Below, in pieces: positions 1-64,000 of a stretch of DNA of 64,000 nt (position 1 is its first letter; each line of letters begins with the position of its first letter). The notes under the pieces are model-generated. The model saw nothing but the letters and a program-made list of their open reading frames with translations. It had not been told where the DNA came from and made no database searches. Position numbers and translations under genes: made by a program. The stretch is from Phytophthora sp. 'mugwort'. Taxonomy: Eukaryota > Oomycota > Peronosporomycetes > Peronosporales > Peronosporaceae. The stretch spans positions 620,001-684,000 of the forward strand of contig JAUCEF010000004.1 of NCBI GenBank assembly GCA_033558025.1. Reading direction: 5' to 3'.

Positions 1-83
1 GTCAGGTGTAAGTCGAAAAGCCAATTTGGCATTTCTTAATCTGCCGTGAATTGGTCAAGTCTCCGGTTTCTTCACGCACGACG

Positions 84-1628
84 ATGGTGTTCGTCTCTCG
101 AGCTCTCGTCCTCTTCACTGCAGCTGTTGTGGCCTCTAGTGCTTTGGCCCAATCAGCGACACAAACCGATCCGACTTCGCTGCTGCAGGCGTTCGAGGAA
201 TGCATGGACAGCTCGGCTGCCAACGGCAACGACACCGTCACGGTAAACGTCAATTTGTTCGTAGAGGAGTCTCCACTCTACGCGGACTTCGCGACGGGTC
301 CCAAGGCTCGCATTGATCGCAAACCTCTCGGTGTGTTCTTTGCCACATGTGAAGAGGAAGTCGTGCGTGCCGTCACCTGTTCCGTGAGCAACGGCCTCGC
401 CCCGGTTCCTCGTAGCGGCGGCCACTCGTACGAGGTGCTGTCGTCCATGGACGGCTCGCTCGTCATCGACATGGCCGACATGGTGGATGTGAACCTCGTG
501 TCTGAAAACCAGGAGGAAGGTTCGGCTCTCGCTACGGTGCAGGCCGGTGCTCGTCTTGCTTGGATCTACACGGAACTGGACCGTCTGGGAAGCTACAACT
601 TCAACGCCGGCACTTGTCCGAGCGTGGGCATTGGCGGCCACATTTCCGGCGGTGGCTACGGCATGGTGAGCCGTCATTACGGGCTGGCCGCGGACCAGAC
701 CACCGAAATGCGCGTGGTGCTGTACAACGGCAGTGTGGTCACGGCGTCGCCCACGGAGAACCCGGAGCTGTTCTGGGCGCAGCGTGGCGGCGGTGCCGGC
801 TCGTTCGGGATCGTCACGCTTTTCACCATCAAGGCGTACAAAATGCCCGAGGTGACGGTCTTCCGCATGCAGTTTAACGCTTCGGTTCGTGCTCAGGTGC
901 TGCGTGCGTGGATGGATTACTTCCCGACTGCAGACTCCAAGGTCACGACGCAGCTCGTGGTTGACGGCGGAGGTGCTCGTATGACGGGTCAGTATCTCGG
1001 CCCCAAAGCCGAGCTGGACGTGCTACTCAACGCCTCGGGTTTGTTCGACGACGGCGGATTGACGTCGCAAGACCGCCTCGATAACTGTTCGCAGCTCGCG
1101 ACTAAGGCGTTCGTCTGGAAGGGCACGTGCGACGACCTGAGTTCACTCAACGTCTCGCGCCACCTGACGACGGCTGACAAAGACTACAGCAAGATTAAGG
1201 GCGGCTACTCCAACTCGGTACTGAACGACGAAGGTGTGCAGACCGTTCTGGACTGGGCTGACAGGCTGCCCAACACTACGTGGGCTTACATCCAGTTTGA
1301 GGCGTACGGTGGCATTTTCGCCACGCAGAAGAACGACATGACGCCGTGGGCGCACCGCGACGCCGTCTGGTCCGTGCAGATCGGTGTGGGTGCCAAAAAG
1401 GGCGAGTCCGAAAACTCCCCGTCCTACCAGTGGATCCGCGGCATTGTCAGCGCGTTAGAGAAATTCTTCGACGGCGGCAATTACCAGAATTATTGCGACC
1501 TGGATCTGGGTGCCGACTTCGGCCGGCGCTACTGGGGCGCCGACAACTTCGCCCGCCTTCGCCAGATCAAGGCCCAATACGACCCACTGGACGTCTTCCA
1601 CAGCGCTCAGTCCATTCCGCTGCCGTGA
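84..1628 (+). CDS. Secreted berberine-bridge-like FAD-linked oxidase
   Basis: The 514-residue protein begins with a signal peptide (residues 1-23, cleavage near SALAQ), so it is probably secreted. An upstream in-frame ATG at 51 would add 11 residues before the hydrophobic core, so 84 is preferred. An FAD-binding PCMH-type domain follows. It contains the PRSGGHSYE motif with His114, and GTCPSVGIGGHISGGGYG at 176-193 with Cys178. In the berberine bridge enzyme family these two residues carry a bicovalently bound FAD, so that attachment is predicted here. The C-terminus has the BBE signature (NYCDLDLG, RRYWGADNFARL, YDPLDVFHSAQSIP). Family members oxidise carbohydrates or alkaloid-like substrates with O2 and release H2O2; the substrate here is unknown. 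The gene is a single exon of normal family length. Confidence 0.9.
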   Translation: MVFVSRALVLFTAAVVASSALAQSATQTDPTSLLQAFEECMDSSAANGNDTVTVNVNLFVEESPLYADFATGPKARIDRKPLGVFFATCEEEVVRAVTCSVSNGLAPVPRSGGHSYEVLSSMDGSLVIDMADMVDVNLVSENQEEGSALATVQAGARLAWIYTELDRLGSYNFNAGTCPSVGIGGHISGGGYGMVSRHYGLAADQTTEMRVVLYNGSVVTASPTENPELFWAQRGGGAGSFGIVTLFTIKAYKMPEVTVFRMQFNASVRAQVLRAWMDYFPTADSKVTTQLVVDGGGARMTGQYLGPKAELDVLLNASGLFDDGGLTSQDRLDNCSQLATKAFVWKGTCDDLSSLNVSRHLTTADKDYSKIKGGYSNSVLNDEGVQTVLDWADRLPNTTWAYIQFEAYGGIFATQKNDMTPWAHRDAVWSVQIGVGAKKGESENSPSYQWIRGIVSALEKFFDGGNYQNYCDLDLGADFGRRYWGADNFARLRQIKAQYDPLDVFHSAQSIPLP

Positions 1629-1931
1629 AGCGGCTACATTACATGCCTACTACAGTAGTAGTAGAAAAAGCTTTATTGCGATGCGATAATAACTGTGTTT
1701 GGCAAAATGGTACACGTGAGTTTTGCATGTGGAAGTTGCTTTTGTCGCTTTATTAGCAAAACACTTTTTTTACTTAAAGTTCGTACATAACAAATCGTAG
1801 TTAAACTCAAAGGTCGCCAATTTTTGGAAAAACATTTAAAGTTTATAGGTTCCATCCTACATTCATTCATCCCACTGTCTCATTTCGATCTAACGACGCA
1901 CCCTCCAGTACTCCTGTACGTAACTCGCCCG
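1629..1931. other. Intergenic spacer with AT-rich 3' region and promoter
   Basis: These 303 bases separate the oxidase from the F-BAR/PH gene. The first two thirds are AT-rich and noncoding. The last 60 bases carry pyrimidine-rich TCATTC and TCATTTC elements typical of oomycete start sites. No gene is seen. Confidence 0.5.
1880..1886 (+). promoter_or_regulatory. Oomycete initiator-like TCATTTC
   Basis: TCATTTC lies 46 bases upstream of the ATG at 1932. It fits the TCATTYY initiator known in Phytophthora promoters. The motif is short and could occur by chance. Confidence 0.4.
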
Positions 1932-3539
1932 ATGGAGACGATGGAGCCCTCGTCCGCTGCGGCTGACGCATCTACAGCGCCATCCGAGCCTCTCGCAGCC
2001 TCAGGACCTACAAGCGAGGACGTGTGGCAACTCAAGAGCGATTGCTGTGCAGCTGTGCGCACCTTCGAGGCTCAACGCAGCGCGCAGATCGACAAGGTCC
2101 AGGCCCGGGACCGCGCCTATTGGCGCCAGTTCCAGGACGAAATCCGGCATGGCGGCGACGAGAACACGCGGCTGCTCAAGTTCTTTACCCTGAGGCTGCA
2201 GGCTGATCTAGCGTATGCAGAGGCGCTGAGACAGACGCGCGCAGCACTGGATGCTCCAGCGACACAGGGAGCTCTCGAGACCGGCAGAGCGACTGGAACC
2301 GACCAGCTGAACGTGCAATCGTCGGTATCCAAGGCGTTGCATGTAGTGGGGGAAGTGCAGACGCAATTAGCCGAGAAGCTGGTGCAGCTGACGACGGTCG
2401 TGAAGAGAGAAGTGACGACGAAGCCGCTGGAGGAGATGGCGGTCACGTACAAGGAGCGAATCTTGACCATGCTGGCAGAGGGCGACAAGCTCGACGCTAT
2501 GCTGTTCCAGACGCAAAAGAACGTGCTCGTGGCGTTTGGAAAATACGACGAATTGTTTAAACAAATGGAGAGCGAGAAGGAGAGCACTGTGACTGCAGAT
2601 ATGGCGGCGAGAAGACAAGATCTGTGGTTATCCGAGATGAATTACTGCATTAATGTTCAGAAGCTGAAGCAATGTCGGGTGGAGTATGTGACGGGAATGT
2701 CAGCACTATTCCAGCAATACAAAACGATGGAGGTATGGAGAGCGTCAGTGATTCAGACGGCATTGGATACGTACATCCGCAAGCAGAAACTTACGTATGG
2801 AGAGATGGCGGGTGCAATGACAGAACCTTTGGCTGCTGCACAGGTTTGGTGCTGGGTATTCTGTATGAAGGGGTTTATCCTGCTTTGTTTAACTGCTTTT
2901 GTATACAGCGTATTGATCCAGAACGAGACCTCATGCAGAGTATGCGAAGGATACCGAAGAATGTACGTTCCTGGCTTAAGAGTGGGGAGTGCGTTATACT
3001 AATGAGTTATCGTCTGTGTCTTGCAGTACACTGCCGCTGCGCTCTCAGCATCTGATGGTAAGGATGCACAGCTCTTTGCAACTCTGCGGTCCCCCATCAC
3101 GAGTCCGTTACTAGTGCGCTGTGGATTCTTGAAGAACCAAGTTAGCGGCTCGCTGTTTACGTCATGGAAGGATGTGCTGTGTGCCATCACACAGGATGGT
3201 TACCTGCATCTGTTAGACCTGAAGGAGAACACGACGCGTTCTATCCTGGAGTCGACGGAGGCGATGCTGGGAGCGATCGCCACGAATGACCAGACGACGG
3301 ACGTGAATAGCCAATCAGTGTGTTTGACGAACTGCCGCATCGAGATCCTGGGCAAGAGCGCGACTCCCAGCTTTGAGATCACGGAGGTGAGTCCGCCATC
3401 CGGACTATTGAGCAGCATGTTGCGCGTAGGGGTCTCCCGGACGCTGACGTTCCAGTGCCCGAGTCAGAGCGACCTTATCGACTGGGTGGTCGCTGCCAAG
3501 CGGTTCATCTCGGCAGGGTCGTCTATGGTGAATAGGTAG
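1932..3539 (+). CDS. F-BAR-like / PH domain membrane-shaping protein
   Basis: There are two exons, 1932-2843 and 3027-3539, separated by a 183-nt intron (CAG|GTTTGG ... TTGCAG|TAC) in phase 0, giving about 474 residues. After a low-complexity acidic/Ser/Ala leader, residues about 30-300 are long amphipathic helices. They include a segment resembling an FCH/F-BAR start (LLKFFTLRLQADLAYAEAL). Exon 2 encodes a PH domain from about residue 333 (CGFLKNQ, SWKDVLCAI, YLHLLDL) to the final helix SDLIDWVVAAKRF. BAR-PH proteins bind and bend phosphoinositide membranes and often link to endocytosis or actin. A second ATG at 1941 is an equally possible start. The BAR subtype is inferred from pattern only. 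Confidence 0.72.
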
Positions 3540-3772
3540 AGTGTTGGTAGGCAGGAAGGTAGTAGCGCCGTCATAATAGTCAGACAATTGTCACTCCGGA
3601 CAGCAATAACTGGAGAATCGACTTAAACAGCATATGTACAGTATAGCATAATCAGCAACACACGTATAGTTTATACTGCATTTCGCGTATACACGTATTA
3701 GTGTGCGCCACATCGGTCGATGGTAATTTACTGGCGGCCGCACATTAATTAAGCATCGACATCGAGGAGCTA

Positions 3773-4105
3773 ATGGGCCTGCTGGACGGACTGATCACGG
3801 GCTTCGCGCGCAAGAGCAAGTTCGGGCGCTCGCACTCGTTACGCCCGCTCACGAGCAAGCGCGCCAACCGCCGCTTCTACAAGGGCAACGGCTGCCGTAA
3901 CGAGGGCACGCACGCCAAGCGCGGCCGCTACGTCGTGGATCAGGACAAGCTGCTGCAGCTCGAGGTGCCCGACCTTACGGGGTTCAAGGTGCGCCAGACG
4001 TCCCCCGCTTTGTCTATTCCTTGTATGTTATTTAATATGTGTCACTACCCCTTGTAGCTCAAGCCGTACGTGTCGCCGCTGACGCCCAACCGCCGCCCGC
4101 AGTAG
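3773..4105 (+). CDS. MRPL41: Mitochondrial large-subunit ribosomal protein mL41
   Basis: There are two exons, 3773-3988 and 4058-4105, with a 69-nt phase-0 intron (AAG|GTGCGC ... TTGTAG|CTC). The 87-residue product carries the mL41 (yeast MRPL27) signature: a basic N-terminus rich in Lys/Arg, a GRYVVDQDKLLQLEVPDLTGFK block, then LKPYVSPLTPNRRPQ encoded by the short second exon. The PDLTGFKLKPYVS join across the intron is the family's most conserved stretch, which confirms the splice. Without splicing, the reading frame would run into unrelated sequence and lose this motif. It is predicted to be a structural component of the mitochondrial 39S/54S subunit. A 180-base convergent spacer separates it from the GTPase gene downstream. 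Confidence 0.9.
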
Positions 4106-4284
4106 AATGACAGGGGCAGGAGCTTTTTTTTTAACTGCGCAAAGCAATGAGACGACTGGCTTAGAGAGACTAAAGGGGATTTCCTGAGGCATTGGACACT
4201 GGGAATACTGTTGGTTTTTTGTAGTATCTAGAGAATGCATCACATCAGGGAAGGACTACGTCGAGACGCAGGGTTGCTACGCGC

Positions 4285-6204
4285 TTAGGAGATGGTGCAG
4301 CCGCAGGTCTGACCCTTGCGTAGCTGCTGGCACTCCTCGCTCAACAGGTTCAGTTCCATCTCCTGGCGCTCTTTTTCCTGCACCACGCGTTCGTACTCAG
4401 CCTTCATGCGCGTGAGCTCACTGTCGACCTCCTCGCGCTTCTTGGCCTCGCTCGAGAGCTTCAGACCGGCAGATTCACGCTCAATCTCCACGTGTTGCTT
4501 TGTGGCGGCCTCGTCCTGCAGCATGCTCTCGAGGTTCGCGATGCGTTCGCGCTGGGCCTCAGCCTCAGCCTCGAAACGCGCCTTCTCGGACATGATCTGC
4601 GACGACTGAACCTGCATCTGTTCAATCTGCTCCTTGTAAATCTGTTCACGGCCACCGACGCTGCCGAGCTCCTCCTTGACCTTGGACACGTCGCCCTGCA
4701 GTGTCCGGATCTTCTTCTCGTAGCCTTCTTCCTGTCGACTGAGCAGAATCCTCATGGCCTCGGCGTATTTGGCCTCGGAGAAGGTCAGAAGGCACTCAAG
4801 CTTGGCGCCACCACGAGCTTTCTTCATGTAGACGTCACGAAAGTTCTGCCACTCGCGCGAGAACTGCTGCATGTCGGCGAAGCCACCCGAGTCGTCATCA
4901 CGGGCAGAGGCCAATTTAGGCTGGATCTGTTCGGCGTACAGCACCTGTAACAAGCGGTCACACATTTCCTTGCTCTGAGCCGCATTGTTTCGAGCGCAGG
5001 CAGCCTTGTCGTCTGCCATACGATTACGCAGCTCGTGCTCGAGCTTCGACGCACTGTCTCCGATAGCTGTAGCACGGTACTGCGTCACGGCTTGCTCCTC
5101 AGCATCCTTAATGGCCTCGATAAGGTCTTCATCATCGAGCGGCAGGTCCAAAGCGGCCATAGTCTTCTTGAACGCGTCCGTAGCGGTACTCATCGCCTTG
5201 CGACATTCACTGGCAGTCACACCTTCCCATGCCGACGTAATGACCGGTACACCACCGCTATTGATAGCAGCCACGTACGCCTGGAGCAACCCTGCGAACA
5301 TGCTACCATTAAGCGGCTTGCCCTGCAGCATCTTTGGCTGCAGACTATCGCCGTACACGATGTGTTTGACTTGGCTAAGTTGCTGCTGGAACTCGGGACG
5401 CAGTTCTTCGATCGGCAGCGCATCCACCTGCTGCAACTTTGCTTCATCATGTACCGGACGCACCAGCGTGACACAGTCACGATCGCGGAAGAAATCCTTC
5501 ATCATCGTGCGAATCCGGTTGCGCTCCATATTGGCCGGCGTACGTGGCTGATCAGCGAGTGCTCGCTCGAGGTAGTCACTACTGGAGATGGGGTCTCCGT
5601 CTTCGTCCACCAATTCGAGCGAAAAATCTCTCACGACCCAGAGGAAGGACGGGAAGAAGCTGTGGAACTGCATGACGTCGTCGTCGCCCGCGCCGCCCTC
5701 GTCGGCCGAGGCGCTGACCTTGATGTGCTTGGCCAAGTTGGCGATGAAGCTGAGGCCGCCGATGGCCTTCTCGTCTACGCTACCCTGGCTGTTGTAGATG
5801 AGCTTGGAGCACAATAGCGTGGCCAGCGAGAAGATACGCGCGTCATATTGCTGCGAGGCCTCGAGGCCGCCCATGCCCTCTGTGTCCAGCATGAGCACCC
5901 AGACGTCCTCTCCATTGGCCATCGTGTGCAGCTGCGGCTGGCCCCAGAGCCAGATGCCGCGCGTGCAGCGCTCAATGGTGGGGCCCACGCGGAAACCGCT
6001 CTGTCTACCCAGCAGCCAGTTGAGCATCGAGCTTTTGCCCGTGCGGTAGAGGCCGGCCATTGCCACCACGGCGACGTGCCCGCCGATGCGGCGCAGCAGC
6101 TCCACAGCCTCGTCATTCACCTTGAGCTGGTCCTCCGCTTCGCTGAACGTGATGAGTGGCACAGGCTCCTCCGGGAACTCCTGGACGGTCAACTCCGTCG
6201 ACAT
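4285..6204 (-). CDS. Guanylate-binding protein (GBP)-like large GTPase with CaaX box
   Basis: This is a single-exon protein of 639 residues. The N-terminal large GTPase domain has a G1 loop GLYRTGKS (51-58), a G2 threonine in VGPTIERCTRGIW (T76), G3 DTEGMGG (107-113) and the RD motif (VVRDFSLEL, R192-D193) that replaces NKxD in GBPs. A helical GBP_C-like middle domain follows, then a long Glu/Lys/Gln-rich coiled coil (about 470-630). The protein ends in C-T-I-S, a farnesylation-type CaaX box, so membrane anchoring is predicted. GBP/atlastin-type GTPases bind and remodel membranes, and in animals they act in cell-autonomous immunity; the oomycete role is unknown. The gene is head-to-head with the RMND1-like gene across 201 bases. 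Confidence 0.9.
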   Translation of the reverse strand: MSTELTVQEFPEEPVPLITFSEAEDQLKVNDEAVELLRRIGGHVAVVAMAGLYRTGKSSMLNWLLGRQSGFRVGPTIERCTRGIWLWGQPQLHTMANGEDVWVLMLDTEGMGGLEASQQYDARIFSLATLLCSKLIYNSQGSVDEKAIGGLSFIANLAKHIKVSASADEGGAGDDDVMQFHSFFPSFLWVVRDFSLELVDEDGDPISSSDYLERALADQPRTPANMERNRIRTMMKDFFRDRDCVTLVRPVHDEAKLQQVDALPIEELRPEFQQQLSQVKHIVYGDSLQPKMLQGKPLNGSMFAGLLQAYVAAINSGGVPVITSAWEGVTASECRKAMSTATDAFKKTMAALDLPLDDEDLIEAIKDAEEQAVTQYRATAIGDSASKLEHELRNRMADDKAACARNNAAQSKEMCDRLLQVLYAEQIQPKLASARDDDSGGFADMQQFSREWQNFRDVYMKKARGGAKLECLLTFSEAKYAEAMRILLSRQEEGYEKKIRTLQGDVSKVKEELGSVGGREQIYKEQIEQMQVQSSQIMSEKARFEAEAEAQRERIANLESMLQDEAATKQHVEIERESAGLKLSSEAKKREEVDSELTRMKAEYERVVQEKERQEMELNLLSEECQQLRKGQTCGCTIS

Positions 6205-6405
6205 GGCTACACTTTGTCAGATCGGTTGACTCTTTAGTGTAATGACCTGAATGACGTGCTGTATCAGGTAGAAAGGCAGCCATGGGTTCCGATTTGGCTG
6301 ATTTAAGGTAAACTTTGTGTTGTACATAATCCATGTGGCGCACACCACTGATACTGGCGAGCTAAGCACAGCCACAGCTGCGGCTTCCATCAAGGTCCGG
6401 TCGGG

Positions 6406-7737
6406 ATGCTCCTGTTGCGTCGCGTAGGGGCGCGCTGTGGGGCCCGTCGGGCTTCTGTCAGCTCGGCAGCTTCGTCAAGATTGCCTTGTCCGTCTGGTCC
6501 CTGTCTGCTATCCTTCTACGACCAGCAGATGCAGCGCAAAACCTTTGCGACGTCAAGTCCGGCGGTGCTGCAGAACCTGAACGTAGACAAGCTGGACCTG
6601 CCGCCGCTGCCGACCGCCGACGAGGTGGACGCTACTATTGCAGCTGCTGAGGCGCGGGCACAGAGCCGACAGTTGGCCAAAAGGATTCAGCACATGCCCA
6701 TTCGAGCTGTCCACATCGCGCGCAAGATGGACATCGCCAACCTCTTCCAGAAACTCTACACGGACCGATTTAAGGTCACTCACTACTTGCACAAGGACTC
6801 GATCGTGCTGAGACTTAGTGGCAACAAAAACAATGGTCATGCTGGACTTGTCACGGGTGTGGCGCCGCCCACAGTTCAAGCTTCTAACAGCAGTAGCAGC
6901 AATGACACTGTGACGTCGTTGAGTGTCGGAGCGGGAGGCAAGACCGTCACATCACGACGAGCTACGGACAAGTGGGTCGTGTACTTTGACTATGGAGCAG
7001 TTGTATTCTTCAACTGCGACCAGGCGCTCGTGAATACGCTCATTAAACACGCCACGCGCTTTTGCAGCGACGTATTTGAGATGCGTGGGCACGAGGAAGA
7101 GATGCTGCTAGTCGGCGACCCGGCGCAGCAGAAGTGGAGCACTTTGGTGGAGAACAACGTGCTGGTACGTGAGATTGACCACATTAATGTCCACGTGATT
7201 GCTGGCGTGCTCTCGCAGACGGTGGCGCTTGAGTTTTACGAGCGTCAGTGCGAGACCATTCTGCGGGAGTTTGAGAAGCTCAACACGGATGTGGAGAAGA
7301 AGGGCCCCCGAGGTGCACTATTTGGTCGTGAAAATGAACAGACAAAGAGGTTGTTCAAGATCGTGGCGTCTAACAACACATTACTTATCGATTTGGTGAG
7401 TAAACTGCGTGTGATCGACCGAAAGAGACCTGGTGACCCGGCGTGGAGCCAAACACGATACCACAACATGTGGGAGTCGCTGCTTGAAGAGTTTGAGCTC
7501 AATGAGCGCTTCCAGAATCTTAATTTCAAGCTGGAATTGATCCAACACAACACTAAGGTGAGTTACGTGAATTGTCAAAAATTATTGTAGCCAAGTAGCT
7601 GACATTTTGTGCGTGTATAGTTTTTCTTAGAGGTGCTGGACTCCCATAAGGGCGAGCGACTCGAGTGGTACATTATCATCCTCATTTCCGTGGAATTGGG
7701 TATTGGTGCTTATGAGCTACTCTTGAAGCTGGCTTAA
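6406..7737 (+). CDS. RMND1: RMND1/RMD1/Sif2-family (DUF155) mitochondrial protein
   Basis: There are two exons, 6406-7557 and 7621-7737, with a 63-nt phase-0 intron (AAG|GTGAGT ... TATAG|TTT), giving 422 residues. The N-terminus is Arg/Ser-rich with few acidic residues (LLLRRVGARCGARRASVSS), as in a mitochondrial targeting peptide. The DUF155 domain spans about 186-395: KWVVYFDYGAVVFFNCD, EEEMLLVGD, DHINVHVIAGVLSQTVALEFYE, and RYHNMWESLLEEFELNERFQNL (last motif split here by description only). Exon 2 supplies the family's C-terminal membrane segment (about 401-420, EWYIIILISVELGIGAYELL). In animals RMND1 anchors or supports the mitochondrial ribosome; yeast homologues are less well understood. 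A role in mitochondrial translation is inferred from the family. Confidence 0.85.
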
Positions 7738-7924
7738 ATTTGATAGCGTGCTGCCAAGTGCAATGCATAATATTCCAGAATACGGTCAGGTTAATGAGGA
7801 AGAAATGACACAAGAATTAAACACCCTTTTCCATTCGACAAATGCAGCCAAATCGTCTGTCCATTATACGCAACATGCCTTATTTCTCCAGCGATTTGCT
7901 CTCTTGCATGCCGCTTTATTTCAT

Positions 7925-9031
7925 CTATCTCTTGGCCCACTGGGCATGCTCGTGGGGAGCTTTGCGGTCCGTAAACTGCGACGCTGGCTGGCGTCCTCCG
8001 CTGATCACGTGTTTCCAGTAGTTGTTGAAGGACACAAAGTCCTCCAGTCCTAGATCGACCGTCTTGATGCGCAGCATAGCGGCCATCAGCGAGCGCAACT
8101 TCTCCACCTGAGCCGTCGACAGCGTTTTCGAGTCCTCGTGCTTCTTGCTGCTGCTCTTGGTGCTTGGCAGCTTGGTCGGCGTCAGATCGTCCAGATTCAG
8201 GTCTTTGGCGCTCAACACCGTCACTCGCATGGTGTGATACAAGTGGAACGCGGTCCAGAAGAGGTGCGACCAGGCCCCACCAGCTGATTGACTCGGGCTG
8301 AAACATTTGAACTCATAGCGGAACGCCACGAGGTGCACACGAGTCTTGACTGGCAGGTTCTGCAGCACGGGGATGAATCTCAGAACAGCTTTGCCGTTGC
8401 TCCGAGCGCCTTCGGGAAGAATTACCACAGGTCCAGAGGCGCGACGAATTACGTCCGCGATCTTCCTCGTAGGTTTGACGCGCTCCGCACTCACAGGCAT
8501 CGCCAGCGACCTGTACAGCGCCTCTAGCAGACCGCAGACATGCACCAGCCCTCCATCGTCGCTCTTCCCTTCCGTGGCGAAAACAAACACTGGCGAGAAG
8601 CGCTTGGCCAGATACACAACTTCCAGGAAACTCGTATAATTGCAGACCACCACGTCACCAGGTCCGACGCGGGTGGAGCCGTTGGAGCTCCTCGCTTTGG
8701 CCGTAGCGAGACCCAGGCGGCGCGTATTGGCGCTCTCTTCCGACGTGAAAACTCCAAAGAGTAAGAGAATTAACGAGCAAAGGATCCACTCAGTTACGCG
8801 CTTCAGCAGGCGCCCCAGGAATGGGATCACGGCCAGGATGGACACCACGAGGTTGGCTAGCACCAGCGCCACGGCGGATATAAGGACCAACAGTGACCGC
8901 GCGAGTGCCAGAGCAGAGCCCGAGAGCACTTGCAGGATGGTTACGGGCCAGCTGGACGTAAAGCGCCGACGCTGAGGCACGAACGGGTTAATGCCCGTCG
9001 TCAGATCCGCCCACCGACTGTACTTCTCCAT
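7925..9031 (-). CDS. Divergent PlsC-like (lysophospholipid acyltransferase-fold) membrane protein
   Basis: From the ATG at 9031 the product is 368 residues; an upstream in-frame ATG at 9067 would add 12. Hydrophobic segments lie at about 28-73 and 81-95, followed by a PlsC-like region. The usual NHX4D box is replaced by NYTSFLE (131-137), so the catalytic His is Tyr and the Asp is Glu. The second box is present as PEGARSNGK (206-214), close to the usual FPEGTRS. The C-terminal third has a Ser/Lys linker and a helix. It may be a specialised acyltransferase or a non-catalytic member with a lipid-binding or ER/lipid-droplet role. The gene converges on the RMND1-like gene and is divergent from the next gene across about 200 bases. 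Confidence 0.7.
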   Translation of the reverse strand: MEKYSRWADLTTGINPFVPQRRRFTSSWPVTILQVLSGSALALARSLLVLISAVALVLANLVVSILAVIPFLGRLLKRVTEWILCSLILLLFGVFTSEESANTRRLGLATAKARSSNGSTRVGPGDVVVCNYTSFLEVVYLAKRFSPVFVFATEGKSDDGGLVHVCGLLEALYRSLAMPVSAERVKPTRKIADVIRRASGPVVILPEGARSNGKAVLRFIPVLQNLPVKTRVHLVAFRYEFKCFSPSQSAGGAWSHLFWTAFHLYHTMRVTVLSAKDLNLDDLTPTKLPSTKSSSKKHEDSKTLSTAQVEKLRSLMAAMLRIKTVDLGLEDFVSFNNYWKHVISGGRQPASQFTDRKAPHEHAQWAKR

Positions 9032-9063
9032 CGTTGTCGCTCGAATATGGGCTACAAGAAACA

Positions 9064-9163
9064 GCACACCAAATTGGTGCCATCATTTAGCCGGTACCAA
9101 TCATTGTGTACCGTACATGTATCTGGTATGTGTTGTGCACACCATATTGGTGCAATCACTTAG
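9064..9163. promoter_or_regulatory. Duplicated 27-bp near-palindromic element in a divergent promoter
   Basis: Two direct copies of a 27-base element lie 73 bases apart, at 9064-9090 and 9137-9163. They match at 24 of 27 positions. Each is built on a near-perfect palindrome (CACCAAATTGGTG and CACCATATTGGTG) followed by CATCATTTAG or CAATCACTTAG. They occupy the 202-base space between the divergent start codons at 9031 and 9234. Binding by a dimeric factor is inferred. Confidence 0.5.
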
Positions 9164-9233
9164 TATCACTACGTCACTAAATTCGGGAGAGTGCCGCCGC
9201 CACGTTGCGACTGTATCAACTACCATCATCAAC

Positions 9234-9659
9234 ATGCCTCGACGTGGCGGCGTGTCCAAGTCCGAGCTACCGAACGGCAAGCCGCAGGTGGACGAGTCCG
9301 AGGACGGCGGCGTGGACGAGTTCATGCGCCAGGAGGCCGCGTACCGCAAGCAGTTCGACCCTGTGGCGCCGTGGAAGCGCGATGACATCCCGGACAACGG
9401 CCCGCTGCAGGACCGCCACCACGTGCTTATCTTCGGCGTCGTGGGCGTCCTTTGCACCATCCTGTACGAGGCCACGGACTATTTCAGCCAGATCCACCGG
9501 TGGCTGGCCTACATGGCCATCTGGTTCCCGCTGTGGTTCCGCTTGCTCGGCCGCGTGTCGCCCGCGCCGACCGACGACGAGCTGGACGCCCGTGAGCGCC
9601 GCGAATTCGAGATCGAGCTACAGCGGATCATTGACGAGAAGGAAGAAGTCGACGACTGA
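9234..9659 (+). CDS. Small hypothetical membrane protein
   Basis: The product is 141 residues and no family is recognised. The hydrophilic N-terminus (about 60 residues, acidic then charged) is followed by two hydrophobic segments, about 63-79 (HVLIFGVVGVLCTILY) and 89-107 (RWLAYMAIWFPLWFRLLG). The C-terminus is highly acidic and helical (DDELDARERREFEIELQ, ending DEKEEVDD). The base composition is strongly G/C at third positions, like neighbouring real genes, and the ATG sits just after a short leader. A two-pass topology with both ends cytosolic is inferred. The gene converges on SRP68 across about 120 bases. Confidence 0.72.
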   Translation: MPRRGGVSKSELPNGKPQVDESEDGGVDEFMRQEAAYRKQFDPVAPWKRDDIPDNGPLQDRHHVLIFGVVGVLCTILYEATDYFSQIHRWLAYMAIWFPLWFRLLGRVSPAPTDDELDARERREFEIELQRIIDEKEEVDD

Positions 9660-9783
9660 ATACCGTACGTCCAATGGGGAAGATTAATAAACTGCAAAGA
9701 AACGAATGTGTGTGTGTTTAAAACCTCATCGATGCCGTTCGTAGCTCACACACCTCTCAATTGGCATTCAACTTCACTCGCGT

Positions 9784-11637
9784 CTACTTGCGGAACCAGC
9801 CGAAGAAGCCGCCACCAGTCTCGTTGCCACCTGCAGCTGCAGCCTCAGCGGCCTTCTCCTCGTCTGTCTTTGTACGCTCCGTCAGGTCCGGGAACTCAAG
9901 CTCATTGAACGCCATGTCGAACAGCAGCGGTTTGCACGGCACAGCATGGAACTCGGGCGGCAGCTTCACCAGCTCGCGGTGGCCCTCGATAGAGCCGGCC
10001 TCGAACTTGTCCTGACGGTCCACGAGAGCGCTCACCTGACGTTTCTTGCGCTTCTTGTCCTTCTTCTTCTTGCCATCCGCCTCATTGGACACGGAAAGCT
10101 GCTCCAGCTCCAGACGCACGGCATCGGCACGCGTAGACGACTCCAGGAAACTCTGCGCCGTTGTACGGCTCACCGCGCCTGAAAGCTCCACGTGCAGCTC
10201 ACGAGTAAACTCTTGCAGCAGGTCATCCTTCGCTGCAGGCTGCGCAGTCAAAATCTCCTCTGCTTCGGTCAAAAAGCCCGACGCGTACTGGTACAAAGCC
10301 ATCGACTCGGCAAATTTGTGCTGAAGGAGATAGGCCTGAGCAACAGTGGAAGCACGACACGCACGGAAGACAGCGTGATAGGCGCTGTACTGGGCAGCAC
10401 GACGCGGCTCCAGCTCATGGATACCAGGAATCGACAGGATATCGCCAACGGTCTGCACGAGCATGTCCAAGATATGCGTGAGCTCGCCAGCCTGCTGTGC
10501 CGAGAAACGCTTCTTGAGCGTCCGGTACACTGTAGCCTGGCGCTCCACCTGCTTCGTCAGCTTCTTGAAGCGTGCATACTCTTCTAAAGCAGCCAGCAGC
10601 TCCAAGTCTGAGTGCACTAGAGCACTGCCGCTCTTAGCCTGTTGCTCAAGCTTAGTCGTAGCGTTCTTCAGAGCTTGCAGCAGCGCATCGTACGCACTCA
10701 GCAGTTCCAGGAAACGTGCCTCGCGGGTCTTGTCGTCCAGTGCGGCGTCCAGTTTAATAGCAAGCTCAGTCGTGCGCACCACTGCCATTCCCAGCTCCTG
10801 TGTCGGCACCGTGAGCTGCTGCTGCTTCCACTCCACAGATCCGAGGTTAGCCACCTTTTGTTTACGCGCCTCCAGCAGCACCAGGTCGATCTTCGACTGC
10901 AGCAGGGCATTATTTGCCCCGTCGCCGCTGGACTGTAGCTCCAGCGACGACTCCTCCGCCGAGCCGGCTGAGCGTCCCTGTAGCGCCAGACGGTGCTCGC
11001 AGAAGCGAATGAAGGGCTGCAACTCGTCCGCCGAGCGTGAGAACAGCTCTCTCTGCGAGGACGTGCCCACCTGCGACAGGTCCGCGTAGATGCGGCGCGC
11101 CGTACCGAACTTCTCGAGCGCCGTCACGTGCTCCTCGCAATGGAAAGCCAGGTTGCCAGCCATGTAGGCAGCGTAGGCCTCGGCCTCGAGACTCGTGCGG
11201 GCATCAGCGCGGACCGCACAGATCTCGGCCAGTCGCTGACTCCAGTCCGCCGCTTTACGGAGGCGGCCGTTCAGGTGGAACTTGATGCGCGAGTTGGCGT
11301 CCTCGCCGTTCTCTGACTTGTCCAGGTTGTCGTCCTCCTTAAGCTGCATGGCATAGCCCCAGGCGCGCTCGGCATTGTACAGCGGCAGGTACAACAAGCG
11401 GTTCTCGGTGGCTGTCTCGGCGTCAACCTTCTTGTTAACAAACTGCTTGCCTTTGCCGTGCGTGAACTTGACCGACTTGCGGATACGACGCAGGCGGCGC
11501 GTGCAGTACTGACGGTAACGCTGGAAGTCGCGGTGGCGCAGACCATTCTGCAGCTGCGCGACCTTGACGGTCTCCAGGATGGGCACGCTTAGCACGTTAG
11601 CGCTCGGCGCTTCCTCCGCCTTGGCTCCCTTGGCCAT
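9784..11637 (-). CDS. SRP68: Signal recognition particle subunit SRP68
   Basis: This single-exon protein has 617 residues, close to the 620-630 usual for animal SRP68. The N-terminal RNA-binding domain has the typical basic helix (RHRDFQRYRQYCTRRLRRIR, then KSVKFTHGKGKQF) and the ERAWGYAMQLK block. A helical TPR-like region follows, with aromatic/Leu repeats through about residue 500. A Lys-rich patch lies near 555 (KKKKDKKRKKR), and a short conserved tail ends in GWFRK. SRP68 pairs with SRP72, bends 7SL RNA and is required for co-translational targeting to the ER. The gene is head-to-head with MTR3 across 143 bases. Confidence 0.93.
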   Translation of the reverse strand: MAKGAKAEEAPSANVLSVPILETVKVAQLQNGLRHRDFQRYRQYCTRRLRRIRKSVKFTHGKGKQFVNKKVDAETATENRLLYLPLYNAERAWGYAMQLKEDDNLDKSENGEDANSRIKFHLNGRLRKAADWSQRLAEICAVRADARTSLEAEAYAAYMAGNLAFHCEEHVTALEKFGTARRIYADLSQVGTSSQRELFSRSADELQPFIRFCEHRLALQGRSAGSAEESSLELQSSGDGANNALLQSKIDLVLLEARKQKVANLGSVEWKQQQLTVPTQELGMAVVRTTELAIKLDAALDDKTREARFLELLSAYDALLQALKNATTKLEQQAKSGSALVHSDLELLAALEEYARFKKLTKQVERQATVYRTLKKRFSAQQAGELTHILDMLVQTVGDILSIPGIHELEPRRAAQYSAYHAVFRACRASTVAQAYLLQHKFAESMALYQYASGFLTEAEEILTAQPAAKDDLLQEFTRELHVELSGAVSRTTAQSFLESSTRADAVRLELEQLSVSNEADGKKKKDKKRKKRQVSALVDRQDKFEAGSIEGHRELVKLPPEFHAVPCKPLLFDMAFNELEFPDLTERTKTDEEKAAEAAAAGGNETGGGFFGWFRK

Positions 11638-11780
11638 CGTTACCAGGTGATGCTCGGTATCAACTCTTCCCCCTATTGGACGGCACGTAGAGTGCTATGG
11701 AATGATTGCTTCTAGTTGGTGTAAAGCTTGTGTAATATTACTTTTGGCGCTGGTCGCCACTCCATTAGACAGACAGAACG

Positions 11781-12605
11781 ATGCAGAACTGCTACTATCC
11801 GCTGCCGATTCAGCCGCAAGTGCCCGTCCCGAAGGACGAAGATGCGTCCACGGAGCGACTGGACAAGTCACGCGCCAGCTCAGATGAGATGCGTCGCCCA
11901 TTCATGCAGCTGGGAGCCGTGAGCGGTGCTGCAGGGTCGGCGTACGTGGAGCTGGGCCGTACCCGCGTGGTGTGCGCGGTCTACGGCCCACGGACGGACA
12001 CGCGCGCGCGCCGCGAGTTCAGCAAGGACGGGCAGCTGGTGTGTGACGTCAAATACGCGCCGTTCGCTGATAAGCTGACGCGTCGCGAGCGCGGCCAGGA
12101 CCCGGACGAGATGGAGCTCTCGGCTATCGTGGAGGAGGCGCTGACCCCCGCTGTGATGTTGCACAAGCTTCCCAAGTGCATCATGTCGGTGTTCGTGACG
12201 GTGCTGGAGGACGACGGAGGGGTGTTCGCTGCGGCCATCAACTGCGCGTCGCTGGCACTTGCTGACGCGGCCGTGGAGATGTACGACGTGGTCACAGCGT
12301 CAAGTGCGGTGAGTTTGCTGGGGTCTTGAATGATAGAGGAAAGCTTTGAGCTGACGGATTGGTGCTACTTACAGGGTATCGTGAACGAGTCGGTGGTACT
12401 GGACCCGAGCAGAGAGGAAGAGCAGCGCGGAGATGGCAAACTGGCAGTAGCTTACATGCCGTCGATGGGACGGGTCACGTACATGCTGCAGGCCGGCAAG
12501 ATCCACCACACACAACTGCAGGAGGCGGTGGATCTGTGCACGGACGCATGCACAGGTGTCACGCGGTCGCTGGTCACTGCGTCGCTCGTGCAGGCTCTGT
12601 CCTGA
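11781..12605 (+). CDS. MTR3: Exosome core subunit MTR3 (EXOSC6), RNase PH fold
   Basis: There are two exons, 11781-12308 and 12375-12605, with a 66-nt phase-0 intron (GCG|GTGAGT ... TTACAG|GGT), giving 252 residues. The RNase PH fold is evident from RPFMQLGAVSGAAGSAYVELG, RTRVVCAVYGPR and ALADAAVEMYDVV. It resembles MTR3 more than RRP41: it has the CDVKYAPFADK block and VLDPSREEEQ in place of the catalytic and RNA-binding signatures of bacterial RNase PH. In eukaryotes the six RNase PH-like subunits form the exosome ring and are catalytically inactive, threading RNA to RRP44/RRP6. The splice joins VTASSA to GIVNESV, which matches the family's continuous strand here. Confidence 0.88.
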
Positions 12606-12765
12606 ACTTCTAGATAGGAAAGCAATACACACATCCATCTCATCGCACATGCCGAAGAAGAGTTGCATAGTGATGAAATTATGCGTGTTCAAGTGCATGC
12701 AGCGCCATGATCGCGCAATTCTATGGCTAAAGCAGCACGTTTCACATCTTGCGTTTGGCTGACGT

Positions 12766-13920
12766 CTAAGCGACAACCTGTGCCTTGCGGTTCTTAAGCA
12801 GGTTCTTCATAAAGAACTCGCCGGCCTTATAACTGGAGCGCACCATCGGACCACTAGCAACATACAGGAATCCCATCTGCTCAGCTACCTTCTGCCACTC
12901 TGCGAAAGCCTCCGGAGTCACGTACGACTTGACAGGCATGTGCTTCGTACTGGGACGCAGATACTGGCCGAAGGTCACGACGTCCACGCCGCTGTTACGG
13001 AGGTCCCGCAACGTCTGGAACACGTCCTCGTTGCGCTCGCCCACACCCAACATCAGTGACGTCTTGGTCACGAGGTGAGGAGCCGTGACCTTCACGCGCT
13101 CCAGTACGTGCAGCGACTGCTGATAGTTGGCGCGGTAGTCGCGCACACGACGCTGCAGCCGCTCGACCGTCTCCAAGTTGTGTGCGAAAACATCAAGACC
13201 AGATGTCGCCACCTGGTCAATGAGGTTGTCGTGGCCCTGGAAATCGGGCGTCAGACATTCGATCAGGATCTCTGGTAGCTTCGCACGCAGTGTACTGACG
13301 GTCTTGGCGAAGTGGCTGGCTCCCAAATCCTCATAATCGTCACGGTCAACACTAGTAAACACAATATAGTCGAGTCCCCACGCTGCAATCGCCTCCGCGA
13401 CCTTATTGGGTTCCTCGGGGTCGAGTGGCTTCGGTTTCTTGCTGGTCTTGACAGCACAGAAACTGCAGCCGCGCGTGCAAGTGTCTCCCATAAGCATGAT
13501 GGTGGCCGTGGCGATACCGTCCTTGCCGCCGCCCCAGCACTCGCCAATGTTCGGGCACTTGGCCTCCTCACACACGGTACTGAGGCCCAGACCCTTGACG
13601 GACTTGCGCAGGCGCTCGTAATTGGCGCCTTGCGTGGGCTGCGCCTTGAGCCACTTGGGTTTGCGGTTAGAAGCGTTGGGTTTGCGCGACGGCTTGGTAC
13701 CGGCCGCAGCATCTGCCTCGAACGCGAAGTCCTCGAGCGACAGCGCCTGGTCCGCGAAGGTTGGGCCCTGGTGCGCCTCCTCAGTTAGGCGCTCGCGCAA
13801 CGCCGCGAGTCGCGTGCCGCGCTCCGAGTGCGTCACCTGCACGGAGGCGACACTGCTGCTCAGACAGCGGGCGTGCTGCGCGGCGACGCGTGTGCAGCGA
13901 GTCAGCGTCGTGGCGTGCAT
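12766..13920 (-). CDS. LIAS: Mitochondrial lipoyl synthase
   Basis: From the ATG at 13920 the product is 384 residues. Longer in-frame starts exist upstream (13983, 14103), but the chosen N-terminus is Arg/Ser/Ala-rich and acid-poor, as expected for mitochondrial import. All cluster ligands are present: the auxiliary 4Fe-4S motif C117-x4-C122-x5-C128 ([12 protein letters not shown]), the radical SAM motif C148-x3-C152-x2-C155 (CTRGCSFC) and the C-terminal RSSY serine (361-364). The enzyme inserts two sulfurs into protein-bound octanoyl groups to make lipoate for pyruvate and 2-oxoglutarate dehydrogenases and the glycine cleavage system. The gene is divergent from the small gene at 14118 across 197 bases. 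Confidence 0.95.
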
Positions 13921-14117
13921 GTTCCTAGTCTGCTTGTTTATTCCGGAGTGGCGCCGTACCGAAGCAGAAACAAGGAACTCCATACCCAACAAATAAGAGA
14001 TTGTGATTGGTGTAAAATCCGAGAATGTAGTCATTGGATTGGATGAAAAGAAAATACGCATCATGCTTGATAGGAAGTACTCCGTTTTGACTGGGCACCG
14101 CACGTTTGTCGACGACT

Positions 14118-14514
14118 ATGATCCGAGGTGCTGCGCAAGGGTTGTTCCAGAGCGCACGGCAAGCGCGGCGAGCTGCTGCACGGTTGGCTCAGAAGCAGCA
14201 AAGAGCACGGGCCACTGGTGGACGGCCAGGTGAGACGAGAAGGACGGTGTGCGACTTGGCACGAGAGGAGAGCGTCATCACCAACCAGCAGAAGCAGGCG
14301 TTCGGTCGGGCGCGGTATACTGAGATGGTAAGCACAATGGGAGAGCAGGAGGCTGCAGTTGTATCTAAAGCAGCAATACTGACGTTTCCGTTTTATCGAC
14401 CAGATGCCGAGGATCTTGGCGGTGGGCGGCGTGGGGATTTTGGACGTCGGAACGATTGACGCGCTCAACGTGTTGCTGCAGGACCTGGCAGAGGACGACG
14501 ACGACGGGCGATAA
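14118..14514 (+). CDS. Small putative mitochondrial protein, unknown function
   Basis: There are two exons, 14118-14327 and 14404-14514, with a 76-nt phase-0 intron (ATG|GTAAGC ... GACCAG|ATG), giving 106 residues. No family is recognised. The first 45 residues are rich in Ala, Arg and Gln with no acidic residues until about 39 (MIRGAAQGLFQSARQARRAA), which suggests a mitochondrial targeting peptide. Exon 2 is short and ends in an acidic tail (EDDDDGR). An unspliced reading runs on to 14459, but it loses the G/C-rich third-position pattern after the donor site. The gene shares a short divergent promoter with lipoyl synthase. Confidence 0.6.
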
Positions 14515-14800
14515 TGGCGCTTCGCAGCGCGTCTAAATAGCAGTTTACACTAACAGCAGCGTAAGACAAACGAGTTGCTTTGTGAATAGATGAGTTACTA
14601 AACCACGAAAAATAGTGCATTCCAGCTACATCAACAGAATTTTCGACCATAGTTGAGTGGTATTCAAAGAGAATTACTCGCCTAAGGCATTGAAGGCGTC
14701 TTGCTCATGAATAAACTACCTTGCGGGAGGTAGCTCTCCGCTCCTTCAGCCTCATAAAAGAAGACAGTAGGAGACAGGGAGCATACACTCAACCACTAAC

Positions 14801-15512
14801 TTACTCCAGCACCGGGAACTCGAACACAACGTCCTTATTGGTCAGCTTCTTGTAGACGGTAGCGAACGTGTCGAGCTTGGTCTCGACGTTAACCTGGTCC
14901 TTGGGGTCGAGGTGCACCTTCAGCAACTTGGAGCCGTCAAGACGGCAGCGCGTGCGCTTGCCAACGATCTCGGTGGGGTACACGAGGTCCTGAAACAGAT
15001 ACAAATGACACAACAACAGTCCGGAATCGTGAGCATACGGCATGGGGTGGCTAGAACCCAGAGGCCATCATCGAATTTCTCCAGGGTACATATGGACAAC
15101 AAATCAAAGAATTGCGGGGGCAACTTACATCAAGGATCTGCTCCTGCACATGGGTGAGCGTGCGCGAACGAGGGCGGGGGCCAGCGCCGTGGTTGGCGCG
15201 CGAGTAGCTCTTGCCAAGGATGGTGCGCTGAGCGATAATCACGACGTGACGGCCCGAGAATTTCTTCTCCAGCTCGCGGACGAGGCGGGCCTGGATCTTC
15301 TTGAACGAAGCGTGCAGGCGGAAGGGAACGAAGATGACGATCGCCTTGCGGCCCGAGGAGATGTCCACCTGCTTAGCAGCAGTGATGTGCAGGTCCTTCA
15401 GGTCGTTCTTGATCTCGGCAGCGGACTGCTCGAGGTTGAAGAGCTCCTGAGCAACCTGCAGCTCGAACTCATCAGCGGTTTGGCCCTCAGGCTTGACGAT
15501 CTTGGAGGCCAT
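14801..15512 (-). CDS. RPS7: Cytosolic 40S ribosomal protein eS7
   Basis: There are two exons on the minus strand, 15129-15512 and 14801-14989, with a 139-nt phase-0 intron (GAT|GTAAGT ... TTTCAG|GAC), giving 190 residues as usual for eS7. Recognisable blocks are [63 protein letters not shown] and, in exon 2, [20 protein letters not shown]. It is a structural protein of the small subunit, near the 18S 3' major domain/body, and is essential in yeast. The joint ILD|DLVYP restores the conserved sequence. The ATG at 15512 begins MASK; an upstream in-frame ATG at 15542 is less likely. Confidence 0.95.
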
Positions 15513-16687
15513 GGTAGTAGTGTAGTCGGGGTCTTTGAGCAAAACGGCGAATACTTTGGTTAGTATAGCTGAGGGTGCTCATGAAACGCTGGCCAGTCGA
15601 TTTTGCGATAGGACTCCGATCTGAGTCGGCGATGTTACGGCCAATGAGAGCAAAGTGGTACAGCGATGACTTCATCAGCTTATTACGACACAGAAACCTT
15701 TGTTTAAAACTTTTCTCCTACTATTTAATATTTTTCTCCTCAATGGGAGTTAGAGCGTGTTTGGGAAGCTGATAGGTTTGTGTAAGCTAACCGTTAATTG
15801 TCTCATTTCAGTAGATGTAAGCAAATACACTGTAGAGGTATGGAATATCATAAAACGGAGACATATGATTGTAATGGGGACTTCGTCCCCAGCTATTTAT
15901 TTGATTGTATTATTCTATTATTACCGACTATACTGTAAATCGTAGCTACAGAAAGAGACAAGGATGCATATGCGATTTAATAGCAAAAGGTACTTCTTAA
16001 CCCGGTGCACGCAGCAATCCATAATTATTATTATCGCGCGAAATTGTGGCCAAGCTTATCGTCGATTCCGACGGGCCCGTGGGGGGGGGGGTAAAGCTTA
16101 TGGCAACTGCAAATGCAGGTGGAACGTGTAAGCTATCGACCATGATACGCGAAGAAGGTTCCAGCTACCCGTCCTCGATGCCATTCTCGGCTCCCAAGGA
16201 GTTTCATGTTGAAGTCGTTTGGCAGCTCTGGCCACACCGTCTTAGTGAGACTCTCACTGCCAAAGCTGAAGTTCACGTCCGACGTGAAAAATTACACCCA
16301 CTGTATGTGTGCGGCACCGCACCACAGGAAATCTCCTGAAGCCATCTGGCGGCATGTTCTGAGCTACCGAGCTGTACGCGGCGGTGTCATCACGATCCTC
16401 TCGACTCTAAAAGTTAAACCAAGCAGCCGAATTGCCCTGACGTGAGGCACGGCGTTAAGGATTTGGTTGCGTTCCGAGTGACGCTTGACAGCCACTTCAA
16501 CACGAAAGTCTGACGGGCGTGGCAGGTCGTGGCTTCTTTGCGCTTGTCCGCTGTCGTTAAGCAAGAGATACAGGAACGCAATAATGAGGCATTTCCTGTG
16601 TCCTCAAAACATTGAGCAGTTCACAACTGCTTTTGCGCTCTCGGTCGCAGCCTCCAATCGTCCCACAGCTCGCTCCCAACAACGATA
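15513..16687. other. Intergenic region, no supported gene
   Basis: These 1,175 bases separate eS7 from the NADH dehydrogenase. The first half is AT-rich. A run of ten G lies at 16081-16090 (inside a longer G-rich stretch). Positions 16046-16445 carry short open frames on both strands without recognisable motifs or initiation context, possibly coding DNA in decay. Confidence 0.4.
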
Positions 16688-18281
16688 ATGGTTTTCCTTC
16701 GTCAAGCTCTGCGAGTTGCAGTCTTTACCGATGGCAAAATCTTGCGACGTACGCTATACACGACCGGAATGGACAAGCCTCGACCGCTGTGGCAGAAGCG
16801 GTGGCCGATGCTTACAAAGGCGAGCTACACAAACGAAGGAAAACAAGAAGGCAGCGCCGCTGAGAGGCAACAGGCAATACAAAGTGACAACTACCAGCTC
16901 GTGATCGTCGGGACGGGCTGGGCCGGCTACCAAATGTTCACTGAGTGTTCGAAGTACATCACCGACATCGAGAAGAACGTGGGCGGCAGGGATGTCGACA
17001 TCGTCGTGGTCTCGATGCGAAACGTAAGTTTACTATCTACAGATTACGACGTAGTCTCTCAGAACCCTTACTCTTATTTTTCTGTGTTTTGTGTAGCATT
17101 TCCTATACACGCCCCTGCTAGCAAGCACAACCGTAGGCACGCTGGAATTTCAGTCCATCACGGAGCCGATCCGTGACGGGATGTTCCGACATGAAGGTCA
17201 TTTCCATCTCGCTAGTGTCAAGGAGATCGACCCTGAGAAGAAGGAGCTGTTCGTTAAGTCAGCTTTGGGCTCACGTCGAGAGTACCCTATTAAGTATGAC
17301 ACGTTAGTGCTGGCTTGTGGTTCCCGACCGCTGACTTTCGGATTACCTGGTGTAGAAGAACACGCTTTTTTCCTCAAAGAGATTCACCACGCCCAGAAGA
17401 TCCGGAATCGCATCCTCGAGAACTTCGAAGTGGCCACACAACCTGGTGTCACACCCGAAGAGAAGACACGGCTGCTACATTTTGTCGTCGTGGGCGGTGG
17501 CCCCACAGGCATTGAGTTCTGTGCTGAGCTGTATGACTTGGTTCTCCAAGATCTTCGACACATGTACCCCGACGTGTCCAAGTATCTCGGCGTGACTCTG
17601 TTAGACTCTGGTGAAATTCTAAGCGGCTTCGACAAGCAGCTACGCACTGTAGCGCTCAGCAAGATTGAGTCGCGCAGCAGCATGGAAATCATCAAGAAGA
17701 ACTGCATCGAAGTCACGGCGGACGGTGTGACACTGGAAGGTGGCGAAAGGCTCCCTGCAGGTCTCGTGGTCTGGACGGCAGGAGTGGGTCCAAATGCACT
17801 CACCAAATCGCTCACAGTGTTCGAGAAGAGCAAACGCGGCAACATCCTGACTAATCAGTACTGCCAAGTACTTGGCGCGGCCGAAGTCGAGAAGGAGCCA
17901 CCGTTTGGGATGCCGCGCCGCTCAAACGTCTTCTCGATCGGTGACTGTGCTGAAATTCTGGACTACCCGCTACCAGCGACGGCGCAAAAGGCTGAAACTC
18001 AAGCGGATTACCTCACAGCACTGCTTCGTGGCAAGAATGCCGCTCCTGCCAAGCCGTACATGTTCCGCAGCAAAGGGATGATGGCGTATCTCGGCTCCTA
18101 CCAAGGTCTATTTGAAGCGCGCCCTCACAAAGACAACAAGATCACGCTTACTGGCTGGCAGGCGTGGTTCCTGTGGCGAAGCGCGTATCTGACCAAGCTG
18201 GGAAGTTGGCGGCTCCGGTTGCAGGTGCCGCTGGATTGGCTCAAGGCGATCGTCGTAGGCCGGGATGTGTCCAGGTTTTAA
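16688..18281 (+). CDS. Type II (alternative) NADH:ubiquinone oxidoreductase, copy A
   Basis: There are two exons, 16688-17023 and 17097-18281, with a 73-nt phase-0 intron (AAC|GTAAGT ... TGTAG|CAT), giving 506 residues. A basic presequence precedes the FAD-binding Rossmann motif VIVGTGWAGYQ (G75-G80). The NAD(P)H-binding motif is VVVGGGPTGIEFCAEL (245-250). Other family blocks are VLACGSRPLTFGLPGV, VVWTAGVGPN and VFSIGDCAE. The C-terminus (WFLWRSAYLTKLGSWRLR) is the amphipathic membrane-binding end of NDH-2. No EF-hand insertion is seen. The enzyme passes electrons from NADH to ubiquinone without pumping protons. A close paralogue (copy B) lies in inverse orientation at 29053-30566 with its intron at the same codon. 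Confidence 0.94.
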
Positions 18282-18565
18282 GTTTATGGTCCTGTCGACA
18301 GAGTGCAGACACTCAACTCATTAATCAAACAAACCTACCATTCATCACTTTGTTCTTAAGCTCTCAGACGTATGCCGTCCGACGTAGCTGACCTCGTTAA
18401 TCGTCATATGGCAAAGAGTCTTGCAAAAGCACAAAGCTTCGTGGTAAAACAACACAAAAACTCCATTTTCGATGTCGGTGTAATCCGTAGCGCGACTTAC
18501 TCGTATGACGTCAGCAGCTCGGGGTCACTTTGTTCCGCGATACCTGCGAGGATACCGGTACTAGA

Positions 18566-19492
18566 TTACTTGATACCGAGCTGCGCCTTGCAGTCCTGGC
18601 AGTACCACTTGCCTGCAGGTTGATCGGTGAGCCCGACGCAGCCAAAGTGGAACCACTCGTACTTGCAGTCATCATTGTCGCAGCCGACCATCTGACCGAA
18701 CGACACTCGTCGGCAACTGCAATAAATAGGTTCGTTCGGGTCGATGGGGAGATCCTCCGAGGCCAGAATCAACGCGCCAGCAGAGGCAGCAGGCAACGCT
18801 ACGGCCGTCTCCGCAATCGACCTCTTTCTGGACGATGAGGTTCCGGCACTAGAAGCCTTCGACACGACGGGCGTCGACGTCTTGTCCTTCAACGTAGCAG
18901 CTGCAACTGTGTTGTGCTTGCTGCGGACATGGGCCGCATGAGGCACAGCATGACTCTGAGACACTTGGTGCACAGTGGTGGCTGCCGCCACCTTCTGCTT
19001 CTTGCGATGAGGTCTGCTGTCCTCCTGGTACTCTCCATTGGCTTTCAACAGAGCCGAGTAGCTCTCCAGATCTCTATCCAGGCGTCGAATGTGATGGTCC
19101 ACAATGTCGTAGCTCTGAGCTGCAATTGCGATCTTCTCGTCCAGCTTCTGCACCACCAGAGCATGTTGTTCCTGGAGCTTCTGCACCATATCGTCAGCTT
19201 CAATAAGGTCGCGGAGCTCCCGCTCGGTAGCTTCACCTTTTGTCGGGTCAGCGCACCTAGCGAGCACTTTTTGTCGCGCACTGGTTAAGTACGTTTTCTG
19301 CGTCGTCTTGAGCTCCTCGAGCAGCGGGTAGGACGCCTACAGGGCGGGCGTTAGACGAGGGATACAGAGCGAGAGAGGGTAGGGAAGATGCAGACGCACC
19401 TTATCCAGCTCCCGCATGAGGTCGAAGTTGCGCTTGATCTCCGACGGCAGCAGGTACATGCTCTCCAGGTAGTCCTCCACGTAGGTGCCCAT
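18566..19492 (-). CDS. ING-family PHD finger chromatin protein
   Basis: There are two exons on the minus strand, 19400-19492 and 18566-19336, with a 63-nt phase-0 intron (AAG|GTGCGT ... CTGTAG|GCG), giving 287 residues. Exon 1 plus the start of exon 2 form the ING N-terminal domain (YVEDYLESMYLLPSEIKRNF, then SYPLLEELK and a long helix to about 110). A Ser/Ala/Lys-rich linker follows. The C-terminal PHD finger (about 236-282) has the C4HC3 ligands and the ING-type residues for trimethyl-lysine binding (YCSCRRVSFGQMVGCDN, then EWFHFGCVGL and KWYCQDC). ING proteins read H3K4me3 and guide histone acetyltransferase or deacetylase complexes. The gene lies tail-to-tail with NADH dehydrogenase A. 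Confidence 0.92.
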
Positions 19493-19630
19493 GGTGCTTG
19501 ACGACTTTTGTAATGCGAATGGCAACATTGAACGCTGCTAAGTTCGGTATCGTACTTAAACGAACTGCAGTCTTGTGAATCGGATTTGGACCAGAAAGAG
19601 TGGACCAAACTTTAACTTAGATTCTCTACT

Positions 19631-22597
19631 CTACTTGGTCTTCTTCTTCTTATCAGAACTCTTGGCTTTGTCGTTGGGGTTCTTCTTGTCGGGTTTGTCC
19701 TTGTTGCCTGCTTTGCTGACGCGCTTCTCGGTTGTCTTGGCGCCATCTTTCGCCTTCTTCTTGGTAACGGGATCTTTGGACTTCGTTTTAGACGTAGAGG
19801 CTCCTGTCTTCTCCTCTTTCGTCTTCGTTGTCTTCTTCTTCTTCTCGTCTTTCTTCCCAACTTTGGCCTTGGATTGACCTTTCTTGTCCTTCCCTTTGGC
19901 TTTGACTTTGGATTTATCCTGGGTCTTGTCCTTCTTGTCCTTCTTGTCCTTAGCGGTCGTGGGCTTCCTCTTTGCAGTAGTTTTCTTCCCCTTTTTGCCC
20001 TTCTTGCCGTCCTTGGCATCGTCATAAGTTTCACGCCAATTCGGGTCTCCTTCCTTTGCAATGGTAACAGCTGCGCTCTTCTTCTTGAGCTTGCGACGCA
20101 GGCGCTTCATCGCGTAGCGCTCCATTGCGGCACGTTTACGGCGTTTACGCCACTCCATCAAGAAGCCTAGAAGCAACACAAGCCCAACGCTCGAGAGACC
20201 GATGATGAGCCCCCACGGCAGCGGACGCTGGTACACCCACGAGTACTCATTTCGACCATCTTCGAAGGTTTCGTCCACGTTTCCTGCGGGGTCTCGAGCT
20301 CGGATACGCATACGGAAAGAACCCGAGTCCAGCCAGCTTCCGTAGTCAACTTCTCCCAGTGTTAGCGTCCAGTTGCGGACGACGAGCTGCTCGACCGTGT
20401 CGAGCAAATAGTACTCGAATACGCAGTAGGGTTTGTCGCTTTCAAACTTGAACACAGTGTCAGTACTTCCGCTTGTAGGCACCAAAGTGAACTGCGCCAG
20501 CGGCCGTCGAGCGTCGCGATACCAGACGTCGTTCTCATAGAAATCTGGCGCTGTGAGTCCACCCAGAACCAGCACATTCCGCTTAAAGATCGCACCGGCA
20601 TGACCGGAGCGCGGCTTGGGTCTCCACTGGCAAATGCTCTCTTGGACATCCACGAAAACGTCTCGAAGTACTTGAACTTGATCTACTCCTAGAACATCAG
20701 CCCAACGACGACGGCCGGTTGTTGCGTCTCTCACCTTGTTGCCAATGTGCGTGCAGCCGTCCCAGTTCGTCTCGTCTTGGATAGTGGTCGTTGTTTCACC
20801 TGCTTCCTCCTCGCCGTTGGCTCCCTGGATTACCTTCACATTAACATACTCTTGGCCTTCATACTCTGTTGGTTGTACCGTGCATTGCTCGACCACAAGC
20901 TTTGCCAAGGCAATGTAGTCGCAAATGGGCATGAGTTCCCGTAGCGCAATCGTTTGGTCATACGAAAAGGTTGTAAGGTCTTGGATCATGTTCACGCCGA
21001 CAACACCCAGCGCAAGTGCATCCGTATCTATCATCGTCCGCAGATAGGACACATGACTAGTCGGTCTTACATACTCCGCCGAAGCTGTGCCGGACGAATA
21101 GTCAGTGACCCAGCTCGAGTCGCCTCCCTTCCAGACCCAAACATCTTCCAACGTTCGTTCCGCATCCTCACCAAACATTAGAAGCAGTTGATCGTCTGGG
21201 TCATCGCCAGACGTTTGGTCCGGAGCACCTGGCAGCACGAGGGTCACGTGTTTGGCCCGAGCTGTCCAGGGGGCTGTCTCACTTATTCGAGTCCACGTAG
21301 ACCCGGAGGCACTTGCCCACACGTCGTTCACTAGCTCCGTTTGCGCTTGTCTAGTGTCTTCCTCGTTCCTTGAAGCTCCTGTGCGTCCACCGAGGATATA
21401 AAGCAGAGACTTGAACACCACCATTGAATGTTCCCCGCGAGGGGAGAATTCTGCGTGAAGCTTGAGCATCTTCCAGTGCTGACCGTCCGTGGACGTCCAC
21501 ATATCGTTCAGATATGCGCGATAGCCACCGCCACACGCAAACTCTTCTCCTGACGGGCGTTTTCGAGCATTCTCCTCCATTCCACAGTTTCCTAACTCGA
21601 TCAGTGCGTAGCCACCGGACAAGTACAGGGCGTCGTTGAACACGGCCATGGCGTGGAACTCACGTGGCGACCACATGTTGCACACGCAAAAGCCTGTTGC
21701 GGTGGCTTCGTCTACTTGACACGACGCGTCGCCCTCGCACTGGTCGTCATCCTCGCATTGAAGCTCTGGACGTGATGCCTTGTGCACTAACGCGCTTTGT
21801 GGGTAAGCACAGCCTGGCGTCACGAGTTTCCACGACGATCCAGCGTCGCTGCTGCGCCAAACATCATTCTTCAGCACAGCAAACTCGAGCCATCGAGCAT
21901 TGTGTGGAGCCATCGTTCCTGGGCCGGTACCGCCACGAAATTGAGCTTGCGGTACTGGGAAGTGTTCACGTGCGCGACCACCGAAGACGAAGAGTTCATT
22001 CTGAAAGGCAAGAGCGACGAAGTTTCGGCGAGGAGAAAACATATTATCGGCCAGGTAGGCGCCAGGAGGTTTCGTAGGGTCATCGCATCCGGACGGAGGA
22101 GTAACAGCCCACGCAGCGGCAGCACAAGAGATCCATTCGGAATACGTGATGCCCCGTGGTGGCCGCTTGCCGTTATTCGTCTGCAACCACGTGACATTTG
22201 CCACGATCTGTGGTAATGGATCTCCCCACTTGGTAATCTTGAGGATGTTCGTCTGGACGTTCCACGTCGGTCCGGTTGTACTCCACACATCGTTGCGCAT
22301 TGCACCACCGCCAGGGTATGCTCTTAGGTCTTGCGATCCTTGAACATTCGAGTCACCACCCAACACAAAAAGCCTCGCTTTCTGTCCTGTACTTCGCACG
22401 TAGTCGTCACTGAAGTCCAATGCTGCTACTGCGTGACCATGTCGACTTGTCCAAGGTGTGATCTCTCGCACGGCTGCATTCGTGTGCTTTAAGCCACTGA
22501 CCTGCGCCCAATTCGCAGCTTCGACGCAGTACCAGGAGACCAGGAAAAACAATGACACTGAACACCTTGCCATGAGATTCCATCGATGCTGACCCAT
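19631..22597 (-). CDS. Secreted/type I membrane kelch-repeat protein with lysine-rich cytoplasmic tail
   Basis: From the ATG at 22597 the product is 988 residues. In-frame ATGs at 22675 and 22573 are alternatives; 22597 leaves an initiator-like motif upstream and gives a good signal peptide ending near CVEA. The ectodomain has kelch-type repeats (GHAVAALDF...LFVLGGD; RNFVALAFQNELFVFGGR; REFHAMAVFNDALYLSGGY; EHSMVVFKSLLYILGGR; HAGAIFKRNVLVLGG) each followed by NDVW-type turns, with a small Cys-rich insert (CEDDDQCEGDASCQVD) like an EGF module. A transmembrane helix at about 793-813 (WGLIIGLSSVGLVLLLGFL) precedes a 175-residue tail rich in Lys. Attractin-like architecture suggests adhesion or sensing; the ligand is unknown. 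Confidence 0.85.
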   Translation of the reverse strand: MGQHRWNLMARCSVSLFFLVSWYCVEAANWAQVSGLKHTNAAVREITPWTSRHGHAVAALDFSDDYVRSTGQKARLFVLGGDSNVQGSQDLRAYPGGGAMRNDVWSTTGPTWNVQTNILKITKWGDPLPQIVANVTWLQTNNGKRPPRGITYSEWISCAAAAWAVTPPSGCDDPTKPPGAYLADNMFSPRRNFVALAFQNELFVFGGRAREHFPVPQAQFRGGTGPGTMAPHNARWLEFAVLKNDVWRSSDAGSSWKLVTPGCAYPQSALVHKASRPELQCEDDDQCEGDASCQVDEATATGFCVCNMWSPREFHAMAVFNDALYLSGGYALIELGNCGMEENARKRPSGEEFACGGGYRAYLNDMWTSTDGQHWKMLKLHAEFSPRGEHSMVVFKSLLYILGGRTGASRNEEDTRQAQTELVNDVWASASGSTWTRISETAPWTARAKHVTLVLPGAPDQTSGDDPDDQLLLMFGEDAERTLEDVWVWKGGDSSWVTDYSSGTASAEYVRPTSHVSYLRTMIDTDALALGVVGVNMIQDLTTFSYDQTIALRELMPICDYIALAKLVVEQCTVQPTEYEGQEYVNVKVIQGANGEEEAGETTTTIQDETNWDGCTHIGNKVRDATTGRRRWADVLGVDQVQVLRDVFVDVQESICQWRPKPRSGHAGAIFKRNVLVLGGLTAPDFYENDVWYRDARRPLAQFTLVPTSGSTDTVFKFESDKPYCVFEYYLLDTVEQLVVRNWTLTLGEVDYGSWLDSGSFRMRIRARDPAGNVDETFEDGRNEYSWVYQRPLPWGLIIGLSSVGLVLLLGFLMEWRKRRKRAAMERYAMKRLRRKLKKKSAAVTIAKEGDPNWRETYDDAKDGKKGKKGKKTTAKRKPTTAKDKKDKKDKTQDKSKVKAKGKDKKGQSKAKVGKKDEKKKKTTKTKEEKTGASTSKTKSKDPVTKKKAKDGAKTTEKRVSKAGNKDKPDKKNPNDKAKSSDKKKKTK

Positions 22598-22644
22598 TTG
22601 TCTACTTTGATATCGCGCATCAAATGTACGTACGCAGCAAAGTA

Positions 22645-22651
22645 AGAATGA
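22645..22651 (-). promoter_or_regulatory. Oomycete initiator-like TCATTCT
   Basis: On the minus strand TCATTCT is followed by TACTTTG, resembling the oomycete initiator with its flanking element. It lies about 50 bases upstream of the ATG at 22597 and inside the longer frame from 22675, so it favours the shorter start. Confidence 0.4.
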
Positions 22652-22675
22652 ATAACACGCTAGCACACACTTCAT

Positions 22676-22936
22676 TTATCTATTTCCAGACGGAAAAGGA
22701 TTGCTAAAAATGGCTGAAGATGACACGCACTCGATCTGAACTTCGGTTAGGTGGCTGACCGGGTCTCCTCCATTTTGCTTTGTGAGATTGTTAGCCGCGT
22801 GACGGACATCATGCTGCCTATGCCCTTGCTTCCTGTCTAGCTCCACTTGACGGTGCTGTATGTCTTCAGTGTCAAGCTCGACGCCAGGAGTGAACGACTC
22901 CTGCCGTTGTATACGTAGGCTCGTCATTGTCGGCAC
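22676..22936 (-). CDS. Possible small hypothetical ORF upstream of the kelch gene
   Basis: This 86-residue open frame ends directly before the most upstream ATG of the kelch frame. It is hydrophilic (Gln, Asp, Glu, His-rich) with no recognised motif. It could be a small gene, a remnant or chance. Confidence 0.2.
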   Translation of the reverse strand: MPTMTSLRIQRQESFTPGVELDTEDIQHRQVELDRKQGHRQHDVRHAANNLTKQNGGDPVSHLTEVQIECVSSSAIFSNPFPSGNR

Positions 22937-24118
22937 TATTCGTCAGCAGGTTCGTCATCAGTTCGCCTCTGGTGGTTTGAGAAACCTTGTCACTGAAAAG
23001 CGATCGGCGTACAGCGCCTGATTAATCGTTGACTTAAAGACTATCGTATTCTACCAAGGTTATAAGAGCGCTGTCCAAATAATAAATCGATCGATTTTTT
23101 CTGCCTATTTTTTCCTCTGAAGTAGCGCACTAAAAAGCAGGGTGTCGAAAGCACCTCTTTATAATGGGGTAAAAAGAAAGAGGTCCGGCACCTCATTCTT
23201 TTGGGCGGAGACTGATTATTTGGCATTGAGGAGCGAAAAGTGGGCGGACCTGGAGGAATTCGCTGGTATGGAAAATGGCGCGATGCTTTAAACAAGCGCC
23301 CAGACGGTCACGGCCTATGGACGTCGACGACGACATCTGTAGTAGAATAAAATATTAATTCGGTTGTTGTAACTGAAGAGGATGATGTTGAAGCAACAGA
23401 TGAACAACTATAACTTGGCGGAGGAAGAGCTCCTGGTACTGTGCTTGTTGAACATCATGCTTATTGTTTCTCTTGGGCAACTTGATAGAAGATCGGTTCG
23501 CAGACCTATCCAGGAGAATATTGTGTTTCGGACCGACTTTTTCGCCACATTGAAAGCCCGCCCAGATGCTGGAGATTAAGACCACAAACCTTTGTCCTTT
23601 TCCTCTCCGCGAATCATTACACGTGCTTGAGTAGCTGGAGAAGCGTTATCACTTGAAATTGAGTTGCGTACGTTCGCCTGGGTATGTCAATGCGTTCGTC
23701 TTGGAGTGTCGGCGATGGCGGTCTTGCGTGCGCGCGGAGTTGACGTGCAAGGGAAATAGATCAATATTAAGTTGGATGGGTTTTCTCCAAAATAAATTAA
23801 GAGCTGCTTGCAGGACTTGGACAACTCGACGCTTTATTTGACTTCGTTTTTCGGGGCAAAAACTTGGCAGGCACAAAAACGATCTATTTTCTATTCGGAC
23901 AGAGCTCTAATGATACTCAACATGTGATACGAAGACTTCGTAACAAATGCAGTTGGTCGCTGGACGAGTTTTTTCTTCTTCTGAGCGACATAGTAAACTT
24001 TGTTAAGTTAATCTGCGTACGTTTCACATAAAGACCCCGTTATCTTTTTTTTCTAACCCAGCGAAGACAGACTTAGCGTTGTGATGCCTTGCAAAACGGT
24101 GTTTCCTTTCGTTGTTTA
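22937..24118. other. Gene-poor, AT-rich region without a supported gene
   Basis: Only short open frames interrupted on both strands occur here, with homopolymer runs and no family motif. The stretch around 23360-23580 looks like degraded coding sequence on the plus strand, but it could not be assigned. Confidence 0.4.
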
Positions 24119-25807
24119 AATGTACGAGAACCATGGAAGTAGCGACGGCTTGACGAACATATTGGGGTACGCCTCTCCAGACTCGGCTGAATCGACCGTG
24201 TCTTCCATGGCTGCCATGCTTTGCTGGAACTGGGCTATGGCATCCTCCAGGACGGTCTCATTGGAGAATGGCGACATGGAGTAAGCACTAAGCACCGAAT
24301 TGGATGCTGGAATCGGACGGTAGAAGCGCGCGGCCAGGTAAGACAGCAACGGGGCACGTCCGACGGGATCACGTAGTCGAACGGATCGACATTGACACCC
24401 TTATTCGTTGGTAGCGATGCGTTGTAGAGCGCTGGGGCACTGAAAGGTGCCGCTTGACTGTGCCACGACACTGGTCCGTTCCATGAAGTGATGCTTGATG
24501 TCGTTCTGGAAAACCAGATTGGTCACGAGCTTAATAAGGTCGTAGCACGTGAACGACGACGGGAAGTCGTTGACACCCCAGACAATTGTCGTACGAGCTG
24601 CCCACGTCTGCAACTCAGAGTCGTTCTGGATAGCCTCTTCCGAGTCGTAATATAGGCTTTCACGTAGGATGTGACGAAGGTCTTGACGATTGAATAGTAC
24701 GTCGCCCCATACTTGACTAGCGGTGACTCGGTAAATACTCAAGGCCATTGTCTGCGATGTCGGCGGGACCGTCCTTAGCCAGTGACGTGTTCGAGAACTC
24801 GGCGTAGATGTAGCGCATGGATCCATTTGCTCTGAATTGATTGGTCGTATGGTGAGTTGACTGAGAACAGGATCACTCCACCAATGTACTCGAGCGCCAT
24901 ATTAGGGAAGAAATGGTAGTTCAGAGCACGTAGATCGGGTGCTCCTCAGCCATACTCCGCATCATCTCGACCTGGATTGGGATCGAGACCAGGTGCGTGT
25001 GCACTAGGTGGGACATCTGATGGAAATTGAGTTCCGTCGCATCCAGCGCCATCTTGGCCACTCTCCCGCCGAGTCCTCCTTCGTGTACGTAATCCCGTAT
25101 CCACGATCTTGATCGCCAAAGGCAGTAGCAAACCGTTGGCGTCATTGTTGCAGAAAAAGCCGACGACATTGGGCGCGTACTTTGACTCGGTCTTGCTACA
25201 GTCCGTGTACTGTCCCATGGCCGAAAAGTCCTGTACGAAGACCTTGTGGCTCGAGATAGCAGCGTCGATGGTATCATCATTATACTGCTCAGGTACCAAC
25301 GAGTGCGAAAGATTGTGGAGCGGATCCGACCACTCGCTCGAGTTGACGAGCTGGATCTTGTAGCCGCGAATGCCCAGACGCCTGGCACCGAAGTTCTCGT
25401 CGCTGTTGTTGAAGGCTTAAGGAGTGTCCATCAGTCCAGCGTTCTCAAGGACATCGTAGCCGGCCTTGAAGCTCTCCAGTGACTTATACGGCCCCAACGC
25501 CTGCAGAGTTGTCTGGATCGTTAATGCGTTAGGGTTTTCCAACGCAGATAGCGTTTGCCACTTGAGAGATCAGCGTCGTATAACAGTGACGGAATCGCCA
25601 TAGCGGGGGCCTGGGTTCAGTGGGTAATGCGTGTCCCCAACGAGGAATTCTCGGGCGACGTTGGTGATCTGGTACGAGGTTGTGTTCACTGTAGCAAAGC
25701 GTATCGTATCGTTAGCCGACGGAATACTCAGCACCGCGGTAGCCACTGGAACAAATGATCAGGATCCAGGCTAACGTCGCGAGAGTTTTGCGCAGTGTGG
25801 ACTTCAT
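24119..25807 (-). pseudogene. Broken secreted lipoxygenase
   Basis: Lipoxygenase sequence is spread over several frames on the minus strand. The ATG at 25807 starts a signal peptide-like stretch (MKSTLRKTLATLAWILIICS) that soon meets a stop. Middle fragments hold VFVQDFSAMGQY, YAPNVVGFF and LLPLAIKIVD. The iron-ligand region reads FHQMSHLVHTHLVS...EEHPIYVL (about 24924-25022); the spacing is H-x3-H where lipoxygenases have H-x4-H, and the usual Glu after the THLV block is not there. A frameshift follows directly: LNYHFFPNMALEYIGG continues in another frame. Later fragments include LYYDSEEAIQNDSELQTW, and the C-terminus ends in PSLLPWFSYI near 24119. Lipoxygenases oxygenate polyunsaturated fatty acids such as arachidonate. 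This copy is non-functional. Confidence 0.75.
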
Positions 25808-25924
25808 CGCGGACTTTTGGGCGAATTGAACAATGAACAGGTTTAGCAACTACAGTATTACTTGCCTTGGGTACTCGTGCTCCAGGATTCCTAAGGTGTC
25901 ATCCTCTCAAGTCTTAGCGTGACT

Positions 25925-27400
25925 TCTGGACCAACATTTTGAAACGAGCTAAAAATAACTGTAGGATAGATAGATGGCTGGTCCGATTTTAGGCCGGCCT
26001 TCTTCTTTCTGGGACGACCAAGTTTCCACTTTGTCGAAGTGTTTGGCGTAGCGTTGCTAGGCATAGCTTCATCTGGCGTAGCCGCGTTGACGATGGCTTC
26101 AGGGACGTCAGGGTAGTAGGCCAGATACTTCTTCGGAATCGAAAAGTACTTTGCTGACAGTAACTTAACCTTTTTTGGCGGGCTCCTTTATGGGGTGTCG
26201 TGGAAGCTGCACACCAGAGATTGACGCTTCCCATATACTTCCAACATTTGCGCCAAATAATTCCATCAACACTGCTTTCCTAATGTGATCGACGTTGTCC
26301 GGATCTACCTTGCAAGTGTGATTGAGTCACCGTCTGCTATGTCGACTGTTTTGCGCGCAGTGCTAAGGCCATTGTCAATCTTGAAAAGATAACTGGAAGT
26401 GTAGCCTGATAGTTGCGACATAAAATATTTGTCGAGAAGTGAACTCCACCCGACGAAGAATGGGCAACTGGGGTCATTGTGATCTAAAAATTTGCCGTTC
26501 ACACTATTGACCGTGTTCACTTTTTCTACAAGCTCCATCGGGGTGTAAAATTTTTCTCCAAGCATTGCGCGACGGCACCATGCCACGACGCGGGCAACAA
26601 ATTTGTGGGAGTGACCAGGGAGCAAAAAGCAAAGGACAACTTTTTTATAGGGGAAAATGACTGACAAGCGCAAAAAACATCATCACTGCTTTCAATTTAT
26701 TTTGACACACACAGTTGTCAAGAACACTGAGACAGACCTCCGCCGCTGGTATTCCGCAGCTTGCATCCCTTTGTATTGTCGATAAATGATGCAGAAGCCG
26801 GAGACTACAAAGAGCGTCTGCCGCGTTCATCGTAAAACTACACGTTGTTCTGCCCATTCGATATGTCCGCAATTACGAAGTTCTGTATCATCAAATTGCT
26901 GTTGAAATAGTCTGCTGAAGGACGACAAAGACCATAGTACGGCATCGAAATACCACCTCCATAATCTTCTGCTTGGATTTGTACACGACAGTATACTTTT
27001 TTTAGTCGCACATTCATCATCATCAAGATAATTTTCGTCATCAGCAGCAACGTCGTCGGTCGTATCGAATATAACGTCGTTAGGTAGAACTACGAACGCA
27101 GCAGTCACAAACATCCTCCGCCGTACGATTTAGACGAACACCAGGGAAGTAGTATCGCACGTACTGGATGAAGCGGGAGTAACTTAATGTGCAGGCGTCA
27201 GGATTAACTCGGGTTGTGGCATCCACGTTGCGAGAGTGTATTATCTTCAACGTCAGTTTGGGTTCGGCGAAATACTGACGCGGGCGTCGGTGAGCGCATG
27301 GATCCTCCAATATCCAGGTAGCACAGTGAGCTTTGAAACGAGCGACATCGGCTTCAGTAAACGCGTGCGAGGGTGCAAGTTTCGCGCGTTTTGTATGCAA
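25925..27400 (-). pseudogene. Decayed transposase-like gene
   Basis: Fragments in different frames on the minus strand read in one order. An N-terminal block starts MHTKRAKLAPSHAFTEADVA (from 27400) and includes RFIQYVRYYFPGVRLNRTAE. Next come EDYGGGISMPYYGLCRPSAD and IADISNGQNNV, then VCLSVLDNCVCQNKLKAVMM (26645-26872) and, after a frameshift, VLCFLLPGHSHKFVARVVAW (26305-26673). The last block has frameshifts (one at a run of six A near 26175) and a basic AT-hook-like GRPRKKKAG end. The D-N...N-K / G-H-S-H spacing resembles the core of DUF7869-like, transposase-derived proteins. The assignment rests on pattern only. No terminal repeats were found. Confidence 0.55.
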
Positions 27401-29052
27401 CGATTAATTCCAAGCTCTAGAACATTCCTTAGTCTAGCTACACGACTCCCACCAACCGGTATGCCCTCATCACCCGCTCCGAGAGTCCTAGCTGTAGAAG
27501 TTGGAGCACGAACCTTCCGACTGCTGCCACTCTTTGCCGCCTTGGCCAGTGTCCCATGTGTCCCAGTCTTGGTGCATCTGCTTCACCCTCTCCTCACCCA
27601 GGATCACGACGGCCCGCTTATATTCTACCGCCTTCCGCTCCGACGCGTTTTGCCGTTTTCGCAGCGGCCTCAGGCTCTGTGAGCCACCTCCATGGCGTCG
27701 TGTCATTTGATTTCGAAGGCTGAATTAAAAATGATAAGAGCCCTCGGCATCCCTCCGCACTAGGCATCCGTTTCGCAACCACCCCTTGATAAAAATAAGT
27801 AATTCCCGCCATCCGTTTCATGTAGTTCCCGCGCGCATCCGGAGTATATGGATAGTAGCTTCGTATACCGTTTTTTGAGAGAGGGTGAAAGACATAATCG
27901 GAGGCGAGCGGTTGCGAGGTCGCGTAGCCGTAGCAAACCCGCACGAGGTGCCCGCAAAGCAGGGTCGCGCAGTATTTGCCAAGGCGGGCCCAGCGCTGAG
28001 CATTCCAGCGAGCCGAGCACTGTAGCGGGCCGAACTTAGACAACTCGTTTTCTCGCAGGAGCGCAGCGAAGCAAGCAAACCCCCGCGATGCCATCCATTT
28101 TGGAAAAAGGTAAACGTATTACAGACTTGGTTTCATTATAGATGTCCTTTTTATTGAGTGTGTACGTAACCTCTGCCGGAGTATATGTACACGGTCAGGA
28201 GTTACTGTATACAAGTGTCGAGGCTTCGCTGTAGTGTAACCGTGCACGTGGTCCAGGTTTTAAGGAGACCCACAGTTTCGCCCGAAGTTCAGGGTCCTTT
28301 CTGCAAGATTTTTTTTGTAGTTGACCATTTCTTGTTCAGGCACTTTCGATTGAAACGCTTAAATTAAGGAGTTTCACTCGCTTCGGACGTCTAGCGTCAT
28401 ACTGCAGTTAATGTGCTCGCGTGCCACGTTCAGCTTTTTTCATCCGTTGACGAAGATGACGCGAAGGTAATCGGTACATTGTTGGCAACTAAGACCTTTA
28501 CGTTGTTGGCACGTGGGGTAAGCTTATGGACCCGATGCTGAGGTAGTTCCACCACGCCTCTTCTCTAAAAGTAGGTATGATTGCGTTCTGGTCTCTACGA
28601 GCAAATCTGCCGCCAGTTGCTCCACTTTCCGCGATCTCCTGCTTGTGAAGCACTCCCCGAGAGCATCAGCTGCTTGCAAAATTGTATGTTCTTGATCTTC
28701 GTCAGTAATAATTATTGTAGCAATTCCAGCACCCATTGACAATATCGAGCAGCATTTCTCGAGCAAGTCGTTGGCGTTCTACGCTGAGCTTCCGATGGCT
28801 GACAAATGTCTTCCACTATTGGGGACGCTTGATATTTTGAAGCAAGAGCTTCGCGGCACAGCCCTGCAGCGTGCCATTCGGCAGAATTGGTCCGACAAGC
28901 AGGTCACCATCGACGAACATCGAGATGATGCACTCCATTGAGAAGTACAGTCGAATCGAGCAGCAATAGAAGGCTAGTTACAACCGACGTATAAGAGTTC
29001 AAGATGGTTTATTTGCTTAATAGTTCGATCCGCTATGGGAATCTATGCTTGT
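27401..29052. repeat. Repeat-derived, gene-poor sequence
   Basis: No intact gene is supported. An open frame of 158 codons on the minus strand (27618-28094) and a 72-codon one (27488-27706) look like pieces of a dispersed repeat rather than a conserved protein. A short fragment at 28732-28941 (+) reads like protein, but it lacks a start, a family or a continuation. The rest is AT-rich spacer. Confidence 0.35.
28732..28941 (+). pseudogene. Possible gene fragment of unknown family
   Basis: One frame reads a protein-like amphipathic sequence including MADKCLPLLGTLDILKQELR and TALQRAIRQNWSDKQ before a TGA at 28939. An in-frame ATG lies at 28795. No upstream coding continuation was found. It may be a relic or a short exon. 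Confidence 0.2.
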
Positions 29053-30566
29053 CTAAAACTTGGACACGTCACGGCCCACGAGGATTGCCTTCAGCCAGTC
29101 GAGCGGCACCTGCAAGCGGAGTCGCCAGCTTCCCAGCTTTGTCAAATACGCACTACGCCAGAGGAACCAGGCCTTCCAACCGCTGAGCGTGATTCTGTCG
29201 TCGTCGCGGGGGTGGGCCTCGAAAAGACCCTCGTACGAGCCAATATACGCCATCATACCCTTGCTCTGGAAAGCGAAGGGCTTGGCTGGTGCCGGGTTCT
29301 TGCCACGAAGCAGTGAAGTGAGGTAGTTGGCCTGCGACTGCGCCTTCTGGGCAGTAGCCGGCAGCGGGTAGTCGAGAATCTCGGCGCAGTCGCCAATCGA
29401 AAACACGTTCGAGCGGCGCGGCATTCCCCACGGGGCTTTCTCTTCAACCTCAGCGGCGCCCAATACCTGACAGTATTGGTTCGTTAAGATATTGCCGCGC
29501 TTGCTCTTCTCAAACACAGTCAGCGACTTGGTGAGTTCGTTTGGACCCACGCCCGCAGTCCAAACGACCAGCGCAGAGGAAATTTTTTCACCCCCTTCAA
29601 CCGTCACACCTTCTGCCGTGACTTCAATGCAATTCTTCTTGACAATCTTCATCGTACTGCGCTTCTGAATCTTGCGCAGCGCCACAGCGCGCAGGTGCTT
29701 GTCGAAACCATTCAGAATCTCACCGGAGTCCACCAGTGTCACGCCCAGGTGCTTGGACGTCTGCGGATACTTGTGTACCAGGTCCTGCAGCACCAGATCG
29801 TACAACTCGGCGCAGAACTCGATGCCTGTGGGGCCGCCGCCCACCACAACGAAGTGCAGCAGACGCTGCTTCTCCTCAGGCGTGACTCCGGGCTGTGTAG
29901 CCGCCTCGAAGTTCTCCAGAATGCGGTTGCGGATCCTCTGCGCGTGGTGAATCTCCTTGAGGAAGAACGCGTGCTCTTTCACGCCAGGTAGTCCGAAAGT
30001 GAGCGGGCGAGAACCGCAAGCGAGCACCAACGCGTCGTATTTAATGTCATACTTGCGGTGACGACTCTCGGCACTGATGGCTGACTCGACATTCAAAAGC
30101 TTCTTCACCGGGTCGATGTCCTGCACCTTGGCGAAGTGGAAGTCGCTCTCGTGGCTGAACATGCTGTCGCGCAGGGGCTCGATGATCGAACGGAACTCGA
30201 GCGTACCCACAGTCGTGCTGGCCAGCAGCGGCGTGTACAGGAAATGCTGTGGGTTAATACAAACGCGTCAGTTAGTTGAAGTACTAGCCATTTTGGCACT
30301 TGAGGCTGTGCACGTACGTTGCGCTTGGAGACCACAACGAGGTCCACGGGTCGGCCAACGTTCACCTCGATGTCAACGAGGTGCTTGCGGCACTGTGTGA
30401 ACATCTGGTAGCCGGCCCAGCCCGTGCCGACGATGACGAGCTGGAAGTTCTCAGGCTTTTTGAACTCGTCCTGTCGGACGTCCAACGACGACGACGCGCG
30501 CTTCCACCAGGCCGAGCTGGTGCTGCGCGCCGTCTTGGACACGTTGGCGAGTTGGCGGGCCCACAT
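29053..30566 (-). CDS. Type II (alternative) NADH:ubiquinone oxidoreductase, copy B
   Basis: There are two exons on the minus strand, 30318-30566 and 29053-30246, with a 71-nt phase-0 intron (AAC|GTACGT ... CCACAG|CAT), giving 480 residues. The presequence is short and basic (MWARQLANVSKTARSTSSAW). The FAD motif VIVGTGWAGYQ is at 47-52, and the NADH motif GGGPTG is about 219-224. Downstream sequence is nearly colinear with copy A (16688-18281), with long identical blocks such as FFLKEIHHAQ, LTKSLTVFEKSKRGNILTNQ and the C-terminal membrane-binding end. The intron sits after the same Arg-Asn codon pair in both copies. The N-terminal regions differ most, so the two may differ in import or in which side of the inner membrane they face. 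Confidence 0.94.
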
Positions 30567-31712
30567 GTTGCTCCGGTTCTCGGGTCTTGCGCGGCGCCGG
30601 GTAGAAACGTAAAGTGAGCGACTTAAGCTGGGACCAGGGGCCAACGTGTGTGTTTGTGGCGGGCAGCGACTTGTCGCGCCCGTTTAACACCAAGCAGTGG
30701 CGACTTGTTACCCAACATGCTACAGGTCGGACAGCGCTGGATACGTGCCACGTACGTGCCGCGATTGGCTGGTTTAACACGTGACCAGCGTAAGCTCGGA
30801 TTATGGGCACTGATGGTGCGGTGCTGAGAAAGACCCGTTGACATGTTAAGCCGATGGAAAGTGGACGTGGTTTGGGTTTGGCAGCATATCTACAGGATGT
30901 AGTGACTTCCGGTGGAGGATGCGAGTTTGCATGCTCATTCGTCACCATCGGAATGAATGAGACGCCACTTTTATTGCGACGCCCTTTTGAGCTGTGGATG
31001 GTAGAGAGAACTTGCGAAGCAACGAGAGTCGGCGACATGATGGCGATGCCGTCAACCTGCGATCATTAAAACACACACGGTAAAGGTAGTAGCTGGTGAC
31101 GCGTTGCAGAGCTTTAGCTATTGTACACATCCTGCTTGCCTGCTGGCAACAGATTAACGGCAGACTCGTTCGAGATTGGGAATAAATGTAGATCGAGGTT
31201 CATCCAACAGTGGGGGATCCGTGCACGCGTGCCCACGGGCGGTTGGAACTGTGTGGACTCACCGGTTTTGGCGTACACATCATCATATCCAATGCGAACT
31301 TCTCGCTTTCAAGCGTCAACCAAGTTTTTGCCATGAAATGATGATACACAGGGCATTGGATATTTGCTCAAGTCACATAGTCAACCTTAATTAAAATATA
31401 CACGATTAACAAAAAATACATTACACTTTAAGGCTAGTAAGCAACCTACTTAGCTACCCTACTTGCTATTTGGGATCGATTTGGGTCATGTGGACTTAAA
31501 AATTGGGTACGAAGTATCCAATTGGTGTCCAAAAAAGGTCCATTTTCTCGAAAGTGGGTACCCTGAAGGACCCATTTTAGTGTCCAGGAGGAAACTGGTG
31601 GACGTCCGGAGACGTCTCTGGGCCGAGTTGGACATTTGCAGGACCTTTCCGATGGGGTCTATACAAAAACCAAGTATAACCCGATGAACCAGGTGGTGGT
31701 GAGCCACCTACT
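30567..31712. other. Intergenic region without a supported gene
   Basis: This stretch holds the promoter side of NADH dehydrogenase B and AT-rich sequence near 31380-31440. No conserved open frame or RNA gene is seen. The end (31440-31700) may already belong to the repeat that follows. Confidence 0.4.
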
Positions 31713-32095
31713 TCTAGTGAGCTCAGATAGCTCAGCTGGTTAAGCATCCAGTGTCGGACGGAAGCGGCCAGGGTTCAATCCCCGGGCCGACCAGACCTTT
31801 CGGACGATGGTTGGAGTTTGGCCGCGAAGGTTGGGATATTTGGTCTTGTGACTGGACTGGTGGTCTTGGGGGCTACTGGGCGCCGTCTCATGGGCTGTAG
31901 GCCTGGAAGCACGGTTAGACCCGGTAGTTCTTGAGACTGCTTGACCGGGCACTTCAGTAGGAGAGATGAGGGTCGTGGTCTAGAGGGGCAAAGCCTCCCA
32001 GTCGTCGTCTCATGGGCTTGTAGGCCTGGTAGTACGCGCGGCTCGGGAGTGTGGCGCCGCTCTAGACCTCGATCCAAGGAGTAGTCTAGTGATGT
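31713..32095 (+). mobile_element. tRNA-headed SINE-like element
   Basis: The head has a perfect Pol III A box TAGCTCAGCTGG (31728-31739) and B box GGTTCAATCCC (31772-31782), 44 bases apart, as in a tRNA. The acceptor and anticodon stems do not pair, so it is not a functional tRNA. The body contains a diverged direct repeat of a CGTCTCATGGGCT-TGTAGGCCTGG-type segment (near 31882 and 32005). The 3' limit is uncertain because it merges with LINE-associated sequence. Confidence 0.55.
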
Positions 32096-32359
32096 CGTGC
32101 ATGCCATAACACGCGTAAGCGTCTGTAGCGTGTCGCGTTCTTCGCCCGCCTGTCCGCTAACGTGGGGCCCCGCCTGGGTTCAAAAATCCACACCGCCTTC
32201 GGGTACAGCAGACATAAGGCAACGCCCGCTAAGCGATCGGCAAATGGAGCCGGGAACTTGGCGTATGGGCGTGAAAGTGGTGGAGACTGAAGCCAGTAAT
32301 GGCCGAGCACGCCGGCGGCGGATTGTAAGACATCAGGATGAAGCCTTGAGCTTGTGGCC

Positions 32360-34427
32360 TTACCTTCGGGCCACAGGCGTCCCTTCCCGGCTACGGTTCA
32401 ACATGGCCGCGGGAAAGGAGCCCCGCTGACGGGTTTCCACCCCGCGATCGCTTGAATCTGCAGTCGTGAAGGTCGCCAACGCTCCGGACGTCTCTTCCCT
32501 GTCGTGGTTCAACATGTCCGCGAGTAAGGAGTCCCGCTGACGGGCTTCCGCCTCGTGGTCGCTTGGGCCATTGTCATCGAAGGGTGCCGACACAGGCAGT
32601 CCTCGCAATAAGGTGTGTAGTTGCCTACTCACCTGCGTGGACTGTCTTATTGCTTGCGCCTGGGTTGCCTGCCATAAGGCAGCAACATGAAGGTCAATCA
32701 GGGCGTGCACCCGAGCCTTGACGCCGATGAGACTTGTTCATACTCGTGGAAGCGGATGTCATTGCGGTGCGTCCATAGGCAGCGAAGTACCACAACTCTC
32801 ACTATGTGGAAGACCGCAAAGAGGCTGTAACCAAAGTCCTTTTTGGTTCGGGGCGTAGGCATGATGTCCGCGAAGTAGACCACAGTAGCCCACTCAATGG
32901 GAGACTCAAACCACTGTTGGAACACCTCAAGCCATTCCGCCCATACGGTTGCCGCAAAGTCACAATACCAAAAGAGATGGGAGACGGTTTCAATGACTCC
33001 ACACCCATGATGGCAGCGAGTCATAGCGCCTTGCACGTGCTGCAGCCTAAAGCCCACCCAAAGTGCGTTGTGCTGAAGTCTGTACAGCAAGTCCGCGTTC
33101 ACTGGTAGTACGTGCTTGTTCATCTTTAGGTCCCTGCCCCATACATTTGCGGGAGGCGCTTGTTCAAGGCCAAGTGCAGTCGTTGGCAAGCCGGGTACCT
33201 TGTACTGAACCAGGAGCTTGCGTATTAACGACACCGTGAGATCAGCGACTTCATAGCCACTGAAGCTCCAAGTATGGAGTGCGCAGCCGTAGTGTGGCTT
33301 GGGGCGGGGTCCAATGGGCATGTTGGCCAACGGTCGTAACTGCGAGTCAATCTTAGTTAAGAAAGATCCGCAGAAGCTCACGCTGTTAGCACGCCTAGGC
33401 TGGCCATGCTCACGGATGACTTGGGATAGCTTGGCGGCTTGAGGCGGGTATCCACTAAGCTCAAACAAGTCAGATATCCGATAAACCTTTAAGCGAATAA
33501 GGTCTTGGACAATTCCCAGGTTTGCGGCTCGCAGGGTCTTGGGCGTCTTGGTTGCAGTCGTGATATCCACATTGTCCAGCAGCGGCATTGTCAACTTGTC
33601 AAACTTGGTCATGTTGCGAGTGATCTTGGGGCGCAGTTTGGTGTTCCAAAGGAAGAGAACATGGTGCCAATACAAACCAAGCGGTCTCCATCGTCTTAGC
33701 CGTCGAGACACCACATGATGAGGGCTGTTCCAGACCGGCGCGTACAGGATGTCAAAGTCGCGCCCCCAAGGTTTCATCACGGAGTCAAACAGCGCAATGA
33801 CTGGGGCGGCCCATAAGGGTACATCATTCGGTGACTGGCGTACGGCCATGAGCAGCTTGCAGAGCATGTGTAGTTGGAGTCCCTCGATCATCGTTTTCAC
33901 AGGCGTTAAACCGAGGCCTCCCATGTGCATGGGCAACGTCCACCAAGCTCGGGGCACGATGTTCGAAGTAGAAGACTGGGTCATGAACCGTACTATCATG
34001 TCCTGGACTTGGTCTTGGAAACCAGTTTCAGGTATGTAGCAGACACTGGCCGTGTACCAGAGAACAGGCAAGATGATCTGTTGTAGGATGACCACTTGTC
34101 CTCGCAGAGTGCGTGCCCGGTACTTCCACAGTGAACACCTTGTCTGCATGTCCGCCAATATGTGCTGTAGCCGTGCCGCGTCTGTGAGCTTGGGACCGCA
34201 CTATATACCAAGCAGTTTGGCCGAGTCGTTGTTCCCAACAACCTTTAGTCCCAATTGTTGTAGTTCCTCACGGATGCTGTCAGTTTCACTGTTCCAGGGG
34301 TGGAACGGCAGCACCACGGTCTTGTTCTTGTTTCAGCTCCATGCCCGATGCCTCACAGAAGAGATCCACCAAGTCTAGTAGACGCTGAGTATCCCGCAGG
34401 TCCCTCAGTAGTCCAGTGCAGTCATCA
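32360..34427 (-). pseudogene. Truncated LINE (non-LTR) reverse transcriptase
   Basis: The longest intact part (32698-34158) encodes 486 residues of the C-terminal half of a LINE RT. It includes thumb-like sequence (LWKYRARTLRGQVVILQQII, PRAWWTLPMHMGGLGL) and the zf-RVT motif C-x3-C-x7-H-x4-C (CHHGCGVIETVSHLFWYC). Upstream, another frame gives SSDDCTGLLRDLRDTQRLLD, which holds the catalytic Asp-Asp box. An in-frame TAG lies at 34201-34203, and frameshifts occur near 34310 and 32705. The endonuclease and the fingers are absent because the element stops where the tandem array starts. A C-terminal extension continues to about 32360 in another frame. Non-functional. Confidence 0.85.
32379..32565. 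repeat. Diverged 111-bp-period direct repeat in the LINE 3' end
   Basis: Segments 32379-32454 and 32490-32565 match clearly (TTCAACATG..CCGCG...AAGGAG.CCCGCTGACGGG as the shared core, written with gaps). On the minus strand they encode a repeated ETRQRGS / EARQRDS motif in the LINE C-terminal extension. Confidence 0.6.
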
Positions 34428-34620
34428 GAGCTGCAGACATTTGCAAGAGCGGGTGTGACCGGATAATGCAGGAGGTGATGCCGAGTGAATTGGGGTGTAC
34501 GAGTATGGCAAGGGTATGATAATGTTATTCGCAGCATCCGTAGCGCTGTTTCGTTTGTGGTTTGTGTGCGGAGTACGATTTTGTGGTGTGAAAAATTGCG
34601 CGCTGCGTTCGGTTGTAAGA

Positions 34621-34692
34621 GCCCCTATAGCTCAGTGGTAGAGCACCCGCTTAGTAAGCGGAAGGTCGGTAGTTCAATCCTGCCTGGGGGCA
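34621..34692 (+). tRNA. tRNA-Thr(AGT), unit 1 (class A)
   Basis: The cloverleaf is complete in 72 bases: acceptor GCCCCTA/TGGGGGC, D arm GCTC-AGTGGTA-GAGC, anticodon arm CCCGC-TTAGTAA-GCGGA (27-43 is a C-A mismatch), five-base variable loop, T arm GGTAG-TTCAATC-CTGCC and discriminator A. Anticodon AGT (inosine after editing) reads ACU/ACC/ACA threonine codons. No CCA is encoded and there is no intron. Internal A and B boxes are intact. The first run of four T after the gene is at 34770-34773, 78 bases downstream. Confidence 0.96.
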
Positions 34693-35366
34693 AACTCCTT
34701 GCAACCGTTCACGTTGGCGCGCTCGTCGTGCCGCTCGTGATCGGGGCGTGCTGTGCGTCGTCTTTGCTCTTTTGGACTTGCTCCCTCCCACTGCCTCGTT
34801 GCCGCTTTAGAAGACTAATGCATGCCCAAGCCACCTCACGGCAGTCGACCGTCTGTGCCGCAACGCTGTGCTGTAGGAATGGCCGGTCAAGCATCGTATA
34901 CAAGCCGCTGAGTTCGCGCAGCGATCATCATCACACTCGGATCCGGGGTTGCCTGGTGGTGCGGCTCAACTTTCTCTGTGCGATCGCATCTCCGTATCAC
35001 TCGCCTGCGGCCAGTCCATCGCGGATGAGTTTACGTTATACTGTGCGGTCGCTGCAAAGTTCCCGTCGCTCGACTGCGGACTTCCTACGAGCGCGTCAAA
35101 TCTTTCTGCTGTAATCACGAATCGTCGCTATCGACTCTGCTAGCGCGTGTGCCGTCCTGGTCAGGCAATAGCCGAGCTGCAGACATTTGCAAGAGCGGGT
35201 GTGACCGGATAATGCAGGAGGTGATGCCGAGTGAATTGGGGTGTACGAGTATGGCAAGGGTATGATAATGTTATTCGCAGCATCCGTAGCGCTGTTTCGT
35301 TTGTGGTTTGTGTGCGGAGTACGATTTTGTGGTGTGAAAAATTGCGCGCTGCGTTCGGTTGTAAGA

Positions 35367-35438
35367 GCCCCTATAGCTCAGTGGTAGAGCACCCGCTTAG
35401 TAAGCGGAAGGTCGGTAGTTCAATCCTGCCTGGGGGCA
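35367..35438 (+). tRNA. tRNA-Thr(AGT), unit 2 (class A)
   Basis: Identical to unit 1. Confidence 0.96.
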
Positions 35439-36112
35439 AACTCCTTGCAACCGTTCACGTTGGCGCGCTCGTCGTGCCGCTCGTGATCGGGGCGTGCTGT
35501 GCGTCGTCTTTGCTCTTTTGGACTTGCTCCCTCCCACTGCCTCGTTGCCGCTTTAGAAGACTAATGCATGCCCAAGCCACCTCACGGCAGTCGACCGTCT
35601 GTGCCGCAACGCTGTGCTGTAGGAATGGCCGGTCAAGCATCGTATACAAGCCGCTGAGTTCGCGCAGCGATCATCATCACACTCGGATCCGGGGTTGCCT
35701 GGTGGTGCGGCTCAACTTTCTCTGTGCGATCGCATCTCCGTATCACTCGCCTGCGGCCAGTCCATCGCGGATGAGTTTACGTTATACTGTGCGGTCGCTG
35801 CAAAGTTCCCGTCGCTCGACTGCGGACTTCCTACGAGCGCGTCAAATCTTTCTGCTGTAATCACGAATCGTCGCTATCGACTCTGCTAGCGCGTGTGCCG
35901 TCCTGGTCAGGCAATAGCCGAGCTGCAGACATTTGCAAGAGCGGGTGTGACCGGATAATGCAGGAGGTGATGCCGAGTGAATTGGGGTGTACGAGTATGG
36001 CAAGGGTATGATAATGTTATTCGCAGCATCCGTAGCGCTGTTTCGTTTGTGGTTTGTGTGCGGAGTACGATTTTGTGGTGTGAAAAATTGCGCGCTGCGT
36101 TCGGTTGTAAGA

Positions 36113-36184
36113 GCCCCTATAGCTCAGTGGTAGAGCACCCGCTTAGTAAGCGGAAGGTCGGTAGTTCAATCCTGCCTGGGGGCA
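36113..36184 (+). tRNA. tRNA-Thr(AGT), unit 3 (class A)
   Basis: Identical to unit 1. Confidence 0.96.
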
Positions 36185-36858
36185 AACTCCTTGCAACCGT
36201 TCACGTTGGCGCGCTCGTCGTGCCGCTCGTGATCGGGGCGTGCTGTGCGTCGTCTTTGCTCTTTTGGACTTGCTCCCTCCCACTGCCTCGTTGCCGCTTT
36301 AGAAGACTAATGCATGCCCAAGCCACCTCACGGCAGTCGACCGTCTGTGCCGCAACGCTGTGCTGTAGGAATGGCCGGTCAAGCATCGTATACAAGCCGC
36401 TGAGTTCGCGCAGCGATCATCATCACACTCGGATCCGGGGTTGCCTGGTGGTGCGGCTCAACTTTCTCTGTGCGATCGCATCTCCGTATCACTCGCCTGC
36501 GGCCAGTCCATCGCGGATGAGTTTACGTTATACTGTGCGGTCGCTGCAAAGTTCCCGTCGCTCGACTGCGGACTTCCTACGAGCGCGTCAAATCTTTCTG
36601 CTGTAATCACGAATCGTCGCTATCGACTCTGCTAGCGCGTGTGCCGTCCTGGTCAGGCAATAGCCGAGCTGCAGACATTTGCAAGAGCGGGTGTGACCGG
36701 ATAATGCAGGAGGTGATGCCGAGTGAATTGGGGTGTACGAGTATGGCAAGGGTATGATAATGTTATTCGCAGCATCCGTAGCGCTGTTTCGTTTGTGGTT
36801 TGTGTGCGGAGTACGATTTTGTGGTGTGAAAAATTGCGCGCTGCGTTCGGTTGTAAGA

Positions 36859-36930
36859 GCCCCTATAGCTCAGTGGTAGAGCACCCGCTTAGTAAGCGGA
36901 AGGTCGGTAGTTCAATCCTGCCTGGGGGCA
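36859..36930 (+). tRNA. tRNA-Thr(AGT), unit 4 (class A)
   Basis: Identical to unit 1. Confidence 0.96.
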
Positions 36931-37604
36931 AACTCCTTGCAACCGTTCACGTTGGCGCGCTCGTCGTGCCGCTCGTGATCGGGGCGTGCTGTGCGTCGTC
37001 TTTGCTCTTTTGGACTTGCTCCCTCCCACTGCCTCGTTGCCGCTTTAGAAGACTAATGCATGCCCAAGCCACCTCACGGCAGTCGACCGTCTGTGCCGCA
37101 ACGCTGTGCTGTAGGAATGGCCGGTCAAGCATCGTATACAAGCCGCTGAGTTCGCGCAGCGATCATCATCACACTCGGATCCGGGGTTGCCTGGTGGTGC
37201 GGCTCAACTTTCTCTGTGCGATCGCATCTCCGTATCACTCGCCTGCGGCCAGTCCATCGCGGATGAGTTTACGTTATACTGTGCGGTCGCTGCAAAGTTC
37301 CCGTCGCTCGACTGCGGACTTCCTACGAGCGCGTCAAATCTTTCTGCTGTAATCACGAATCGTCGCTATCGACTCTGCTAGCGCGTGTGCCGTCCTGGTC
37401 AGGCAATAGCCGAGCTGCAGACATTTGCAAGAGCGGGTGTGACCGGATAATGCAGGAGGTGATGCCGAGTGAATTGGGGTGTACGAGTATGGCAAGGGTA
37501 TGATAATGTTATTCGCAGCATCCGTAGCGCTGTTTCGTTTGTGGTTTGTGTGCGGAGTACGATTTTGTGGTGTGAAAAATTGCGCGCTGCGTTCGGTTGT
37601 AAGA

Positions 37605-37676
37605 GCCCCTATAGCTCAGTGGTAGAGCACCCGCTTAGTAAGCGGAAGGTCGGTAGTTCAATCCTGCCTGGGGGCA
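37605..37676 (+). tRNA. tRNA-Thr(AGT), unit 5 (class A)
   Basis: Identical to unit 1. Confidence 0.96.
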
Positions 37677-38350
37677 AACTCCTTGCAACCGTTCACGTTG
37701 GCGCGCTCGTCGTGCCGCTCGTGATCGGGGCGTGCTGTGCGTCGTCTTTGCTCTTTTGGACTTGCTCCCTCCCACTGCCTCGTTGCCGCTTTAGAAGACT
37801 AATGCATGCCCAAGCCACCTCACGGCAGTCGACCGTCTGTGCCGCAACGCTGTGCTGTAGGAATGGCCGGTCAAGCATCGTATACAAGCCGCTGAGTTCG
37901 CGCAGCGATCATCATCACACTCGGATCCGGGGTTGCCTGGTGGTGCGGCTCAACTTTCTCTGTGCGATCGCATCTCCGTATCACTCGCCTGCGGCCAGTC
38001 CATCGCGGATGAGTTTACGTTATACTGTGCGGTCGCTGCAAAGTTCCCGTCGCTCGACTGCGGACTTCCTACGAGCGCGTCAAATCTTTCTGCTGTAATC
38101 ACGAATCGTCGCTATCGACTCTGCTAGCGCGTGTGCCGTCCTGGTCAGGCAATAGCCGAGCTGCAGACATTTGCAAGAGCGGGTGTGACCGGATAATGCA
38201 GGAGGTGATGCCGAGTGAATTGGGGTGTACGAGTATGGCAAGGGTATGATAATGTTATTCGCAGCATCCGTAGCGCTGTTTCGTTTGTGGTTTGTGTGCG
38301 GAGTACGATTTTGTGGTGTGAAAAATTGCGCGCTGCGTTCGGTTGTAAGA

Positions 38351-38422
38351 GCCCCTATAGCTCAGTGGTAGAGCACCCGCTTAGTAAGCGGAAGGTCGGT
38401 AGTTCAATCCTGCCTGGGGGCA
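38351..38422 (+). tRNA. tRNA-Thr(AGT), unit 6 (class A)
   Basis: Identical to unit 1. Confidence 0.96.
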
Positions 38423-39096
38423 AACTCCTTGCAACCGTTCACGTTGGCGCGCTCGTCGTGCCGCTCGTGATCGGGGCGTGCTGTGCGTCGTCTTTGCTCT
38501 TTTGGACTTGCTCCCTCCCACTGCCTCGTTGCCGCTTTAGAAGACTAATGCATGCCCAAGCCACCTCACGGCAGTCGACCGTCTGTGCCGCAACGCTGTG
38601 CTGTAGGAATGGCCGGTCAAGCATCGTATACAAGCCGCTGAGTTCGCGCAGCGATCATCATCACACTCGGATCCGGGGTTGCCTGGTGGTGCGGCTCAAC
38701 TTTCTCTGTGCGATCGCATCTCCGTATCACTCGCCTGCGGCCAGTCCATCGCGGATGAGTTTACGTTATACTGTGCGGTCGCTGCAAAGTTCCCGTCGCT
38801 CGACTGCGGACTTCCTACGAGCGCGTCAAATCTTTCTGCTGTAATCACGAATCGTCGCTATCGACTCTGCTAGCGCGTGTGCCGTCCTGGTCAGGCAATA
38901 GCCGAGCTGCAGACATTTGCAAGAGCGGGTGTGACCGGATAATGCAGGAGGTGATGCCGAGTGAATTGGGGTGTACGAGTATGGCAAGGGTATGATAATG
39001 TTATTCGCAGCATCCGTAGCGCTGTTTCGTTTGTGGTTTGTGTGCGGAGTACGATTTTGTGGTGTGAAAAATTGCGCGCTGCGTTCGGTTGTAAGA

Positions 39097-39168
39097 GCCC
39101 CTATAGCTCAGTGGTAGAGCACCCGCTTAGTAAGCGGAAGGTCGGTAGTTCAATCCTGCCTGGGGGCA
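39097..39168 (+). tRNA. tRNA-Thr(AGT), unit 7 (class A)
   Basis: Identical to unit 1. Confidence 0.96.
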
Positions 39169-39842
39169 AACTCCTTGCAACCGTTCACGTTGGCGCGCTC
39201 GTCGTGCCGCTCGTGATCGGGGCGTGCTGTGCGTCGTCTTTGCTCTTTTGGACTTGCTCCCTCCCACTGCCTCGTTGCCGCTTTAGAAGACTAATGCATG
39301 CCCAAGCCACCTCACGGCAGTCGACCGTCTGTGCCGCAACGCTGTGCTGTAGGAATGGCCGGTCAAGCATCGTATACAAGCCGCTGAGTTCGCGCAGCGA
39401 TCATCATCACACTCGGATCCGGGGTTGCCTGGTGGTGCGGCTCAACTTTCTCTGTGCGATCGCATCTCCGTATCACTCGCCTGCGGCCAGTCCATCGCGG
39501 ATGAGTTTACGTTATACTGTGCGGTCGCTGCAAAGTTCCCGTCGCTCGACTGCGGACTTCCTACGAGCGCGTCAAATCTTTCTGCTGTAATCACGAATCG
39601 TCGCTATCGACTCTGCTAGCGCGTGTGCCGTCCTGGTCAGGCAATAGCCGAGCTGCAGACATTTGCAAGAGCGGGTGTGACCGGATAATGCAGGAGGTGA
39701 TGCCGAGTGAATTGGGGTGTACGAGTATGGCAAGGGTATGATAATGTTATTCGCAGCATCCGTAGCGCTGTTTCGTTTGTGGTTTGTGTGCGGAGTACGA
39801 TTTTGTGGTGTGAAAAATTGCGCGCTGCGTTCGGTTGTAAGA

Positions 39843-39914
39843 GCCCCTATAGCTCAGTGGTAGAGCACCCGCTTAGTAAGCGGAAGGTCGGTAGTTCAAT
39901 CCTGCCTGGGGGCA
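39843..39914 (+). tRNA. tRNA-Thr(AGT), unit 8 (class A)
   Basis: Identical to unit 1. Confidence 0.96.
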
Positions 39915-40588
39915 AACTCCTTGCAACCGTTCACGTTGGCGCGCTCGTCGTGCCGCTCGTGATCGGGGCGTGCTGTGCGTCGTCTTTGCTCTTTTGGACT
40001 TGCTCCCTCCCACTGCCTCGTTGCCGCTTTAGAAGACTAATGCATGCCCAAGCCACCTCACGGCAGTCGACCGTCTGTGCCGCAACGCTGTGCTGTAGGA
40101 ATGGCCGGTCAAGCATCGTATACAAGCCGCTGAGTTCGCGCAGCGATCATCATCACACTCGGATCCGGGGTTGCCTGGTGGTGCGGCTCAACTTTCTCTG
40201 TGCGATCGCATCTCCGTATCACTCGCCTGCGGCCAGTCCATCGCGGATGAGTTTACGTTATACTGTGCGGTCGCTGCAAAGTTCCCGTCGCTCGACTGCG
40301 GACTTCCTACGAGCGCGTCAAATCTTTCTGCTGTAATCACGAATCGTCGCTATCGACTCTGCTAGCGCGTGTGCCGTCCTGGTCAGGCAATAGCCGAGCT
40401 GCAGACATTTGCAAGAGCGGGTGTGACCGGATAATGCAGGAGGTGATGCCGAGTGAATTGGGGTGTACGAGTATGGCAAGGGTATGATAATGTTATTCGC
40501 AGCATCCGTAGCGCTGTTTCGTTTGTGGTTTGTGTGCGGAGTACGATTTTGTGGTGTGAAAAATTGCGCGCTGCGTTCGGTTGTAAGA

Positions 40589-40660
40589 GCCCCTATAGCT
40601 CAGTGGTAGAGCACCCGCTTAGTAAGCGGAAGGTCGGTAGTTCAATCCTGCCTGGGGGCA
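40589..40660 (+). tRNA. tRNA-Thr(AGT), unit 9 (class A)
   Basis: Identical to unit 1. Confidence 0.96.
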
Positions 40661-41334
40661 AACTCCTTGCAACCGTTCACGTTGGCGCGCTCGTCGTGCC
40701 GCTCGTGATCGGGGCGTGCTGTGCGTCGTCTTTGCTCTTTTGGACTTGCTCCCTCCCACTGCCTCGTTGCCGCTTTAGAAGACTAATGCATGCCCAAGCC
40801 ACCTCACGGCAGTCGACCGTCTGTGCCGCAACGCTGTGCTGTAGGAATGGCCGGTCAAGCATCGTATACAAGCCGCTGAGTTCGCGCAGCGATCATCATC
40901 ACACTCGGATCCGGGGTTGCCTGGTGGTGCGGCTCAACTTTCTCTGTGCGATCGCATCTCCGTATCACTCGCCTGCGGCCAGTCCATCGCGGATGAGTTT
41001 ACGTTATACTGTGCGGTCGCTGCAAAGTTCCCGTCGCTCGACTGCGGACTTCCTACGAGCGCGTCAAATCTTTCTGCTGTAATCACGAATCGTCGCTATC
41101 GACTCTGCTAGCGCGTGTGCCGTCCTGGTCAGGCAATAGCCGAGCTGCAGACATTTGCAAGAGCGGGTGTGACCGGATAATGCAGGAGGTGATGCCGAGT
41201 GAATTGGGGTGTACGAGTATGGCAAGGGTATGATAATGTTATTCGCAGCATCCGTAGCGCTGTTTCGTTTGTGGTTTGTGTGCGGAGTACGATTTTGTGG
41301 TGTGAAAAATTGCGCGCTGCGTTCGGTTGTAAGA

Positions 41335-41406
41335 GCCCCTATAGCTCAGTGGTAGAGCACCCGCTTAGTAAGCGGAAGGTCGGTAGTTCAATCCTGCCTG
41401 GGGGCA
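41335..41406 (+). tRNA. tRNA-Thr(AGT), unit 10 (class A)
   Basis: Identical to unit 1. Confidence 0.96.
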
Positions 41407-42080
41407 AACTCCTTGCAACCGTTCACGTTGGCGCGCTCGTCGTGCCGCTCGTGATCGGGGCGTGCTGTGCGTCGTCTTTGCTCTTTTGGACTTGCTCCCT
41501 CCCACTGCCTCGTTGCCGCTTTAGAAGACTAATGCATGCCCAAGCCACCTCACGGCAGTCGACCGTCTGTGCCGCAACGCTGTGCTGTAGGAATGGCCGG
41601 TCAAGCATCGTATACAAGCCGCTGAGTTCGCGCAGCGATCATCATCACACTCGGATCCGGGGTTGCCTGGTGGTGCGGCTCAACTTTCTCTGTGCGATCG
41701 CATCTCCGTATCACTCGCCTGCGGCCAGTCCATCGCGGATGAGTTTACGTTATACTGTGCGGTCGCTGCAAAGTTCCCGTCGCTCGACTGCGGACTTCCT
41801 ACGAGCGCGTCAAATCTTTCTGCTGTAATCACGAATCGTCGCTATCGACTCTGCTAGCGCGTGTGCCGTCCTGGTCAGGCAATAGCCGAGCTGCAGACAT
41901 TTGCAAGAGCGGGTGTGACCGGATAATGCAGGAGGTGATGCCGAGTGAATTGGGGTGTACGAGTATGGCAAGGGTATGATAATGTTATTCGCAGCATCCG
42001 TAGCGCTGTTTCGTTTGTGGTTTGTGTGCGGAGTACGATTTTGTGGTGTGAAAAATTGCGCGCTGCGTTCGGTTGTAAGA

Positions 42081-42152
42081 GCCCCTATAGCTCAGTGGTA
42101 GAGCACCCGCTTAGTAAGCGGAAGGTCGGTAGTTCAATCCTGCCTGGGGGCA
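42081..42152 (+). tRNA. tRNA-Thr(AGT), unit 11 (class A)
   Basis: Identical to unit 1; last of the uniform class A run. Confidence 0.96.
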
Positions 42153-42826
42153 AACTCCTTGCAACCGTTCACGTTGGCGCGCTCGTCGTGCCGCTCGTGA
42201 TCGGGGCGTGCTGTGCGTCGTCTTTGCTCTTTTGGACTTGCTCCCTCCCACTGCCTCGTTGCCGCTTTAGAAGACTAATGCATGCCCAAGCCACCTCACG
42301 GCAGTCGACCGTCTGTGCCGCAACGCTGTGCTGTAGGAATGGCCGGTCAAGCATCGTATACAAGCCGCTGAGTTCGCGCAGCGATCATCATCACACTCGG
42401 ATCCGGGGTTGCCTGGTGGTGCGGCTCAACTTTCTCTGTGCGATCGCATCTCCGTATCACTCGCCTGCGGCCAGTCCATCGCGGATGAGTTTACGTTATA
42501 CTGTGCGGTCGCTGCAAAGTTCCCGTCGCTCGACTGCGGACTTCCTACGAGCGCGTCAAATCTTTCTGCTGTAATCACGAATCGTCGCTATCGACTCTGC
42601 TAGCGCGTGTGCCGTCCTGGTCAGGCAATAGCCGAGCTGCAGACATTTGCAAGAGCGGGTGTGACCGGATAATGCAGGAGGTGATGCCGAGTGAATTGGG
42701 GTGTACGAGTATGGCAAGGGTATGATAATGTTATTCGCAGCGTCCGTAGCGCTGTTTCGTTTGTGGTTTGTGTGCGGAGTAAGATTTTGTGGTGTGAAAA
42801 ATTGCGCGCTGCGTTCGGTTGTAAGA

Positions 42827-42898
42827 GCCCCTATAGCTCAGTGGTAGAGCACCCGCTTAGTAAGCGGAAGGTCGGTAGTTCAATCCTGCCTGGGGGCA
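42827..42898 (+). tRNA. tRNA-Thr(AGT), unit 12 (class B)
   Basis: tRNA identical to unit 1; the flanks carry the class B variants. Confidence 0.96.
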
Positions 42899-43572
42899 AA
42901 CTCCTTGCAACCGTTCACGTTGGCGCGCTCGTCGTGCCGCTCGTGATCGGGGCGTGCTGTGCGTCGTCTTTGCTCTTTTGGACTTGCTCCCTCCCACTGC
43001 CTCGTTGCCGCTTTAGAAGACTAATGCATGCCCAAGCCACCTCACGGCAGTCGACCGTCTGTGCCGCAACGCTGTGCTGTAGGAATGGCCGGTCAAGCAT
43101 CGTATACAAGCCGCTGAGTTCGCGCAGCGATCATCATCACACTCGGATCCGGGGTTGCCTGGTGGTGCGGCTCAACTTTCTCTGTGCGATCGCTTCTCCG
43201 TATCACTCGCCTGCGGCCAGTCCATCGCGGATGAGTTTACGTTATACTGTGCGGTCGCTGCAAAGTTCCCGTCGCTCGACTGCGGACTTCCTCCGAGCGC
43301 GTCAAATCTTTCTGCTGTAATCACGAATCGTCGCTATCGACTCTGCTAGCGCGTGTGCCGTCCTGGTCAGGCAATAGCCGAGCTGCAGACATTTGCAAGA
43401 GCGGGTGTGACCGGATAATGCAGGAGGTGATGCCGAGTGAATTGGGGTGTACGAGTATGGCAAGGGTATGATAATGTTATTCGCAGCATCCGTAGCGCTG
43501 TTTCGTTTGTGGTTTGTGTGCGGAGTACGATTTTGTGGTATGAAAAATTGCGCGCTGCGTTCGGTTGTAAGA

Positions 43573-43644
43573 GCCCCTATAGCTCAGTGGTAGAGCACCC
43601 GCTTAGTAAGCGGAAGGTCGGTAGTTCAATCCTGCCTGGGGGCA
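43573..43644 (+). tRNA. tRNA-Thr(AGT), unit 13 (class C)
   Basis: tRNA identical to unit 1; the 5' flank has the class C change at unit position 161. Confidence 0.96.
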
Positions 43645-44318
43645 AACTCCTTGCAACCGTTCACGTTGGCGCGCTCGTCGTGCCGCTCGTGATCGGGGCG
43701 TGCTGTGCGTCGTCTTTGCTCTTTTGGACTTGCTCCCTCCCACTGCCTCGTTGCCGCTTTAGAAGACTAATGCATGCCCAAGCCACCTCACGGCAGTCGA
43801 CCGTCTGTGCCGCAACGCTGTGCTGTAGGAATGGCCGGTCAAGCATCGTATACAAGCCGCTGAGTTCGCGCAGCGATCATCATCACACTCGGATCCGGGG
43901 TTGCCTGGTGGTGCGGCTCAACTTTCTCTGTGCGATCGCATCTCCGTATCACTCGCCTGCGGCCAGTCCATCGCGGATGAGTTTACGTTATACTGTGCGG
44001 TCGCTGCAAAGTTCCCGTCGCTCGACTGCGGACTTCCTACGAGCGCGTCAAATCTTTCTGCTGTAATCACGAATCGTCGCTATCGACTCTGCTAGCGCGT
44101 GTGCCGTCCTGGTCAGGCAATAGCCGAGCTGCAGACATTTGCAAGAGCGGGTGTGACCGGATAATGCAGGAGGTGATGCCGAGTGAATTGGGGTGTACGA
44201 GTATGGCAAGGGTATGATAATGTTATTCGCAGCGTCCGTAGCGCTGTTTCGTTTGTGGTTTGTGTGCGGAGTAAGATTTTGTGGTGTGAAAAATTGCGCG
44301 CTGCGTTCGGTTGTAAGA

Positions 44319-44390
44319 GCCCCTATAGCTCAGTGGTAGAGCACCCGCTTAGTAAGCGGAAGGTCGGTAGTTCAATCCTGCCTGGGGGCA
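44319..44390 (+). tRNA. tRNA-Thr(AGT), unit 14 (class D')
   Basis: tRNA identical to unit 1; class D' flanks. Confidence 0.96.
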
Positions 44391-45064
44391 AACTCCTTGC
44401 AACCGTTCACGTTGGCGCGCTCGTCGTGCCGCTCGTGATCGGGGCGTGCTGTGCGTCGTCTTTGCTCTTTTGGACTTGCTCCCTCCCACTGCCTCGTTGC
44501 CGCTTTAGAAGACTAATGCATGCCCAAGCCACCTCACGGCAGTCGACCGTCTGTGCCGCAACGCTGTGCTGTAGGAATGGCCGGTCAAGCATCGTATACA
44601 AGCCGCTGAGTTCGCGCAGCGATCATCATCACACTCGGATCCGGGGTTGCCTGGTGGTGCGGCTCAACTTTCTCTGTGCGATCGCATCTCCGTATCACTC
44701 GCCTGCGGCCAGTCCATCGCGGATGAGTTTACGTTATACTGTGCGGTCGCTGCAAAGTTCCCGTCGCTCGACTGCGGACTTCCTACGAGCGCGTCAAATC
44801 TTTCTGCTGTAATCACGAATCGTCGCTATCGACTCTGCTAGCGCGTGTGCCGTCCTGGTCAGGCAATAGCCGAGCTGCAGACATTTGCAAGAGCGGGTGT
44901 GACCGGATAATGCAGGAGGTGATGCCGAGTGAATTGGGGTGTACGAGTATGGCAAGGGTATGATAATGTTATTCGCAGCGTCCGTAGCGCTGTTTCGTTT
45001 GTGGTTTGTGTGCGGAGTAAGATTTTGTGGTGTGAAAAATTGCGCGCTGCGTTCGGTTGTAAGA

Positions 45065-45136
45065 GCCCCTATAGCTCAGTGGTAGAGCACCCGCTTAGTA
45101 AGCGGAAGGTCGGTAGTTCAATCCTGCCTGGGGGCA
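45065..45136 (+). tRNA. tRNA-Thr(AGT), unit 15 (class D')
   Basis: tRNA identical to unit 1; class D' flanks. Confidence 0.96.
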
Positions 45137-45810
45137 AACTCCTTGCAACCGTTCACGTTGGCGCGCTCGTCGTGCCGCTCGTGATCGGGGCGTGCTGTGC
45201 GTCGTCTTTGCTCTTTTGGACTTGCTCCCTCCCACTGCCTCGTTGCCGCTTTAGAAGACTAATGCATGCCCAAGCCACCTCACGGCAGTCGACCGTCTGT
45301 GCCGCAACGCTGTGCTGTAGGAATGGCCGGTCAAGCATCGTATACAAGCCGCTGAGTTCGCGCAGCGATCATCATCACACTCGGATCCGGGGTTGCCTGG
45401 TGGTGCGGCTCAACTTTCTCTGTGCGATCGCATCTCCGTATCACTCGCCTGCGGCCAGTCCATCGCGGATGAGTTTACGTTATACTGTGCGGTCGCTGCA
45501 AAGTTCCCGTCGCTCGACTGCGGACTTCCTACGAGCGCGTCAAATCTTTCTGCTGTAATCACGAATCGTCGCTATCGACTCTGCTAGCGCGTGTGCCGTC
45601 CTGGTCAGGCAATAGCCGAGCTGCAGACATTTGCAAGAGCGGGTGTGACCGGATAATGCAGGAGGTGATGCCGAGTGAATTGGGGTGTACGAGTATGGCA
45701 AGGGTATGATAATGTTATTCGCAGCATCCGTAGCGCTGTTTCGTTTGTGGTTTGTGTGCGGAGTAAGATTTTGTGGTGTGAAAAATTGCGCGCTGCGTTC
45801 GGTTGTAAGA

Positions 45811-45882
45811 GCCCCTATAGCTCAGTGGTAGAGCACCCGCTTAGTAAGCGGAAGGTCGGTAGTTCAATCCTGCCTGGGGGCA
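45811..45882 (+). tRNA. tRNA-Thr(AGT), unit 16 (class E)
   Basis: tRNA identical to unit 1; class E flanks. Confidence 0.96.
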
Positions 45883-46556
45883 AACTCCTTGCAACCGTTC
45901 ACGTTGGCGCGCTCGTCGTGCCGCTCGTGATCGGGGCGTGCTGTGCGTCGTCTTTGCTCTTTTGGACTTGCTCCCTCCCACTGCCTCGTTGCCGCTTTAG
46001 AAGACTAATGCATGCCCAAGCCACCTCACGGCAGTCGACCGTCTGTGCCGCAACGCTGTGCTGTAGGAATGGCCGGTCAAGCATCGTATACAAGCCGCTG
46101 AGTTCGCGCAGCGATCATCATCACACTCGGATCCGGGGTTGCCTGGTGGTGCGGCTCAACTTTCTCTGTGCGATCGCATCTCCGTATCACTCGCCTGCGG
46201 CCAGTCCATCGCGGATGAGTTTACGTTATACTGTGCGGTCGCTGCAAAGTTCCCGTCGCTCGACTGCGGACTTCCTACGAGCGCGTCAAATCTTTCTGCT
46301 GTAATCACGAATCGTCGCTATCGACTCTGCTAGCGCGTGTGCCGTCCTGGTCAGGCAATAGCCGAGCTGCAGACATTTGCAAGAGCGGGTGTGACCGGAT
46401 AATGCAGGAGGTGATGCCGAGTGAATTGGGGTGTACGAGTATGGCAAGGGTATGATAATGTTATTCGCAGCATCCGTAGCGCTGTTTCGTTTGTGGTTTG
46501 TGTGCGGAGTAAGATTTTGTGGTGTGAAAAATTGCGCGCTGCGTTCGGTTGTAAGA

Positions 46557-46628
46557 GCCCCTATAGCTCAGTGGTAGAGCACCCGCTTAGTAAGCGGAAG
46601 GTCGGTAGTTCAATCCTGCCTGGGGGCA
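46557..46628 (+). tRNA. tRNA-Thr(AGT), unit 17 (class E)
   Basis: tRNA identical to unit 1; class E flanks. Confidence 0.96.
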
Positions 46629-47302
46629 AACTCCTTGCAACCGTTCACGTTGGCGCGCTCGTCGTGCCGCTCGTGATCGGGGCGTGCTGTGCGTCGTCTT
46701 TGCTCTTTTGGACTTGCTCCCTCCCACTGCCTCGTTGCCGCTTTAGAAGACTAATGCATGCCCAAGCCACCTCACGGCAGTCGACCGTCTGTGCCGCAAC
46801 GCTGTGCTGTAGGAATGGCCGGTCAAGCATCGTATACAAGCCGCTGAGTTCGCGCAGCGATCATCATCACACTCGGATCCGGGGTTGCCTGGTGGTGCGG
46901 CTCAACTTTCTCTGTGCGATCGCATCTCCGTATCACTCGCCTGCGGCCAGTCCATCGCGGATGAGTTTACGTTATACTGTGCGGTCGCTGCAAAGTTCCC
47001 GTCGCTCGACTGCGGACTTCCTACGAGCGCGTCAAATCTTTCTGCTGTAATCACGAATCGTCGCTATCGACTCTGCTAGCGCGTGTGCCGTCCTGGTCAG
47101 GCAATAGCCGAGCTGCAGACATTTGCAAGAGCGGGTGTGACCGGATAATGCAGGAGGTGATGCCGAGTGAATTGGGGTGTACGAGTATGGCAAGGGTATG
47201 ATAATGTTATTCGCAGCATCCGTAGCGCTGTTTCGTTTGTGGTTTGTGTGCGGAGTAAGATTTTGTGGTGTGAAAAATTGCGCGCTGCGTTCGGTTGTAA
47301 GA

Positions 47303-47374
47303 GCCCCTATAGCTCAGTGGTAGAGCACCCGCTTAGTAAGCGGAAGGTCGGTAGTTCAATCCTGCCTGGGGGCA
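47303..47374 (+). tRNA. tRNA-Thr(AGT), unit 18 (class E)
   Basis: tRNA identical to unit 1; class E flanks. Confidence 0.96.
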
Positions 47375-48048
47375 AACTCCTTGCAACCGTTCACGTTGGC
47401 GCGCTCGTCGTGCCGCTCGTGATCGGGGCGTGCTGTGCGTCGTCTTTGCTCTTTTGGACTTGCTCCCTCCCACTGCCTCGTTGCCGCTTTAGAAGACTAA
47501 TGCATGCCCAAGCCACCTCACGGCAGTCGACCGTCTGTGCCGCAACGCTGTGCTGTAGGAATGGCCGGTCAAGCATCGTATACAAGCCGCTGAGTTCGCG
47601 CAGCGATCATCATCACACTCGGATCCGGGGTTGCCTGGTGGTGCGGCTCAACTTTCTCTGTGCGATCGCATCTCCGTATCACTCGCCTGCGGCCAGTCCA
47701 TCGCGGATGAGTTTACGTTATACTGTGCGGTCGCTGCAAAGTTCCCGTCGCTCGACTGCGGACTTCCTACGAGCGCGTCAAATCTTTCTGCTGTAATCAC
47801 GAATCGTCGCTATCGACTCTGCTAGCGCGTGTGCCGTCCTGGTCAGGCAATAGCCGAGCTGCAGACATTTGCAAGAGCGGGTGTGACCGGATAATGCAGG
47901 AGGTGATGCCGAGTGAATTGGGGTGTACGAGTATGGCAAGGGTATGATAATGTTATTCGCAGCATCCGTAGCGCTGTTTCGTTTGTGGTTTGTGTGCGGA
48001 GTAAGATTTTGTGGTGTGAAAAATTGCGCGCTGCGTTCGGTTGTAAGA

Positions 48049-48120
48049 GCCCCTATAGCTCAGTGGTAGAGCACCCGCTTAGTAAGCGGAAGGTCGGTAG
48101 TTCAATCCTGCCTGGGGGCA
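48049..48120 (+). tRNA. tRNA-Thr(AGT), unit 19 (class E)
   Basis: tRNA identical to unit 1; class E flanks. Confidence 0.96.
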
Positions 48121-48794
48121 AACTCCTTGCAACCGTTCACGTTGGCGCGCTCGTCGTGCCGCTCGTGATCGGGGCGTGCTGTGCGTCGTCTTTGCTCTTT
48201 TGGACTTGCTCCCTCCCACTGCCTCGTTGCCGCTTTAGAAGACTAATGCATGCCCAAGCCACCTCACGGCAGTCGACCGTCTGTGCCGCAACGCTGTGCT
48301 GTAGGAATGGCCGGTCAAGCATCGTATACAAGCCGCTGAGTTCGCGCAGCGATCATCATCACACTCGGATCCGGGGTTGCCTGGTGGTGCGGCTCAACTT
48401 TCTCTGTGCGATCGCATCTCCGTATCACTCGCCTGCGGCCAGTCCATCGCGGATGAGTTTACGTTATACTGTGCGGTCGCTGCAAAGTTCCCGTCGCTCG
48501 ACTGCGGACTTCCTACGAGCGCGTCAAATCTTTCTGCTGTAATCACGAATCGTCGCTATCGACTCTGCTAGCGCGTGTGCCGTCCTGGTCAGGCAATAGC
48601 CGAGCTGCAGACATTTGCAAGAGCGGGTGTGACCGGATAATGCAGGAGGTGATGCCGAGTGAATTGGGGTGTACGAGTATGGCAAGGGTATGATAATGTT
48701 ATTCGCAGCATCCGTAGCGCTGTTTCGTTTGTGGTTTGTGTGCGGAGTACGATTTTGTGGTGTGAAAAATTGCGCGCTGCGTTCGGTTGTAAGA

Positions 48795-48866
48795 GCCCCT
48801 ATAGCTCAGTGGTAGAGCACCCGCTTAGTAAGCGGAAGGTCGGTAGTTCAATCCTGCCTGGGGGCA
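48795..48866 (+). tRNA. tRNA-Thr(AGT), unit 20 (class F)
   Basis: tRNA identical to unit 1; class A 5' flank joined to class B 3' flank. Confidence 0.96.
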
Positions 48867-49540
48867 AACTCCTTGCAACCGTTCACGTTGGCGCGCTCGT
48901 CGTGCCGCTCGTGATCGGGGCGTGCTGTGCGTCGTCTTTGCTCTTTTGGACTTGCTCCCTCCCACTGCCTCGTTGCCGCTTTAGAAGACTAATGCATGCC
49001 CAAGCCACCTCACGGCAGTCGACCGTCTGTGCCGCAACGCTGTGCTGTAGGAATGGCCGGTCAAGCATCGTATACAAGCCGCTGAGTTCGCGCAGCGATC
49101 ATCATCACACTCGGATCCGGGGTTGCCTGGTGGTGCGGCTCAACTTTCTCTGTGCGATCGCTTCTCCGTATCACTCGCCTGCGGCCAGTCCATCGCGGAT
49201 GAGTTTACGTTATACTGTGCGGTCGCTGCAAAGTTCCCGTCGCTCGACTGCGGACTTCCTCCGAGCGCGTCAAATCTTTCTGCTGTAATCACGAATCGTC
49301 GCTATCGACTCTGCTAGCGCGTGTGCCGTCCTGGTCAGGCAATAGCCGAGCTGCAGACATTTGCAAGAGCGGGTGTGACCGGATAATGCAGGAGGTGATG
49401 CCGAGTGAATTGGGGTGTACGAGTATGGCAAGGGTATGATAATGTTATTCGCAGCGTCCGTAGCGCTGTTTCGTTTGTGGTTTGTGTGCGGAGTAAGATT
49501 TTGTGGTGTGAAAAATTGCGCGCTGCGTTCGGTTGTAAGA

Positions 49541-49612
49541 GCCCCTATAGCTCAGTGGTAGAGCACCCGCTTAGTAAGCGGAAGGTCGGTAGTTCAATCC
49601 TGCCTGGGGGTA
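49541..49612 (+). tRNA. tRNA-Thr(AGT) with C72 to T, unit 21 (class D)
   Basis: The last acceptor-stem base is T, so the first pair becomes G1-U72 instead of G1-C72. Otherwise identical to unit 1. Confidence 0.95.
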
Positions 49613-50286
49613 AACTCCTTGCAACCGTTCACGTTGGCGCGCTCGTCGTGCCGCTCGTGATCGGGGCGTGCTGTGCGTCGTCTTTGCTCTTTTGGACTTG
49701 CTCCCTCCCACTGCCTCGTTGCCGCTTTAGAAGACTAATGCATGCCCAAGCCACCTCACGGCAGTCGACCGTCTGTGCCGCAACGCTGTGCTGTAGGAAT
49801 GGCCGGTCAAGCATCGTATACAAGCCGCTGAGTTCGCGCAGCGATCATCATCACACTCGGATCCGGGGTTGCCTGGTGGTGCGGCTCAACTTTCTCTGTG
49901 CGATCGCATCTCCGTATCACTCGCCTGCGGCCAGTCCATCGCGGATGAGTTTACGTTATACTGTGCGGTCGCTGCAAAGTTCCCGTCGCTCGACTGCGGA
50001 CTTCCTACGAGCGCGTCAAATCTTTCTGCTGTAATCACGAATCGTCGCTATCGACTCTGCTAGCGCGTGTGCCGTCCTGGTCAGGCAATAGCCGAGCTGC
50101 AGACATTTGCAAGAGCGGGTGTGACCGGATAATGCAGGAGGTGATGCCGAGTGAATTGGGGTGTACGAGTATGGCAAGGGTATGATAATGTTATTCGCAG
50201 CGTCCGTAGCGCTGTTTCGTTTGTGGTTTGTGTGCGGAGTAAGATTTTGTGGTGTGAAAAATTGCGCGCTGCGTTCGGTTGTAAGA

Positions 50287-50358
50287 GCCCCTATAGCTCA
50301 GTGGTAGAGCACCCGCTTAGTAAGCGGAAGGTCGGTAGTTCAATCCTGCCTGGGGGCA
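50287..50358 (+). tRNA. tRNA-Thr(AGT), unit 22 (class D')
   Basis: tRNA identical to unit 1; class D' flanks. Confidence 0.96.
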
Positions 50359-51032
50359 AACTCCTTGCAACCGTTCACGTTGGCGCGCTCGTCGTGCCGC
50401 TCGTGATCGGGGCGTGCTGTGCGTCGTCTTTGCTCTTTTGGACTTGCTCCCTCCCACTGCCTCGTTGCCGCTTTAGAAGACTAATGCATGCCCAAGCCAC
50501 CTCACGGCAGTCGACCGTCTGTGCCGCAACGCTGTGCTGTAGGAATGGCCGGTCAAGCATCGTATACAAGCCGCTGAGTTCGCGCAGCGATCATCATCAC
50601 ACTCGGATCCGGGGTTGCCTGGTGGTGCGGCTCAACTTTCTCTGTGCGATCGCATCTCCGTATCACTCGCCTGCGGCCAGTCCATCGCGGATGAGTTTAC
50701 GTTATACTGTGCGGTCGCTGCAAAGTTCCCGTCGCTCGACTGCGGACTTCCTACGAGCGCGTCAAATCTTTCTGCTGTAATCACGAATCGTCGCTATCGA
50801 CTCTGCTAGCGCGTGTGCCGTCCTGGTCAGGCAATAGCCGAGCTGCAGACATTTGCAAGAGCGGGTGTGACCGGATAATGCAGGAGGTGATGCCGAGTGA
50901 ATTGGGGTGTACGAGTATGGCAAGGGTATGATAATGTTATTCGCAGCGTCCGTAGCGCTGTTTCGTTTGTGGTTTGTGTGCGGAGTAAGATTTTGTGGTG
51001 TGAAAAATTGCGCGCTGCGTTCGGTTGTAAGA

Positions 51033-51104
51033 GCCCCTATAGCTCAGTGGTAGAGCACCCGCTTAGTAAGCGGAAGGTCGGTAGTTCAATCCTGCCTGGG
51101 GGCA
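51033..51104 (+). tRNA. tRNA-Thr(AGT), unit 23 (class B)
   Basis: tRNA identical to unit 1; first unit of higher-order repeat copy 1. Confidence 0.96.
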
Positions 51105-51778
51105 AACTCCTTGCAACCGTTCACGTTGGCGCGCTCGTCGTGCCGCTCGTGATCGGGGCGTGCTGTGCGTCGTCTTTGCTCTTTTGGACTTGCTCCCTCC
51201 CACTGCCTCGTTGCCGCTTTAGAAGACTAATGCATGCCCAAGCCACCTCACGGCAGTCGACCGTCTGTGCCGCAACGCTGTGCTGTAGGAATGGCCGGTC
51301 AAGCATCGTATACAAGCCGCTGAGTTCGCGCAGCGATCATCATCACACTCGGATCCGGGGTTGCCTGGTGGTGCGGCTCAACTTTCTCTGTGCGATCGCT
51401 TCTCCGTATCACTCGCCTGCGGCCAGTCCATCGCGGATGAGTTTACGTTATACTGTGCGGTCGCTGCAAAGTTCCCGTCGCTCGACTGCGGACTTCCTCC
51501 GAGCGCGTCAAATCTTTCTGCTGTAATCACGAATCGTCGCTATCGACTCTGCTAGCGCGTGTGCCGTCCTGGTCAGGCAATAGCCGAGCTGCAGACATTT
51601 GCAAGAGCGGGTGTGACCGGATAATGCAGGAGGTGATGCCGAGTGAATTGGGGTGTACGAGTATGGCAAGGGTATGATAATGTTATTCGCAGCATCCGTA
51701 GCGCTGTTTCGTTTGTGGTTTGTGTGCGGAGTACGATTTTGTGGTATGAAAAATTGCGCGCTGCGTTCGGTTGTAAGA

Positions 51779-51850
51779 GCCCCTATAGCTCAGTGGTAGA
51801 GCACCCGCTTAGTAAGCGGAAGGTCGGTAGTTCAATCCTGCCTGGGGGCA
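51779..51850 (+). tRNA. tRNA-Thr(AGT), unit 24 (class C)
   Basis: tRNA identical to unit 1; class C flank. Confidence 0.96.
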
Positions 51851-52524
51851 AACTCCTTGCAACCGTTCACGTTGGCGCGCTCGTCGTGCCGCTCGTGATC
51901 GGGGCGTGCTGTGCGTCGTCTTTGCTCTTTTGGACTTGCTCCCTCCCACTGCCTCGTTGCCGCTTTAGAAGACTAATGCATGCCCAAGCCACCTCACGGC
52001 AGTCGACCGTCTGTGCCGCAACGCTGTGCTGTAGGAATGGCCGGTCAAGCATCGTATACAAGCCGCTGAGTTCGCGCAGCGATCATCATCACACTCGGAT
52101 CCGGGGTTGCCTGGTGGTGCGGCTCAACTTTCTCTGTGCGATCGCATCTCCGTATCACTCGCCTGCGGCCAGTCCATCGCGGATGAGTTTACGTTATACT
52201 GTGCGGTCGCTGCAAAGTTCCCGTCGCTCGACTGCGGACTTCCTACGAGCGCGTCAAATCTTTCTGCTGTAATCACGAATCGTCGCTATCGACTCTGCTA
52301 GCGCGTGTGCCGTCCTGGTCAGGCAATAGCCGAGCTGCAGACATTTGCAAGAGCGGGTGTGACCGGATAATGCAGGAGGTGATGCCGAGTGAATTGGGGT
52401 GTACGAGTATGGCAAGGGTATGATAATGTTATTCGCAGCGTCCGTAGCGCTGTTTCGTTTGTGGTTTGTGTGCGGAGTAAGATTTTGTGGTGTGAAAAAT
52501 TGCGCGCTGCGTTCGGTTGTAAGA

Positions 52525-52596
52525 GCCCCTATAGCTCAGTGGTAGAGCACCCGCTTAGTAAGCGGAAGGTCGGTAGTTCAATCCTGCCTGGGGGTA
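52525..52596 (+). tRNA. tRNA-Thr(AGT) with C72 to T, unit 25 (class D)
   Basis: G1-U72 acceptor variant as in unit 21. Confidence 0.95.
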
Positions 52597-53270
52597 AACT
52601 CCTTGCAACCGTTCACGTTGGCGCGCTCGTCGTGCCGCTCGTGATCGGGGCGTGCTGTGCGTCGTCTTTGCTCTTTTGGACTTGCTCCCTCCCACTGCCT
52701 CGTTGCCGCTTTAGAAGACTAATGCATGCCCAAGCCACCTCACGGCAGTCGACCGTCTGTGCCGCAACGCTGTGCTGTAGGAATGGCCGGTCAAGCATCG
52801 TATACAAGCCGCTGAGTTCGCGCAGCGATCATCATCACACTCGGATCCGGGGTTGCCTGGTGGTGCGGCTCAACTTTCTCTGTGCGATCGCATCTCCGTA
52901 TCACTCGCCTGCGGCCAGTCCATCGCGGATGAGTTTACGTTATACTGTGCGGTCGCTGCAAAGTTCCCGTCGCTCGACTGCGGACTTCCTACGAGCGCGT
53001 CAAATCTTTCTGCTGTAATCACGAATCGTCGCTATCGACTCTGCTAGCGCGTGTGCCGTCCTGGTCAGGCAATAGCCGAGCTGCAGACATTTGCAAGAGC
53101 GGGTGTGACCGGATAATGCAGGAGGTGATGCCGAGTGAATTGGGGTGTACGAGTATGGCAAGGGTATGATAATGTTATTCGCAGCGTCCGTAGCGCTGTT
53201 TCGTTTGTGGTTTGTGTGCGGAGTAAGATTTTGTGGTGTGAAAAATTGCGCGCTGCGTTCGGTTGTAAGA

Positions 53271-53342
53271 GCCCCTATAGCTCAGTGGTAGAGCACCCGC
53301 TTAGTAAGCGGAAGGTCGGTAGTTCAATCCTGCCTGGGGGCA
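53271..53342 (+). tRNA. tRNA-Thr(AGT), unit 26 (class B)
   Basis: tRNA identical to unit 1; class B flanks. Confidence 0.96.
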
Positions 53343-54016
53343 AACTCCTTGCAACCGTTCACGTTGGCGCGCTCGTCGTGCCGCTCGTGATCGGGGCGTG
53401 CTGTGCGTCGTCTTTGCTCTTTTGGACTTGCTCCCTCCCACTGCCTCGTTGCCGCTTTAGAAGACTAATGCATGCCCAAGCCACCTCACGGCAGTCGACC
53501 GTCTGTGCCGCAACGCTGTGCTGTAGGAATGGCCGGTCAAGCATCGTATACAAGCCGCTGAGTTCGCGCAGCGATCATCATCACACTCGGATCCGGGGTT
53601 GCCTGGTGGTGCGGCTCAACTTTCTCTGTGCGATCGCTTCTCCGTATCACTCGCCTGCGGCCAGTCCATCGCGGATGAGTTTACGTTATACTGTGCGGTC
53701 GCTGCAAAGTTCCCGTCGCTCGACTGCGGACTTCCTCCGAGCGCGTCAAATCTTTCTGCTGTAATCACGAATCGTCGCTATCGACTCTGCTAGCGCGTGT
53801 GCCGTCCTGGTCAGGCAATAGCCGAGCTGCAGACATTTGCAAGAGCGGGTGTGACCGGATAATGCAGGAGGTGATGCCGAGTGAATTGGGGTGTACGAGT
53901 ATGGCAAGGGTATGATAATGTTATTCGCAGCATCCGTAGCGCTGTTTCGTTTGTGGTTTGTGTGCGGAGTACGATTTTGTGGTATGAAAAATTGCGCGCT
54001 GCGTTCGGTTGTAAGA

Positions 54017-54088
54017 GCCCCTATAGCTCAGTGGTAGAGCACCCGCTTAGTAAGCGGAAGGTCGGTAGTTCAATCCTGCCTGGGGGCA
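54017..54088 (+). tRNA. tRNA-Thr(AGT), unit 27 (class C)
   Basis: tRNA identical to unit 1; class C flank. Confidence 0.96.
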
Positions 54089-54762
54089 AACTCCTTGCAA
54101 CCGTTCACGTTGGCGCGCTCGTCGTGCCGCTCGTGATCGGGGCGTGCTGTGCGTCGTCTTTGCTCTTTTGGACTTGCTCCCTCCCACTGCCTCGTTGCCG
54201 CTTTAGAAGACTAATGCATGCCCAAGCCACCTCACGGCAGTCGACCGTCTGTGCCGCAACGCTGTGCTGTAGGAATGGCCGGTCAAGCATCGTATACAAG
54301 CCGCTGAGTTCGCGCAGCGATCATCATCACACTCGGATCCGGGGTTGCCTGGTGGTGCGGCTCAACTTTCTCTGTGCGATCGCATCTCCGTATCACTCGC
54401 CTGCGGCCAGTCCATCGCGGATGAGTTTACGTTATACTGTGCGGTCGCTGCAAAGTTCCCGTCGCTCGACTGCGGACTTCCTACGAGCGCGTCAAATCTT
54501 TCTGCTGTAATCACGAATCGTCGCTATCGACTCTGCTAGCGCGTGTGCCGTCCTGGTCAGGCAATAGCCGAGCTGCAGACATTTGCAAGAGCGGGTGTGA
54601 CCGGATAATGCAGGAGGTGATGCCGAGTGAATTGGGGTGTACGAGTATGGCAAGGGTATGATAATGTTATTCGCAGCGTCCGTAGCGCTGTTTCGTTTGT
54701 GGTTTGTGTGCGGAGTAAGATTTTGTGGTGTGAAAAATTGCGCGCTGCGTTCGGTTGTAAGA

Positions 54763-54834
54763 GCCCCTATAGCTCAGTGGTAGAGCACCCGCTTAGTAAG
54801 CGGAAGGTCGGTAGTTCAATCCTGCCTGGGGGTA
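54763..54834 (+). tRNA. tRNA-Thr(AGT) with C72 to T, unit 28 (class D)
   Basis: G1-U72 acceptor variant as in unit 21. Confidence 0.95.
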
Positions 54835-55508
54835 AACTCCTTGCAACCGTTCACGTTGGCGCGCTCGTCGTGCCGCTCGTGATCGGGGCGTGCTGTGCGT
54901 CGTCTTTGCTCTTTTGGACTTGCTCCCTCCCACTGCCTCGTTGCCGCTTTAGAAGACTAATGCATGCCCAAGCCACCTCACGGCAGTCGACCGTCTGTGC
55001 CGCAACGCTGTGCTGTAGGAATGGCCGGTCAAGCATCGTATACAAGCCGCTGAGTTCGCGCAGCGATCATCATCACACTCGGATCCGGGGTTGCCTGGTG
55101 GTGCGGCTCAACTTTCTCTGTGCGATCGCATCTCCGTATCACTCGCCTGCGGCCAGTCCATCGCGGATGAGTTTACGTTATACTGTGCGGTCGCTGCAAA
55201 GTTCCCGTCGCTCGACTGCGGACTTCCTACGAGCGCGTCAAATCTTTCTGCTGTAATCACGAATCGTCGCTATCGACTCTGCTAGCGCGTGTGCCGTCCT
55301 GGTCAGGCAATAGCCGAGCTGCAGACATTTGCAAGAGCGGGTGTGACCGGATAATGCAGGAGGTGATGCCGAGTGAATTGGGGTGTACGAGTATGGCAAG
55401 GGTATGATAATGTTATTCGCAGCGTCCGTAGCGCTGTTTCGTTTGTGGTTTGTGTGCGGAGTAAGATTTTGTGGTGTGAAAAATTGCGCGCTGCGTTCGG
55501 TTGTAAGA

Positions 55509-55580
55509 GCCCCTATAGCTCAGTGGTAGAGCACCCGCTTAGTAAGCGGAAGGTCGGTAGTTCAATCCTGCCTGGGGGCA
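55509..55580 (+). tRNA. tRNA-Thr(AGT), unit 29 (class D')
   Basis: tRNA identical to unit 1; class D' flanks. Confidence 0.96.
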
Positions 55581-56254
55581 AACTCCTTGCAACCGTTCAC
55601 GTTGGCGCGCTCGTCGTGCCGCTCGTGATCGGGGCGTGCTGTGCGTCGTCTTTGCTCTTTTGGACTTGCTCCCTCCCACTGCCTCGTTGCCGCTTTAGAA
55701 GACTAATGCATGCCCAAGCCACCTCACGGCAGTCGACCGTCTGTGCCGCAACGCTGTGCTGTAGGAATGGCCGGTCAAGCATCGTATACAAGCCGCTGAG
55801 TTCGCGCAGCGATCATCATCACACTCGGATCCGGGGTTGCCTGGTGGTGCGGCTCAACTTTCTCTGTGCGATCGCATCTCCGTATCACTCGCCTGCGGCC
55901 AGTCCATCGCGGATGAGTTTACGTTATACTGTGCGGTCGCTGCAAAGTTCCCGTCGCTCGACTGCGGACTTCCTACGAGCGCGTCAAATCTTTCTGCTGT
56001 AATCACGAATCGTCGCTATCGACTCTGCTAGCGCGTGTGCCGTCCTGGTCAGGCAATAGCCGAGCTGCAGACATTTGCAAGAGCGGGTGTGACCGGATAA
56101 TGCAGGAGGTGATGCCGAGTGAATTGGGGTGTACGAGTATGGCAAGGGTATGATAATGTTATTCGCAGCATCCGTAGCGCTGTTTCGTTTGTGGTTTGTG
56201 TGCGGAGTAAGATTTTGTGGTGTGAAAAATTGCGCGCTGCGTTCGGTTGTAAGA

Positions 56255-56326
56255 GCCCCTATAGCTCAGTGGTAGAGCACCCGCTTAGTAAGCGGAAGGT
56301 CGGTAGTTCAATCCTGCCTGGGGGCA
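56255..56326 (+). tRNA. tRNA-Thr(AGT), unit 30 (class E)
   Basis: tRNA identical to unit 1; class E flanks. Confidence 0.96.
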
Positions 56327-57000
56327 AACTCCTTGCAACCGTTCACGTTGGCGCGCTCGTCGTGCCGCTCGTGATCGGGGCGTGCTGTGCGTCGTCTTTG
56401 CTCTTTTGGACTTGCTCCCTCCCACTGCCTCGTTGCCGCTTTAGAAGACTAATGCATGCCCAAGCCACCTCACGGCAGTCGACCGTCTGTGCCGCAACGC
56501 TGTGCTGTAGGAATGGCCGGTCAAGCATCGTATACAAGCCGCTGAGTTCGCGCAGCGATCATCATCACACTCGGATCCGGGGTTGCCTGGTGGTGCGGCT
56601 CAACTTTCTCTGTGCGATCGCATCTCCGTATCACTCGCCTGCGGCCAGTCCATCGCGGATGAGTTTACGTTATACTGTGCGGTCGCTGCAAAGTTCCCGT
56701 CGCTCGACTGCGGACTTCCTACGAGCGCGTCAAATCTTTCTGCTGTAATCACGAATCGTCGCTATCGACTCTGCTAGCGCGTGTGCCGTCCTGGTCAGGC
56801 AATAGCCGAGCTGCAGACATTTGCAAGAGCGGGTGTGACCGGATAATGCAGGAGGTGATGCCGAGTGAATTGGGGTGTACGAGTATGGCAAGGGTATGAT
56901 AATGTTATTCGCAGCATCCGTAGCGCTGTTTCGTTTGTGGTTTGTGTGCGGAGTAAGATTTTGTGGTGTGAAAAATTGCGCGCTGCGTTCGGTTGTAAGA

Positions 57001-57072
57001 GCCCCTATAGCTCAGTGGTAGAGCACCCGCTTAGTAAGCGGAAGGTCGGTAGTTCAATCCTGCCTGGGGGCA
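57001..57072 (+). tRNA. tRNA-Thr(AGT), unit 31 (class E)
   Basis: tRNA identical to unit 1; last unit of higher-order repeat copy 1. Confidence 0.96.
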
Positions 57073-57746
57073 AACTCCTTGCAACCGTTCACGTTGGCGC
57101 GCTCGTCGTGCCGCTCGTGATCGGGGCGTGCTGTGCGTCGTCTTTGCTCTTTTGGACTTGCTCCCTCCCACTGCCTCGTTGCCGCTTTAGAAGACTAATG
57201 CATGCCCAAGCCACCTCACGGCAGTCGACCGTCTGTGCCGCAACGCTGTGCTGTAGGAATGGCCGGTCAAGCATCGTATACAAGCCGCTGAGTTCGCGCA
57301 GCGATCATCATCACACTCGGATCCGGGGTTGCCTGGTGGTGCGGCTCAACTTTCTCTGTGCGATCGCATCTCCGTATCACTCGCCTGCGGCCAGTCCATC
57401 GCGGATGAGTTTACGTTATACTGTGCGGTCGCTGCAAAGTTCCCGTCGCTCGACTGCGGACTTCCTACGAGCGCGTCAAATCTTTCTGCTGTAATCACGA
57501 ATCGTCGCTATCGACTCTGCTAGCGCGTGTGCCGTCCTGGTCAGGCAATAGCCGAGCTGCAGACATTTGCAAGAGCGGGTGTGACCGGATAATGCAGGAG
57601 GTGATGCCGAGTGAATTGGGGTGTACGAGTATGGCAAGGGTATGATAATGTTATTCGCAGCGTCCGTAGCGCTGTTTCGTTTGTGGTTTGTGTGCGGAGT
57701 AAGATTTTGTGGTGTGAAAAATTGCGCGCTGCGTTCGGTTGTAAGA

Positions 57747-57818
57747 GCCCCTATAGCTCAGTGGTAGAGCACCCGCTTAGTAAGCGGAAGGTCGGTAGTT
57801 CAATCCTGCCTGGGGGCA
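57747..57818 (+). tRNA. tRNA-Thr(AGT), unit 32 (class B)
   Basis: tRNA identical to unit 1; first unit of higher-order repeat copy 2. Confidence 0.96.
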
Positions 57819-58492
57819 AACTCCTTGCAACCGTTCACGTTGGCGCGCTCGTCGTGCCGCTCGTGATCGGGGCGTGCTGTGCGTCGTCTTTGCTCTTTTG
57901 GACTTGCTCCCTCCCACTGCCTCGTTGCCGCTTTAGAAGACTAATGCATGCCCAAGCCACCTCACGGCAGTCGACCGTCTGTGCCGCAACGCTGTGCTGT
58001 AGGAATGGCCGGTCAAGCATCGTATACAAGCCGCTGAGTTCGCGCAGCGATCATCATCACACTCGGATCCGGGGTTGCCTGGTGGTGCGGCTCAACTTTC
58101 TCTGTGCGATCGCTTCTCCGTATCACTCGCCTGCGGCCAGTCCATCGCGGATGAGTTTACGTTATACTGTGCGGTCGCTGCAAAGTTCCCGTCGCTCGAC
58201 TGCGGACTTCCTCCGAGCGCGTCAAATCTTTCTGCTGTAATCACGAATCGTCGCTATCGACTCTGCTAGCGCGTGTGCCGTCCTGGTCAGGCAATAGCCG
58301 AGCTGCAGACATTTGCAAGAGCGGGTGTGACCGGATAATGCAGGAGGTGATGCCGAGTGAATTGGGGTGTACGAGTATGGCAAGGGTATGATAATGTTAT
58401 TCGCAGCATCCGTAGCGCTGTTTCGTTTGTGGTTTGTGTGCGGAGTACGATTTTGTGGTATGAAAAATTGCGCGCTGCGTTCGGTTGTAAGA

Positions 58493-58564
58493 GCCCCTAT
58501 AGCTCAGTGGTAGAGCACCCGCTTAGTAAGCGGAAGGTCGGTAGTTCAATCCTGCCTGGGGGCA
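58493..58564 (+). tRNA. tRNA-Thr(AGT), unit 33 (class C)
   Basis: tRNA identical to unit 1; class C flank. Confidence 0.96.
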
Positions 58565-59238
58565 AACTCCTTGCAACCGTTCACGTTGGCGCGCTCGTCG
58601 TGCCGCTCGTGATCGGGGCGTGCTGTGCGTCGTCTTTGCTCTTTTGGACTTGCTCCCTCCCACTGCCTCGTTGCCGCTTTAGAAGACTAATGCATGCCCA
58701 AGCCACCTCACGGCAGTCGACCGTCTGTGCCGCAACGCTGTGCTGTAGGAATGGCCGGTCAAGCATCGTATACAAGCCGCTGAGTTCGCGCAGCGATCAT
58801 CATCACACTCGGATCCGGGGTTGCCTGGTGGTGCGGCTCAACTTTCTCTGTGCGATCGCATCTCCGTATCACTCGCCTGCGGCCAGTCCATCGCGGATGA
58901 GTTTACGTTATACTGTGCGGTCGCTGCAAAGTTCCCGTCGCTCGACTGCGGACTTCCTACGAGCGCGTCAAATCTTTCTGCTGTAATCACGAATCGTCGC
59001 TATCGACTCTGCTAGCGCGTGTGCCGTCCTGGTCAGGCAATAGCCGAGCTGCAGACATTTGCAAGAGCGGGTGTGACCGGATAATGCAGGAGGTGATGCC
59101 GAGTGAATTGGGGTGTACGAGTATGGCAAGGGTATGATAATGTTATTCGCAGCGTCCGTAGCGCTGTTTCGTTTGTGGTTTGTGTGCGGAGTAAGATTTT
59201 GTGGTGTGAAAAATTGCGCGCTGCGTTCGGTTGTAAGA

Positions 59239-59310
59239 GCCCCTATAGCTCAGTGGTAGAGCACCCGCTTAGTAAGCGGAAGGTCGGTAGTTCAATCCTG
59301 CCTGGGGGTA
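59239..59310 (+). tRNA. tRNA-Thr(AGT) with C72 to T, unit 34 (class D)
   Basis: G1-U72 acceptor variant as in unit 21. Confidence 0.95.
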
Positions 59311-59984
59311 AACTCCTTGCAACCGTTCACGTTGGCGCGCTCGTCGTGCCGCTCGTGATCGGGGCGTGCTGTGCGTCGTCTTTGCTCTTTTGGACTTGCT
59401 CCCTCCCACTGCCTCGTTGCCGCTTTAGAAGACTAATGCATGCCCAAGCCACCTCACGGCAGTCGACCGTCTGTGCCGCAACGCTGTGCTGTAGGAATGG
59501 CCGGTCAAGCATCGTATACAAGCCGCTGAGTTCGCGCAGCGATCATCATCACACTCGGATCCGGGGTTGCCTGGTGGTGCGGCTCAACTTTCTCTGTGCG
59601 ATCGCATCTCCGTATCACTCGCCTGCGGCCAGTCCATCGCGGATGAGTTTACGTTATACTGTGCGGTCGCTGCAAAGTTCCCGTCGCTCGACTGCGGACT
59701 TCCTACGAGCGCGTCAAATCTTTCTGCTGTAATCACGAATCGTCGCTATCGACTCTGCTAGCGCGTGTGCCGTCCTGGTCAGGCAATAGCCGAGCTGCAG
59801 ACATTTGCAAGAGCGGGTGTGACCGGATAATGCAGGAGGTGATGCCGAGTGAATTGGGGTGTACGAGTATGGCAAGGGTATGATAATGTTATTCGCAGCG
59901 TCCGTAGCGCTGTTTCGTTTGTGGTTTGTGTGCGGAGTAAGATTTTGTGGTGTGAAAAATTGCGCGCTGCGTTCGGTTGTAAGA

Positions 59985-60056
59985 GCCCCTATAGCTCAGT
60001 GGTAGAGCACCCGCTTAGTAAGCGGAAGGTCGGTAGTTCAATCCTGCCTGGGGGCA
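59985..60056 (+). tRNA. tRNA-Thr(AGT), unit 35 (class B)
   Basis: tRNA identical to unit 1; class B flanks. Confidence 0.96.
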
Positions 60057-60730
60057 AACTCCTTGCAACCGTTCACGTTGGCGCGCTCGTCGTGCCGCTC
60101 GTGATCGGGGCGTGCTGTGCGTCGTCTTTGCTCTTTTGGACTTGCTCCCTCCCACTGCCTCGTTGCCGCTTTAGAAGACTAATGCATGCCCAAGCCACCT
60201 CACGGCAGTCGACCGTCTGTGCCGCAACGCTGTGCTGTAGGAATGGCCGGTCAAGCATCGTATACAAGCCGCTGAGTTCGCGCAGCGATCATCATCACAC
60301 TCGGATCCGGGGTTGCCTGGTGGTGCGGCTCAACTTTCTCTGTGCGATCGCTTCTCCGTATCACTCGCCTGCGGCCAGTCCATCGCGGATGAGTTTACGT
60401 TATACTGTGCGGTCGCTGCAAAGTTCCCGTCGCTCGACTGCGGACTTCCTCCGAGCGCGTCAAATCTTTCTGCTGTAATCACGAATCGTCGCTATCGACT
60501 CTGCTAGCGCGTGTGCCGTCCTGGTCAGGCAATAGCCGAGCTGCAGACATTTGCAAGAGCGGGTGTGACCGGATAATGCAGGAGGTGATGCCGAGTGAAT
60601 TGGGGTGTACGAGTATGGCAAGGGTATGATAATGTTATTCGCAGCATCCGTAGCGCTGTTTCGTTTGTGGTTTGTGTGCGGAGTACGATTTTGTGGTATG
60701 AAAAATTGCGCGCTGCGTTCGGTTGTAAGA

Positions 60731-60802
60731 GCCCCTATAGCTCAGTGGTAGAGCACCCGCTTAGTAAGCGGAAGGTCGGTAGTTCAATCCTGCCTGGGGG
60801 CA
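60731..60802 (+). tRNA. tRNA-Thr(AGT), unit 36 (class C)
   Basis: tRNA identical to unit 1; class C flank. Confidence 0.96.
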
Positions 60803-61476
60803 AACTCCTTGCAACCGTTCACGTTGGCGCGCTCGTCGTGCCGCTCGTGATCGGGGCGTGCTGTGCGTCGTCTTTGCTCTTTTGGACTTGCTCCCTCCCA
60901 CTGCCTCGTTGCCGCTTTAGAAGACTAATGCATGCCCAAGCCACCTCACGGCAGTCGACCGTCTGTGCCGCAACGCTGTGCTGTAGGAATGGCCGGTCAA
61001 GCATCGTATACAAGCCGCTGAGTTCGCGCAGCGATCATCATCACACTCGGATCCGGGGTTGCCTGGTGGTGCGGCTCAACTTTCTCTGTGCGATCGCATC
61101 TCCGTATCACTCGCCTGCGGCCAGTCCATCGCGGATGAGTTTACGTTATACTGTGCGGTCGCTGCAAAGTTCCCGTCGCTCGACTGCGGACTTCCTACGA
61201 GCGCGTCAAATCTTTCTGCTGTAATCACGAATCGTCGCTATCGACTCTGCTAGCGCGTGTGCCGTCCTGGTCAGGCAATAGCCGAGCTGCAGACATTTGC
61301 AAGAGCGGGTGTGACCGGATAATGCAGGAGGTGATGCCGAGTGAATTGGGGTGTACGAGTATGGCAAGGGTATGATAATGTTATTCGCAGCGTCCGTAGC
61401 GCTGTTTCGTTTGTGGTTTGTGTGCGGAGTAAGATTTTGTGGTGTGAAAAATTGCGCGCTGCGTTCGGTTGTAAGA

Positions 61477-61548
61477 GCCCCTATAGCTCAGTGGTAGAGC
61501 ACCCGCTTAGTAAGCGGAAGGTCGGTAGTTCAATCCTGCCTGGGGGTA
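61477..61548 (+). tRNA. tRNA-Thr(AGT) with C72 to T, unit 37 (class D)
   Basis: G1-U72 acceptor variant as in unit 21. Confidence 0.95.
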
Positions 61549-62222
61549 AACTCCTTGCAACCGTTCACGTTGGCGCGCTCGTCGTGCCGCTCGTGATCGG
61601 GGCGTGCTGTGCGTCGTCTTTGCTCTTTTGGACTTGCTCCCTCCCACTGCCTCGTTGCCGCTTTAGAAGACTAATGCATGCCCAAGCCACCTCACGGCAG
61701 TCGACCGTCTGTGCCGCAACGCTGTGCTGTAGGAATGGCCGGTCAAGCATCGTATACAAGCCGCTGAGTTCGCGCAGCGATCATCATCACACTCGGATCC
61801 GGGGTTGCCTGGTGGTGCGGCTCAACTTTCTCTGTGCGATCGCATCTCCGTATCACTCGCCTGCGGCCAGTCCATCGCGGATGAGTTTACGTTATACTGT
61901 GCGGTCGCTGCAAAGTTCCCGTCGCTCGACTGCGGACTTCCTACGAGCGCGTCAAATCTTTCTGCTGTAATCACGAATCGTCGCTATCGACTCTGCTAGC
62001 GCGTGTGCCGTCCTGGTCAGGCAATAGCCGAGCTGCAGACATTTGCAAGAGCGGGTGTGACCGGATAATGCAGGAGGTGATGCCGAGTGAATTGGGGTGT
62101 ACGAGTATGGCAAGGGTATGATAATGTTATTCGCAGCGTCCGTAGCGCTGTTTCGTTTGTGGTTTGTGTGCGGAGTAAGATTTTGTGGTGTGAAAAATTG
62201 CGCGCTGCGTTCGGTTGTAAGA

Positions 62223-62294
62223 GCCCCTATAGCTCAGTGGTAGAGCACCCGCTTAGTAAGCGGAAGGTCGGTAGTTCAATCCTGCCTGGGGGCA
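62223..62294 (+). tRNA. tRNA-Thr(AGT), unit 38 (class D')
   Basis: tRNA identical to unit 1; class D' flanks. Confidence 0.96.
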
Positions 62295-62968
62295 AACTCC
62301 TTGCAACCGTTCACGTTGGCGCGCTCGTCGTGCCGCTCGTGATCGGGGCGTGCTGTGCGTCGTCTTTGCTCTTTTGGACTTGCTCCCTCCCACTGCCTCG
62401 TTGCCGCTTTAGAAGACTAATGCATGCCCAAGCCACCTCACGGCAGTCGACCGTCTGTGCCGCAACGCTGTGCTGTAGGAATGGCCGGTCAAGCATCGTA
62501 TACAAGCCGCTGAGTTCGCGCAGCGATCATCATCACACTCGGATCCGGGGTTGCCTGGTGGTGCGGCTCAACTTTCTCTGTGCGATCGCATCTCCGTATC
62601 ACTCGCCTGCGGCCAGTCCATCGCGGATGAGTTTACGTTATACTGTGCGGTCGCTGCAAAGTTCCCGTCGCTCGACTGCGGACTTCCTACGAGCGCGTCA
62701 AATCTTTCTGCTGTAATCACGAATCGTCGCTATCGACTCTGCTAGCGCGTGTGCCGTCCTGGTCAGGCAATAGCCGAGCTGCAGACATTTGCAAGAGCGG
62801 GTGTGACCGGATAATGCAGGAGGTGATGCCGAGTGAATTGGGGTGTACGAGTATGGCAAGGGTATGATAATGTTATTCGCAGCATCCGTAGCGCTGTTTC
62901 GTTTGTGGTTTGTGTGCGGAGTAAGATTTTGTGGTGTGAAAAATTGCGCGCTGCGTTCGGTTGTAAGA

Positions 62969-63040
62969 GCCCCTATAGCTCAGTGGTAGAGCACCCGCTT
63001 AGTAAGCGGAAGGTCGGTAGTTCAATCCTGCCTGGGGGCA
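62969..63040 (+). tRNA. tRNA-Thr(AGT), unit 39 (class E)
   Basis: tRNA identical to unit 1; class E flanks. Confidence 0.96.
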
Positions 63041-63714
63041 AACTCCTTGCAACCGTTCACGTTGGCGCGCTCGTCGTGCCGCTCGTGATCGGGGCGTGCT
63101 GTGCGTCGTCTTTGCTCTTTTGGACTTGCTCCCTCCCACTGCCTCGTTGCCGCTTTAGAAGACTAATGCATGCCCAAGCCACCTCACGGCAGTCGACCGT
63201 CTGTGCCGCAACGCTGTGCTGTAGGAATGGCCGGTCAAGCATCGTATACAAGCCGCTGAGTTCGCGCAGCGATCATCATCACACTCGGATCCGGGGTTGC
63301 CTGGTGGTGCGGCTCAACTTTCTCTGTGCGATCGCATCTCCGTATCACTCGCCTGCGGCCAGTCCATCGCGGATGAGTTTACGTTATACTGTGCGGTCGC
63401 TGCAAAGTTCCCGTCGCTCGACTGCGGACTTCCTACGAGCGCGTCAAATCTTTCTGCTGTAATCACGAATCGTCGCTATCGACTCTGCTAGCGCGTGTGC
63501 CGTCCTGGTCAGGCAATAGCCGAGCTGCAGACATTTGCAAGAGCGGGTGTGACCGGATAATGCAGGAGGTGATGCCGAGTGAATTGGGGTGTACGAGTAT
63601 GGCAAGGGTATGATAATGTTATTCGCAGCATCCGTAGCGCTGTTTCGTTTGTGGTTTGTGTGCGGAGTAAGATTTTGTGGTGTGAAAAATTGCGCGCTGC
63701 GTTCGGTTGTAAGA

Positions 63715-63786
63715 GCCCCTATAGCTCAGTGGTAGAGCACCCGCTTAGTAAGCGGAAGGTCGGTAGTTCAATCCTGCCTGGGGGCA
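63715..63786 (+). tRNA. tRNA-Thr(AGT), unit 40 (class E, unit cut by window end)
   Basis: tRNA identical to unit 1; the two distal variable sites lie beyond the window. Confidence 0.95.
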
Positions 63787-64000
63787 AACTCCTTGCAACC
63801 GTTCACGTTGGCGCGCTCGTCGTGCCGCTCGTGATCGGGGCGTGCTGTGCGTCGTCTTTGCTCTTTTGGACTTGCTCCCTCCCACTGCCTCGTTGCCGCT
63901 TTAGAAGACTAATGCATGCCCAAGCCACCTCACGGCAGTCGACCGTCTGTGCCGCAACGCTGTGCTGTAGGAATGGCCGGTCAAGCATCGTATACAAGCC

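What the first reader, a model, noticed from the sequence alone, without database searches (positions are those of the whole stretch)
34428..64000. A 40-copy tandem array of single-tRNA units
A 746-bp unit holding one tRNA-Thr(AGT) gene is repeated at least 39.6 times head-to-tail with no indels. tRNA genes are usually dispersed; satellite-like tRNA arrays are best known from Entamoeba. The spacer is as conserved as the tRNA, so the whole unit is being homogenised. Possible roles are threonine tRNA dosage, a Pol III-driven chromatin boundary or a structural chromosome element; these are inferences.
Basis: partly seen in the sequence, partly recalled or inferred. Interest (0 to 1): 0.92.

Follow-up and report, generated by a model that had tools for sequence, protein, structure and literature searches.

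The report
Tandem threonine tRNA gene array, Phytophthora
A long row of near-identical repeats, each carrying one threonine tRNA gene, is really there and is longer than first seen, but rows of this kind have already been described in a Phytophthora species and occur several times in this same genome.

Summary
Confirmed: from 34428 to the window end a 746-bp unit with one tRNA-Thr(AGT) gene repeats head-to-tail without indels. The window cuts the array: the contig holds 77 full units plus 146 bp, 57.6 kb. Units are 99.8% identical; 10 of 746 sites vary, per base as often in the tRNA as in the spacer. A nine-unit block is duplicated exactly. A genome search with a 32-base stretch of the tRNA found 77 exact matches, all in the array, and one diverged partial copy.

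Not supported: that it is an oddity comparable mainly to Entamoeba. The same genome shows at least five more tRNA arrays, and a 2022 paper reports that P. infestans tRNA genes lie in such arrays, about two-thirds of the families on one chromosome (PMC9584435). Best reading: an ordinary Phytophthora tRNA gene array, probably grown and kept uniform by unequal exchange. Expression was not tested, and no reads were available to confirm the copy number. One loose end: unrelated array spacers share a G-over-C strand skew just upstream of the tRNAs.

The parts
34428..64000 (+). Tandem array of 746-bp units, cut by the window end; 39 full units and 479 bp lie in the window. In the source contig there are 77 full units and a 146-bp partial unit, ending at C4:712015
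   Evidence: Period scan and unit comparison; tRNA calls beyond the window
34621..34692 (+). First tRNA-Thr(AGT) gene, 72 bp, no intron; positions 194-265 of the unit; repeated every 746 bp, 40 times in the window
   Evidence: ARAGORN, Rfam RF00005 63.1 bits
34693..35173 (+). 3' spacer part of the first unit; the first run of four T lies 78 bases after the tRNA
   Evidence: Sequence; distance measured on the second unit, which is identical
49541..49612 (+). One of five tRNA copies with a C-to-T change at the base paired with G1 (G-C becomes G-U); the others start at 52525, 54763, 59239 and 61477
   Evidence: Lower Rfam score 60.8; site C264T in the unit
50840..64000 (+). Exact tandem duplication of a nine-unit block (6,714 bp each: 50840-57553 and 57554-64267 in the window frame); the last 267 bases lie beyond the window in the contig
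   Evidence: Haplotype string and letter-by-letter comparison
32698..34149 (-). ORF next to the left edge of the array with a weak match to the reverse transcriptase zinc-binding domain; taken for a retroelement remnant (inference)
   Evidence: List of ORFs; Pfam zf-RVT 20.4 bits, below the curated cut-off of 27.5

Best explanation
This is a genuine nuclear tandem array of tRNA-Thr(AGT) genes in the layout described for P. infestans: one unit (tRNA plus spacer) repeated at one locus. The tRNA is probably transcribed by Pol III from its internal promoter and supplies the inosine-34 tRNA-Thr that reads ACU and ACC. The array probably grew, and is kept uniform, by unequal exchange or gene conversion between misaligned units, sometimes of several units at once. 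Shown here: the array, its length in the assembly, its uniformity, the block duplication, and the lack of other exact copies. Inferred: transcription, function and the exchange mechanism.
For: 77 exact matches in one array and one 2-mismatch copy elsewhere in an 86.26-Mb genome. The tRNAs in the window score 60.8 or 63.1 bits against a gathering score of 29. Spacer and tRNA are equally uniform. Variants occur in groups and in a nine-unit block duplicated exactly, as expected from multi-unit exchange. At least five other arrays exist in the same genome with different tRNAs and without detectable spacer homology. PMC9584435 describes the same layout in P. infestans, with tRNA numbers checked there by read depth, and proposes unequal crossing-over.
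Against: No RNA or chromatin data were available, so expression is not shown. The nearest T4 run is 78 bases after the tRNA, so a canonical nearby Pol III terminator is lacking; how oomycete Pol III terminates was not tested. Threonine codon use in 10 window ORFs favours ACG (139 of 312), which by general decoding rules this tRNA does not read; ACT plus ACC are 115 of 312.
Confidence: 0.86

Rival explanations
1. The array exists, but the copy number or the order of units is wrong in the assembly; the exact nine-unit duplication could be an assembly loop.
For: The nine-unit block is duplicated without a single difference, and 20 consecutive units (42-61, counted from 0) carry no variant, so reads shorter than such stretches could not be placed. 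PMC9584435 warns of collapsed and misplaced tRNA arrays.
Against: Both edges run into other sequence inside one 3.93-Mb contig, and the variants in the interior (units 11-41) and towards the right edge (62-74) differ. Two other arrays in the assembly are of similar size. None of this replaces reads.
Confidence: 0.2
2. Most copies are silent and the array is mainly a satellite-like block, with only some units transcribed, as in the Arabidopsis Ser-Tyr-Tyr cluster.
For: Silencing of a tandem tRNA cluster in most tissues is reported in Arabidopsis (PMC12308677, abstract). For Entamoeba the authors think it likely that many array copies are transcriptionally inactive (PMC2652664, passages).
Against: No other exact gene for this tRNA was found with the pattern used, so at least some units must be active if the tRNA is needed. 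Copy number alone says nothing about activity.
Confidence: 0.3
3. The array is a chromatin boundary or a structural chromosome element, and tRNA supply is secondary.
For: PMC9584435 raises the idea for Phytophthora arrays and cites yeast tRNA genes (discussion passage). A human tRNA tandem repeat has been proposed as a boundary (PMC4041453, search listing only).
Against: Six arrays show no shared spacer sequence, so no common structural element is seen. No chromatin data were available.
Confidence: 0.08
4. The units are a tRNA-derived mobile element (SINE-like) amplified in tandem.
For: One dispersed copy on C7 starts four bases before the tRNA and covers 335 bp of the unit at 89% identity.
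Against: 77 of 78 pattern matches lie at one locus; the C7 copy shows no poly-A tail, and in the flanks compared no direct repeat longer than 7 bases. The spacer search scored only 40 of 79 candidates, all 40 in the array, so more diverged relics are not excluded.
Confidence: 0.02

Closest known systems
Tandem tRNA gene arrays of Phytophthora infestans (PMC9584435)
   Same: Arrays of one gene with a spacer, about two-thirds of the families on one chromosome, near-identical units with a few grouped variants; tRNA-Cys(GCA) has 271 copies of a 513-nt unit.
   Different: Different genome, tRNA and unit (746 bp, Thr(AGT), 77 units). In the section read, threonine is named only as the CGT anticodon in a three-gene unit.
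tRNA gene arrays of Entamoeba (PMC2652664)
   Same: Tandem, largely uniform units; a single-gene unit [H-GTG] is named for E. equi (passages).
   Different: E. histolytica and E. dispar have short tandem repeats between genes; none was found in this unit. Unrelated lineage.
Arabidopsis Ser-Tyr-Tyr and tRNA-Cys clusters (PMC12308677, PMC10701932)
   Same: Tandemly repeated tRNA units; the tRNA-Cys cluster has one gene per 0.4-kb unit (abstracts).
   Different: Clusters in a genome whose tRNA genes are mostly dispersed (PMC10701932 abstract); in the genome studied here arrays recur for at least six unit types.

Membership tests
Tandem tRNA arrays of the P. infestans kind | Head-to-tail repeats of the same tRNA gene with spacer | tested here: met
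   77 units of 746 bp
Tandem tRNA arrays of the P. infestans kind | Family confined to one chromosome (about two-thirds of P. infestans families) | tested here: met
   77 of 78 pattern matches in the array; the other is a diverged partial copy on C7. A Thr(AGT) gene with more than 3 mismatches in the pattern would be missed
Tandem tRNA arrays of the P. infestans kind | Near-identical units with variants in groups, often near an edge | tested here: met
   Variants in units 11-41 (interior) and 62-74 (towards the right edge), counted from 0; 99.77% mean pairwise identity
Tandem tRNA arrays of the P. infestans kind | Other tRNA families of the genome arrayed too | tested here: met
   Ala-His, Tyr, Leu, Gly(TCC) with Gly(CCC), and Gly(GCC) arrays
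Tandem tRNA arrays of the P. infestans kind | Copy number confirmed by read depth | not testable with these tools
   No reads are held
Entamoeba tRNA arrays | Short tandem repeats between genes (E. histolytica, E. dispar) | tested here: not met
   Tandem Repeats Finder at minimum score 50 lists none inside the array
Entamoeba tRNA arrays | Almost all tRNA genes in arrays | tested here: inconclusive
   Six arrays seen; dispersed T-arm matches also exist; no full tRNA scan was possible
tRNA-derived SINE | Many dispersed copies with a tail and target duplications | tested here: not met
   One dispersed partial copy found, no poly-A tail, no direct repeat over 7 bases in the flanks compared

The most novel reading that the evidence does not exclude
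Phytophthora tRNA arrays share a hidden strand signature: about 200 bp of unrelated spacer upstream of each array tRNA is strongly richer in G than in C. This could favour R-loops or mark conflict between Pol III and replication forks, and the resulting breaks or stalled forks could drive the unequal exchange that builds and homogenises the arrays.
Probability: 0.12. Interest if true: 0.6.

Novelty: new member of a known kind. Interest (0 to 1): 0.3.

Why it matters
It shows in one place that the exact copies of one tRNA gene of a eukaryote can sit in a single homogenised array, so that their number could change in one exchange. The kind is already in print for P. infestans. The arrays are useful material for studying concerted evolution and for testing whether tRNA gene dosage or array position matters.

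Tried and rejected
Rejected: chance repeat (77 units, no indel). Rejected: SINE family. Rejected: one shared spacer for all arrays; blastn at E 0.01 found only matches between tRNA parts among the six unit types. Not pursued: unit length as a multiple of nucleosome spacing. Lengths here are 746, about 750, 779, about 742 or 723, 1456 and 372 or 341, and those quoted for P. infestans are 513 and 850; I saw no clean rule and did not test it.

A whole-genome tRNA census failed as planned: the Rfam tRNA search scored only 63 of 9,329 candidates, 62 of them with the same score of 66.2. The four of these loci that I scanned carry the same Asn-Ser-Met-Pro-Met-Gly run. I take these for organelle contigs, which is inference. 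I used T-arm patterns instead; these count words, not genes, and may include organelle copies and relics. A D-arm pattern gave only 2 matches. The searches with the tRNA and with the 3' spacer as DNA were capped: 40 of 116 and 40 of 79 candidates scored, all in the array. ARAGORN without the intron option found no gene in the Tyr array stretches; with it the gene was found.

No other Phytophthora genome could be searched here, so conservation of this array between species is untested. The species of the window was not identified. A search for papers on mutation around tRNA genes listed nothing that I used.
Full report
What was claimed and what is there. This is right: 40 genes, all on the + strand, exactly 746 bp apart, with period-746 identity from 34428 on and no indel. 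The window lies at C4:620001-684000 of an 86.26-Mb, 154-contig assembly. Fetching the next 40 kb of the contig shows 13, 14 and 10 more tRNA genes in the first three 10-kb stretches and none in the fourth. The array has 77 full units, C4:654428-711869, and ends in 146 bp of a 78th, 57.6 kb in all.

Uniformity. Over 77 units 10 of 746 sites vary; 36 of 77 units equal the consensus, and there are 13 haplotypes. Mean pairwise identity is 99.77%. One variable site is in the 72-bp tRNA and nine in the 674-bp spacer, Fisher p = 1, so within the array nothing shields the tRNA more than the spacer. The tRNA variant replaces the G1-C pair by G-U in 5 of 77 copies. Variants sit in two zones, units 11-41 and 62-74 (counted from 0). 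Units 22-30 and 31-39 have the same order of haplotypes and are identical letter for letter over 6,714 bp. In a shuffle test of haplotype order in units 11-41, 101 of 5,000 shuffles reached the observed best lag match. This fits exchange of several units at once; an assembly loop would look the same and cannot be excluded without reads.

Where else the gene occurs. A 32-base pattern from the anticodon arm to the T-arm, with up to 3 mismatches, gave 78 matches: 77 exact ones in the array and one with 2 mismatches on C7. The C7 copy is a 335-bp piece of the unit, 89% identical, starting four bases before the tRNA, with no poly-A tail and no direct repeat longer than 7 bases in the flanks compared. 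It still scores 44.5 bits as a tRNA. A tRNA-Thr(AGT) gene that differs more than this from the array copy would have been missed. Searches with the tRNA and with the spacer as DNA scored only 40 of 116 and 40 of 79 candidates.

Other arrays in the same genome. T-arm patterns gave 78, 100, 374 and 1,535 matches, against 4, 3, 1 and 10 for the reversed control pattern. The first two lists are complete; of the last two only the first 100 places are shown. Regular arrays stand out. On C13, 59 of 78 matches, mostly at 779 bp: Ala(AGC)-His(GTG) pairs; three stretches scanned hold 24 His and 22 Ala genes, two units lacking the Ala. On C11, 87 of 100 matches, mostly at 750 bp: Tyr(GTA) with a 31-base intron in the unit examined. 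On C3, 88 of the 100 listed, mostly at 742 or 723 bp: the three genes scanned are Leu(CAG). On C1, 28 of the 100 listed, spaced 409 or about 1,047 bp: the four genes scanned alternate Gly(TCC) and Gly(CCC). On C7, 52 of the 100 listed, mostly at 372 or 341 bp: the four genes scanned are Gly(GCC). No spacer similarity between these units or to the Thr unit was found at E 0.01. The Thr array is thus one of several.

What is in print. PMC9584435 (section 9 read in full; passages elsewhere) reports 7,519 tRNA genes on the P. [quoted passage not shown] It reports about two-thirds of families on one chromosome, near-identical units with grouped variants in single-gene arrays, read-depth support, and growth by unequal crossing-over. 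It also counts tRNA genes, not layouts, in other oomycete long-read assemblies. P. agathidicida has 24 to 548 tRNA genes per chromosome (PMC9667082, passage). I found no description of this particular Thr(AGT) array in three searches on Phytophthora or oomycete tRNA genes; I opened only the two papers named here from those lists, and the species was not identified, so this is weak.

How it probably works. The tRNA is a complete cloverleaf with an AGT anticodon. From general knowledge, A34 becomes inosine and the tRNA reads ACU and ACC. In 10 window ORFs, ACT plus ACC make up 115 of 312 threonine codons and ACG 139, so the array is not aimed at the commonest codon in this small sample. The arrays listed to the end have comparable counts, Thr 77, Tyr 87 and Ala-His 59, which speaks against a threonine-specific demand; the T-arm totals of 374 and 1,535 suggest that other families are larger in sum. 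Expression, Pol III use and the exchange mechanism are inferred.

Loose ends. I compared 200 bp on either side of seven array tRNA positions from six arrays, one unit per array and the Ala-His pair as one block. GC skew is +0.26 to +0.56 upstream and -0.30 to +0.07 downstream. Of 20,000 random positions in six stretches outside the arrays of the same genome, 2.0% reach +0.26 upstream. The step from upstream to downstream is beyond the 98th percentile in six of seven cases; Gly(GCC) is not unusual (10.5% of random positions). The lone C7 copy, whose upstream sequence is not from the unit, has +0.06. I chose the 200-bp span after seeing the units, so this is a lead only. First T4 runs lie 1 to 167 bases after the array tRNAs, 78 for Thr.

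Verdict. The interpretation as an exceptional, Entamoeba-like oddity does not hold: this is a new member of a described kind, the tandem tRNA array of Phytophthora.

Noticed in passing
G000: C1, C3, C7, C11, C13 (loci L045-L047, L065-L067, L081-L083): Five more tRNA arrays: Ala-His (779 bp), Tyr with a 31-base intron (750 bp), Leu(CAG) (about 742 bp), Gly(TCC) with Gly(CCC), and Gly(GCC) (372 or 341 bp).
   Followed up: partly
Upstream 200 bp of array tRNAs, e.g. window 35167-35366: Excess of G over C upstream of each of seven array tRNA positions although the spacers are unrelated; near zero or reversed downstream.
   Followed up: partly
L044:4451-4785 (C7:2417451-2417785): Lone diverged 335-bp piece of the Thr unit, starting four bases before the tRNA; possibly a retro-copied read-through transcript, possibly a plain duplication.
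   Followed up: partly
L011 from about 8015 to 8290, and L012:2796-3539 (-): Right of the array lie what look like a broken piece and, some kb on, a longer copy of an E(z)-type SET-domain gene; the name is from my own reading of the translations, not from a family search.
   Followed up: no
window 17181-18281 (+) and 29053-30162 (-): Two inverted copies of a type II NADH dehydrogenase-like gene about 11 kb apart (Pfam Pyr_redox_2 and NDH2_C).
   Followed up: no
L014, L015, L016, L028 and other small contigs C15-C115: 62 of the 63 scored tRNA candidates have one score; the four loci scanned share an Asn-Ser-Met-Pro-Met-Gly run. Possibly many leftover organelle contigs in the assembly.
   Followed up: no
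L048:1192-1261 (-) and 9768-9837 (+): Two inverted tRNA-His-like genes 8.5 kb apart on C6, outside the Ala-His array.
   Followed up: no
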